DNA of 64,000 bases from Brachyhypopomus gauderio. Its lineage: Eukaryota; Chordata; Actinopteri; Gymnotiformes; Hypopomidae. Made by a program: the position numbers and the translations under genes. This document shows positions 1 to 64,000 of the stretch, in pieces. The notes under the pieces are model-generated. The model was not told where the DNA came from. It made no database searches and saw only the letters and a list, made by a program, of their open reading frames with translations. Positions within the stretch are counted from its first letter, which is position 1. Each line of letters opens with the position of its first letter. The stretch lies in the NCBI RefSeq assembly GCF_052324685.1, contig NC_135212.1, positions 49,501,898 to 49,565,897 on the forward strand, read 5' to 3'.

Positions 1-61
1 ACATGCGTGCTATGCACAATGGATTAGCAGTCCATCGCCTTAACCTCTCGGCCACCTCGTC
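1..61 (-). tRNA. tRNA-Ser(GCT), truncated by the window start
   Basis: The 5' portion of a tRNA-Ser(GCT) is present: acceptor 5' strand, D arm, anticodon arm with GCT, and the variable arm. Its T arm and 3' acceptor strand lie outside the window. The unit is colinear with the copy at about 27912-27972, where the T stem has a mismatch, so this copy is probably defective too. Confidence 0.85.
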
Positions 62-179
62 AATTACAGTTGTGTGTCGATTGCGATTTCAAAGATGCAA
101 ACACTTTCACAACACAAAAGCAGGCTTGTCTGACTTGTGGGTCCTGCACTTACATCAGGAGACACGATTGTCAGAAATT

Positions 180-186
180 AAAAAAA
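180..186 (-). terminator. Seven-T pol III terminator of the tRNA at 194-275
   Basis: A run of seven As on the plus strand gives TTTTTTT seven nucleotides after the discriminator base on the transcribed strand, a strong RNA polymerase III stop. This arrangement accompanies mainly the TTT-loop genes and the position-37 variants. Confidence 0.85.
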
Positions 187-193
187 GCAACAC

Positions 194-275
194 CGACGAA
201 GGTGGGATTCGAACCCACGCGTGCAAAGCACAATGGATTAGCAGTCCATCGCCTTAACCTCTCGGCCACCTCGTC
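194..275 (-). tRNA. tRNA-Ser(GCT), intact form with TTT variable-arm loop
   Basis: An 82-nt class II tRNA that decodes AGC and AGU serine codons. The acceptor stem pairs GACGAGG with CTTCGTC (one G-U pair), followed by discriminator G73. The D arm, a five-pair anticodon stem with loop CTGCTAA, a long variable arm (GTGC-TTT-GCAC) and a five-pair T stem with loop TTCGAAT are all intact. The A box TGGCCGAGAGG and B box GGTTCGAATCC match pol III internal promoter consensus. A seven-T terminator starts seven nucleotides after G73. This is the best-equipped unit type in the array; the same tRNA form recurs at 17405-17486 and 19331-19412, among others. Confidence 0.93.
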
Positions 276-407
276 AATTATGGTTGTGTGTCGATTGTGA
301 TTTCAAAGATGCAAACACTTTCACAGCACAAAAGCAGGCTTGTCTGACTTGTGGGTCCTGCACTTACATCAGGAGACACGATTGTCAGAAATTAAAAAAA
401 GCAACAC

Positions 408-489
408 CGACGAAGGTGGGATTCGAACCCACGCGTGCAAAGCACAATGGATTAGCAGTCCATCGCCTTAACGTCTCGGCCACCTCGTC
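408..489 (-). tRNA. tRNA-Ser(GCT), TTT-loop form with D-loop substitution
   Basis: Identical to the intact TTT-loop form except that the D-loop reads GAGACGTTAA instead of GAGAGGTTAA. This alters the end of the A box and one of the conserved D-loop guanines that contact the T loop. Folding and transcription may be weakened. The variant recurs in the related blocks near 28319-28400, 34311-34392 and 38591-38672, so it has been amplified with its block. Confidence 0.7.
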
Positions 490-621
490 GTTTGTGGTTG
501 TTTGTCGATAGCAATTTCAAAGAAGCAAGCACTTTCACAGCACAAAAGAAGGCCTTTCTGACTTGTGGGTCCTGTAGTTACAGCAGGAGACACGATTGTC
601 AGAAATTTAAAAAAGCAACAC

Positions 622-703
622 CGACGAAGGTAGGATTCGAACCCACAAGTGCTATGCATAATGGATTAGCAGTCCATCGCCTTACCCTCTCGGCCACCTT
701 GTC
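622..703 (-). tRNA. tRNA-Ser(GCT) variant with altered acceptor, D loop and variable arm
   Basis: The acceptor 5' strand is GACAAGG, giving an A-C mismatch at the fourth pair. The D loop reads GGGTAA rather than GGTTAA, and the variable arm and its junction differ (ATGCATAGCAC then TT). The T stem has an additional G-to-A change in its 3' strand in this copy only; the sister copy at 28533 lacks it. The anticodon loop is unchanged. Function is doubtful. Confidence 0.6.
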
Positions 704-1049
704 GTTTGTGGTTGTGTGTCGATTGCGATTTCAAAGATGCAAACACTTTCACAGCACAAAAGAAGGCTTATCTGACTTGTGGGTCCTGCACTTACACCAG
801 GAGACACGATTGTCAGAAATTAAAGAAAGCAACACCGACGAAGGTGGGATTCGAACCCACGCGTGCTATGCACAATGGATTAGCAGTCCATCGCCTTAAC
901 CTCTCGGCCACCTCGTCGTGTGTGGTTGAGTGTCGATAGCAATTTCAAAGAAGCAAACACTTTCACAGCACAAAAGAAGGCTTTTCTGACTTGTGGGTCC
1001 TGTAGTTACAGCAGGAGACACGATTGTCAGAAATTAAAGAAAGCAACAC

Positions 1050-1131
1050 AGACGAAGGTGGGATTCGAACACACACGTGCTATGCATAATGGATTAGCAG
1101 TCCATCGCCTTAATCTATCGGCCACCTTGTC
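1050..1131 (-). pseudogene. Probable tRNA-Ser(GCT) pseudogene, recurrent A-box-damaged class
   Basis: The A box region reads TGGCCGATAGA where intact copies have TGGCCGAGAGG. The acceptor fourth pair is A-C, and the T stem reads GTGTG against CCCAC, with a T-C mismatch. The anticodon arm is intact with GCT. Loss of A-box bases together with two stem mismatches makes this a likely pseudogene. The class is repeated many times (2334-2415, 4688-4769, 5330-5411, 14409-14490, 18047-18128 and later), showing that defective copies are amplified along with good ones. Confidence 0.75.
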
Positions 1132-1263
1132 GTTTGTGCTTGTGTGTCGATTGCGATTTCAAAGATGCAAACACTTTCACAGCACAAAAGCAGCCGTATA
1201 TGACTTGTGGGTCCTGCACTTACAACAGGAGACACGATTGTCAGAAATTAAAGAAAGCAACAC

Positions 1264-1345
1264 CGACGAAGGTGGGATTCTAACCCACGCGTGCTATGCA
1301 CAATGGATTAGCAGTCCATCCCCTTAACCTCTCGGCCACCTCGTC
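1264..1345 (-). pseudogene. Probable tRNA-Ser(GCT) pseudogene with broken T loop
   Basis: The T loop reads TTAGAAT instead of TTCGAAT, losing the near-invariant cytosine that is also the centre of the B box. The D stem 3' strand is GGG instead of GGC, creating a G-G mismatch. Anticodon GCT is kept. Both pol III promoter recognition and tertiary folding should suffer. The same T-loop lesion occurs without the D-stem change at 13981-14062. Confidence 0.75.
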
Positions 1346-1477
1346 GTTTGTGGTTGTGTGTCGATTGCGATTTCAAAGATGCAAACACTTTCACAGCACA
1401 AAAGGAGGCTTATCTGACTTGTGGGTCCTGCACTTATATCAGGAGACACGATTGTCAGAAATTAAAGAAAGCAACAC

Positions 1478-1559
1478 CGACGAAGGTGGGATTCGAACCC
1501 ACGCGTGCTATGCACAATTGATTAGCAGTCCATCGCCTTAACCTCTCGGCCACCTCGTC
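1478..1559 (-). tRNA. tRNA-Ser(GCT) variant with anticodon-stem mismatch
   Basis: Intact apart from the anticodon stem 3' strand, which reads TCAAT rather than TCCAT, giving a G-A mismatch in the middle of the stem. The boxes are intact, so transcription is plausible, but the product would have a weakened anticodon arm. The variant recurs at 29389-29470, 35381-35462 and 39661-39742. Confidence 0.6.
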
Positions 1560-1691
1560 GTTTGTGGTTGTGTGTCGATAGCAATTTCAAAGAAGCAAAC
1601 ACTTTCACAGCACAAAAGCAGCCGTATATGACTTGTTGGTCCTGCACTTACAACAGGAGACACGATTGTCAGAAATTAAAGAAAGCAACAC

Positions 1692-1773
1692 CGACGAAGG
1701 TGGGATTCGAACCCACGCGTGCTATGCACAATGGATTAGCAGTCCATCCACTTAACCTCTTGGCCACCTCGTC
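1692..1773 (-). pseudogene. Probable tRNA-Ser(GCT) pseudogene with disrupted D stem
   Basis: The D stem 3' strand is GTG where intact copies have GGC, leaving two of three D-stem pairs broken. The A box carries a G-to-A change (TGGCCAAGAGG). T arm, anticodon and acceptor are intact. It recurs at 4046-4127 and in later blocks. Confidence 0.65.
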
Positions 1774-1827
1774 GTTTGTGGTTGTGTGTCGATTGCGATT
1801 TCAAAGATGCAAACACTTTCACAGCAC

Positions 1828-1905
1828 AAAAGGAGGCTTATCTGACTTGTGGGTCCTGCACTTATATCAGGAGACACGATTGTCAGAAATTAAAGAAAGC
1901 AACAC
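1828..1905 (-). other. 3' trailer region of an ATA-loop tRNA with nested inverted repeats and distal TTTT
   Basis: Downstream of the tRNA at 1906-1987 the proximal T run is broken (TTTCTTT, 1892-1898). The following spacer holds two nested inverted repeats: outer GTCAGA (1882-1887) with TCTGAC (1841-1846), inner CAGGA (1868-1872) with TCCTG (1854-1858). TTTT follows at 1828-1831 on the transcribed strand. A read-through transcript could therefore be tRNA plus a short stem-loop ending at four Ts. Transcription is inferred, not seen. Some units break one arm, for example TATGAC for TCTGAC. Confidence 0.4.
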
Positions 1906-1987
1906 CGACGAAGGTGGGATTCGAACCCACGCGTGCTATGCACAATGGATTAGCAGTCCATCGCCTTAACCTCTCGGCCACCTCGTC
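1906..1987 (-). tRNA. tRNA-Ser(GCT), reference intact form with ATA variable-arm loop
   Basis: The commonest intact form. Reading the minus strand: acceptor 5' strand nt 1-7, A box at plus 1970-1980, anticodon stem ATGGA/TCCAT with loop CTGCTAA, anticodon GCT at plus 1952-1954, variable arm GTGC-ATA-GCAC, B box GGTTCGAATCC at plus 1917-1927, and T stem GTGGG/CCCAC. Discriminator is G73. Unlike the TTT-loop form, its 3' flank has TTTCTTT (plus 1892-1898) instead of an uninterrupted T run; the first run of four Ts is about 75 nt downstream (plus 1828-1831). Other exact copies include 836-917, 2120-2201, 3404-3485, 3618-3699, 3832-3913, 12911-12992 and 20187-20268. Confidence 0.93.
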
Positions 1988-2547
1988 AATTACAGTTGTG
2001 TGTCGATTGCGATTTCAAAGATGCAAACACTTTCACAGCACAAAAGGAGGCTTATCTGACTTGTGGGTCCTGCACTTATATCAGGAGACACGATTGTCAG
2101 AAATTAAAGAAAGCAACACCGACGAAGGTGGGATTCGAACCCACGCGTGCTATGCACAATGGATTAGCAGTCCATCGCCTTAACCTCTCGGCCACCTCGT
2201 CGTTTGTGGTTGTGTGTCGATAGCAATTTCAAAGAAGCAAACACTTTCACAGCACAAAAGAAGGCTTTTCTGACTTGTGGGTCCTGTAGTTACAGCAGGA
2301 GACACGATTGTCAGAAATTAAAGAAAGCAACACCGACGGAGGTGGGATTCGAACACACACGTGCTATGCATAATGGATTAGCAGTCCATCGCCTTAATCT
2401 ATCGGCCACCTTGTCGTTTGTGCTTGTGTGTCGATTGCGATTTCAAAGATGCAAACACTTTCACAGCACAAAAGCAGCCGTATATGACTTGTGGGTCCTG
2501 CACTTACAACAGGAGACACGATTGTCAGAAATTAAAGAAAGCAACAC

Positions 2548-2629
2548 CGACGAAGGTGGGATTCGAACCCACGCATGCTATGCACAATGGATTAGCAGTC
2601 CATCGCCTTAACCTCTCGGCCACCTCGTT
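2548..2629 (-). pseudogene. tRNA-Ser(GCT) variant with first acceptor pair broken
   Basis: The first transcribed base of the tRNA is A instead of G (plus strand cctcgtt), so the terminal acceptor pair becomes A-C. The base after the variable arm is also changed (GCATGCG instead of GCACGCG). The rest, including GCT, is intact. Loss of pair 1-72 should affect RNase P cleavage and charging. It recurs at 5544-5625 and 14623-14704. Confidence 0.55.
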
Positions 2630-2761
2630 GTTTGTGGTGGTGTGTTGATTGCGATTTCAAAGATGCAAACACTTTCACAGCACAAAAGGAGGCTTATCTG
2701 ACTTGTGGGTCCTGCTCTTATATCAGGAGACACGATTGTCAGAAATTAAAGAAAGCAACAC

Positions 2762-2843
2762 CGACGAAGGTGGGATTCGAACCCACGCATGCTATGCACA
2801 AGGGATTAGCAGTCCATCGCCTTAACCTCTCGGCCACCTCGTC
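2762..2843 (-). tRNA. tRNA-Ser(GCT) variant with T-C mismatch in anticodon stem
   Basis: The anticodon stem 3' strand is TCCCT rather than TCCAT, creating one T-C mismatch; the variable-arm junction is also altered. A and B boxes and acceptor are intact. This variant marks several blocks, including 5758-5839 and 14837-14918, and the 9-unit repeats at about 36.7, 42.9, 44.8, 49.3 and 51.2 kb. Confidence 0.6.
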
Positions 2844-2975
2844 AATTACAGTTGTGTGTCGATTGCGATTTCAAAGATGCAAACACTTTCACAGCACAAA
2901 AGGAGGCTTATCTGACTTGTGGGTCCTGCACTTACTTCAGGAGACACGATTGTCAGAAATTAAAGAAAACAACAC

Positions 2976-3057
2976 CGACAAATGTGGTATTCAAACCCAC
3001 GCGTGCAAAGCACAATGGATTAGCAGTCCATCGCCTTAACCTCTTGGCTACCTCGTC
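2976..3057 (-). pseudogene. Most diverged recurrent class, tRNA-Ser(GCT) pseudogene
   Basis: This class carries the most changes: acceptor 3' strand ATTTGTC (two disturbed pairs), T stem with a G-A mismatch, T loop TTTGAAT lacking the conserved cytosine, and position 9 plus the D arm changed (TAGCCAAGAGG). Anticodon GCT survives. Its 3' flank contains TTTTCTTT, so unlike the ATA-loop form it has a minimal four-T terminator. A sister class lacks one acceptor change (6614-6695, 13125-13206, 16977-17058). Both are repeated throughout the array. Confidence 0.75.
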
Positions 3058-3189
3058 GCTTGCGGTTTTGTGTCGATTGCGATTTCAAAGATGCAAACAC
3101 TTTCACAGCACAAAAGCAGCCGTATCTGACTTGTGGGTCCTGCACTTACACCAGGAGACACGATTGTCAGAAATTAAAAAAAGCAACAC

Positions 3190-3271
3190 CGACGAAGGTG
3201 GGATTCGAACACACGCGTGCTATGCACAATGGATAAGCAGTCCATCGCCTTAACCTCTCGGCCACCTCGTC
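3190..3271 (-). tRNA. tRNA-Ser(GCT) variant with T at position 37 and T-stem mismatch
   Basis: The anticodon loop reads CTGCTTA instead of CTGCTAA, so the base 3' of the anticodon is U in the RNA. In tRNAs reading A-starting codons this base is normally an adenosine carrying t6A, so decoding should be impaired. The T stem also has a G-to-T mismatch (GTGTG). The 3' flank has a seven-T terminator. It recurs at 6186-6267, 7042-7123 and 15265-15346, and in later blocks. Confidence 0.65.
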
Positions 3272-6200
3272 AATTATGGTTGTGTGTCGATTGCGATTTC
3301 AAAGATGCAAACACTTTCACAGCACAAAAGGAGGCTTATCTGACTTGTGGGTCCTGCACTTATATCAGGAGACACGATTGTCAGAAATTAAAGAAAGCAA
3401 CACCGACGAAGGTGGGATTCGAACCCACGCGTGCTATGCACAATGGATTAGCAGTCCATCGCCTTAACCTCTCGGCCACCTCGTCAATTACAGTTGTGTG
3501 TCGATTGCGATTTCAAAGATGCAAACACTTTCACAGCACAAAAGGAGGCTTATCTGACTTGTGGGTCCTGCACTTATATCAGGAGACACGATTGTCAGAA
3601 ATTAAAGAAAGCAACACCGACGAAGGTGGGATTCGAACCCACGCGTGCTATGCACAATGGATTAGCAGTCCATCGCCTTAACCTCTCGGCCACCTCGTCA
3701 ATTACAGTTGTGTGTCGATTGCGATTTCAAAGATGCAAACACTATCACAGCACAAAAGGAGGCTTATCTGACTTGTGGGTCCTGCACTTATATCAGGAGA
3801 CACGATTGTCAGAAATTAAAGAAAGCAACACCGACGAAGGTGGGATTCGAACCCACGCGTGCTATGCACAATGGATTAGCAGTCCATCGCCTTAACCTCT
3901 CGGCCACCTCGTCGTTTGTGGTTGTGTGTCGATAGCAATTTCAAAGAAGCAAACACTTTCACAGCACAAAAGCAGCCGTATATGACTTGTTGGTCCTGCA
4001 CTTACAACAGGAGACACGATTGTCAGAAATTAAAGAAAGCAACACCGACGAAGGTGGGATTCGAACCCACGCGTGCTATGCACAATGGATTAGCAGTCCA
4101 TCCACTTAACCTCTTGGCCACCTCGTCGTTTGTGGTTGTGTGTCGATTGCGATTTCAAAGATGCAAACACTTTCACAGCACAAAAGGAGGCTTATCTGAC
4201 TTGTGGGTCCTGCACTTATATCAGGAGACACGATTGTCAGAAATTAAAGAAAGCAACACCGACGAAGGTGGGATTCGAACCCACGCGTGCTATGCACAAT
4301 GGATTAGCAGTCCATCGCCTTAACCTCTCGGCCACCTCGTCAATTACAGTTGTGTGTCGATTGCGATTTCAAAGATGCAAACACTTTCACAGCACAAAAG
4401 GAGGCTTATCTGACTTGTGGGTCCTGCACTTATATCAGGAGACACGATTGTCAGAAATTAAAGAAAGCAACACCGACGAAGGTGGGATTCGAACCCACGC
4501 GTGCTATGCACAATGGATTAGCAGTCCATCGCCTTAACCTCTCGGCCACCTCGTCGTTTGTGGTTGTGTGTCGATAGCAATTTCAAAGAAGCAAACACTT
4601 TCACAGCACAAAAGAAGGCTTTTCTGACTTGTGGGTCCTGTAGTTACAGCAGGAGACACGATTGTCAGAAATTAAAGAAAGCAACACCGACGGAGGTGGG
4701 ATTCGAACACACACGTGCTATGCATAATGGATTAGCAGTCCATCGCCTTAATCTATCGGCCACCTTGTCGTTTGTGCTTGTGTGTCGATTGCGATTTCAA
4801 AGATGCAAACACTTTCACAGCACAAAAGGAGGCTTATCTGACTTGTGGGTCCTGCACTTATATCAGGAGACACGATTGTCAGAAATTAAAGAAAGCAACA
4901 CCGACGAAGGTGGGATTCGAACCCACGCGTGCTATGCACAATGGATTAGCAGTCCATCGCCTTAACCTCTCGGCCACCTCGTCAATTACAGTTGTGTGTC
5001 GATTGCGATTTCAAAGATGCAAACACTTTCACAGCACAAAAGGAGGCTTATCTGACTTGTGGGTCCTGCACTTATATCAGGAGACACGATTGTCAGAAAT
5101 TAAAGAAAGCAACACCGACGAAGGTGGGATTCGAACCCACGCGTGCTATGCACAATGGATTAGCAGTCCATCGCCTTAACCTCTCGGCCACCTCGTCGTT
5201 TGTGGTTGTGTGTCGATAGCAATTTCAAAGAAGCAAACACTTTCACAGCACAAAAGAAGGCTTTTCTGACTTGTGGGTCCTGTAGTTACAGCAGGAGACA
5301 CGATTGTCAGAAATTAAAGAAAGCAACACCGACGGAGGTGGGATTCGAACACACACGTGCTATGCATAATGGATTAGCAGTCCATCGCCTTAATCTATCG
5401 GCCACCTTGTCGTTTGTGCTTGTGTGTCGATTGCGATTTCAAAGATGCAAACACTTTCACAGCACAAAAGCAGCCGTATATGACTTGTGGGTCCTGCACT
5501 TACAACAGGAGACACGATTGTCAGAAATTAAAGAAAGCAACACCGACGAAGGTGGGATTCGAACCCACGCATGCTATGCACAATGGATTAGCAGTCCATC
5601 GCCTTAACCTCTCGGCCACCTCGTTGTTTGTGGTGGTGTGTTGATTGCGATTTCAAAGATGCAAACACTTTCACAGCACAAAAGGAGGCTTATCTGACTT
5701 GTGGGTCCTGCTCTTATATCAGGAGACACGATTGTCAGAAATTAAAGAAAGCAACACCGACGAAGGTGGGATTCGAACCCACGCATGCTATGCACAAGGG
5801 ATTAGCAGTCCATCGCCTTAACCTCTCGGCCACCTCGTCAATTACAGTTGTGTGTCGATTGCGATTTCAAAGATGCAAACACTTTCACAGCACAAAAGGA
5901 GGCTTATCTGACTTGTGGGTCCTGCACTTACTTCAGGAGACACGATTGTCAGAAATTAAAGAAAACAACACCGACAAATGTGGTATTCAAACCCACGCGT
6001 GCAAAGCACAATGGATTAGCAGTCCATCGCCTTAACCTCTTGGCTACCTCGTCGCTTGCGGTTTTGTGTCGATTGCGATTTCAAAGATGCAAACACTTTC
6101 ACAGCACAAAAGCAGCCGTATCTGACTTGTGGGTCCTGCACTTACACCAGGAGACACGATTGTCAGAAATTAAAAAAAGCAACACCGACGAAGGTGGGAT

Positions 6201-6827
6201 TCGAACACACGCGTGCTATGCACAATGGATAAGCAGTCCATCGCCTTAACCTCTCGGCCACCTCGTCAATTATGGTTGTGTGTCGATTGCGATTTCAAAG
6301 ATGCAAACACTTTCACAGCACAAAAGGAGGCTTATCTGACTTGTGGGTCCTGCACTTATATCAGGAGACACGATTGTCAGAAATTAAAGAAAGCAACACC
6401 GACGAAGGTGGGATTCGAACCCACGCGTGCTATGCACAATGGATTAGCAGTCCATCGCCTTAACCTCTCGGCCACCTCGTCAATTACAGTTGTGTGTCGA
6501 TTGCGATTTCAAAGATGCAAACACTTTCACAGCACAAAAGGAGGCTTATCTGACTTGTGGGTCCTGCACTTATATCAGGAGACAAGATTGTCAGAAATTA
6601 AAGAAAACAACACCGACGAATGTGGTATTCAAACCCACGCGTGCAAAGCACAATGGATTAGCAGTCCATCGCCTTAACCTCTTGGCTACCTCGTCGCTTG
6701 TGGTTTTGTGTCGATTGCGATTTCAAAGATGCAAACACTTTCACAGCACAAAAGCAGCCGAATCTGACTTGTGGGTCCTGCACTTACACCAGGAGACACG
6801 ATTGTCAGAAATTAAAAAACGCAACAC

Positions 6828-6909
6828 CGACGAAGGTGGGATTCGAACACACGCGTGCTATGCACAATGGATTAGCAGTCCATCGCCTTAACCTCTCGGC
6901 CACCTCGTC
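6828..6909 (-). tRNA. tRNA-Ser(GCT) with single T-stem mismatch
   Basis: Matches the intact ATA-loop form except for GTGTG in the 5' strand of the T stem, giving one T-C mismatch next to the closing pair. The 3' flank reads TTTTTT after GCG, a six-T terminator. It could still be expressed. The same class recurs at 17191-17272, 19117-19198 and in each 8/9-unit repeat. Confidence 0.6.
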
Positions 6910-7041
6910 AATTATGGTTGTGTGTCGATTGCGATTTCAAAGATGCAAACACTTTCACAACACAAAAGCAGGCTTGTCTGACTTGTGGGTCCTGCACTTA
7001 CATCAGGAGACACGATTGTCAGAAATTAAAAAAAGCAACAC

Positions 7042-7123
7042 CGACGAAGGTGGGATTCGAACACACGCGTGCTATGCACAATGGATAAGCAGTCCATCGC
7101 CTTAACCTCTCGGCCACCTCGTC
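7042..7123 (-). tRNA. Last tRNA-Ser(GCT) copy left of the transposon, position-37 variant
   Basis: This copy belongs to the class with anticodon loop CTGCTTA and a T-stem mismatch. It is followed on the plus strand by 120 bp of spacer before the element's TTAA. The transposon lies upstream (5') of this tRNA by 116 bp plus the TTAA, so it does not touch the gene's internal promoter. Confidence 0.6.
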
Positions 7124-7239
7124 AATTACAGTTGTGTGTCGATTGCGATTTCAAAGATGCAAACACTTTCACAGCACAAAAGCAGCCGTATCTGACTTGT
7201 GGGTACTGCACTTACACCAGGAGAAACGATTGTCAGAAA

Positions 7240-7243
7240 TTAA
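7240..7243. repeat. TTAA target-site duplication, left
   Basis: TTAA at the left junction. It belongs to the conserved spacer motif AAATTAAA found 3' of each tRNA, and the sequence changes from array to element immediately after it. Confidence 0.93.
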
Positions 7244-7255
7244 CACTAGGAACCC
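7244..7255 (+). repeat. Left terminal inverted repeat of piggyBac
   Basis: CACTAGGAACCC at the element tip. It pairs with the reverse complement of the right end, CACTGGAACTCC, allowing one one-base gap on each side. Confidence 0.8.
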
Positions 7256-7262
7256 GACGGCC

Positions 7263-7276
7263 GCGAAAATTTTCGC
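7263..7276. repeat. Subterminal 14-bp palindrome
   Basis: GCGAAAATTTTCGC is a perfect palindrome 19 bp inside the left tip. piggyBac elements commonly need subterminal repeats for transposase binding; this is a candidate, but I see no identical copy at the right end. Confidence 0.4.
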
Positions 7277-7867
7277 AAGGCTTAGTAAGGTCCATGTAGC
7301 CCACTCCCCTGCTGTGAAGAGATTAACGCCCATTGTCTTGGTAATGCGGTGGAAGCGTCTCACCCCCAGCTCATACGCCTGCCAAAGCACAAGCGGCTCA
7401 CCTCCAAGCTCATACAAGGCACCAAACGTGATACTTCACGAAAAACTTGGTTACAAACAAGCAGACTGTATATGTTACCGATCCTACAACAAACAGCGGA
7501 AATTTTGTAGACTCGTGTTTCAAATGAGTTTCTCAAATGAGTCCCGTCAAACAATAAAAATAAATAAAATTGTCTGAACCTCTTTGTATATTGTTTGAAG
7601 CTCTTTGTATATTTACTACACTATATAATATTTGTTACACTTTCTGTTTCCGCGTTTGAATTCGCGTTTGAAAAGCTAAGAAATTATATGGCGCAATTAT
7701 ATATATGGCTGATAAATGTTGTGATCTAAACAGCAGACTGGAAAAGGAGAGGAAAAGACAGGAAGAACAAATTCATGTGCTGTAAAACAACTTTATTTTG
7801 ATCAAACATGGATGTCTATTCCGGGTTTCTTGAAGTGGAATGTCAAGAAAGTTGAGGGTGTCTTGAA
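7277..7867. other. Left subterminal region of the transposon, no gene recognised
   Basis: No convincing coding sequence. It contains short direct duplications such as CTCTTTGTATATT twice near 7580-7620, CGCGTTTGAA twice near 7650-7675 and TCAAATGAGT twice near 7518-7542, plus AT-rich sequence. It probably serves as the element's left non-coding arm. Confidence 0.5.
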
Positions 7868-8360
7868 GTTGAGGGTGTACTCGCCAGATGCACTTGCCGC
7901 ATGCAACACACGCGTTGATGCTGTGGAGAACAATTCAAGGTACACCTTACATTTTGAATAAAATCTTTCAGAAGACAAAAATACGTAACATATGTGGTGT
8001 TACGTATGTAGGCCTACTTATCAACGTACCTTCATGTAGTTGTAGCCAACAGTTGCTACACAGCCAGGGTGTACTCGCTGCATGCAACGGGCCACCGGCG
8101 TGTTCCTGCGTGCACTGTGTATGCACGCACCTTCATGATGTCTGTCAACGGCGCACTGCAAAGAACAAAGTACATGTTATATTTTGAACGAATTTATTCA
8201 TGTGTACCAGCCAGGGACCCTCTTTCTTACATTTGCGGCAGGTTCATCGTTCATCGCTGCCAAGGTCAACGGGCCACCGGCGTGTTCCTGCGCGCACTGT
8301 GTATGCACGCACAGAAGTACATGTTATATTTAGAACGAATTCATTCATGTATAAATTGAT
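7868..8360 (-). pseudogene. Degenerate partial copies of the transposase 3' end
   Basis: Three scrambled fragments resemble the exon 3/intron 2 region of the transposase in the same orientation. 7868-7985 matches parts of 8746-8793 then 9101-9127. 8021-8206 matches 8666-8717 then 9001-9135. 8207-8360 matches 8712-8750 then about 8970-9150. The middle copy retains the splice acceptor (CTTTGCAG before TGCGCC) but carries a four-base insertion just after it, so it would be out of frame. Each copy has lost most of the zinc-finger coding segment. Confidence 0.7.
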
Positions 8361-8580
8361 TCTGTGAAAATGTCACAGGCATGGGTCATAACAGAACGGG
8401 AATCCAATTCCAGCAACCATGAGAAAAATAACCAGCAACCACGACGAGAAATAAACAGAGGACTAACACGGAAACAGACATGAAATGGCAGGAGATGCGG
8501 GGCAGACCGTGACACCGGGTTTCATGATGTGCGACTGTGGAACAGAAAGAGAAGAGATTTTTGGTTATGTTCAAATAATA
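8361..8580. other. Transposon spacer, no gene recognised
   Basis: AG-rich sequence between the degenerate 3'-end copies and the microsatellite. I see no coding potential, RNA gene or strong repeat. Confidence 0.4.
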
Positions 8581-8667
8581 GTGTGTGTGTATATATATGT
8601 GTGTGTGATTGGTTGTCTGTATATATATATAATATATTTATATATATATATATATATATAAATATAC
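8581..8667. repeat. TG/TA microsatellite just 3' of the transposase stop codon
   Basis: Alternating GT and AT dinucleotide tracts: (GT)n then (AT)n, again (GT)n, and a long (TA)n run ending at about 8667. It begins within 15 bp downstream of the transposase stop at 8682, so it would lie in the 3' untranslated region. I found no convincing polyadenylation signal between stop and tract. Confidence 0.85.
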
Positions 8668-8681
8668 TTATCGACGTACCT

Positions 8682-10552
8682 TCATGTAGTTTTAGGTACA
8701 CAGTTGCCACACAGCCAGGGACACTCTGCCCTACACTTGCGACAGGTGTACTTGCCGCATGCAGCGCACGGGGTTATGCTGTGGTTCCGGTTGCAGTTTG
8801 TCTGCACCTGACACGTAGTCTTCTTTCCAGGAGCAGGCGAAGGACGTGGCGTTCTCTTCAACTCCTTTTCCTGTAGGAAACGAAGACGGAGTTCCTCAGC
8901 AAGAGTACACATAAAAACTCTCCTACTCTCTGTGGACCCCGTACATGCCGTGTACAAAACATGCGCGTTCATCGCTGCCAGGTCAAGTATGTTATAAAAC
9001 ACTGCAACGGGCCACCGGCGTGTTCCTGCGCGCACTGTGTATGCACGCGCCTTCTGGTCCATGATGTCAACGGCGCACTGCAAAGAACAAATACAAAGAA
9101 GTACATGTTATATTTTGAATAAATTCATTCATGTATGATAAATTGATTTATCAATGCCAACACATGCATACCTTCGTCCGGTTGTAGTCCGTCACAGTGT
9201 TTGGCTTCTTTTTGCGGTCGTCTGCAATCTCCACGTGCGTGTGCATAGTGCTCAGAACGCAAACTGTTTTGTTGGGCTTGGAGGCATACACCGTCAGAAG
9301 CGCATCATCGGATCTGTACACCTCCGTTGACAACTTCTCACGTCCCTTGGCGTTTTTGGCTTCCAAAGGAACTTCTCGGCGAATCTTGTTCATTGTCCCA
9401 AGCAGAGTCGTGTTGCATTCCAGCAGCTTCTTAGCCAGGGAAAGAGATGTGAAAAAATTGTCTGTGGCTACAGTTCTGCCCTTGCCCAGGTATGGCTTCA
9501 TAAGCTTCATCACCACATTCTCGGACACTCTTTCCCCCTTGGGACGATCGGGGTCCTTTCCAAGGTATGGAATGGCGTTGCACATGTACTTTGTGTTCAA
9601 CTCAGAAGCAACCCAAAACTTTATTCCAAACTTGTCCGGCTTTGAGGCAATGTACTGGGTGAATGGACAGCGAACCTTGGTCGGAAACAGCTGCTCGTCG
9701 ACTGTCAGTTCCTTGCCTGGGGTATAGCACAAAATGCAGTTGTTCACAAATCGCTGCCAGATGTCCGAAATCGCAGCAAATCTGTCGCTCTTTGCACGCT
9801 CCGCACGGGTGTCCTTATTATCAAAGCGCAAGTACCGCATGATTTCTTGGTAGCGGTCCCGTGCCATTGTCTCCTGGATCGAAGGCACAGCGAACATTGC
9901 CGACCAACAGTCCGACATCGCTCCAACTGGACAGAGGACTGCTCGTAGAAATAGGATTGCTACGAATGCCATAAACTCGCTGACCGACAAACTCCAGCTG
10001 CTGTCTGTTCTGCGGGCTTCATGGACAGTGCAGTCTGTGATGATTCGCAGCATCTCCATGTCGAGCAAACACAGAAAACTCTGCAGTCTGCTTGTGATCC
10101 TACGCTGTATTAGTAAAAGTAAACAAATGACGCTAGGTAAATTACACGTACTAAATATCATTCAAACACAAGCAGAAACACTGGAAAGAAATATGAAGTT
10201 ACTATACCTTTGCATGCTCTGTAGGCCCGGACGGCTCAACAAATGTTGAATTAGGCGAACAGCTGCTGACACGAGAGCGTGCGATGCCAACCTTCTCCCA
10301 AACAGTTCCATCTTTTGCCCGTACGGTTGGTGCAGGTGTGGTGTCAGCCTGTGTCCGTCTCTTCCTTGGAGGGCTCTGTTGTACCTCATCCGATGTACTG
10401 CTTCTTTCTTCATCGGATGAATCGCTGGTCAAAAAACAGGAGGGTCCTTCTCCCGCATCGGACTCACAGCAGTCCTCGTTGGTCAGCAAAGCCGCAACTT
10501 CTTGACCGGTGAACGTCCTCTGTCTTGCCATGGTGTTTTGCGTCGTCTCCAC
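8682..10552 (-). CDS. piggyBac transposase, three exons, apparently intact
   Basis: Catalyses excision at TTAA and hairpin-mediated integration. Exons on the minus strand are 10552-10208, 10104-9172 and 9077-8682, all joined in phase 0 at GT-AG introns, giving about 557 residues, normal for the family. Residues 1-115 are acidic and serine-rich with a basic patch (PPRKRRTQ), a likely nuclear signal. The RNase H-like core holds the catalytic aspartates: D251 (TVDEQLFP), D330 (ATDNFFTS), and D430/D433 (VDIMDQ, just after the second splice). Their spacing is close to that of the moth enzyme (268, 346, 447, 450). The C-terminus (about 515-554) is a Cys/His cluster fitting the cross-brace finger that binds terminal repeats. 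I chose ATG 10552; ATG 10531 (MARQ) is an alternative. No stop or frameshift is seen once spliced. Confidence 0.88.
9078..9171 (-). other. Transposase intron 2
   Basis: A 94-nt intron with donor AAG/GTATGC at 9172/9171 and acceptor TTTGCAG ending at 9078. Splicing joins TDYNRTK to CAVDIMDQ, rebuilding the last catalytic motif. Confidence 0.85.
10105..10207 (-). other. Transposase intron 1
   Basis: A 103-nt intron with donor AAAG/GTATAG at 10208/10207 and acceptor AATACAG at the 10105 side. A branch-like TACTAAT precedes the acceptor closely. Its sequence is the apparent source of the minisatellite at 10771-11615. Confidence 0.75.
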
Positions 10553-10640
10553 ACAGGATAGTAGTGAAAATGTAAGTCGCCTGCCTTTGGGTTTCAGCTT
10601 TTATCATGACTCTGAAGAACACACCCACAACAGCGCATAC

Positions 10641-10658
10641 TAATTATACTTTATTATA
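10641..10658 (-). promoter_or_regulatory. Possible TATA elements of the transposase gene
   Basis: On the minus strand TATAATAA (10658-10651) and TATAATTA (10648-10641) lie about 90-105 bp upstream of the chosen ATG. Position is reasonable for a pol II core promoter, but AT-rich motifs are common in this element. Confidence 0.25.
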
Positions 10659-10714
10659 ATAGGTGGCGCTTCACACATAACGCCGAAACCGAAACCGGGC
10701 TAATCCCCTGCATA

Positions 10715-10746
10715 CACGGGAACAATAAAAGTTGATTGGACCCGTG
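10715..10746. repeat. CACGGG/CCCGTG inverted repeat, first copy
   Basis: CACGGG (10715-10720) and CCCGTG (10741-10746) form a six-pair hairpin with a 20-nt loop. A second small hairpin, CACGG-CAAT-CCGTG, follows at about 10756-10769. The same inverted repeat recurs inside the 137-bp repeat at 11701-11723 and 11838-11860. Confidence 0.6.
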
Positions 10747-10770
10747 ATAATGGTTCACGGCAATCCGTGA

Positions 10771-11615
10771 ATATCAGTCAAACACAAGCATAAACACTGC
10801 AAAAAATATTATATTACTATGCTGTATGAGTAAAAATAAATAAATGACGCTAAGTTATTTACACAAACGAAATATCTTATTTACACAAACGAAATATCAG
10901 TCAAACACAAGCATAAACACTGCAAAAAATATTATATTACTATGCTGTATGAGTAAAAATAAATAAATGACGCTAAGTTATTTACACAAACGAAATATCT
11001 TATTTACACGAACGAAATATCAGTCAAACACAAGAAAACACAAAAAATATTATATTACTATGCTGTATGAGTAAAAATAAATAAATGACGCTAAGTTATT
11101 TACACAAACGAAATATCTTATTTACACGAACGAAATATCAGTCAAACACAAGCATAAACACTGCAAAAAATATTATATTACTATGCTGTATGAGTAAAAA
11201 TAAATAAATGACGCTAAGTTATTTACACAAACGAAATATCTTATTTACACGAACGAAATATCAGTCAAACACAAGAAAACACAAAAAATATTATATTACT
11301 ATGCTGTATGAGTAAAAATAAATAAATGACGCTAAGTTATTTACACAAACGAAATATCTTATTTACACGAACGAAATATCAGTCAAACACAAGCATAAAC
11401 ACTGCAAAAAATATTATATTACTATGCTGTATGAGTAAAAATAAATAAATGACGCTAAGTTATTTACATGAACGAAATATCTTATTTACACAAACGAAAT
11501 ATCAGTCAAACACAAGCATAAACACTGCAAAAAAATATTATGTTACTATGCTGTATGAGTAAAAATAAGTAAATGTACAAATAAATATTACTTTACTATA
11601 CCTTTATTACTTTGT
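10771..11615. repeat. Minisatellite of 118/123-bp units related to transposase intron 1
   Basis: Seven starts of CAGTCAAACACAAG at 10775, 10898, 11021, 11139, 11262, 11380 and 11503 give spacings of 123, 123, 118, 123, 118 and 123 bp. The short form lacks five bases in GCATAAACACTGC. Each unit aligns with 10102-10206, sharing GCTGTAT-AGTAAAA, AAATGACGCTA, AAATATC and TCAAACACAAGC, plus an internal 22-bp duplication not present in the intron. The last unit ends in TTACTATACCTTTA, matching the intron's donor side. It lies upstream of the transposase gene. Confidence 0.85.
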
Positions 11616-11620
11616 TGCTG

Positions 11621-11970
11621 CTATTGAAGTGCATACACAAGAAAATCTGGGACGCTTGCTTCATACATAACGCCAATACCACGCTAATGATAATGTGTTT
11701 CACGGGAACAATATGAACCCGTGATAATGGTTGGTTCAGCCATGTAAATGTGTGGCGCTATTGAAGTGCATACACAAGAAAATCTGGGACGTTTGCTTCA
11801 TACATAACGCCAATACCACGCTAATGATAATGTGTTTCACGGGAACAATATGGACCCGTGATAATGGTTGGTTCAGCCATGTAAATGTGTGGCGCTATTG
11901 AAGTGCATGCACAAGAAAATCTGAGACGCTTGCTTCATACATAACGCCAATACCACGCTAATGATAATGG
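11621..11970. repeat. 137-bp direct repeat with hairpin, two full units and a partial
   Basis: Units begin CTATTGAAGTGCAT at 11621, 11758 and 11895, a constant 137-bp period. The first two contain CACGGG...CCCGTG inverted repeats (11701-11723, 11838-11860). The third lacks that hairpin and joins unrelated sequence at about 11970. It resembles the single copy around 10660-10770, including CATAACGCC and CCCGTGATAATGG. Confidence 0.8.
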
Positions 11971-12240
11971 TTCACCGCTCTAAATAATACTTATGTCAAT
12001 ATGTAGCGCTTCACACATAACGCCGAAACAGGGCTAAACTTTATTTATTTATTTTAGACTACAAACTAGACCTGGTGCACACAGACTGCACACAGACTAG
12101 ACCTGGTGCACCACAGAGCTCCTGCCACAGAGCTCCTGCCTGTCTTTCTGCTCCTGTCTTGCTCTGAAATTAACATATGTATGGTCCTGCTAATTGGGCA
12201 GGAGAAGGAGGGGTGATGTCCTCAGAACCTTGAAATCTCA
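11971..12240. other. Right subterminal region of the transposon
   Basis: Non-coding. Contains GCGCTTCACACATAACGCC (also near 10666), short direct repeats AGACCTGGTGCAC twice and CACAGAGCTCCTGCC in tandem (about 12068-12142), and a six-pair hairpin TCCTGC/GCAGGA at 12185-12203 with a seven-base loop. Likely part of the right-end transposase-binding arm. Confidence 0.45.
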
Positions 12241-12252
12241 GGAGTTCCAGTG
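12241..12252 (-). repeat. Right terminal inverted repeat of piggyBac
   Basis: Reads CACTGGAACTCC inward from the right tip on the minus strand, matching the left terminal repeat imperfectly. Confidence 0.8.
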
Positions 12253-12256
12253 TTAA
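12253..12256. repeat. TTAA target-site duplication, right
   Basis: TTAA at the right junction, followed directly by AGAAAGC, the expected continuation of the array spacer. Confidence 0.93.
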
Positions 12257-12268
12257 AGAAAGCAACAC

Positions 12269-12350
12269 CGACGAAGGTGGGATTCGAACCCACGCGTGCT
12301 ATGCATAATGGATTAGCAGTCCATCGTCTTAACCTCTCGGCCACCTCGTC
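12269..12350 (-). tRNA. tRNA-Ser(GCT) directly abutting the transposon
   Basis: First tRNA right of the element. Cloverleaf is intact except the D stem 3' strand, GAC instead of GGC, giving one mismatch. Its 3' flank runs only 12 nt before the TTAA target duplication, and the natural trailer is replaced by the right end of piggyBac. No run of four Ts occurs before the element, so a pol III transcript would be expected to enter the element. The unoccupied sister gene is at 59991-60072. Confidence 0.7.
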
Positions 12351-12482
12351 AATTACAGTTGTGTGTCGATTGCGATTTCAAAGATGCAAACACTTTCACA
12401 GCACAAAAGGAGGCTTGTCTGACTTGTGGGTCCTGCACTTACATCAGAAGACACGATTGTCAGAAATTTAAAAAAGCAACAC

Positions 12483-12564
12483 CGACGAAGGTGGGATTCG
12501 AACCCACGCGTGCTATGCAAAATGGATAAGCAGTCCATCACCTTAACCTCTAGGCCACCTCGTC
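12483..12564 (-). tRNA. tRNA-Ser(GCT) variant with T37 and weakened variable arm
   Basis: The anticodon loop is CTGCTTA (T at 37) and the variable arm 5' side is altered (TTTTGC instead of TTGTGC), removing one arm pair. The D stem has a G-T pair and the A box reads TGGCCTAGAGG. A six-T terminator is present (tttaaaaaagc on plus). The sister copy at 60205-60286 has the normal CTGCTAA loop, so position 37 differs between otherwise near-identical units. Confidence 0.6.
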
Positions 12565-12696
12565 GTTTGTGGTTGTGTGTCGATAGCAATTTCAAAGAAG
12601 CAAACACTTTCACAGCACAAAAGAAGGCTTTTTTGACTTGTGGGTCCTGTAGTTACAGCAGGAGACACGATTGTCAGAAATTAAAGAAAGCAACAA

Positions 12697-12778
12697 CGAC
12701 GAAGGTGGGATTCGAACCCACACGGGCTATGCATAATGGATTAGCAGTCCATCGCCTTAATCTCTCGGCCACCTTGTC
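12697..12778 (-). tRNA. tRNA-Ser(GCT) variant with weakened variable arm and acceptor
   Basis: The variable arm reads ATGC-ATA-GCCC, with impaired pairing, and the acceptor 5' strand is GACAAGG with an A-C mismatch. The T arm and anticodon arm are intact. The sister copy at 60419-60500 has an additional change in the T stem. Confidence 0.5.
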
Positions 12779-13766
12779 GTTTGTGGTTGTGTGTCGATTG
12801 CGATTTCAAAGATGCAAACACTTTCACAGCACAAAAGCAGCCGTATATGACTTGTGGGTACTGCACTTACAACAGGAGACACGATTGTCAGAAATTAAGG
12901 AAAGCAACACCGACGAAGGTGGGATTCGAACCCACGCGTGCTATGCACAATGGATTAGCAGTCCATCGCCTTAACCTCTCGGCCACCTCGTCAATTACAG
13001 TTGTGTGTCGATTGCGATTTCAAAGATGCAAACACTTTCACAGCACAAAAGGAGGCTTATCTGACTTGTGGGTCCTGCACTTACTTCAGGAGACACGATT
13101 GTCAGAAATTAAAGAAAACAACACCGACGAATGTGGTATTCAAACCCACGCGTGCAAAGCACAATGGATTAGCAGTCCATCGCCTTAACCTCTTGGCTAC
13201 CTCGTCGCTTGTGGTTTTGTGTCGATTGCGATTTCAAAGATGCAAACACTTTCACAGCACAAAAGCAGCCGTATCTGACTTGTGGGTACTGCACTTACAC
13301 CAGGAGACACGATTGTCAGAAATTAAAGAAAGCAACACCGACGAAGGTGGGATTCGAACCCACGCGTGCTATGCATAATGGATTAGCAGTCCATCTCCTT
13401 AACCTCTCGGCCACCTCGTCAATCACGGTTGTGTGTCGATTGCGATTTCAAAGATGCAAACACTTTCACAGCACAAAAGGAGGCTTGTCTGACTTGTGGG
13501 TCCTGCACTTACATCAGGAGACACGATTGTCAGAAATTTAAAAAAGCAACACCGACGAAGGTGGGATTCGAACCCACGCGAGCTATGCAAAATGGATAAG
13601 CAGTCCATCACCTTAACCTCTAGGCCACCTCGTCGTTTGTGGTTGTGTGTCGATAGCAATTTCAAAGAAGCAAACACTTTCACAGCACAAAAGAAGGCTT
13701 TTTTGACTTGTGGGTCCTGCACTTACATCAGGAGACACGATTGTCAGAAATTTAAAAAAGCAACAC

Positions 13767-13848
13767 CGACGAAGGTGGGATTCGAACCCAGGCGTGCTAT
13801 GCAAAATTGATTAGCAGTCCATCACCTTAACCTCTAGGCCACCTAGTC
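13767..13848 (-). pseudogene. tRNA-Ser(GCT) pseudogene with multiple changes
   Basis: This copy combines an anticodon-stem mismatch (TCAAT), an altered variable arm, A box TGGCCTAGAGG, a T-stem change (plus aggcg for acgcg) and a G-to-T change near the 5' end (GACTAGG). The sister copy 7,062 bp away at 20829-20910 lacks the T-stem change and has GACAAGG, so these two differences arose after the 33-unit duplication. Confidence 0.6.
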
Positions 13849-16762
13849 GTTTGTGGTTGTTTGTCTATTGCGATTTCAAAGATGCAAACACTTTCACAGC
13901 ACAAAAGAAGGCTTATCTGACTTGTGGGTCCTGCACTTACACCAGGAGACACGATTGTCAGAAATTAAAGAAAGCAACACCGACGAAGGTGGGATTCTAA
14001 CCCACGCGTGCTATGCACAATGGATTAGCAGTCCATCGCCTTAACCTCTCGGCCACCTCGTCAATTACGGTTGTGTGTCGATTGCGATTTCAAAGATGCA
14101 AATACTTTCACAGCACAAAAGGAGGCGTATCTGACTTGTGGGTCCTGCACTTATATCAGGAGACACGATGGTCAGAAATTAAAGAAAGCAACACCGACGA
14201 AGGTGGGATTCGAACCCACGCGTGCTATGCACAATGGATTAGCAGTCCATCGCCTTAACCTCTCGGCCACCTCGTCGTTTGTGGTTGTGTGTCGATAGCA
14301 ATTTCAAAGAAGCAAACACTTTCACAGCACAAAAGAAGGCTTTTCTGACTTGTGGGTCCTGTAGTTACAGCAGGAGACACGATTGTCAGAAATTAAAGAA
14401 AGCAACACCGACGGAGGTGGGATTCGAACACACACGTGCTATGCATAATGGATTAGCAGTCCATCGCCTTAATCTATCGGCCACCTTGTCGTTTGTGCTT
14501 GTGTGTCGATTGCGATTTCAAAGATGCAAACACTTTCACAGCACAAAAGCAGCCGTATATGACTTGTGGGTCCTGCACTTACAACAGGAGACACGATTGT
14601 CAGAAATTAAAGAAAGCAACACCGACGAAGGTGGGATTCGAACCCACGCATGCTATGCACAATGGATTAGCAGTCCATCGCCTTAACCTCTCGGCCACCT
14701 CGTTGTTTGTGGTGGTGTGTCGATTGCGATTTCAAAGATGCAAACACTTTCACAGCACAAAAGGAGGCTTATCTGACTTGTGGGTCCTGCTCTTATATCA
14801 GGAGACACGATTGTCAGAAATTAAAGAAAGCAACACCGACGAAGGTGGGATTCGAACCCACGCGTGCTATGCACAAGGGATTAGCAGTCCATCGCCTTAA
14901 CCTCTCGGCCACCTCGTCAATTACAGTTGTGTGTCGATTGCGATTTCAAAGATGCAAACACTTTCACAGCACAAAAGGAGGCTTATCTGACTTGTGGGTC
15001 CTGCACTTACTTCAGGAGACACGATTGTCAGAAATTAAAGAAAACAACACCGACAAATGTGGTATTCAAACCCACGCGTGCAAAGCACAATGGATTAGCA
15101 GTCCATCGCCTTAACCTCTTGGCTACCTCGTCGCTTGCGGTTTTGTGTCGATTGCGATTTCAAAGATGCAAACACTTTCACAGCACAAAAGCAGCCGTAT
15201 CTGACTTGTGGGTCCTGCACTTACACCAGGAGACACGATTGTCAGAAATTAAAAAAAGCAACACCGACGAAGGTGGGATTCGAACACACGCGTGCTATGC
15301 ACAATGGATAAGCAGTCCATCGCCTTAACCTCTCGGCCACCTTGTCAATTATGGTTGTGTGTCGATTGCGATTTCAAAGATGCAAACACTTTCACAACAC
15401 AAAAGCAGGCTTGTCTGACTTGTGGGTCCTGCACTTACATCAGGAGACACGATTGTCAGAAATTAAAAAAAGCAACACCGACGAAGGTGGGATTCAAACC
15501 CACGCGTGCAAAGCACAATGGATTAGCAGTCCATCGCCTTAACCTCTCGGCCACCTCGTCAATTATGGTTGTGTGTCGATTGTGATTTCAAAGATGCAAA
15601 CACTTTCACAGCACAAAAGCAGGCTTGTCTGACTTGTGGGTCCTGCACTTACATCAGGAGACACGATTGTCAGAAATTAAAAAAAGCAACACCGACGAAG
15701 GTGGGATTCGAACCCACGCGTGCAAAGCACAATGGATTAGCAGTCCATCACCTTAACCTCTCGGCCACCTCATCGTTTGTGGTTGTGTGTCGATAGCAAT
15801 TTCAAAGAAGCAAGCACTTTCACAGCACAAAAGAAGGCCTTTCTGACTTGTGGGTCCTGTAGTTACAGCAGGAGACACGATTGTCAGAAATTAAAGAAAG
15901 CAACACCGACGAAGGTGGGATTCGAACCCACGCGTGCTATGCACAATGGATTAGCAGTCCATCGCCTTAACCTCTCGGCCACCTCGTCAATTACGGTTGT
16001 GTGTCGATTGCGATTTCAAAGATGCAAATACTTTCACAGCACAAAAGGAGGCTTATCTGACTTGTTGGTCCTGCACTTACAACAGGAGACACGATTGTCA
16101 GAAATTAAAGAAAGCAACACAGACGAAGGTGGGATTCGAACCCACGCGTGCTATGCACAATGGATTAGCAGTCCATTGCCTTAACCTCTCGGCCACCTCG
16201 TCGTTTGTGGTTGTGTGTCGATTGCGATTTCAAAGATGCAAACACTTTCACAGCACAAAAGGAGGCTTATCTGACTTGTGGGTCCTGCACTTATATCAGG
16301 AGACACGATTGTCAGAAATTAAAGAAAGCAACACCGACGAAGGTGGGATTCGAACCCACGCGTGCTATGCACAATGGATTAGCAGTCCATCGCCTTAACC
16401 TCTCGGCCACCTTGTCAATTACAGTTGTGTGTCGATTGCGATTTCAAAGATGCAAACACTTTCACAGCACAAAAGGAGGCTTATCTGACTTGTGGGTCCT
16501 GCACTTATATCAGGAGACACGACTGTCAGAAATTAAAGAAAACAACACCGACGAAGGTGGGATTCGAACCCACGCATGCTATGCACAATGGATTAGCAGT
16601 CCATCGCCTTAACCTCTCGGCCACCTCGTCAATTACAGTTGTGTGTCGATTGCGATTTCAAAGATGCAAACACTATCACAGCACAAAAGAAGGCTTATCT
16701 GACTTGTGGGTCCTGCACTTATATCAGGAGACACGATTGTCAGAAATTAAAGAAAGCAACAC

Positions 16763-16844
16763 CGACGAAGGTGGGATTCGAACCCACGCGTGCTATGCAC
16801 AATGGATTAGCAGTACATCGCCTTAACCTCTCGGCCACCTCGTC
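16763..16844 (-). tRNA. tRNA-Ser(GCT) with substitution in the anticodon stem 5' strand
   Basis: The anticodon stem reads ATGTA instead of ATGGA, giving a T-C mismatch one pair from the loop. Everything else matches the intact ATA-loop form. The same base is present in the sister copy at 23825-23906, so it predates the 33-unit duplication. Confidence 0.6.
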
Positions 16845-19544
16845 AATTACAGTTGTGAGTCGATTGCGATTTCAAAGATGCAAACACTTTCACAGCACAA
16901 AAGGAGGCTTATCTGACTTGTGGGTCCTGCACTTACTGCAGGAGACAAGATTGTCAGAAATTAAAGAAAACAACACCGACGAATGTGGTATTCAAACCCA
17001 CGCGTGCAAAGCACAATGGATTAGCAGTCCATCGCCTTAACCTCTTGGCTACCTCGTCGCTTGTGGTTTTGTGTCGATTGCGATTTCAAAGATGCAAACA
17101 CTTTCACAGCACAAAAGCAGCCGAATCTGACTTGTGGGTCCTGCACTTACACCAGGAGACACGATTGTCAGAAATTAAAAAACGCAACACCGACGAAGGT
17201 GGGATTCGAACACACGCGTGCTATGCACAATGGATTAGCAGTCCATCACCTTAACCTCTCGGCCACCTCGTCAATTATGGTTGTGTGTCGATTGCGATTT
17301 CAAAGATGCAAACACTTTCACAACACAAAAGCAGGCTTGTCTGACTTGTGGGTCCTGCACTTACATCAGGAGACACGATTGTCAGAAATTAAAAAAAGCA
17401 ACACCGACGAAGGTGGGATTCGAACCCACGCGTGCAAAGCACAATGGATTAGCAGTCCATCGCCTTAACCTCTCGGCCACCTCGTCAATTATGGTTGTGT
17501 GTCGATTGTGATTTCAAAGATGCAAACACTTTCACAGCACAAAAGCAGGCTTGTCTGACTTGTGGGTCCTGCACTTACATCAGGAGACACGATTGTCAGA
17601 AATTAAAAAAAGCAACACCGACGAAGGTGGTATTCGAACCCACGCGTGCAAAGCACAATGGATTAGCAGTCCATCGCCTTAACCTCTCGGCCACCTCGTC
17701 GTTTGTGGTTGTGTGTCGATTGCGATTTCAAAGATGCAAACACTTTCACAGCACAAAAGAAGGCTTATCTGACTTGTGGGTCCTGCACTTACACCAGGAG
17801 ACACGATTGTCAGAAATTAAAGAAAGCAACACCGACGAAGGTGGGATTCGAACCCACGCGTGCTATGCACAATGGATTAGCAGTCCATCGCCTTAACCTC
17901 TCGGCCACCTCGTCGTGTGTGGTTGTGTGTCGATAGCAATTTCAAAGAAGCAAACACTTTCACAGCACAAAAGAAGGCTTTTCTGACTTGTGGGTCCTGT
18001 AGTTACAGCAGGAGACACGATTGTCAGAAATTAAAGAAAGCAACACCGACGAAGGTGGGATTCGAACACACACGTGCTATGCATAATGGATTAGCAGTCC
18101 ATCGCCTTAATCTATCGGCCACCTTGTCGTTTGTGCTTGTGTGTCGATTGCGATTTCAAAGATGCAAACACTTTCACAGCACAAAAGCAGCCGTATATGA
18201 CTTGTGGGTCCTGCACTTACAACAGGAGACACGATTGTCAGAAATTAAAGAAAGCAACACCGACGAAGGTGGGATTCTAACCCACGCGTGCTATGCACAA
18301 TGGATTAGCAGTCCATCCCCTTAACCTCTTGGCCACCTCGTCGTTTGTGGTTGTGTGTCGATTGCGATTTCAAAGATGCAAACACTTTCACAGCACAAAA
18401 GGAGGCTTATCTGACTTGTGGGTCCTGCACTTATATCAGGAGACACGATTGTCAGAAATTAAAGAAAGCAACACCGACGAAGGTGGGATTCAAACCCACG
18501 CGTGCTATGCACAATGGATTAGCAGTCCATCGCCTTAACCTCTCGGCCACCTCGTCAATTACAGTTGTGTGTCGATTGCGATTTCAAAGATGCAAACACT
18601 TTCACAGCACAAAAGGAGGCTTATCTGACTTGTGGGTCCTGCACTTATATCAGGAGACACGATTGTCAGAAATTAAAGAAAGCAACACCGACGAAGGTGG
18701 GATTCGAACCCACGCGTGCTATGCACAATGGATTAGCAGTCCATCGCCTTAACCTCTCGGCCACCTCGTCAATTACAGTTGTGAGTCGAATGCGATTTCA
18801 AAGATGCAAACACTTTCACAGCACAAAAGGAGGCTTATCTGACTTGTGGGTCCTGCACTTACTTCAGGAGACAAGATTGTCAGAAATTAAAGAAAACAAC
18901 ACCGACGAATGTGGTATTCAAACCCACGCGTGCAAAGCACAATGGATTAGCAGTCCATCGCCTTAACCTCTTGGCTACCTCGTCGCTTGTGGTTTTGTGT
19001 CGATTGCGATTTCAAAGATGCAAACACTTTCACAGCACAAAAGCAGCTGAATCTGACTTGTGGGTCCTGCACTTACACCAGGAGACACGATTGTCAGAAA
19101 TTAAAAAAAGCAACACCGACGAAGGTGGGATTCGAACACACGCGTGCTATGCACAATGGATTAGCAGTCCATCGCCTTAACCTCTCGGCCACCTCGTCAA
19201 TTATGGTTGTGTGTCGATTGCGATTTCAAAGATGCAAACACTTTCACAACACAAAAGCAGGCTTGTCTGACTTGTGGGTCCTGCACTTACATCAGGAGAC
19301 ACGATTGTCAGAAATTAAAAAAAGCAACACCGACGAAGGTGGGATTCGAACCCACGCGTGCAAAGCACAATGGATTAGCAGTCCATCGCCTTAACCTCTC
19401 GGCCACCTCGTCAATTATGGTTGTGTGTCGATTGTGATTTCAAAGATGCAAACACTTTCACAGCACAAAAGCAGGCTTGTCTGACTTGTGGGTCCTGCAC
19501 TTACATCAGGAGACACGATTGTCAGAAATTAAAAAAAGCAACAC

Positions 19545-19626
19545 CGACGAAGGTGGGATTCGAACCCACGCGTGCAAAGCACAATGGTTAAGCAGTCCAT
19601 CGCCTTAACCTCTCGGCCACCTCGTC
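19545..19626 (-). tRNA. tRNA-Ser(GCT) TTT-loop form with T37 and stem-closing mismatch
   Basis: The anticodon loop and 3' stem read CTGCTTA-ACCAT. Position 37 is T and the loop-closing pair becomes A-A. The acceptor, D and T arms are intact and a seven-T terminator follows. Shared with the copies at 26607-26688 and 32599-32680. Confidence 0.6.
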
Positions 19627-20280
19627 ATTTGTGGGTGTGTGTCGATAGCAATTTCAAAGAAGCAAGCACTTTCACAGCACAAAAGAAGGCCTTTCTGACT
19701 TGTGGGTCCTGTAGTTACAGCAGGAGACACGATTGTCAGAAATTAAAGAAAGCAACACCGACGAAGGTGGGATTCGAACCCACAAGTGCTATGCATAATG
19801 GATTAGCAGTCCATCGCCTTACCCTCTCGGCCACCTTGTCGTTTGTGGTTGTGTGTCGATTGCGATTTCAAAGATGCAAACACTTTCACAGCACAAAAGA
19901 AGGCTTATCTGACTTGTGGGTCCTGTAGTTACAGCAGGAGACACGATTGTCAGAAATTAAAGAAAGCAACACCGACGAAGGTGGGATTCGAACCCACGCG
20001 TGCTATGCACAATGGATTAGCAGTCCATCGCCTTAACCTCTCGGCCACTTCGTCAATTACGGTTGTGTGTCGATTGCGATTTCAAAGATGCAAATACTTT
20101 CACAGCACAAAAGGAGGCTTATCTGACTTGTGGGTCCTGCACTTATATCAGGAGACACGATTGTCAGAAATTAAAGAAAGCAACACCGACGAAGGTGGGA
20201 TTCGAACCCACGCGTGCTATGCACAATGGATTAGCAGTCCATCGCCTTAACCTCTCGGCCACCTCGTCAATTACAGTTGT

Positions 20281-23200
20281 GTGTCGATTGCGATTTCAAA
20301 GATGCAAACACTTTCACAGCACAAAAGCAGCCGTATCTGACTTGTGGGTACTGCACTTACACCAGGAGACACGATTGTCAGAAATTAAAGAAAGCAACAC
20401 CGACGAAGGTGGGATTCGAACCCACGCGTGCTATGCATAATGGATTAGCAGTCCATCTCCTTAACCTCTCGGCCACCTCGTCAATCACGGTTGTGTGTCG
20501 ATTGCGATTTCAAAGATGCAAACACTTTCACAGCACAAAAGGAGGCTTGTCTGACTTGTGGGTCCTGCACTTACATCAGGAGACACGATTGTCAGAAATT
20601 TAAAAAAGCAACACCGACGAAGGTGGGATTCGAACCCACGCGAGCTATGCAAAATGGATAAGCAGTCCATCACCTTAACCTCTAGGCCACCTCGTCGTTT
20701 GTGGTTGTGTGTCGATAGCAATTTCAAAGAAGCAAACACTTTCACAGCACAAAAGAAGGCTTTTTTGACTTGTGGGTCCTGCACTTACATCAGGAGACAC
20801 GATTGTCAGAAATTTAAAAAAGCAACACCGACGAAGGTGGGATTCGAACCCACGCGTGCTATGCAAAATTGATTAGCAGTCCATCACCTTAACCTCTAGG
20901 CCACCTTGTCGTTTGTGGTTGTTTGTCTATTGCGATTTCAAAGATGCAAACACTTTCACAGCACAAAAGAAGGCTTATCTGACTTGTGGGTCCTGCACTT
21001 ACACCAGGAGACACGATTGTCAGAAATTAAAGAAAGCAACACCGACGAAGGTGGGATTCTAACCCATGCGTGCTATGCACAATGGATTAGCAGTCCATCG
21101 CCTTAACCTCTCGGCCACCTCGTCAATTACGGTTGTGTGTCGATTGCGATTTCAAAGATGCAAATACTTTCACAGCACAAAAGGAGGCGTATCTGACTTG
21201 TGGGTCCTGCACTTATATCAGGAGACACGATGGTCAGAAATTAAAGAAAGCAACACCGACGAAGGTGGGATTCGAACCCACGCGTGCTATGCACAATGGA
21301 TTAGCAGTCCATCGCCTTAACCTCTCGGCCACCTCGTCGTTTGTGGTTGTGTGTCGATAGCAATTTCAAAGAAGCAAACACTTTCACAGCACAAAAGAAG
21401 GCTTTTCTGACTTGTGGGTCCTGTAGTTACAGCAGGAGACACGATTGTCAGAAATTAAAGAAAGCAACACCGACGGAGGTGGGATTCGAACACACACGTG
21501 CTATGCATAATGGATTAGCAGTCCATCGCCTTAATCTATCGGCCACCTTGTCGTTTGTGCTTGTGTGTCGATTGCGATTTCAAAGATGCAAACACTTTCA
21601 CAGCACAAAAGCAGCCGTATATGACTTGTGGGTCCTGCACTTACAACAGGAGACACGATTGTCAGAAATTAAAGAAAGCAACACCGACGAAGGTGGGATT
21701 CGAACCCACGCATGCTATGCACAATGGATTAGCAGTCCATCGCCTTAACCTCTCGGCCACCTCGTTGTTTGTGGTGGTGTGTCGATTGCGATTTCAAAGA
21801 TGCAAACACTTTCACAGCACAAAAGGAGGCTTATCTGACTTGTGGGTCCTGCTCTTATATCAGGAGACACGATTGTCAGAAATTAAAGAAAGCAACACCG
21901 ACGAAGGTGGGATTCGAACCCACGCGTGCTATGCACAAGGGATTAGCAGTCCATCGCCTTAACCTCTCGGCCACCTCGTCAATTACAGTTGTGTGTCGAT
22001 TGCGATTTCAAAGATGCAAACACTTTCACAGCACAAAAGGAGGCTTATCTGACTTGTGGGTCCTGCACTTACTTCAGGAGACACGATTGTCAGAAATTAA
22101 AGAAAACAACACCGACAAATGTGGTATTCAAACCCACGCGTGCAAAGCACAATGGATTAGCAGTCCATCGCCTTAACCTCTTGGCTACCTCGTCGCTTGC
22201 GGTTTTGTGTCGATTGCGATTTCAAAGATGCAAACACTTTCACAGCACAAAAGCAGCCGTATCTGACTTGTGGGTCCTGCACTTACACCAGGAGACACGA
22301 TTGTCAGAAATTAAAAAAAGCAACACCGACGAAGGTGGGATTCGAACACACGCGTGCTATGCACAATGGATAAGCAGTCCATCGCCTTAACCTCTCGGCC
22401 ACCTTGTCAATTATGGTTGTGTGTCGATTGCGATTTCAAAGATGCAAACACTTTCACAACACAAAAGCAGGCTTGTCTGACTTGTGGGTCCTGCACTTAC
22501 ATCAGGAGACACGATTGTCAGAAATTAAAAAAAGCAACACCGACGAAGGTGGGATTCGAACCCACGCGTGCAAAGCACAATGGATTAGCAGTCCATCGCC
22601 TTAACCTCTCGGCCACCTCGTCAATTATGGTTGTGTGTCGATTGTGATTTCAAAGATGCAAACACTTTCACAGCACAAAAGCAGGCTTGTCTGACTTTTG
22701 GGTCCTGCACTTACATCAGGAGACACGATTGTCAGAAATTAAAAAAAGCAACACCGACGAAGGTGGGATTCGAACCCACGCGTGCAAAGCACAATGGATT
22801 AGCAGTCCATCACCTTAACCTCTCGGCCACCTCATCGTTTGTGGTTGTGTGTCGATAGCAATTTCAAAGAAGCAAGCACTTTCACAGCACAAAAGAAGGC
22901 CTTTCTGACTTGTGGGTCCTGTAGTTACAGCAGGAGACACGATTGTCAGAAATTAAAGAAAGCAACACCGACGAAGGTGGGATTCGAACCCACGCGTGCT
23001 ATGCACAATGGATTAGCAGTCCATCGCCTTAACCTCTCGGCCACCTCGTCAATTACGGTTGTGTGTCGATTGCGATTTCAAAGATGCAAATACTTTCACA
23101 GCACAAAAGGAGGCTTATCTGACTTGTTGGTCCTGCACTTACAACAGGAGACACGATTGTCAGAAATTAAAGAAAGCAACACAGACGAAGGTGGGATTCG

Positions 23201-26200
23201 AACCCACGCGTGCTATGCACAATGGATTAGCAGTCCATTGCCTTAACCTCTCGGCCACCTCGTCGTTTGTGGTTGTGTGTCGATTGCTATTTCAAAGATG
23301 CAAACACTTTCACAGCACAAAAGGAGGCTTATCTGACTTGTGGGTCCTGCACTTATATCAGGAGACACGATTGTCAGAAATTAAAGAAAGCAACACCGAC
23401 GAAGGTGGGATTCGAACCCACGCGTGCTATGCACAATGGATTAGCAGTCCATCGCCTTAACCTCTCGGCCACCTTGTCAATTACAGTTGTGTGTCGATTG
23501 CGATTTCAAAGATGCAAACACTTTCACAGCACAAAAGGAGGCTTATCTGACTTGTGGGTCCTGCACTTATATCAGGAGACACGACTGTCAGAAATTAAAG
23601 AAAACAACACCGACGAAGGTGGGATTCGAACCCACGCATGCTATGCACAATGGATTAGCAGTCCATCGCCTTAACCTCTCGGCCACCTCGTCAATTACAG
23701 TTGTGTGTCGATTGCGATTTCAAAGATGCAAACACTATCACAGCACAAAAGAAGGCTTATCTGACTTGTGGGTCCTGCACTTATATCAGGAGACACGATT
23801 GTCAGAAATTAAAGAAAGCAACACCGACGAAGGTGGGATTCGAACCCACGCGTGCTATGCACAATGGATTAGCAGTACATCGCCTTAACCTCTCGGCCAC
23901 CTCGTCAATTACAGTTGTGAGTCGATTGCGATTTCAAAGATGCAAACACTTTCACAGCACAAAAGGAGGCTTATCTGACTTGTGGGTCCTGCACTTACTG
24001 CAGGAGACAAGATTGTCAGAAATTAAAGAAAACAACACCGACGAATGTGGTATTCAAACCCACGCGTGCAAAGCACAATGGATTAGCAGTCCATCGCCTT
24101 AACCTCTTGGCTACCTCGTCGCTTGTGGTTTTGTGTCGATTGCGATTTCAAAGATGCAAACACTTTCACAGCACAAAAGCAGCCGAATCTGACTTGTGGG
24201 TCCTGCACTTACACCAGGAGACACGATTGTCAGAAATTAAAAAACGCAACACCGACGAAGGTGGGATTCGAACACACGCGTGCTATGCACAATGGATTAG
24301 CAGTCCATCGCCTTAACCTCTCGGCCACCTCGTCAATTATGGTTGTGTGTCGATTGCGATTTCAAAGATGCAAACACTTTCACAACACAAAAGCAGGCTT
24401 GTCTGACTTGTGGGTCCTGCACTTACATCAGGAGACACGATTGTCAGAAATTAAAAAAAGCAACACCGACGAAGGTGGGATTCGAACCCACGCGTGCAAA
24501 GCACAATGGATTAGCAGTCCATCGCCTTAACCTCTCGGCCACCTCGTCAATTATGGTTGTGTGTCGATTGTGATTTCAAAGATGCAAACACTTTCACAGC
24601 ACAAAAGCAGGCTTGTCTGACTTGTGGGTCCTGCACTTACATCAGGAGACACGATTGTCAGAAATTAAAAAAAGCAACACCGACGAAGGTGGTATTCGAA
24701 CCCACGCGTGCAAAGCACAATGGATTAGCAGTCCATCGCCTTAACCTCTCGGCCACCTCGTCGTTTGTGGTTGTGTGTCGATTGCGATTTCAAAGATGCA
24801 AACACTTTCACAGCACAAAAGAAGGCTTATCTGACTTGTGGGTCCTGCACTTACACCAGGAGACACGATTGTCAGAAATTAAAGAAAGCAACACCGACGA
24901 AGGTGGGATTCGAACCCACGCGTGCTATGCACAATGGATTAGCAGTCCATCGCCTTAACCTCTCGGCCACCTCGTCGTGTGTGGTTGTGTGTCGATAGCA
25001 ATTTCAAAGAAGCAAACACTTTCACAGCACAAAAGAAGGCTTTTCTGACTTGTGGGTCCTGTAGTTACAGCAGGAGACACGATTGTCAGAAATTAAAGAA
25101 AGCAACACCGACGAAGGTGGGATTCGAACACACACGTGCTATGCATAATGGATTAGCAGTCCATCGCCTTAATCTATCGGCCACCTTGTCGTTTGTGCTT
25201 GTGTGTCGATTGCGATTTCAAAGATGCAAACACTTTCACAGCACAAAAGCAGCCGTATATGACTTGTGGGTCCTGCACTTACAACAGGAGACACGATTGT
25301 CAGAAATTAAAGAAAGCAACACCGACGAAGGTGGGATTCTAACCCACGCGTGCTATGCACAATGGATTAGCAGTCCATCCCCTTAACCTCTTGGCCACCT
25401 CGTCGTTTGTGGTTGTGTGTCGATTGCGATTTCAAAGATGCAAACACTTTCACAGCACAAAAGGAGGCTTATCTGACTTGTGGGTCCTGCACTTATATCA
25501 GGAGACACGATTGTCAGAAATTAAAGAAAGCAACACCGACGAAGGTGGGATTCAAACCCACGCGTGCTATGCACAATGGATTAGCAGTCCATCGCCTTAA
25601 CCTCTCGGCCACCTCGTCAATTACAGTTGTGTGTCGATTGCGATTTCAAAGATGCAAACACTTTCACAGCACAAAAGGAGGCTTATCTGACTTGTGGGTC
25701 CTGCACTTATATCAGGAGACACGATTGTCAGAAATTAAAGAAAGCAACACCGACGAAGGTGGGATTCGAACCCACGCGTGCTATGCACAATGGATTAGCA
25801 GTCCATCGCCTTAACCTCTCGGCCACCTCGTCAATTACAGTTGTGAGTCGAATGCGATTTCAAAGATGCAAACACTTTCACAGCACAAAAGGAGGCTTAT
25901 CTGACTTGTGGGTCCTGCACTTACTTCAGGAGACAAGATTGTCAGAAATTAAAGAAAACAACACCGACGAATGTGGTATTCAAACCCACGCGTGCAAAGC
26001 ACAATGGATTAGCAGTCCATCGCCTTAACCTCTTGGCTACCTCGTCGCTTGTGGTTTTGTGTCGATTGCGATTTCAAAGATGCAAACACTTTCACAGCAC
26101 AAAAGCAGCCGAATCTGACTTGTGGGTCCTGCACTTACACCAGGAGACACGATTGTCAGAAATTAAAAAAAGCATCACCGACGAAGGTGGGATTCGAACA

Positions 26201-27342
26201 CACGCGTGCTATGCACAATGGATTAGCAGTCCATCGCCTTAACCTCTCGGCCACCTCGTCAATTATGGTTGTGTGTCGATTGCGATTTCAAAGATGCAAA
26301 CACTTTCACAACACAAAAGCAGGCTTGTCTGACTTGTGGGTCCTGCACTTACATCAGGAGACACGATTGTCAGAAATTAAAAAAAGCAACACCGACGAAG
26401 GTGGGATTCGAACCCACGCGTGCAAAGCACAATGGATTAGCAGTCCATCGCCTTAACCTCTCGGCCACCTCGTCAATTATGGTTGTGTGTCGATTGTGAT
26501 TTCAAAGATGCAAACACTTTCACAGCACAAAAGCAGGCTTGTCTGACTTGTGGGTCCTGCACTTACATCAGGAGACACGATTGTCAGAAATTAAAAAAAG
26601 CAACACCGACGAAGGTGGGATTCGAACCCACGCGTGCAAAGCACAATGGTTAAGCAGTCCATCGCCTTAACCTCTCGGCCACCTCGTCATTTGTGGGTGT
26701 GTGTCGATAGCAATTTCAAAGAAGCAAGCACTTTCACAGCACAAAAGAAGGCCTTTCTGACTTGTGGGTCCTGTAGTTACAGCAGGAGACACGATTGTCA
26801 GAAATTAAAGAAAGCAACACCGACGAAGGTGGGATTCGAACCCACAAGTGCTATGCATAATGGATTAGCAGTCCATCGCCTTACCCTCTCGGCCACCTTG
26901 TCGTTTGTGGTTGTGTGTCGATTGCGATTTCAAAGATGCAAACACTTTCACAGCACAAAAGAAGGCTTATCTGACTTGTGGGTCCTGTAGTTACAGCAGG
27001 AGACACGATTGTCAGAAATTAAAGAAAGCAACACCGACGAAGGTGGGATTCGAACCCACGCGTGCTATGCACAATGGATTAGCAGTCCATCGCCTTAACC
27101 TCTCGGCCACTTCGTCAATTACGGTTGTGTGTCGATTGCGATTTCAAAGATGCAAATACTTTCACAGCACAAAAGGAGGCTTATCTGACTTGTGGGTCCT
27201 GCACTTATATCAGGAGACACGATTGTCAGAAATTAAAGAAAGCAACACCGACGAAGGTGGGATTCGAACCCACGCGTGCTATGCACAATGGATTAGCAGT
27301 CCATCGCCTTAACCTCTCGGCCACCTCGTCAATTACAGTTGT
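20281..27342 (-). repeat. 33-unit higher-order repeat, copy 2
   Basis: Tandem copy of the preceding 7,062-bp block. By eye I found about nine single-base differences and no length change. Examples on copy 1 versus copy 2: 15491 (TCAAAC versus TCGAAC), 16227 (GCGATT versus GCTATT), 17237 (CATCACC versus CATCGCC) and 19047 (GCAGCTG versus GCAGCCG). The order of variants is otherwise preserved. Confidence 0.9.
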
Positions 27343-27911
27343 GTGTCGATTGCGATTTCAAAGATGCAAACACTATCACAGCACAAAAGGAGGCTTATCT
27401 GACTTGTGGGTCCTGCACTTATATCAGGAGACACGATTGTCAGAAATTAAAGAAAGCAACACCGACGAAGGTGGGATTCGAACCCACGCGTGCTATGCAC
27501 AATGGATTAGCAGTCCATCGCCTTAACCTCTCGGCCACCTCGTCAATTACAGTTGTGAGTCGATTGCGATTTCAAAGATGCAAACACTTTCACAGCACAA
27601 AAGGAGGCTTATCTGACTTGTGGGTCCTGCACTTACTTCAGGAGACAAGATTGTCAGAAATTAAAGAAAACAACACCGACGAATGTGGTATTCAAACCCA
27701 CGCGTGCAAAGCACAATGGATTAGCAGTCCATCGCCTTAACCTCTTGGCTACCTCGTCGCTTGTGGTTTTGTGTCGATTGCGATTTCAAAGATGCAAACA
27801 CTTTCACAGCACAAAAGCAGCCGAATCTGACTTGTGGGTCCTGCACTTACACCAGGAGACACGATTGTCAGAAATTAAAAAAAGCAACACCGACGAAGGT
27901 GGGATTCGAAC

Positions 27912-30900
27912 ACATGCGTGCTATGCACAATGGATTAGCAGTCCATCGCCTTAACCTCTCGGCCACCTCGTCAATTACAGTTGTGTGTCGATTGCGATTT
28001 CAAAGATGCAAACACTTTCACAACACAAAAGCAGGCTTGTCTGACTTGTGGGTCCTGCACTTACATCAGGAGACACGATTGTCAGAAATTAAAAAAAGCA
28101 ACACCGACGAAGGTGGGATTCGAACCCACGCGTGCAAAGCACAATGGATTAGCAGTCCATCGCCTTAACCTCTCGGCCACCTCGTCAATTATGGTTGTGT
28201 GTCGATTGTGATTTCAAAGATGCAAACACTTTCACAGCACAAAAGCAGGCTTGTCTGACTTGTGGGTCCTGCACTTACATCAGGAGACACGATTGTCAGA
28301 AATTAAAAAAAGCAACACCGACGAAGGTGGGATTCGAACCCACGCGTGCAAAGCACAATGGATTAGCAGTCCATCGCCTTAACGTCTCGGCCACCTCGTC
28401 GTTTGTGGTTGTTTGTCGATAGCAATTTCAAAGAAGCAAGCACTTTCACAGCACAAAAGAAGGCCTTTCTGACTTGTGGGTCCTGTAGTTACAGCAGGAG
28501 ACACGATTGTCAGAAATTTAAAAAAGCAACACCGACGAAGGTGGGATTCGAACCCACAAGTGCTATGCATAATGGATTAGCAGTCCATCGCCTTACCCTC
28601 TCGGCCACCTTGTCGTTTGTGGTTGTGTGTCGATTGCGATTTCAAAGATGCAAACACTTTCACAGCACAAAAGAAGGCTTATCTGACTTGTGGGTCCTGC
28701 ACTTACACCAGGAGACACGATTGTCAGAAATTAAAGAAAGCAACACCGACGAAGGTGGGATTCGAACCCACGCGTGCTATGCACAATGGATTAGCAGTCC
28801 ATCGCCTTAACCTCTCGGCCACCTCTTCGTGTGTGGTTGAGTGTCGATAGCAATTTCAAAGAAGCAAACACTTTCACAGCACAAAAGAAGGCTTTTCTGA
28901 CTTGTGGGTCCTGTAGTTACAGCAGGAGACACGATTGTCAGAAATTAAAGAAAGCAACACAGACGAAGGTGGGATTCGAACACACACGTGCTATGCATAA
29001 TGGATTAGCAGTCCATCGCCTTAATCTATCGGCCACCTTGTCGTTTGTGCTTGTGTGTCGATTGCGATTTCAAAGATGCAAACACTTTCACAGCACAAAA
29101 GCAGCCGTATATGACTTGTGGGTCCTGCACTTACAACAGGAGACACGATTGTCAGAAATTAAAGAAAGCAACACCGACGAAGGTGGGATTCTAACCCACG
29201 CGTGCTATGCACAATGGATTAGCAGTCCATCCCCTTAACCTCTCGGCCACCTCGTCGTTTGTGGTTGTGTGTCGATTGCGATTTCAAAGATGCAAACACT
29301 TTCACAGCACAAAAGGAGGCTTATCTGACTTGTGGGTCCTGCACTTATATCAGGAGACACGATTGTCAGAAATTAAAGAAAGCAACACCGACGAAGGTGG
29401 GATTCGAACCCACGCGTGCTATGCACAATTGATTAGCAGTCCATCGCCTTAACCTCTCGGCCACCTCGTTGTTTGTGGTTGTGTGTCGATAGCAATTTCA
29501 AAGAAGCAAACACTTTCACAGCACAAAAGCAGCCGTATATGACTTGTTGGTCCTGCACTTACAACAGGAGACACGATTGTCAGAAATTAAAGAAAGCAAC
29601 ACCGACGAAGGTGGGATTCGAACCCACGCGTGCTATGCACAATGGATTAGCAGTCCATCCACTTAACCTCTTGGCCACCTCGTCGTTTGTGGTTGTGTGT
29701 CGATTGCGATTTCAAAGATGCAAACACTTTCACAGCACAAAAGGAGGCTTATCTGACTTGTGGGTCCTGCACTTATATCAGGAGACACGATTGTCAGAAA
29801 TTAAAGAAAGCAACACCGACGAAGGTGGGATTCGAACCCACGCGTGCTATGCACAATGGATTAGCAGTCCATCGCCTTAACCTCTCGGCCACCTCGTCAA
29901 TTACAGTTGTGTGTCGATTGCGATTTCAAAGATGCAAACACTTTCACAGCACAAAAGGAGGCTTATCTGACTTGTGGGTCCTGCACTTATATCAGGAGAC
30001 ACGATTGTCAGAAATTAAAGAAAGCAACACCGACGAAGGTGGGATTCGAACCCACGCGTGCTATGCACAATGGATTAGCAGTCCATCGCCTTAACCTCTC
30101 GGCCACCTCGTCGTTTGTGGTTGTGTGTCGATAGCAATTTCAAAGAAGCAAACACTTTCACAGCACAAAAGAAGGCTTTTCTGACTTGTGGGTCCTGTAG
30201 TTACAGCAGGAGACACGATTGTCAGAAATTAAAGAAAGCAACACCGACGGAGGTGGGATTCGAACACACACGTGCTATGCATAATGGATTAGCAGTCCAT
30301 CGCCTTAATCTATCGGCCACCTTGTCGTTTGTGCTTGTGTGTCGATTGCGATTTCAAAGATGCAAACACTTTCACAGCACAAAAGCAGCCGTATATGACT
30401 TGTGGGTCCTGCACTTACAACAGGAGACACGATTGTCAGAAATTAAAGAAAGCAACACCGACGAAGGTGGGATTCGAACCCACGCATGCTATGCACAATG
30501 GATTAGCAGTCCATCGCCTTAACCTCTCGGCCACCTCGTTGTTTGTGGTGGTGTGTTGATTGCGATTTCAAAGATGCAAACACTTTCACAGCACAAAAGG
30601 AGGCTTATCTGACTTGTGGGTCCTGCTCTTATATCAGGAGACACGATTGTCAGAAATTAAAGAAAGCAACACCGACGAAGGTGGGATTCGAACCCACGCA
30701 TGCTATGCACAAGGGATTAGCAGTCCATCGCCTTAACCTCTCGGCCACCTCGTCAATTACAGTTGTGTGTCGATTGCGATTTCAAAGATGCAAACACTTT
30801 CACAGCACAAAAGGAGGCTTATCTGACTTGTGGGTCCTGCACTTACTTCAGGAGACACGATTGTCAGAAATTAAAGAAAACAACACCGACAAATGTGGTA

Positions 30901-31824
30901 TTCAAACCCACGCGTGCAAAGCACAATGGATTAGCAGTCCATCGCCTTAACCTCTTGGCTACCTCGTCGCTTGCGGTTTTGTGTCGATTGCGATTTCAAA
31001 GATGCAAACACTTTCACAGCACAAAAGCAGCCGTATCTGACTTGTGGGTCCTGCACTTACACCAGGAGACACGATTGTCAGAAATTAAAAAAAGCAACAC
31101 CGACGAAGGTGGGATTCGAACACACGCGTGCTATGCACAATGGATAAGCAGTCCATCGCCTTAACCTCTCGGCCACCTCGTCAATTATGGTTGTGTGTCG
31201 ATTGCGATTTCAAAGATGCAAACACTTTCACAGCACAAAAGGAGGCTTATCTGACTTGTGGGTCCTGCACTTATATCAGGAGACACGATTGTCAGAAATT
31301 AAAGAAAGCAACACCGACGAAGGTGGGATTCGAACCCACGCGTGCTATGCACAATGGATTAGCAGTCCATCGCCTTAACCTCTCGGCCACCTCGTCAATT
31401 ACAGTTGTGTGTCGATTGCGATTTCAAAGATGCAAACACTTTCACAGCACAAAAGGAGGCTTATCTGACTTGTGGGTCCTGCACTTATATCAGGAGACAC
31501 GATTGTCAGAAATTAAAGAAAGCAACACCGACGAAGGTGGGATTCGAACCCACGCGTGCTATGCACAATGGATTAGCAGTCCATCGCCTTAACCTCTCGG
31601 CCACCTCGTCAATTACAGTTGTGTGTCGATTGCGATTTCAAAGATGCAAACACTATCACAGCACAAAAGGAGGCTTATCTGACTTGTGGGTCCTGCACTT
31701 ATATCAGGAGACACGATTGTCAGAAATTAAAGAAAGCAACACCGACGAAGGTGGGATTCGAACCCACGCGTGCTATGCACAATGGATTAGCAGTCCATCG
31801 CCTTAACCTCTCGGCCACCTCGTC
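27912..31824 (-). repeat. Dispersed copy of the window's first 3.9 kb
   Basis: Colinear with 1-3913 at a constant offset of 27,911 bp (107 units once the transposon is removed). I saw three differences: at 631, 908 and 1559 against their counterparts. Both copies run through the same order of rare variants, including the G-to-C D-loop change, the broken T loop and the most-diverged class. The match stops at the spacer after 3913/31824. Confidence 0.85.
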
Positions 31825-32049
31825 AATTACAGTTGTGAGTCGATTGCGATTTCAAAGATGCAAACACTTTCACAGCACAAAAGGAGGCTTATCTGACTTG
31901 TGGGTCCTGCACTTACTTCAGGAGACAAGATTGTCAGAAATTAAAGAAAACAACACCGACGAATGTGGTATTCAAACCCACGCGTGCAAAGCACAATGGA
32001 TTAGCAGTCCATCGCCTTAACCTCTTGGCTACCTCGTCGCTTGTGGTTT

Positions 32050-35000
32050 TGTGTCGATTGCGATTTCAAAGATGCAAACACTTTCACAGCACAAAAGCAG
32101 CCGAATCTGACTTGTGGGTCCTGCACTTACACCAGGAGACACGATTGTCAGAAATTAAAAAACGCAACACCGACGAAGGTGGGATTCGAACACACGCGTG
32201 CTATGCACAATGGATTAGCAGTCCATCGCCTTAACCTCTCGGCCACCTCGTCAATTATGGTTGTGTGTCGATTGCGATTTCAAAGATGCAAACACTTTCA
32301 CAACACAAAAGCAGGCTTGTCTGACTTGTGGGTCCTGCACTTACATCAGGAGACACGATTGTCAGAAATTAAAAAAAGCAACACCGACGAAGGTGGGATT
32401 CGAACCCACGCGTGCAAAGCACAATGGATTAGCAGTCCATCGCCTTAACCTCTCGGCCACCTCGTCAATTATGGTTGTGTGTCGATTGTGATTTCAAAGA
32501 TGCAAACACTTTCACAGCACAAAAGCAGGCTTGTCTGACTTGTGGGTCCTGCACTTACATCAGGAGACACGATTGTCAGAAATTAAAAAAAGCAACACCG
32601 ACGAAGGTGGGATTCGAACCCACGCGTGCAAAGCACAATGGTTAAGCAGTCCATCGCCTTAACCTCTCGGCCACCTCGTCATTTGTGGGTGTGTGTCGAT
32701 AGCAATTTCAAAGAAGCAAGCACTTTCACAGCACAAAAGAAGGCCTTTCTGACTTGTGGGTCCTGTAGTTACAGCAGGAGACACGATTGTCAGAAATTAA
32801 AGAAAGCAACACCGACGAAGGTGGGATTCGAACCCACAAGTGCTATGCATAATGGATTAGCAGTCCATCGCCTTACCCTCTCGGCCACCTTGTCGTTTGT
32901 GGTTGTGTGTCGATTGCGATTTCAAAGATGCAAACACTTTCACAGCACAAAAGAAGGCTTATCTGACTTGTGGGTCCTGTAGTTACAGCAGGAGACACGA
33001 TTGTCAGAAATTAAAGAAAGCAACACCGACGAAGGTGGGATTCGAACCCACGCGTGCTATGCACAATGGATTAGCAGTCCATCGCCTTAACCTCTCGGCC
33101 ACTTCGTCAATTACGGTTGTGTGTCGATTGCGATTTCAAAGATGCAAATACTTTCACAGCACAAAAGGAGGCTTATCTGACTTGTGGGTCCTGCACTTAT
33201 ATCAGGAGACACGATTGTCAGAAATTAAAGAAAGCAACACCGACGAAGGTGGGATTCGAACCCACGCGTGCTATGCACAATGGATTAGCAGTCCATCGCC
33301 TTAACCTCTCGGCCACCTCGTCAATTACAGTTGTGTGTCGATTGCGATTTCAAAGATGCAAACACTATCACAGCACAAAAGGAGGCTTATCTGACTTGTG
33401 GGTCCTGCACTTATATCAGGAGACACGATTGTCAGAAATTAAAGAAAGCAACACCGACGAAGGTGGGATTCGAACCCACGCGTGCTATGCACAATGGATT
33501 AGCAGTCCATCGCCTTAACCTCTCGGCCACCTCGTCAATTACAGTTGTGAGTCGATTGCGATTTCAAAGATGCAAACACTTTCACAGCACAAAAGGAGGC
33601 TTATCTGACTTGTGGGTCCTGCACTTACTTCAGGAGACAAGATTGTCAGAAATTAAAGAAAACAACACCGACGAATGTGGTATTCAAACCCACGCGTGCA
33701 AAGCACAATGGATTAGCAGTCCATCGCCTTAACCTCTTGGCTACCTCGTCGCTTGTGGTTTTGTGTCGATTGCGATTTCAAAGATGCAAACACTTTCACA
33801 GCACAAAAGCAGCCGAATCTGACTTGTGGGTCCTGCACTTACACCAGGAGACACGATTGTCAGAAATTAAAAAAAGCAACACCGACGAAGGTGGGATTCG
33901 AACACATGCGTGCTATGCACAATGGATTAGCAGTCCATCGCCTTAACCTCTCGGCCACCTCGTCAATTACAGTTGTGTGTCGATTGCGATTTCAAAGATG
34001 CAAACACTTTCACAACACAAAAGCAGGCTTGTCTGACTTGTGGGTCCTGCACTTACATCAGGAGACACGATTGTCAGAAATTAAAAAAAGCAACACCGAC
34101 GAAGGTGGGATTCGAACCCACGCGTGCAAAGCACAATGGATTAGCAGTCCATCGCCTTAACCTCTCGGCCACCTCGTCAATTATGGTTGTGTGTCGATTG
34201 TGATTTCAAAGATGCAAACACTTTCACAGCACAAAAGCAGGCTTGTCTGACTTGTGGGTCCTGCACTTACATCAGGAGACACGATTGTCAGAAATTAAAA
34301 AAAGCAACACCGACGAAGGTGGGATTCGAACCCACGCGTGCAAAGCACAATGGATTAGCAGTCCATCGCCTTAACGTCTCGGCCACCTCGTCGTTTGTGG
34401 TTGTTTGTCGATAGCAATTTCAAAGAAGCAAGCACTTTCACAGCACAAAAGAAGGCCTTTCTGACTTGTGGGTCCTGTAGTTACAGCAGGAGACACGATT
34501 GTCAGAAATTTAAAAAAGCAACACCGACGAAGGTGGGATTCGAACCCACAAGTGCTATGCATAATGGATTAGCAGTCCATCGCCTTACCCTCTCGGCCAC
34601 CTTGTCGTTTGTGGTTGTGTGTCGATTGCGATTTCAAAGATGCAAACACTTTCACAGCACAAAAGAAGGCTTATCTGACTTGTGGGTCCTGCACTTACAC
34701 CAGGAGACACGATTGTCAGAAATTAAAGAAAGCAACACCGACGAAGGTGGGATTCGAACCCACGCGTGCTATGCACAATGGATTAGCAGTCCATCGCCTT
34801 AACCTCTCGGCCACCTCGTCGTGTGTGGTTGAGTGTCGATAGCAATTTCAAAGAAGCAAACACTTTCACAGCACAAAAGAAGGCTTTTCTGACTTGTGGG
34901 TCCTGTAGTTACAGCAGGAGACACGATTGTCAGAAATTAAAGAAAGCAACACAGACGAAGGTGGGATTCGAACACACACGTGCTATGCATAATGGATTAG

Positions 35001-35975
35001 CAGTCCATCGCCTTAATCTATCGGCCACCTTGTCGTTTGTGCTTGTGTGTCGATTGCGATTTCAAAGATGCAAACACTTTCACAGCACAAAAGCAGCCGT
35101 ATATGACTTGTGGGTCCTGCACTTACAACAGGAGACACGATTGTCAGAAATTAAAGAAAGCAACACCGACGAAGGTGGGATTCTAACCCACGCGTGCTAT
35201 GCACAATGGATTAGCAGTCCATCCCCTTAACCTCTCGGCCACCTCGTCGTTTGTGGTTGTGTGTCGATTGCGATTTCAAAGATGCAAACACTTTCACAGC
35301 ACAAAAGGAGGCTTATCTGACTTGTGGGTCCTGCACTTATATCAGGAGACACGATTGTCAGAAATTAAAGAAAGCAACACCGACGAAGGTGGGATTCGAA
35401 CCCACGCGTGCTATGCACAATTGATTAGCAGTCCATCGCCTTAACCTCTCGGCCACCTCGTTGTTTGTGGTTGTGTGTCGATAGCAATTTCAAAGAAGCA
35501 AACACTTTCACAGCACAAAAGCAGCCGTATATGACTTGTTGGTCCTGCACTTACAACAGGAGACACGATTGTCAGAAATTAAAGAAAGCAACACCGACGA
35601 AGGTGGGATTCGAACCCACGCGTGCTATGCACAATGGATTAGCAGTCCATCCACTTAACCTCTTGGCCACCTCGTCGTTTGTGGTTGTGTGTCGATTGCG
35701 ATTTCAAAGATGCAAACACTTTCACAGCACAAAAGGAGGCTTATCTGACTTGTGGGTCCTGCACTTATATCAGGAGACACGATTGTCAGAAATTAAAGAA
35801 AGCAACACCGACGAAGGTGGGATTCGAACCCACGCGTGCTATGCACAATGGATTAGCAGTCCATCGCCTTAACCTCTCGGCCACCTCGTCAATTACAGTT
35901 GTGTGTCGATTGCGATTTCAAAGATGCAAACACTTTCACAGCACAAAAGGAGGCTTATCTGACTTGTGGGTCCTG
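32050..35975 (-). repeat. 28-unit-offset copy of about 26.06-29.98 kb
   Basis: At a constant offset of 5,992 bp (28 units) this stretch repeats about 26.06-29.98 kb. The same offset resumes at about 36.7-38.0 kb (matching 30.7-32.0 kb). In between, roughly 36.0-36.7 kb carries units of a different type, so one copy was rearranged after duplication. A further copy of about 33.1-35.97 kb lies 4,280 bp (20 units) downstream. Confidence 0.75.
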
Positions 35976-38900
35976 CACTTACTTCAGGAGACAAGATTGT
36001 CAGAAATTAAAGAAAACAACACCGACGAATGTGGTATTCAAACCCACGCGTGCAAAGCACAATGGATTAGCAGTCCATCGCCTTAACCTCTTGGCTACCT
36101 CGTCGCTTGTGGTTTTGTGTCGATTGCGATTTCAAAGATGCAAACACTTTCACAGCACAAAAGCAGCCGAATCTGACTTGTGGGTCCTGCACTTACACCA
36201 GGAGACACGATTGTCAGAAATTAAAAAACGCAACACCGACGAAGGTGGGATTCGAACACACGCGTGCTATGCACAATGGATTAGCAGTCCATCGCCTTAA
36301 CCTCTCGGCCACCTCGTCAATTATGGTTGTGTGTCGATTGCGATTTCAAAGATGCAAACACTTTCACAACACAAAAGCAGGCTTGTCTGACTTGTGGGTC
36401 CTGCACTTACATCAGGAGACACGATTGTCAGAAATTAAAAAAAGCAACACCGACGAAGGTGGGATTCGAACCCACGCGTGCAAAGCACAATGGATTAGCA
36501 GTCCATCGCCTTAACCTCTCGGCCACCTCGTCAATTATGGTTGTGTGTCGATTGTGATTTCAAAGATGCAAACACTTTCACAGCACAAAAGCAGGCTTGT
36601 CTGACTTGTGGGTCCTGCACTTACATCAGGAGACACGATTGTCAGAAATTAAAAAAAGCAACACCGACGAAGGTGGGATTCGAACCCACGCATGCTATGC
36701 ACAAGGGATTAGCAGTCCATCGCCTTAACCTCTCGGCCACCTCGTCAATTACAGTTGTGTGTCGATTGCGATTTCAAAGATGCAAACACTTTCACAGCAC
36801 AAAAGGAGGCTTATCTGACTTGTGGGTCCTGCACTTACTTCAGGAGACACGATTGTCAGAAATTAAAGAAAACAACACCGACAAATGTGGTATTCAAACC
36901 CACGCGTGCAAAGCACAATGGATTAGCAGTCCATCGCCTTAACCTCTTGGCTACCTCGTCGCTTGCGGTTTTGTGTCGATTGCGATTTCAAAGATGTAAA
37001 CACTTTCACAGCACAAAAGCAGCCGTATCTGACTTGTGGGTCCTGCACTTACACCAGGAGACACGATTGTCAGAAATTAAAAAAAGCAACACCGACGAAG
37101 GTGGGATTCGAACACACGCGTGCTATGCACAATGGATAAGCAGTCCATCGCCTTAACCTCTCGGCCACCTCGTCAATTATGGTTGTGTGTCGATTGCGAT
37201 TTCAAAGATGCAAACACTTTCACAGCACAAAAGGAGGCTTATCTGACTTGTGGGTCCTGCACTTATATCAGGAGACACGATTGTCAGAAATTAAAGAAAG
37301 CAACACCGACGAAGGTGGGATTCGAACCCACGCGTGCTATGCACAATGGATTAGCAGTCCATCGCCTTAACCTCTCGGCCACCTCGTCAATTACAGTTGT
37401 GTGTCGATTGCGATTTCAAAGATGCAAACACTTTCACAGCACAAAAGGAGGCTTATCTGACTTGTGGGTCCTGCACTTATATCAGGAGACACGATTGTCA
37501 GAAATTAAAGAAAGCAACACCGACGAAGGTGGGATTCGAACCCACGCGTGCTATGCACAATGGATTAGCAGTCCATCGCCTTAACCTCTCGGCCACCTCG
37601 TCAATTACAGTTGTGTGTCGATTGCGATTTCAAAGATGCAAACACTATCACAGCACAAAAGGAGGCTTATCTGACTTGTGGGTCCTGCACTTATATCAGG
37701 AGACACGATTGTCAGAAATTAAAGAAAGCAACACCGACGAAGGTGGGATTCGAACCCACGCGTGCTATGCACAATGGATTAGCAGTCCATCGCCTTAACC
37801 TCTCGGCCACCTCGTCAATTACAGTTGTGAGTCGATTGCGATTTCAAAGATGCAAACACTTTCACAGCACAAAAGGAGGCTTATCTGACTTGTGGGTCCT
37901 GCACTTACTTCAGGAGACAAGATTGTCAGAAATTAAAGAAAACAACACCGACGAATGTGGTATTCAAACCCACGCGTGCAAAGCACAATGGATTAGCAGT
38001 CCATCGCCTTAACCTCTTGGCTACCTCGTCGCTTGTGGTTTTGTGTCGATTGCGATTTCAAAGATGCAAACACTTTCACAGCACAAAAGCAGCCGAATCT
38101 GACTTGTGGGTCCTGCACTTACACCAGGAGACACGATTGTCAGAAATTAAAAAAAGCAACACCGACGAAGGTGGGATTCGAACACATGCGTGCTATGCAC
38201 AATGGATTAGCAGTCCATCGCCTTAACCTCTCGGCCACCTCGTCAATTACAGTTGTGTGTCGATTGCGATTTCAAAGATGCAAACACTTTCACAACACAA
38301 AAGCAGGCTTGTCTGACTTGTGGGTCCTGCACTTACATCAGGAGACACGATTGTCAGAAATTAAAAAAAGCAACACCGACGAAGGTGGGATTCGAACCCA
38401 CGCGTGCAAAGCACAATGGATTAGCAGTCCATCGCCTTAACCTCTCGGCCACCTCGTCAATTATGGTTGTGTGTCGATTGTGATTTCAAAGATGCAAACA
38501 CTTTCACAGCACAAAAGCAGGCTTGTCTGACTTGTGGGTCCTGCACTTACATCAGGAGACACGATTGTCAGAAATTAAAAAAAGCAACACCGACGAAGGT
38601 GGGATTCGAACCCACGCGTGCAAAGCACAATGGATTAGCAGTCCATCGCCTTAACGTCTCGGCCACCTCGTCGTTTGTGGTTGTTTGTCGATAGCAATTT
38701 CAAAGAAGCAAGCACTTTCACAGCACAAAAGAAGGCCTTTCTGACTTGTGGGTCCTGTAGTTACAGCAGGAGACACGATTGTCAGAAATTTAAAAAAGCA
38801 ACACCGACGAAGGTGGGATTCGAACCCACAAGTGCTATGCATAATGGATTAGCAGTCCATCGCCTTACCCTCTCGGCCACCTTGTCGTTTGTGGTTGTGT

Positions 38901-41900
38901 GTCGATTGCGATTTCAAAGATGCAAACACTTTCACAGCACAAAAGAAGGCTTATCTGACTTGTGGGTCCTGCACTTACACCAGGAGACACGATTGTCAGA
39001 AATTAAAGAAAGCAACACCGACGAAGGTGGGATTCGAACCCACGCGTGCTATGCACAATGGATTAGCAGTCCATCGCCTTAACCTCTCGGCCACCTCGTC
39101 GTGTGTGGTTGAGTGTCGATAGCAATTTCAAAGAAGCAAACACTTTCACAGCACAAAAGAAGGCTTTTCTGACTTGTGGGTCCTGTAGTTACAGCAGGAG
39201 ACACGATTGTCAGAAATTAAAGAAAGCAACACAGACGAAGGTGGGATTCGAACACACACGTGCTATGCATAATGGATTAGCAGTCCATCGCCTTAATCTA
39301 TCGGCCACCTTGTCGTTTGTGCTTGTGTGTCGATTGCGATTTCAAAGATGCAAACACTTTCACAGCACAAAAGCAGCCGTATATGACTTGTGGGTCCTGC
39401 ACTTACAACAGGAGACACGATTGTCAGAAATTAAAGAAAGCAACACCGACGAAGGTGGGATTCTAACCCACGCGTGCTATGCACAATGGATTAGCAGTCC
39501 ATCCCCTTAACCTCTCGGCCACCTCGTCGTTTGTGGTTGTGTGTCGATTGCGATTTCAAAGATGCAAACACTTTCACAGCACAAAAGGAGGCTTATCTGA
39601 CTTGTGGGTCCTGCACTTATATCAGGAGACACGATTGTCAGAAATTAAAGAAAGCAACACCGACGAAGGTGGGATTCGAACCCACGCGTGCTATGCACAA
39701 TTGATTAGCAGTCCATCGCCTTAACCTCTCGGCCACCTCGTTGTTTGTGGTTGTGTGTCGATAGCAATTTCAAAGAAGCAAACACTTTCACAGCACAAAA
39801 GCAGCCGTATATGACTTGTTGGTCCTGCACTTACAACAGGAGACACGATTGTCAGAAATTAAAGAAAGCAACACCGACGAAGGTGGGATTCGAACCCACG
39901 CGTGCTATGCACAATGGATTAGCAGTCCATCCACTTAACCTCTTGGCCACCTCGTCGTTTGTGGTTGTGTGTCGATTGCGATTTCAAAGATGCAAACACT
40001 TTCACAGCACAAAAGGAGGCTTATCTGACTTGTGGGTCCTGCACTTATATCAGGAGACACGATTGTCAGAAATTAAAGAAAGCAACACCGACGAAGGTGG
40101 GATTCGAACCCACGCGTGCTATGCACAATGGATTAGCAGTCCATCGCCTTAACCTCTCGGCCACCTCGTCAATTACAGTTGTGTGTCGATTGCGATTTCA
40201 AAGATGCAAACACTTTCACAGCACAAAAGGAGGCTTATCTGACTTGTGGGTCCTGCACTTATATCAGGAGACACGATTGTCAGAAATTAAAGAAAGCAAC
40301 ACCGACGAAGGTGGGATTCGAACCCACGCGTGCTATGCACAATGGATTAGCAGTCCATCGCCTTAACCTCTCGGCCACCTCGTCGTTTGTGGTTGTGTGT
40401 CGATAGCAATTTCAAAGAAGCAAACACTTTCACAGCACAAAAGAAGGCTTTTCTGACTTGTGGGTCCTGTAGTTACAGCAGGAGACACGATTGTCAGAAA
40501 TTAAAGAAAGCAACACCGACGGAGGTGGGATTCGAACACACACGTGCTATGCATAATGGATTAGCAGTCCATCGCCTTAATCTATCGGCCACCTTGTCGT
40601 TTGTGCTTGTGTGTCGATTGCGATTTCAAAGATGCAAACACTTTCACAGCACAAAAGCAGCCGTATATGACTTGTGGGTCCTGCACTTACAACAGGAGAC
40701 ACGATTGTCAGAAATTAAAGAAAGCAACACCGACGAAGGTGGGATTCGAACCCACGCATGCTATGCACAATGGATTAGCAGTCCATCGCCTTAACCTCTC
40801 GGCCACCTCGTTGTTTGTGGTGGTGTGTTGATTGCGATTTCAAAGATGCAAACACTTTCACAGCACAAAAGGAGGCTTATCTGACTTGTGGGTCCTGCTC
40901 TTATATCAGGAGACACGATTGTCAGAAATTAAAGAAAGCAACACCGACGAAGGTGGGATTCGAACCCACGCATGCTATGCACAAGGGATTAGCAGTCCAT
41001 CGCCTTAACCTCTCGGCCACCTCGTCAATTACAGTTGTGTGTCGATTGCGATTTCAAAGATGCAAACACTTTCACAGCACAAAAGGAGGCTTATCTGACT
41101 TGTGGGTCCTGCACTTACTTCAGGAGACACGATTGTCAGAAATTAAAGAAAACAACACCGACAAATGTGGTATTCAAACCCACGCGTGCAAAGCACAATG
41201 GATTAGCAGTCCATCGCCTTAACCTCTTGGCTACCTCGTCGCTTGCGGTTTTGTGTCGATTGCGATTTCAAAGATGCAAACACTTTCACAGCACAAAAGC
41301 AGCCGTATCTGACTTGTGGGTCCTGCACTTACACCAGGAGACACGATTGTCAGAAATTAAAAAAAGCAACACCGACGAAGGTGGGATTCGAACACACGCG
41401 TGCTATGCACAATGGATAAGCAGTCCATCGCCTTAACCTCTCGGCCACCTCGTCAATTATGGTTGTGTGTCGATTGCGATTTCAAAGATGCAAACACTTT
41501 CACAGCACAAAAGGAGGCTTATCTGACTTGTGGGTCCTGCACTTATATCAGGAGACACGATTGTCAGAAATTAAAGAAAGCAACACCGACGAAGGTGGGA
41601 TTCGAACCCACGCGTGCTATGCACAATGGATTAGCAGTCCATCGCCTTAACCTCTCGGCCACCTCGTCAATTACAGTTGTGTGTCGATTGCGATTTCAAA
41701 GATGCAAACACTTTCACAGCACAAAAGGAGGCTTATCTGACTTGTGGGTCCTGCACTTATATCAGGAGACACGATTGTCAGAAATTAAAGAAAGCAACAC
41801 CGACGAAGGTGGGATTCGAACCCACGCGTGCTATGCACAATGGATTAGCAGTCCATCGCCTTAACCTCTCGGCCACCTCGTCAATTACAGTTGTGTGTCG

Positions 41901-42849
41901 ATTGCGATTTCAAAGATGCAAACACTATCACAGCACAAAAGGAGGCTTATCTGACTTGTGGGTCCTGCACTTATATCAGGAGACACGATTGTCAGAAATT
42001 AAAGAAAGCAACACCGACGAAGGTGGGATTCGAACCCACGCGTGCTATGCACAATGGATTAGCAGTCCATCGCCTTAACCTCTCGGCCACCTCGTCAATT
42101 ACAGTTGTGAGTCGATTGCGATTTCAAAGATGCAAACACTTTCACAGCACAAAAGGAGGCTTATCTGACTTGTGGGTCCTGCACTTACTTCAGGAGACAA
42201 GATTGTCAGAAATTAAAGAAAACAACACCGACGAATGTGGTATTCAAACCCACGCGTGCAAAGCACAATGGATTAGCAGTCCATCGCCTTAACCTCTTGG
42301 CTACCTCGTCGCTTGTGGTTTTGTGTCGATTGCGATTTCAAAGATGCAAACACTTTCACAGCACAAAAGCAGCCGAATCTGACTTGTGGGTCCTGCACTT
42401 ACACCAGGAGACACGATTGTCAGAAATTAAAAAACGCAACACCGACGAAGGTGGGATTCGAACACACGCGTGCTATGCACAATGGATTAGCAGTCCATCG
42501 CCTTAACCTCTCGGCCACCTCGTCAATTATGGTTGTGTGTCGATTGCGATTTCAAAGATGCAAACACTTTCACAACACAAAAGCAGGCTTGTCTGACTTG
42601 TGGGTCCTGCACTTACATCAGGAGACACGATTGTCAGAAATTAAAAAAAGCAACACCGACGAAGGTGGGATTCGAACCCACGCGTGCAAAGCACAATGGA
42701 TTAGCAGTCCATCGCCTTAACCTCTCGGCCACCTCGTCAATTATGGTTGTGTGTCGATTGTGATTTCAAAGATGCAAACACTTTCACAGCACAAAAGCAG
42801 GCTTGTCTGACTTGTGGGTCCTGCACTTACATCAGGAGACACGATTGTC

Positions 42850-45800
42850 AGAAATTAAAAAAAGCAACACCGACGAAGGTGGGATTCGAACCCACGCATG
42901 CTATGCACAAGGGATTAGCAGTCCATCGCCTTAACCTCTCGGCCACCTCGTCAATTACAGTTGTGTGTCGATTGCGATTTCAAAGATGCAAACACTTTCA
43001 CAGCACAAAAGGAGGCTTATCTGACTTGTGGGTCCTGCACTTACTTCAGGAGACACGATTGTCAGAAATTAAAGAAAACAACACCGACAAATGTGGTATT
43101 CAAACCCACGCGTGCAAAGCACAATGGATTAGCAGTCCATCGCCTTAACCTCTTGGCTACCTCGTCGCTTGCGGTTTTGTGTCGATTGCGATTTCAAAGA
43201 TGTAAACACTTTCACAGCACAAAAGCAGCCGTATCTGACTTGTGGGTCCTGCACTTACACCAGGAGACACGATTGTCAGAAATTAAAAAAAGCAACACCG
43301 ACGAAGGTGGGATTCGAACACACGCGTGCTATGCACAATGGATAAGCAGTCCATCGCCTTAACCTCTCGGCCACCTCGTCAATTATGGTTGTGTGTCGAT
43401 TGCGATTTCAAAGATGCAAACACTTTCACAGCACAAAAGGAGGCTTATCTGACTTGTGGGTCCTGCACTTATATCAGGAGACACGATTGTCAGAAATTAA
43501 AGAAAGCAACACCGACGAAGGTGGGATTCGAACCCACGCGTGCTATGCACAATGGATTAGCAGTCCATCGCCTTAACCTCTCGGCCACCTCGTCAATTAC
43601 AGTTGTGTGTCGATTGCGATTTCAAAGATGCAAACACTTTCACAGCACAAAAGGAGGCTTATCTGACTTGTGGGTCCTGCACTTATATCAGGAGACACGA
43701 TTGTCAGAAATTAAAGAAAGCAACACCGACGAAGGTGGGATTCGAACCCACGCGTGCTATGCACAATGGATTAGCAGTCCATCGCCTTAACCTCTCGGCC
43801 ACCTCGTCAATTACAGTTGTGTGTCGATTGCGATTTCAAAGATGCAAACACTATCACAGCACAAAAGGAGGCTTATCTGACTTGTGGGTCCTGCACTTAT
43901 ATCAGGAGACACGATTGTCAGAAATTAAAGAAAGCAACACCGACGAAGGTGGGATTCGAACCCACGCGTGCTATGCACAATGGATTAGCAGTCCATCGCC
44001 TTAACCTCTCGGCCACCTCGTCAATTACAGTTGTGAGTCGATTGCGATTTCAAAGATGCAAACACTTTCACAGCACAAAAGGAGGCTTATCTGACTTGTG
44101 GGTCCTGCACTTACTTCAGGAGACAAGATTGTCAGAAATTAAAGAAAACAACACCGACGAATGTGGTATTCAAACCCACGCGTGCAAAGCACAATGGATT
44201 AGCAGTCCATCGCCTTAACCTCTTGGCTACCTCGTCGCTTGTGGTTTTGTGTCGATTGCGATTTCAAAGATGCAAACACTTTCACAGCACAAAAGCAGCC
44301 GAATCTGACTTGTGGGTCCTGCACTTACACCAGGAGACACGATTGTCAGAAATTAAAAAACGCAACACCGACGAAGGTGGGATTCGAACACACGCGTGCT
44401 ATGCACAATGGATTAGCAGTCCATCGCCTTAACCTCTCGGCCACCTCGTCAATTATGGTTGTGTGTCGATTGCGATTTCAAAGATGCAAACACTTTCACA
44501 ACACAAAAGCAGGCTTGTCTGACTTGTGGGTCCTGCACTTACATCAGGAGACACGATTGTCAGAAATTAAAAAAAGCAACACCGACGAAGGTGGGATTCG
44601 AACCCACGCGTGCAAAGCACAATGGATTAGCAGTCCATCGCCTTAACCTCTCGGCCACCTCGTCAATTATGGTTGTGTGTCGATTGTGATTTCAAAGATG
44701 CAAACACTTTCACAGCACAAAAGCAGGCTTGTCTGACTTGTGGGTCCTGCACTTACATCAGGAGACACGATTGTCAGAAATTAAAAAAAGCAACACCGAC
44801 GAAGGTGGGATTCGAACCCACGCATGCTATGCACAAGGGATTAGCAGTCCATCGCCTTAACCTCTCGGCCACCTCGTCAATTACAGTTGTGTGTCGATTG
44901 CGATTTCAAAGATGCAAACACTTTCACAGCACAAAAGGAGGCTTATCTGACTTGTGGGTCCTGCACTTACTTCAGGAGACACGATTGTCAGAAATTAAAG
45001 AAAACAACACCGACAAATGTGGTATTCAAACCCACGCGTGCAAAGCACAATGGATTAGCAGTCCATCGCCTTAACCTCTTGGCTACCTCGTCGCTTGCGG
45101 TTTTGTGTCGATTGCGATTTCAAAGATGTAAACACTTTCACAGCACAAAAGCAGCCGTATCTGACTTGTGGGTCCTGCACTTACACCAGGAGACACGATT
45201 GTCAGAAATTAAAAAAAGCAACACCGACGAAGGTGGGATTCGAACACACGCGTGCTATGCACAATGGATAAGCAGTCCATCGCCTTAACCTCTCGGCCAC
45301 CTCGTCAATTATGGTTGTGTGTCGATTGCGATTTCAAAGATGCAAACACTTTCACAGCACAAAAGGAGGCTTATCTGACTTGTGGGTCCTGCACTTATAT
45401 CAGGAGACACGATTGTCAGAAATTAAAGAAAGCAACACCGACGAAGGTGGGATTCGAACCCACGCGTGCTATGCACAATGGATTAGCAGTCCATCGCCTT
45501 AACCTCTCGGCCACCTCGTCAATTACAGTTGTGTGTCGATTGCGATTTCAAAGATGCAAACACTATCACAGCACAAAAGGAGGCTTATCTGACTTGTGGG
45601 TCCTGCACTTATATCAGGAGACACGATTGTCAGAAATTAAAGAAAGCAACACCGACGAAGGTGGGATTCGAACCCACGCGTGCTATGCACAATGGATTAG
45701 CAGTCCATCGCCTTAACCTCTCGGCCACCTCGTCAATTACAGTTGTGAGTCGATTGCGATTTCAAAGATGCAAACACTTTCACAGCACAAAAGGAGGCTT

Positions 45801-48800
45801 ATCTGACTTGTGGGTCCTGCACTTACTTCAGGAGACAAGATTGTCAGAAATTAAAGAAAACAACACCGACGAATGTGGTATTCAAACCCACGCGTGCAAA
45901 GCACAATGGATTAGCAGTCCATCGCCTTAACCTCTTGGCTACCTCGTCGCTTGTGGTTTTGTGTCGATTGCGATTTCAAAGATGCAAACACTTTCACAGC
46001 ACAAAAGCAGCCGAATCTGACTTGTGGGTCCTGCACTTACACCAGGAGACACGATTGTCAGAAATTAAAAAACGCAACACCGACGAAGGTGGGATTCGAA
46101 CACACGCGTGCTATGCACAATGGATTAGCAGTCCATCGCCTTAACCTCTCGGCCACCTCGTCAATTATGGTTGTGTGTCGATTGCGATTTCAAAGATGCA
46201 AACACTTTCACAACACAAAAGCAGGCTTGTCTGACTTGTGGGTCCTGCACTTACATCAGGAGACACGATTGTCAGAAATTAAAAAAAGCAACACCGACGA
46301 AGGTGGGATTCGAACCCACGCGTGCAAAGCACAATGGATTAGCAGTCCATCGCCTTAACCTCTCGGCCACCTCGTCAATTATGGTTGTGTGTCGATTGTG
46401 ATTTCAAAGATGCAAACACTTTCACAGCACAAAAGCAGGCTTGTCTGACTTGTGGGTCCTGCACTTACATCAGGAGACACGATTGTCAGAAATTAAAAAA
46501 AGCAATACCGACGAAGGTGGGATTCGAACACACGCTTGCTATGCACAATGGATTAGCAGTCCATCGCCTTAACCTCTCGGCCACCTCGTCGTGTGTGGTT
46601 GTGTGTCGATAGCAATTTCAAAGAAGCAAACACTTTCACAGCACAAAAGAAGGCTTTTCTGACTTGTGGGTCCTGTAGTTACAGCAGGAGACACAATTGT
46701 CAGAAATTAAAGAAAGCAACACCGACGAAGGTGGGATTCGAACACACACGTGCTATGCATAATGGATTAGCAGTCCATCGCCTTAATCTATCGGCCACCT
46801 CGTCGTTTGTGGTTGTGTGTCAATTGCGATTTCAAAGATGCAAACACTTTCACAGCACAAAAGGAGGCTTATCTGACTTGTGGGTCCTGCACTTATATCA
46901 GGAGACACGATTGTCAGAAATTAAAGAAAGCAACACCGACGAAGGTGGGATTCGAACCCACGCGTGCTATGCACAATGGATTAGCAGTCCATCGCCTTAA
47001 CCTCTCGGCCACCTCGTCGTTTGTGGTTGTGTGTCGATAGCAATTTCAAAGAAGCAAACACTTTCACAGCACAAAAGCAGCCGTATATGACTTGTTGGTC
47101 CTGCACTTACAACAGGAGACACGATTGTCAGAAATTAAAGAAAGCAACACCGACGAAGGTGGGATTCCAACCCACGCGTGCTATGCACAATGGATTAGCA
47201 GTCCATCCCCTTAACCTCTTGGCCACCTCGTCGTTTGTGGTTGTGTGTCGATTGCGATTTCAAAGATGCAAACACTTTCACAGCACAAAAGGAGGCTTAT
47301 CTGACTTGTGGGTCCTGCACTTATATCAGGAGACACGATTGTCAGAAATTAAAGAAAGCAACACCGACGAAGGTGGGATTCAAACCCACGCGTGCTATGC
47401 ACAATGGATTAGCAGTCCATCGCCTTAACCTCTCTGCCACCTCGTCAATTACAGTTGTGTGTCGATTGCGATTTCAAAGATGCAAACACTTTCACAGCAC
47501 AAAAGGAGGCTTATCTGACTTGTGGGTCCTGCACTTATATCAGGAGACACGATTGTCAGAAATTAAAGAAAACAACACCGACAAATGTGGTATTCAAACC
47601 CACGCGTGCAAAGCACAATGGATTAGCAGTCCATCGCCTTAACCTCTTGGCTACCTCGTCGCTTGCGGTTTTGTGTCGATTGCGATTTCAAAGATGTAAA
47701 CACTTTCACAGCACAAAAGCAGCCGTATCTGACTTGTGGGTCCTGCACTTACACCAGGAGACACGATTGTCAGAAATTAAAAAAAGCAACACCGACGAAG
47801 GTGGGATTCGAACACACGCGTGCTATGCACAATGGATAAGCAGTCCATCGCCTTAACCTCTCGGCCACCTCGTCAATTATGGTTGTGTGTCGATTGCGAT
47901 TTCAAAGATGCAAACACTTTCACAGCACAAAAGGAGGCTTATCTGACTTGTGGGTCCTGCACTTATATCAGGAGACACGATTGTCAGAAATTAAAGAAAG
48001 CAACACCGACGAAGGTGGGATTCGAACCCACGCGTGCTATGCACAATGGATTAGCAGTCCATCGCCTTAACCTCTCGGCCACCTCGTCAATTACAGTTGT
48101 GTGTCGATTGCGATTTCAAAGATGCAAACACTTTCACAGCACAAAAGGAGGCTTATCTGACTTGTGGGTCCTGCACTTATATCAGGAGACACGATTGTCA
48201 GAAATTAAAGAAAGCAACACCGACGAAGGTGGGATTCGAACCCACGCGTGCTATGCACAATGGATTAGCAGTCCATCGCCTTAACCTCTCGGCCACCTCG
48301 TCAATTACAGTTGTGTGTCGATTGCGATTTCAAAGATGCAAACACTATCACAGCACAAAAGGAGGCTTATCTGACTTGTGGGTCCTGCACTTATATCAGG
48401 AGACACGATTGTCAGAAATTAAAGAAAGCAACACCGACGAAGGTGGGATTCGAACCCACGCGTGCTATGCACAATGGATTAGCAGTCCATCGCCTTAACC
48501 TCTCGGCCACCTCGTCAATTACAGTTGTGAGTCGATTGCGATTTCAAAGATGCAAACACTTTCACAGCACAAAAGGAGGCTTATCTGACTTGTGGGTCCT
48601 GCACTTACTTCAGGAGACAAGATTGTCAGAAATTAAAGAAAACAACACCGACGAATGTGGTATTCAAACCCACGCGTGCAAAGCACAATGGATTAGCAGT
48701 CCATCGCCTTAACCTCTTGGCTACCTCGTCGCTTGTGGTTTTGTGTCGATTGCGATTTCAAAGATGCAAACACTTTCACAGCACAAAAGCAGCCGAATCT

Positions 48801-49269
48801 GACTTGTGGGTCCTGCACTTACACCAGGAGACACGATTGTCAGAAATTAAAAAACGCAACACCGACGAAGGTGGGATTCGAACACACGCGTGCTATGCAC
48901 AATGGATTAGCAGTCCATCGCCTTAACCTCTCGGCCACCTCGTCAATTATGGTTGTGTGTCGATTGCGATTTCAAAGATGCAAACACTTTCACAACACAA
49001 AAGCAGGCTTGTCTGACTTGTGGGTCCTGCACTTACATCAGGAGACACGATTGTCAGAAATTAAAAAAAGCAACACCGACGAAGGTGGGATTCGAACCCA
49101 CGCGTGCAAAGCACAATGGATTAGCAGTCCATCGCCTTAACCTCTCGGCCACCTCGTCAATTATGGTTGTGTGTCGATTGTGATTTCAAAGATGCAAACA
49201 CTTTCACAGCACAAAAGCAGGCTTGTCTGACTTGTGGGTCCTGCACTTACATCAGGAGACACGATTGTC
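42850..49269 (-). repeat. 30-unit higher-order repeat, copy 1
   Basis: A 6,420-bp block (30 units) repeated immediately downstream. The colinear match at this offset extends from about 41.12 to 49.28 kb. Internally it contains a 9-unit block repeated as an 8-unit version (one unit missing) followed by 13 units, so the repeat is itself nested. Confidence 0.9.
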
Positions 49270-52200
49270 AGAAATTAAAAAAAGCAACACCGACGAAGGT
49301 GGGATTCGAACCCACGCATGCTATGCACAAGGGATTAGCAGTCCATCGCCTTAACCTCTCGGCCACCTCGTCAATTACAGTTGTGTGTCGATTGCGATTT
49401 CAAAGATGCAAACACTTTCACAGCACAAAAGGAGGCTTATCTGACTTGTGGGTCCTGCACTTACTTCAGGAGACACGATTGTCAGAAATTAAAGAAAACA
49501 ACACCGACAAATGTGGTATTCAAACCCACGCGTGCAAAGCACAATGGATTAGCAGTCCATCGCCTTAACCTCTTGGCTACCTCGTCGCTTGCGGTTTTGT
49601 GTCGATTGCGATTTCAAAGATGTAAACACTTTCACAGCACAAAAGCAGCCGTATCTGACTTGTGGGTCCTGCACTTACACCAGGAGACACGATTGTCAGA
49701 AATTAAAAAAAGCAACACCGACGAAGGTGGGATTCGAACACACGCGTGCTATGCACAATGGATAAGCAGTCCATCGCCTTAACCTCTCGGCCACCTCGTC
49801 AATTATGGTTGTGTGTCGATTGCGATTTCAAAGATGCAAACACTTTCACAGCACAAAAGGAGGCTTATCTGACTTGTGGGTCCTGCACTTATATCAGGAG
49901 ACACGATTGTCAGAAATTAAAGAAAGCAACACCGACGAAGGTGGGATTCGAACCCACGCGTGCTATGCACAATGGATTAGCAGTCCATCGCCTTAACCTC
50001 TCGGCCACCTCGTCAATTACAGTTGTGTGTCGATTGCGATTTCAAAGATGCAAACACTTTCACAGCACAAAAGGAGGCTTATCTGACTTGTGGGTCCTGC
50101 ACTTATATCAGGAGACACGATTGTCAGAAATTAAAGAAAGCAACACCGACGAAGGTGGGATTCGAACCCACGCGTGCTATGCACAATGGATTAGCAGTCC
50201 ATCGCCTTAACCTCTCGGCCACCTCGTCAATTACAGTTGTGTGTCGATTGCGATTTCAAAGATGCAAACACTATCACAGCACAAAAGGAGGCTTATCTGA
50301 CTTGTGGGTCCTGCACTTATATCAGGAGACACGATTGTCAGAAATTAAAGAAAGCAACACCGACGAAGGTGGGATTCGAACCCACGCGTGCTATGCACAA
50401 TGGATTAGCAGTCCATCGCCTTAACCTCTCGGCCACCTCGTCAATTACAGTTGTGAGTCGATTGCGATTTCAAAGATGCAAACACTTTCACAGCACAAAA
50501 GGAGGCTTATCTGACTTGTGGGTCCTGCACTTACTTCAGGAGACAAGATTGTCAGAAATTAAAGAAAACAACACCGACGAATGTGGTATTCAAACCCACG
50601 CGTGCAAAGCACAATGGATTAGCAGTCCATCGCCTTAACCTCTTGGCTACCTCGTCGCTTGTGGTTTTGTGTCGATTGCGATTTCAAAGATGCAAACACT
50701 TTCACAGCACAAAAGCAGCCGAATCTGACTTGTGGGTCCTGCACTTACACCAGGAGACACGATTGTCAGAAATTAAAAAACGCAACACCGACGAAGGTGG
50801 GATTCGAACACACGCGTGCTATGCACAATGGATTAGCAGTCCATCGCCTTAACCTCTCGGCCACCTCGTCAATTATGGTTGTGTGTCGATTGCGATTTCA
50901 AAGATGCAAACACTTTCACAACACAAAAGCAGGCTTGTCTGACTTGTGGGTCCTGCACTTACATCAGGAGACACGATTGTCAGAAATTAAAAAAAGCAAC
51001 ACCGACGAAGGTGGGATTCGAACCCACGCGTGCAAAGCACAATGGATTAGCAGTCCATCGCCTTAACCTCTCGGCCACCTCGTCAATTATGGTTGTGTGT
51101 CGATTGTGATTTCAAAGATGCAAACACTTTCACAGCACAAAAGCAGGCTTGTCTGACTTGTGGGTCCTGCACTTACATCAGGAGACACGATTGTCAGAAA
51201 TTAAAAAAAGCAACACCGACGAAGGTGGGATTCGAACCCACGCATGCTATGCACAAGGGATTAGCAGTCCATCGCCTTAACCTCTCGGCCACCTCGTCAA
51301 TTACAGTTGTGTGTCGATTGCGATTTCAAAGATGCAAACACTTTCACAGCACAAAAGGAGGCTTATCTGACTTGTGGGTCCTGCACTTACTTCAGGAGAC
51401 ACGATTGTCAGAAATTAAAGAAAACAACACCGACAAATGTGGTATTCAAACCCACGCGTGCAAAGCACAATGGATTAGCAGTCCATCGCCTTAACCTCTT
51501 GGCTACCTCGTCGCTTGCGGTTTTGTGTCGATTGCGATTTCAAAGATGTAAACACTTTCACAGCACAAAAGCAGCCGTATCTGACTTGTGGGTCCTGCAC
51601 TTACACCAGGAGACACGATTGTCAGAAATTAAAAAAAGCAACACCGACGAAGGTGGGATTCGAACACACGCGTGCTATGCACAATGGATAAGCAGTCCAT
51701 CGCCTTAACCTCTCGGCCACCTCGTCAATTATGGTTGTGTGTCGATTGCGATTTCAAAGATGCAAACACTTTCACAGCACAAAAGGAGGCTTATCTGACT
51801 TGTGGGTCCTGCACTTATATCAGGAGACACGATTGTCAGAAATTAAAGAAAGCAACACCGACGAAGGTGGGATTCGAACCCACGCGTGCTATGCACAATG
51901 GATTAGCAGTCCATCGCCTTAACCTCTCGGCCACCTCGTCAATTACAGTTGTGTGTCGATTGCGATTTCAAAGATGCAAACACTATCACAGCACAAAAGG
52001 AGGCTTATCTGACTTGTGGGTCCTGCACTTATATCAGGAGACACGATTGTCAGAAATTAAAGAAAGCAACACCGACGAAGGTGGGATTCGAACCCACGCG
52101 TGCTATGCACAATGGATTAGCAGTCCATCGCCTTAACCTCTCGGCCACCTCGTCAATTACAGTTGTGAGTCGATTGCGATTTCAAAGATGCAAACACTTT

Positions 52201-55200
52201 CACAGCACAAAAGGAGGCTTATCTGACTTGTGGGTCCTGCACTTACTTCAGGAGACAAGATTGTCAGAAATTAAAGAAAACAACACCGACGAATGTGGTA
52301 TTCAAACCCACGCGTGCAAAGCACAATGGATTAGCAGTCCATCGCCTTAACCTCTTGGCTACCTCGTCGCTTGTGGTTTTGTGTCGATTGCGATTTCAAA
52401 GATGCAAACACTTTCACAGCACAAAAGCAGCCGAATCTGACTTGTGGGTCCTGCACTTACACCAGGAGACACGATTGTCAGAAATTAAAAAACGCAACAC
52501 CGACGAAGGTGGGATTCGAACACACGCGTGCTATGCACAATGGATTAGCAGTCCATCGCCTTAACCTCTCGGCCACCTCGTCAATTATGGTTGTGTGTCG
52601 ATTGCGATTTCAAAGATGCAAACACTTTCACAACACAAAAGCAGGCTTGTCTGACTTGTGGGTCCTGCACTTACATCAGGAGACACGATTGTCAGAAATT
52701 AAAAAAAGCAACACCGACGAAGGTGGGATTCGAACCCACGCGTGCAAAGCACAATGGATTAGCAGTCCATCGCCTTAACCTCTCGGCCACCTCGTCAATT
52801 ATGGTTGTGTGTCGATTGTGATTTCAAAGATGCAAACACTTTCACAGCACAAAAGCAGGCTTGTCTGACTTGTGGGTCCTGCACTTACATCAGGAGACAC
52901 GATTGTCAGAAATTAAAAAAAGCAATACCGACGAAGGTGGGATTCGAACACACGCTTGCTATGCACAATGGATTAGCAGTCCATCGCCTTAACCTCTCGG
53001 CCACCTCGTCGTGTGTGGTTGTGTGTCGATAGCAATTTCAAAGAAGCAAACACTTTCACAGCACAAAAGAAGGCTTTTCTGACTTGTGGGTCCTGTAGTT
53101 ACAGCAGGAGACACAATTGTCAGAAATTAAAGAAAGCAACACCGACGAAGGTGGGATTCGAACACACACGTGCTATGCATAATGGATTAGCAGTCCATCG
53201 CCTTAATCTATCGGCCACCTCGTCGTTTGTGGTTGTGTGTCAATTGCGATTTCAAAGATGCAAACACTTTCACAGCACAAAAGGAGGCTTATCTGACTTG
53301 TGGGTCCTGCACTTATATCAGGAGACACGATTGTCAGAAATTAAAGAAAGCAACACCGACGAAGGTGGGATTCGAACCCACGCGTGCTATGCACAATGGA
53401 TTAGCAGTCCATCGCCTTAACCTCTCGGCCACCTCGTCGTTTGTGGTTGTGTGTCGATAGCAATTTCAAAGAAGCAAACACTTTCACAGCACAAAAGCAG
53501 CCGTATATGACTTGTTGGTCCTGCACTTACAACAGGAGACACGATTGTCAGAAATTAAAGAAAGCAACACCGACGAAGGTGGGATTCGAACCCACGCGTG
53601 CTATGCACAATGGATTAGCAGTCCATCCCCTTAACCTCTTGGCCACCTCGTCGTTTGTGGTTGTGTGTCGATTGCGATTTCAAAGATGCAAACACTTTCA
53701 CAGCACAAAAGGAGGCTTATCTGACTTGTGGGTCCTGCACTTATATCAGGAGACACGATTGTCAGAAATTAAAGAAAGCAACACCGACGAAGGTGGGATT
53801 CAAACCCACGCGTGCTATGCACAATGGATTAGCAGTCCATCGCCTTAACCTCTCTGCCACCTCGTCAATTACAGTTGTGTGTCGATTGCGATTTCAAAGA
53901 TGCAAACACTTTCACAGCACAAAAGGAGGCTTATCTGACTTGTGGGTCCTGCACTTATATCAGGAGACACGATTGTCAGAAATTAAAGAAAACAACACCG
54001 ACAAATGTGGTATTCAAACCCACGCGTGCAAAGCACAATGGATTAGCAGTCCATCGCCTTAACCTCTTGGCTACCTCGTCGCTTGCGGTTTTGTGTCGAT
54101 TGCGATTTCAAAGATGTAAACACTTTCACAGCACAAAAGCAGCCGTATCTGACTTGTGGGTCCTGCACTTACACCAGGAGACACGATTGTCAGAAATTAA
54201 AAAAAGCAACACCGACGAAGGTGGGATTCGAACACACGCGTGCTATGCACAATGGATAAGCAGTCCATCGCCTTAACCTCTCGGCCACCTCGTCAATTAT
54301 GGTTGTGTGTCGATTGCGATTTCAAAGATGCAAACACTTTCACAGCACAAAAGGAGGCTTATCTGACTTGTGGGTCCTGCACTTATATCAGGAGACACGA
54401 TTGTCAGAAATTAAAGAAAGCAACACCGACGAAGGTGGGATTCGAACCCACGCGTGCTATGCACAATGGATTAGCAGTCCATCGCCTTAACCTCTCGGCC
54501 ACCTCGTCAATTACAGTTGTGTGTCGATTGCGATTTCAAAGATGCAAACACTTTCACAGCACAAAAGGAGGCTTATCTGACTTGTGGGTCCTGCACTTAT
54601 ATCAGGAGACACGATTGTCAGAAATTAAAGAAAGCAACACCGACGAAGGTGGGATTCGAACCCACGCGTGCTATGCACAATGGATTAGCAGTCCATCGCC
54701 TTAACCTCTCGGCCACCTCGTCAATTACAGTTGTGTGTCGATTGCGATTTCAAAGATGCAAACACTATCACAGCACAAAAGGAGGCTTATCTGACTTGTG
54801 GGTCCTGCACTTATATCAGGAGACACGATTGTCAGAAATTAAAGAAAGCAACACCGACGAAGGTGGGATTCGAACCCACGCGTGCTATGCACAATGGATT
54901 AGCAGTCCATCGCCTTAACCTCTCGGCCACCTCGTCAATTACAGTTGTGAGTCGATTGCGATTTCAAAGATGCAAACACTTTCACAGCACAAAAGGAGGC
55001 TTATCTGACTTGTGGGTCCTGCACTTACTTCAGGAGACAAGATTGTCAGAAATTAAAGAAAACAACACCGACGAATGTGGTATTCAAACCCACGCGTGCA
55101 AAGCACAATGGATTAGCAGTCCATCGCCTTAACCTCTTGGCTACCTCGTCGCTTGTGGTTTTGTGTCGATTGCGATTTCAAAGATGCAAACACTTTCACA

Positions 55201-55689
55201 GCACAAAAGCAGCCGAATCTGACTTGTGGGTCCTGCACTTACACCAGGAGACACGATTGTCAGAAATTAAAAAACGCAACACCGACGAAGGTGGGATTCG
55301 AACACACGCGTGCTATGCACAATGGATTAGCAGTCCATCGCCTTAACCTCTCGGCCACCTCGTCAATTATGGTTGTGTGTCGATTGCGATTTCAAAGATG
55401 CAAACACTTTCACAACACAAAAGCAGGCTTGTCTGACTTGTGGGTCCTGCACTTACATCAGGAGACACGATTGTCAGAAATTAAAAAAAGCAACACCGAC
55501 GAAGGTGGGATTCGAACCCACGCGTGCAAAGCACAATGGATTAGCAGTCCATCGCCTTAACCTCTCGGCCACCTCGTCAATTATGGTTGTGTGTCGATTG
55601 TGATTTCAAAGATGCAAACACTTTCACAGCACAAAAGCAGGCTTGTCTGACTTGTGGGTCCTGCACTTACATCAGGAGACACGATTGTC
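49270..55689 (-). repeat. 30-unit higher-order repeat, copy 2
   Basis: Tandem copy at an offset of 6,420 bp. Over the whole 8.15-kb match I found only two differences: 41277 C versus 47697 T, and 47168 C versus 53588 G. At 55690 the match breaks (agcaatacc replaces agcaacacc), marking the junction. A 13-unit (2,782 bp) partial repeat of its end follows to about 56.8 kb. Confidence 0.9.
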
Positions 55690-57636
55690 AGAAATTAAAA
55701 AAAGCAATACCGACGAAGGTGGGATTCGAACACACGCTTGCTATGCACAATGGATTAGCAGTCCATCGCCTTAACCTCTCGGCCACCTCGTCGTGTGTGG
55801 TTGTGTGTCGATAGCAATTTCAAAGAAGCAAACACTTTCACAGCACAAAAGAAGGCTTTTCTGACTTGTGGGTCCTGTAGTTACAGCAGGAGACACAATT
55901 GTCAGAAATTAAAGAAAGCAACACCGACGAAGGTGGGATTCGAACACACACGTGCTATGCATAATGGATTAGCAGTCCATCGCCTTAATCTATCGGCCAC
56001 CTCGTCGTTTGTGGTTGTGTGTCAATTGCGATTTCAAAGATGCAAACACTTTCACAGCACAAAAGGAGGCTTATCTGACTTGTGGGTCCTGCACTTATAT
56101 CAGGAGACACGATTGTCAGAAATTAAAGAAAGCAACACCGACGAAGGTGGGATTCGAACCCACGCGTGCTATGCACAATGGATTAGCAGTCCATCGCCTT
56201 AACCTCTCGGCCACCTCGTCGTTTGTGGTTGTGTGTCGATAGCAATTTCAAAGAAGCAAACACTTTCACAGCACAAAAGCAGCCGTATATGACTTGTTGG
56301 TCCTGCACTTACAACAGGAGACACGATTGTCAGAAATTAAAGAAAGCAACACCGACGAAGGTGGGATTCGAACCCACGCGTGCTATGCACAATGGATTAG
56401 CAGTCCATCCCCTTAACCTCTTGGCCACCTCGTCGTTTGTGGTTGTGTGTCGATTGCGATTTCAAAGATGCAAACACTTTCACAGCACAAAAGGAGGCTT
56501 ATCTGACTTGTGGGTCCTGCACTTATATCAGGAGACACGATTGTCAGAAATTAAAGAAAGCAACACCGACGAAGGTGGGATTCAAACCCACGCGTGCTAT
56601 GCACAATGGATTAGCAGTCCATCGCCTTAACCTCTCTGCCACCTCGTCAATTACAGTTGTGTGTCGATTGCGATTTCAAAGATGCAAACACTTTCACAGC
56701 ACAAAAGGAGGCTTATCTGACTTGTGGGTCCTGCACTTATATCAGGAGACACGATTGTCAGAAATTAAAGAAAGCAACACCGACGAAGGTGGGATTCGAA
56801 CCCACGCGTGCTATGCACAATGGATTAGCAGTCCATCGCCTTAACCTCTCGGCCACCTCGTCAATTACAGTTGTGTGTCGATTGCGATTTCAAAGATGCA
56901 AACACTATCACAGCACAAAAGGAGGCTTATCTGACTTGTGGGTCCTGCACTTATATCAGGAGACACGATTGTCAGAAATTAAAGAAAGCAACACCGACGA
57001 AGGTGGGATTCGAACCCACGCGTGCTATGCACAATGGATTAGCAGTCCATCGCCTTAACCTCTCGGCCACCTCGTCAATTACAGTTGTGAGTCGATTGCG
57101 ATTTCAAAGATGCAAACACTTTCACAGCACAAAAGGAGGCTTATCTGACTTGTGGGTCCTGCACTTACTTCAGGAGACAAGATTGTCAGAAATTAAAGAA
57201 AACAACACCGACGAATGTGGTATTCAAACCCACGCGTGCAAAGCACAATGGATTAGCAGTCCATCGCCTTAACCTCTTGGCTACCTCGTCGCTTGTGGTT
57301 TTGTGTCGATTGCGATTTCAAAGATGCAAACACTTTCACAGCACAAAAGCAGCCGAATCTGACTTGTGGGTCCTGCACTTACACCAGGAGACACGATTGT
57401 CAGAAATTAAAAAAAGCAACACCGACGAAGGTGGGATTCAAACACACGCGTGCTATGCACAATGGATTAGCAGTCCATCGCCTTAACCTCTCGGCCACCT
57501 CGTCAATTATGGTTGTGTGTCGATTGCGATTTCAAAGATGCAAACACTTTCACAACACAAAAGCAGGCTTGTCTGACTTGTGGGTCCTGCACTTACATCA
57601 GGAGACACGATTGTCAGAAATTAAAAAAAGCAACAC

Positions 57637-57718
57637 CGACGAAGGTGGGACTCGAACCCACGCGTGCAAAGCACAATGGATTAGCAGTCCATCGCCTTAA
57701 CCTCTCGGCCACCTCGTC
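57637..57718 (-). tRNA. tRNA-Ser(GCT), TTT-loop form with T-loop A-to-G change
   Basis: The T loop reads TTCGAGT. The changed base is at the variable position of the B box (GGTTCGANTCC), so promoter and fold should be preserved. The remaining cloverleaf is intact and a seven-T terminator follows. I regard it as a plausible functional gene. Confidence 0.75.
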
Positions 57719-59348
57719 AATTATGGTTGTGTGTCGATTGTGATTTCAAAGATGCAAACACTTTCACAGCACAAAAGCAGGCTTGTCTGACTTGTGGGTC
57801 CTGCACTTACATCAGGAGACACGATTGTCAGAAATGAAAAAAAGCAACACCGACGAAGGTGGGATTCGAACCCACGCGTGCAAAGCACAATGGATTAGCA
57901 GTCCATCGCCTTAACCTCTCGGCCACCTCGTCGTTTGTGGTTGTGTGTCGATAGCAATTTCAAAGAAGCAAGCACTTTCACAACACAAAAGCAGGCTTGT
58001 CTGACTTGTGGGTCCTGCACTTACATCAGGAGACACGATTGTCAGAAATTAAAAAAAGCAACACCGACGAAGGTGGGATTCGAACCCACGCGTGCAAAGC
58101 ACAATGGATTAGCAGTCCATCGCCTTAACGTCTCGGCCACCTCGTCGTTTGTGGTTGTGTGTCGATAGCAATTTCAAAGAAGCAAGCACTTTCACAGCAC
58201 AAAAGAAGGCCTTTCTGACTTGTGGGTCCTGTAGTTACAGCAGGAGACACGATTGTCAGAAATTAAAGAAAGCAACACCGACGAAGGTGGGATTCGAACC
58301 CACAAGTGCTATGCATAATGGATTAGCAGTCCATCGCCTTACCCTCTCGGCCACCTTGTCGTTTGTGGTTGTGTGTCGATTGCGATTTCAAAGATGCAAA
58401 CACTTTCACAGCACAAAAGAAGGCTTATCTGACTTGTGGGTCCTGCACTTACACCAGGAGACACGATTGTCAGAAATTAAAGAAAGCAACACCGACGAAG
58501 GTGGGATTCGAACCCACGCGTGCTATGCACAATGGATTAGCAGTCCATCGCCTTAACCTCTCGGCCACCTCGTCGTGTGTGGTTGTGTGTCGATAGCAAT
58601 TTCAAAGAAGCAAACACTTTCACAGCACAAAAGAAGGCTTTTCTGACTTGTGGGTCCTGTAGTTACAGCAGGAGACACGATTGTCAGAAATTAAAGAAAG
58701 CAACACCGACGAAGGTGGGATTCGAACACACACGTGCTATGCATAATGGATTAGCAGTCCATCGCCTTAATCTATCGGCCACCTTGTCGTTTGTGCTTGT
58801 GTGTCGATTTCGATTTCAAAGATGCAAACACTTTCACAGCACAAAAGCAGCCGTATATGACTTGTGGGTCCTGCACTTACAACAGGAGACACGATTGTCA
58901 GAAATTAAAGAAAGCAACACCGACAAAGGTGGGATTCTAACCCACGCGTGCTATGCACAATGGATTAGCAGTCCATCCCCTTAACCTCTCGGCCACCTCG
59001 TCGTTTGTGGTTGTGTGTCGATTGCGATTTCAAAGATGCAAACACTTTCACAGCACAAAAGGAGGCTTATCTGACTTGTGGGTCCTGCACTTATATCAGG
59101 AGACACGATTGTCAGAAATTAAAGAAAGCAACACCGACGAAGGTGGGATTCGAACCCACGCGTGCTATGCACAATGGATTAGCAGTCCATCGCCTTAACC
59201 TCTCGGCCACCTCGTCGTTTGTGGTTGTGTGTCGATAGCAATTTCAAAGAAGCAAACACTTTCACAGCACAAAAGCAGCCGTATATGACTTGTTGGTCCT
59301 GCACTTACAACAGGAGACACGATTGTCAGAAATTAAAGAAAGCAACAC

Positions 59349-59430
59349 CGACGAAGGTGGGATTCGAACCCACGCGTGCTATGCGCAATGGATTAGCAGT
59401 CCATCCCCTTAACCTCTTGGCCACCTCGTC
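59349..59430 (-). tRNA. tRNA-Ser(GCT) variant with D-stem and variable-arm changes
   Basis: The D stem 3' strand is GGG (G-G mismatch), the A box has TGGCCAAGAGG, and the variable arm reads TGCGC-ATA-GCAC, breaking one arm pair. The anticodon is GCT. The variable-arm substitution appears private to this copy among its block relatives. Confidence 0.5.
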
Positions 59431-59978
59431 GTTTGTGGTTGTGTGTCGATTGCGATTTCAAAGATGCAAACACTTTCACAGCACAAAAGGAGGCTTATCT
59501 GACTTGTGGGTCCTGCACTTATATCAGGAGACACGATTGTCAGAAATTAAAGAAAGCAACACCGACGAAGGTGGGATTCGAACCCACGCGTGCTATGCAC
59601 AATGGATTAGCAGTCCATCGCCTTAACCTCTCGGCCACCTCGTCAATTACAGTTGTGTGTCGATTGCGATTTCAAAGATGCAAACACTTTCACAGCACAA
59701 AAGGAGGCTTATCTGACTTGTGGGTCCTGCACTTATATCAGGAGACACGATTGTCAGAAATTAAAGAAAGCAACACCGACGAAGGTGGGATTCGAACCCA
59801 CGCGTGCTATGCACAATGGATTAGCAGTCCATCGCCTTAACCTCTCGGCCACCTCGTCAATTACAGTTGTGTGTCGATTGCGATTTCAAAGATGCAAACA
59901 CTTTCACAGCACAAAAGCAGCCGTATCTGACTTGTGGGTACTGCACTTACACCAGGAGAAACGATTGTCAGAAATTAA

Positions 59979-62483
59979 AGAAAGCAACACCGACGAAGGT
60001 GGGATTCGAACCCACGCGTGCTATGCATAATGGATTAGCAGTTCATCGTCTTAACCTCTCGGCCACCTCGTCAATTACAGTTGTGTGTCGATTGCGATTT
60101 CAAAGATGCAAACACTTTCACAGCACAAAAGGAGGCTTGTCTGACTTGTGGGTCCTGCACTTACATCAGAAGACACGATTGTCAGAAATTTAAAAAAGCA
60201 ACACCGACGAAGGTGGGATTCGAACCCACGCGTGCTATGCAAAATGGATTAGCAGTCCATCACCTTAACCTCTAGGCCACCTCGTCGTTTGTGGTTGTGT
60301 GTCGATAGCAATTTCAAAGAAGCAAACACTTTCACAGCACAAAAGAAGGCTTTTTTGACTTGTGGGTCCTGTAGTTACAGCAGGAGACACGATTGTCAGA
60401 AATTAAAGAAAGCAACAACGACGAAGGTGGGATTCGAACCCAAACGGGCTATGCATAATGGATTAGCAGTCCATCGCCTTAATCTCTCGGCCACCTTGTC
60501 GTTTGTGGTTGTGTGTCGATTGCGATTTCAAAGATGCAAACACTTTCACAGCACAAAAGCAGCCGTATATGACTTGTGGGTACTGCACTTACAACAGGAG
60601 ACACGATTGTCAGAAATTAAGGAAAGCAACACCGACGAAGGTGGGATTCGAACCCACGCGTGCTATGCACAATGGATTAGCAGTCCATCGCCTTAACCTC
60701 TCGGCCACCTCGTCAATTACAGTTGTGTGTCGATTGCGATTTCAAAGATGCAAACACTTTCACAGCACAAAAGGAGGCTTATCTGACTTGTGGGTCCTGC
60801 ACTTACTTCAGGAGACACGATTGTCAGAAATTAAAGAAAACAACACCGACGAATGTGGTATTCAAACCCACGCGTGCAAAGCACAATGGATTAGCAGTCC
60901 ATCGCCTTAACCTCTTGGCTACCTCGTCGCTTGTGGTTTTGTGTCGATTGCGATTTCAAAGATGCAAACACTTTCACAGCACAAAAGCAGCCGTATCTGA
61001 CTTGTGGGTACTGCACTTACACCAGGAGACACGATTGTCAGAAATTAAAGAAAGCAACACCGACGAAGGTGGGATTCGAACCCACGCGTGCTATGCATAA
61101 TGGATTAGCAGTCCATCTCCTTAACCTCTCGGCCACCTCGTCAATCACGGTTGTGTGTCGATTGCGATTTCAAAGATGCAAAGACTTTCACAGCACAAAA
61201 GGAGGCTTGTCTGACTTGTGGGTCCTGCACTTACATCAGGAGACACGATTGTCAGAAATTTAAAAAAGCAACACCGACGAAGGTGGGATTCGAACCCACG
61301 CGAGCTATGCAAAATGGATAAGCAGTCCATCACCTTAACCTCTAGGCCACCTCGTCGTTTGTGGTTGTGTGTCGATAGCAATTTCAAAGAAGCAAACACT
61401 TTCACAGCACAAAAGAAGGCTTTTTTGACTTGTGGGTCCTGCACTTACATCAGGAGACACGATTGTCAGAAATTTAAAAAAGCAACACCGACGAAGGTGG
61501 GATTCGAACCCACGCGTGCTATGCAAAATTGATTAGCAGTCCATCACCTTAACCTCTAGGCCACCTCGTCGTTTGTGGTTGTTTGTCGATTGCGATTTCA
61601 AAGATGCAAACACTTTCACAGCACAAAAGAAGGCTTATCTGACTTGTGGGTCCTGCACTTACACCAGGAGACACGATTGTCAGAAATTAAAGAAAGCAAC
61701 ACCGACGAAGGTGGGATTCTAACCCACGCGTGCTATGCACAATGGATTAGCAGTCCATCGCCTTAACCTCTCGGCCACCTCGTCAATTACGGTTGTGTGT
61801 CGATTGCGATTTCAAAGATGCAAATACTTTCACAGCACAAAAGGAGGCGTATCTGACTTGTGGGTCCTGCACTTATATCAGGAGACACGATGGTCAGAAA
61901 TTAAAGAAAGCAACACCGACGAAGGTGGGATTCGAACCCACGCGTGCTATGCACTATGGATTAGCAGTCCATCGCCTTAACCTCTCGGCCACCTCGTCGT
62001 TTGTGGTTGTGTGTCGATAGCAATTTCAAAGAAGCAAACACTTTCACAGCACAAAAGAAGGCTTTTCTGACTTGTGGGTCCTGTAGTTACAGCAGGAGAC
62101 ACGATTGTCAGAAATTAAAGAAAGCAACACCGACGGAGGTGGGATTCGAACACACACGTGCTATGCATAATGGATTAGCAGTCCATCGCCTTAATCTATC
62201 GGCCACCTTGTCGTTTGTGCTTGTGTGTCGATTGCGATTTCAAAGATGCAAACACTTTCACAGCACAAAAGCAGCCGTATATGACTTGTGGGTCCTGCAC
62301 TTACAACAGGAGACACGATTGTCAGAAATTAAAGAAAGCAACACAGACGAAGGTGGGATTCGAACCCACGCATGCTATGCACAATGGATTAGCAGTCCAT
62401 CGCCTTAACCTCTCGGCCACCTCATTGTTTGTGGTGGTGTGTCGATTGCGATTTCAAAGATGCAAACACTTTCACAGCACAAA
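59979..62483 (-). repeat. Paralogous copy of the transposon's right flank
   Basis: Colinear with 12257-14761 at an offset of 47,722 bp (223 units), sharing rare variants such as the GAC D stem, CAGAAGACACG in the spacer and GGGC in the variable arm. To the left it continues into 59823-59978, which matches 7088-7243 at the same offset plus 5,013 bp. This block is therefore an unoccupied version of the insertion locus. Confidence 0.9.
59991..60072 (-). tRNA. tRNA-Ser(GCT) at the unoccupied sister of the transposon site
   Basis: This copy is colinear with 12269-12350 and shares its rare D-stem change (GAC). It has one extra difference, A for G in the anticodon stem (ATGAA). Its spacer carries the uninterrupted TTAA at 59975-59978, where the left-arm relative holds piggyBac. 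Confidence 0.65.
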
Positions 62484-63842
62484 AGAAGGCTTTTCTGACT
62501 TGTGGGTCCTGTAGTTACAGCAGGAGACACGATTGTCAGAAATTAAAGAAAGCAACACCGACGGAGGTGGGATTCGAACACACACGTGCTATGCATAATG
62601 GATTAGCAGTCCATCGCCTTAATCTATCGGCCACCTTGTCGTTTGTGCTTGTGTGTCGATTGCGATTTCAAAGATGCAAACACTTTCACAGCACAAAAGC
62701 AGCCGTATATGACTTGTGGGTCCTGCACTTACAACAGGAGACACGATTGTCAGAAATTAAAGAAAGCAACACCGACGAAGGTGGGATTCGAACCCACGCA
62801 TGCTATGCACAATGGATTAGCAGTCCATCGCCTTAACCTCTCGGCCACCTCATTGTTTGTGGTGGTGTGTCGATTGCGATTTCAAAGATGCAAACACTTT
62901 CACAGCACAAAAGGAGGCTTATCTGACTTGTGGGTCCTGCACTTATATCAGGAGACACGATTGTCAGAAATTAAAGAAAGCAACACCGACGAAGGTGGGA
63001 TTCGAACCCACAAGTGCTATGCATAATGGATTAGCAGTCCATCGCCTTACCCTCTCGGCCACCTTGTCGTTTGTGGTTGTGTGTCGATTGCGATTTCAAA
63101 GATGCAAACACTTTCACAGCACAAAAGAAGGCTTATCTGACTTGTGGGTCCTGCACTTACACCAGGAGACACGATTGTCAGAAATTAAAGAAAGCAACAC
63201 CGACGAAGGTGGGATTCGAACCCACGCGTGCTATGCACAATGGATTAGCAGTCCATCGCCTTAACCTCTCGGCCACCTCGTCGTGTGTGGTTGTGTGTCG
63301 ATAGCAATTTCAAAGAAGCAAACACTTTCACAGCACAAAAGAAGGCTTTTCTGACTTGTGGGTCCTGTAGTTACAGCAGGAGACACGATTGTCAGAAATT
63401 AAAGAAAGCAACACCGACGAAGGTGGGATTCGAACACACACGTGCTATGCATAATGGATTAGCAGTCCATCGCCTTAATCTATCGGCCACCTTGTCGTTT
63501 GTGCTTGTGTGTCGATTGCGATTTCAAAGATGCAAACACTTTCACAGCACAAAAGGAGGCTTATCTGACTTGTGGGTCCTGCACTTATATCAGGAGACAC
63601 GATTGTCAGAAATTAAAGAAAGCAACACCGACGAAGGTGGGATTCGAACCCACGCGTGCTATGCACAATGGATTAGCAGTCCATCGCCTTAACCTCTCGG
63701 CCACCTCGTCAATTACAGTTGTGTGTCGATTGCGATTTCAAAGATGCAAACACTTTCACAGCACAAAAGCAGCCGTATATGACTTGTGGGTACTGCACTT
63801 ACAACAGGAGACACGATTGTCAGAAATTAAGGAAAGCAACAC

Positions 63843-63924
63843 CGACGAAGGTGGGATTCGAACCCACGCGTGCTATGCACAATGGATTAGCAGTTCATCG
63901 CCTTAACCTCTCGGCCACCTCGTC
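63843..63924 (-). tRNA. Last complete tRNA-Ser(GCT) copy in the window
   Basis: Matches the intact ATA-loop form except for ATGAA in the anticodon stem 5' strand, giving an A-C mismatch. Its 3' flank reads TTTCCTT, so no four-T terminator lies close by. The spacer continues to the window end without change of pattern. Confidence 0.65.
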
Positions 63925-64000
63925 AATTACAGTTGTGTGTCGATTGCGATTTCAAAGATGCAAACACTTTCACAGCACAAAAGGAGGCTTATCTGACTTG

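Follow-up and report, generated by a model that had tools for sequence, protein, structure and literature searches.

The locus described here raises the question of whether a tRNA gene that is repeated in tandem many hundreds of times still works as a gene family supplying tRNA, or has turned into satellite DNA in which the gene is incidental. Within the window, i.e., the whole 64,000-nt stretch of DNA that was analyzed (C2:49,501,898-49,565,897, close to one end of contig C2), ARAGORN called 275 tRNA-Ser(GCT) genes, all on the minus strand, and the Rfam model RF00005 yielded 127 + 148 = 275 matches with scores of 38.6-66.5 bits (gathering score, 29 bits). We regard the chances as about even that this satellite-like family works in the manner of a 5S-rDNA-type array, with a clean minority of units supplying the tRNA.

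Extent and organization of the array

Each unit comprises an 82-nt tRNA and a 132-bp spacer, and an exact register of 214 bp, which is also the period reported by TRF, holds all 275 units of the window (Table 1). A sequence-only reading had described a very large single-isoacceptor tandem array of 275 complete units on one strand, with no other tRNA type and running off both window ends, and this description is borne out. The array extends from C2:49,480,599 to near C2:49,905,680, where it ends abruptly within a tRNA, and is ~425 kb long, of which ~243 kb was read; a further array is found on contig C40. The truncated unit of that reading does exist as a partial unit at bases 1-62, but it is cut by the window edge and is not a real truncation. 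The implication of an unbroken array did not hold, as a piggyBac-type transposon that had been overlooked interrupts it.

In the 264-kb piece of C2 from which 1033 units were read, the spacing was exactly 214 bp in 1025 of 1026 uninterrupted intervals, no plus-strand unit was found, and 1028 of the 1032 ARAGORN calls were Ser(GCT), the remaining four having the same body with a different anticodon. All 275 genes of the window conform to the published definition of a homogeneous tDNA cluster, in which genes of one isoacceptor family have neighbors less than 1000 nt apart (PMC2888827), the only larger inter-gene gap being that at the transposon. The C2 locus is put at ~1,840 units (1033 read, the remainder estimated), and the genome-wide estimate is 3,800 units. 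The 18-base anticodon arm gave 3,104 genome-wide matches in one orientation and two in the other; because the same pattern written backwards gave 0 and 0, a chance origin of the matches is dismissed. A 13-base counting pattern (3,225 and 22) was set aside as too noisy, its backwards control giving 280 and 132. The spacer and tRNA patterns had no exact match in viral_contigs, nor had the tRNA pattern in genome_contigs, a result to be expected of animal DNA. A probe to the left of the C2 array contained a repeat of roughly 170 bp, as judged by eye. Interspersed-repeat motifs in the array flanks are of a kind found in ray-finned fishes and suggest a fish-like genome, and a vertebrate source is plausible.

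Table 1. Features of the window (positions in nt; strand; source of the assignment)
Feature	Position	Strand	Source
Array segment: 33 complete tRNA-Ser(GCT) genes and the unit cut by the window start	1..7239	-	ARAGORN, TRF, register
First complete tRNA-Ser(GCT) in the window; the other 274 share its 214-bp register	193..276	-	ARAGORN
Representative unit with a high score (63.9 bits, as in many other units)	836..917	-	Rfam
Left-flanking TTAA of the insert, within a spacer	7240..7243	.	sequence reading
piggyBac-type transposon, ends CACTAGGAAC / GTTCCAGTG, TTAA on both sides	7244..12252	-	sequence, profile search
Frame with the last part of the DDE_Tnp_1_7 profile (positions 311-349), 20 bits (cut-off 22.4)	8685..9107	-	profile search
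Transposase frame, PF13843 DDE_Tnp_1_7, E 2.2e-59	9151..10161	-	profile search
Right-flanking TTAA of the insert	12253..12256	.	sequence reading
Array segment: 242 tRNA-Ser(GCT) units, period 214 bp, block repeats (e.g., offsets 7,062 and 1,926 bp)	12253..64000	-	ARAGORN, Rfam, register

The insert, which adds 5,013 bp to the unit spacing, has both the DDE_Tnp_1_7 transposase and the TTAA at both ends that characterize piggyBac elements. Among solved structures, the relatives found for its transposase frame were 6x67 ("Transposase"; E 1.9e-47), which we take to be piggyBac, and 9c0f ("piggyBat transposase"; E 1.2e-20). In our reading, a putative GT...AG intron would join the two frames listed in Table 1. 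The same insertion is present twice in the C2 array, at a distance of 24,915 bp, and the two copies differ by a single mismatch over 5,143 bp.

The array has grown by the copying of multi-unit blocks, transposons included. Exact repeats of at least 8 units cover 586 of 1025 units, the longest being 47 units, and unit-to-unit identity is flat at ~0.93 across separations of 1 to 700 units. A regular higher-order repeat was considered and rejected: the top offsets in the window (107, 33, and 9 units) were only slightly better (0.944, 0.942, and 0.941, respectively, vs. ~0.93). Because identity at these offsets is barely above that at others, the array is best described as a block-copy mosaic with no fixed super-unit. 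A tRNA-derived SINE was also rejected, as dispersed copies would be expected of it, whereas the whole-unit placements were all on C2 among the matches listed, which do not include the C40 array either, and the anticodon arm had only 2 copies genome-wide in the opposite orientation. Although a 5,000-N run lies inside the array at C2:49,684,898 and exact block repeats are many, inflation of a short array by the assembler is extremely unlikely, given the 264 distinct unit sequences among 1025 on C2, the transposon insertions that serve as anchors, and the C40 array, none of whose 8 full units read matches a C2 haplotype.

Intact and damaged units

Units were judged by the criteria for a functional tRNA gene, i.e., cloverleaf pairing, conserved bases, A box and B box. 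By the strict count, 358 of the 1033 units read on C2 were clean (414 when the variable arm was ignored), as were 97 of the 275 units in the window (102 when it was ignored). At least one fault was found in 675/1033 units by the strict count and in 619/1033 when the variable arm was ignored, and about 60-65% of the units read carried at least one change expected to impair folding or the boxes recognized by Pol III. In 309/1033 units there were at least two faults beyond the variable arm, and a strict B box was present in 696/1033. A run of at least 4 T lay within 25 nt of the 3' end in 361 of 1025 units, while the first run was at offset 74 in 662 and two units had no run; Pol III terminators weaker than a run of 4 T exist. 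Given that all 275 window units were called and passed the Rfam gathering score, strict failures included, and that 724/1033 had no more than one fault when the variable arm was ignored, the strict count may understate the number of working units. One identical mature sequence was common to 234/1033 units, and the commonest haplotype made up 22.6% over the exact tRNA interval, compared to 10.0-15.8% over the spacer intervals reported; both findings speak for a working minority. The mature tRNA has array-specific bases in the D-loop (GAGAGG, vs. the vertebrate-type GAGTGG) and in the variable loop (ATA or TTT, vs. the vertebrate-type CTC).

The allele counts do not support strong purifying selection on the tRNA part of the unit. 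Damaging alleles numbered 62, compared to 52 expected; the corresponding numbers were 54 and 46 when the variable arm was ignored and 62 and 47 with spacer-only rates, and no depletion of damaging changes in the tRNA half was found under any of the three expectations. The damaging alleles leaned to lower copy number, though not significantly (p 0.056-0.46), and for this reason selection on a subset of units is not established. Depletion at the anticodon was likewise non-significant (2 alleles, p 0.28; p 0.056 for the whole loop). Since damaging changes are not depleted, most copies evolve like satellite DNA, and the array has the other attributes of such DNA as well, i.e., a short head-to-tail unit, large scale, homogenization and little single-copy constraint. 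The earlier suggestion of a selfish or structural satellite agrees with these tests for most units, fully clean units being a minority. Transitions were seen at 0.91 of the possible CpG sites, compared to 0.31 for other transitions, a pattern that methylated DNA would give. Transversions at CpG were also elevated (0.43 vs. 0.25), which indicates that the signal is not purely one of deamination.

Genome-wide, at least 21 units with the Ser body have the anticodon GCA. Their transcription would lead to serine being inserted at cysteine codons, and their presence is an argument against broad transcription. A model in which all copies contribute equally to the supply is disfavored. An inert heterochromatic satellite, whose tRNA gene is incidental, spread by unequal exchange and adds nothing to the tRNA pool, would be consistent with the undepleted damaging alleles, the faults counted above, the tolerated anticodon mutants, and the position near the contig end with the ~170-bp repeat (by eye) on the left. 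We nevertheless consider it unlikely, given the 234 identical mature tRNAs and given that the tRNA is essential, yet an intact gene was not found elsewhere.

The reading that we prefer is that a tRNA-Ser(GCT) gene and a short flank became a satellite-like tandem gene family. Much of this array would be silent most of the time, methylated and heterochromatic, and most of the tRNA that it made would come from the clean minority. The clean units would be transcribed, probably in the oocyte by analogy with the maternal clusters of zebrafish, and would fill the AGC/AGU pool. The many copies, few of them mattering at once, would be kept alike by exchange and not by selection on each copy.

Copies outside the arrays and the supply of tRNA-Ser(GCT)

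Both plus-strand matches to the exact anticodon arm are accounted for, one by a half gene on contig C14 and the other by a broken gene on contig C3. Their Rfam scores are 31.1 and 35 bits, respectively; ARAGORN calls neither. A vertebrate-type 45-mer searched with up to 2 mismatches was exact once among the matches listed, at the C14 half gene, the others being at 2 mismatches, and a looser pattern gave two plus-strand matches, of which one was located. Pattern searches found no intact tRNA-Ser(GCT) outside the arrays, although minus-strand copies could hide among the 3,104 matches.

Because the two placed non-array copies look broken, the arrays may be the sole source of an essential tRNA. 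The decoding of AGC/AGU serine codons would then have moved wholly into the satellite, with the two arrays (~3,800 units by estimate, a third or somewhat more of them clean where read) holding the only working tRNA-Ser(GCT) genes of the genome and serving all tissues, while the older dispersed genes decayed to the remnants on C14 and C3. The defects in both plus-strand copies and the single exact 45-mer match argue for such a transfer. We put it forward tentatively and as the less probable outcome, since non-array copies on the minus strand could be concealed as noted above, one looser-pattern match is without a location, both remnants exceed the Rfam gathering score of 29 bits, and the assembly contains gaps.

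The anticodon GCT decodes AGC and AGU, and this established correspondence, with nothing further, speaks for the suggestion of the sequence-only reading that the array provides extra supply for phosvitin, a yolk protein whose serine tracts would be rich in AGC/AGU codons. The yolk precursor of fish is made in the liver, whereas the clustered tRNAs of zebrafish are tied to eggs; many copies are also damaged, and a phosvitin supply is very improbable.

Comparison with known arrays

The nearest published parallel is the maternal tRNA clusters of zebrafish, in which tRNAs of the egg and early embryo are described as coming from repetitive clusters and later tRNAs from scattered genes (PMC11417395). 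Both systems have thousands of clustered tRNA genes, and the traits published for zebrafish are the egg link, CpG methylation and heterochromatin. The zebrafish clusters, however, hold a large repertoire (5,227 genes, 60%, chromosome 4), whereas the array described here has one isoacceptor and a 214-bp unit. An egg-related array of the maternal type, a weaker idea than supply for phosvitin, may be envisaged by this analogy, as the many copies of the array do form a highly repetitive region. By the zebrafish rule, a separate intact gene would be expected to serve later stages. None was found, the two isolated copies that were placed being broken, and this counts against the reading that we prefer, although further copies could lie on the minus strand or at the plus-strand match without a location. 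CpG methylation of the large zebrafish clusters is reported to be almost complete in early embryos (PMC11574265), which agrees with an array that is silent for the most part but, as it points to silence at that stage, also counts against the clean-minority supply that we prefer. The oocyte-type 5S rRNA arrays of Xenopus and zebrafish (PMC5513064, PMC11417395) are likewise high-copy repeats of a Pol III gene, and their role is thought to be to serve the egg; they encode rRNA with a published stage-specific use, whereas that of the tRNA array is only proposed.

A partial literature search, by which absence is not proven, found no comparably large array made up of tRNA-Ser(GCT) genes alone. One of the obstacles to assessing large fish tRNA arrays is that tRNAs with very many copies are described as left out of the GtRNAdb predictions (PMC11417395). 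The present locus is an unusually clean case, with one isoacceptor, one 214-bp unit, array-specific mature bases and, to date, no intact copy detected outside the arrays. It also illustrates rDNA-like evolution of a tRNA locus, in which blocks are exchanged and many units are faulty.

Homogeneous tDNA clusters resemble the array in that genes of one isoacceptor lie in parallel within 1000 nt of each other and turn over rapidly, and clustered tDNAs are put at 65% in zebrafish and 87% in stickleback, but most clusters are described as small in that survey (PMC2888827), compared to the about 1,840 units here (1033 read, the rest estimated). Entamoeba has long tandem arrays too, with units of 1 to 5 tRNA genes (e.g., the Arg-TCT array) and about 4,500 genes in total, many copies of which may be silent in the opinion of the authors (PMC2652664). 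The same authors describe no clear pseudogene copies, in contrast to the about 60-65% faulty units here, and report short tandem repeats in the spacers of E. histolytica (PMC2652664), whereas TRF reported none within the 214-bp unit. The human tRNA variable-number tandem repeat at 1q23.3 shares tandem tRNA genes and an unstable copy number with the array, but has a 7.3-kb unit and 9-43 units per allele (PMC4041453).

Extent of the arrays on two contigs

The array in the window is real and not a chance pattern. ARAGORN found 275 tRNA-Ser(GCT) genes there, all on the minus strand and in exact 214-bp register, and no other tRNA type in the 64,000 nt, while Rfam returned 127 + 148 = 275 tRNA matches of 38.6 to 66.5 bits, and all 275 units passed the tRNA gathering score of 29 bits. 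Both programs thus agree with the sequence-only reading, which had counted 275 complete units on a single strand and no second tRNA type. The truncated unit that it also listed is present as a partial unit at bases 1-62, but this is merely the edge of the window. It had further claimed that the array continues past both window ends, and indeed, on the contig (C2), where the window spans 49,501,898-49,565,897, the array extends from 49,480,599 to near 49,905,680 and stops there within a tRNA (probe piece L044).

The source genome comprises 796.5 Mb in 840 contigs. Continuous reading of C2:49,461,898-49,725,897, with its single stretch of 5,000 N at 49,684,898, gave 1033 units, including one that an insert divides; the uninterrupted spacing was 214 bp in 1025 of 1026 cases and 213 bp in the other. 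Farther right, the probes at C2:49,830,000, 49,850,000, 49,870,000 and 49,890,000 all consisted of array. The C2 array therefore measures about 425 kb and holds about 1,840 units (1033 read and ~806 estimated, assuming 5% inserts). It is probably not an assembly artefact. C2 ends at 49,948,280, and no telomere repeat was found by eye in its last kilobase (L045). To the left of the array, at C2:49,470,000-49,471,500 (L016), is tandem DNA of another kind, whose repeat unit was judged by eye to be roughly 170 bp long.

Genome-wide, the 18-base anticodon arm had 3,104 matches on one strand and 2 on the other (0 and 0 for its backwards control), and 838 of the 3,104 matches lay within the continuously read part of C2. 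Since C2 is expected to hold ~1,490 copies, about half should be elsewhere. A second array lies on another contig, C40 (2,256,775 bp), which two variant patterns matched at 1 of 37 and 18 of 23 places, all remaining places being on C2. The C40 probes at 150,000, 300,000, 400,000 and 419,500-421,500 were array, and those at 1, 500,000, 600,000, 800,000 and 1,000,000 were not. We infer that all the missing copies are on C40. None of the 8 complete units read on C40 matched any of 264 C2 haplotypes. If the exact-arm fraction of 0.81 holds everywhere, the genome total is about 3,800 units.

Growth of the array and its insertions

The 1025 full units read on C2 comprised 264 distinct sequences. Exact repeats of at least 8 units took in 586 of the 1025, the longest being 47 units (10 kb); the piggyBac insertion of the window had a second copy at a distance of 24,915 bp, the two differing at 1 of 5,143 bp; and identity between units stayed flat at ~0.93 over separations from adjacent to 700 units. 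From these three observations it follows that the array grew through copying of unit blocks, a pattern such as unequal exchange would produce.

The piggyBac-type element was absent from the earlier account of the window. The array contained at least three different TTAA-type elements, two at the same spacer TTAA and one at a D-loop TTAA, and is thus a recurrent target of piggyBac-like elements. The element in the window also carries internal tandem repeats of 123 bp (window 10,770-11,575) and 137 bp (window 11,620-11,969).

Features of the arrays and their positions
Feature	Position	Remarks
piggyBac-type element	window 7,244-12,252	sole interruption in window; 7,240-12,256 with the TTAA on both sides; short matching ends
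Transposase frame	window 9,151-10,161	PF13843, E 2.2e-59; PDB 6x67, E 1.9e-47
Second TTAA-flanked element	after C2:49,717,448	partly read sibling after C2:49,724,141
Third TTAA-type element	C2:49,581,144	at D-loop TTAA of one unit
LINE-like insert	continuously read part of C2	ends in TGAT repeats
Ser tRNA bodies with the Cys anticodon GCA (21)	C2:49,645,239, 49,670,063, 49,673,487; C40:423,409-479,302 (18)	

A single-base length change was seen once among the 1033 units, compared with 200 distinct substitutions (C2:49,480,599-49,723,943). Indels were thus far below 5-10% of changes, and length constraint or biased repair is a possible cause of their scarcity.

Intactness of the units and selection on the tRNA half

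A unit was scored as clean when all its stems paired (G-U allowed) and its twelve conserved positions and A and B boxes were kept; the rule that includes the variable arm is termed strict. By the strict rule, 358 of 1033 units were clean (355 with anticodon GCT and 3 with GCA), and one identical mature tRNA sequence was common to 234. The strict B box was present in 696 of the 1033. With the variable arm ignored, 414 units were clean, 724 had at most one fault and 309 had at least two. The corresponding figures for the window alone were 97 and 102 clean units of 275, and 69 units were identical to the consensus. Of 1025 units, 361 had a run of at least four T starting no more than 25 nt from the 3' end, 662 had their first such run at offset 74, and two had none. 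For the consensus (z-score -2.27), the centroid fold was a cloverleaf with variable arm, from which the minimum-energy fold deviated at two arms, the D and the variable.

Distinct changes numbered 92 over 82 tRNA sites and 102 over 129 spacer sites. Using CpG- and transition-class rates pooled across tRNA and spacer, 62 damaging tRNA changes were seen vs. 52 expected (54 vs. 46 with the variable arm ignored; 62 vs. 47 with spacer-only rates), and 30 harmless ones vs. 31 expected. Damaging changes stood at somewhat lower copy number, non-significantly (p 0.20, 0.07; 0.46, 0.44, 0.056). The tRNA had a mean mismatch rate of 3.5%, below the 4.7% of the spacer, and the commonest 82-nt haplotype accounted for 22.6% at the exact tRNA window vs. 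10.0-15.8% in the spacer windows printed, and for 14.1-22.6% in windows shifted off the tRNA. Altogether, damaging changes are not depleted, and selection on the tRNA half is at most weak and on a subset of units. As in methylated DNA, CpG transitions occurred at 0.91 of possible sites vs. 0.31 for other transitions; CpG transversions were also raised (0.43 vs. 0.25).

Most units act as satellite DNA. A minority, perhaps larger than the strict count, could work. The reading that we favor, at about even probability, is a gene array resembling rDNA in which few units are productive, perhaps specifically in eggs; an inert satellite is in our judgment rather unlikely.

Anticodon variants, copies elsewhere and known parallels

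The third anticodon base was changed, in an otherwise exact arm, in 23 units genome-wide (21 GCA and 2 GCG; 5 on C2 and 18 on C40), and 3 GCA units on C2 were clean apart from the anticodon. Since recognition by seryl-tRNA synthetase is independent of the anticodon, GCA units, if transcribed, would put serine at cysteine codons. That such variants have persisted suggests silence or tolerance, at least for them.

Outside the arrays, the exact vertebrate-type 5' half occurred at one place genome-wide, on contig C14, and the vertebrate-type anticodon and variable arms at two, on C14 and contig C3. By eye, the C14 copy lacks the T arm and the C3 copy has an altered B box and additional bases ahead of the last acceptor strand. 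ARAGORN called neither; Rfam scored them at 31.1 and 35 bits (the latter for part of the model), the gathering score being 29. Both plus-strand matches to the exact anticodon arm are explained by these copies. When up to two mismatches were allowed, a vertebrate-type pattern of 45 bases gave 2 forward and 172 reverse matches; among those listed, seemingly in order of mismatches, C14 had none and only C2 array units followed, at two mismatches. As the C3 sequence has two mismatches, the other forward match is necessarily C3. A looser pattern gave two plus-strand matches, one of them placed. The arrays may be the only source of tRNA-Ser(GCT), although these counts are blind to any copies of array-like sequence that lie elsewhere on the minus strand. 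We regard sole supply, a stronger form compatible with the rDNA-like array, as doubtful but conceivable; the readings overlap and their probabilities do not sum to one. A tRNA-like or SINE-like stretch adjoins the broken C3 copy (L065, bases 160-225).

Published work describes zebrafish egg and early-embryo tRNAs made from repetitive clusters and later ones from scattered genes (PMC11417395), the heterochromatic location of large zebrafish tRNA clusters and their nearly full CpG methylation in early embryos (PMC11574265), homogeneous tDNA clusters in many eukaryotes (PMC2888827) and long Entamoeba tRNA arrays, some with a single tRNA type (PMC2652664). Given these and two clusters in the same genome, on contigs C71 and C7, the kind of array is already known; the Ser(GCT) array stands out by its purity, its scale and an isolated gene that was looked for but not found. 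The C71 array (C71:313,593-453,242; L047-L053) is mixed, with Leu(TAG), Glu(CTC) on the opposite strand and Lys(TTT) in a tandem unit of ~971 bp, and many of the clustered tRNA genes at C7:24,156,421-24,287,056 are spaced at multiples of ~1,219 bp.
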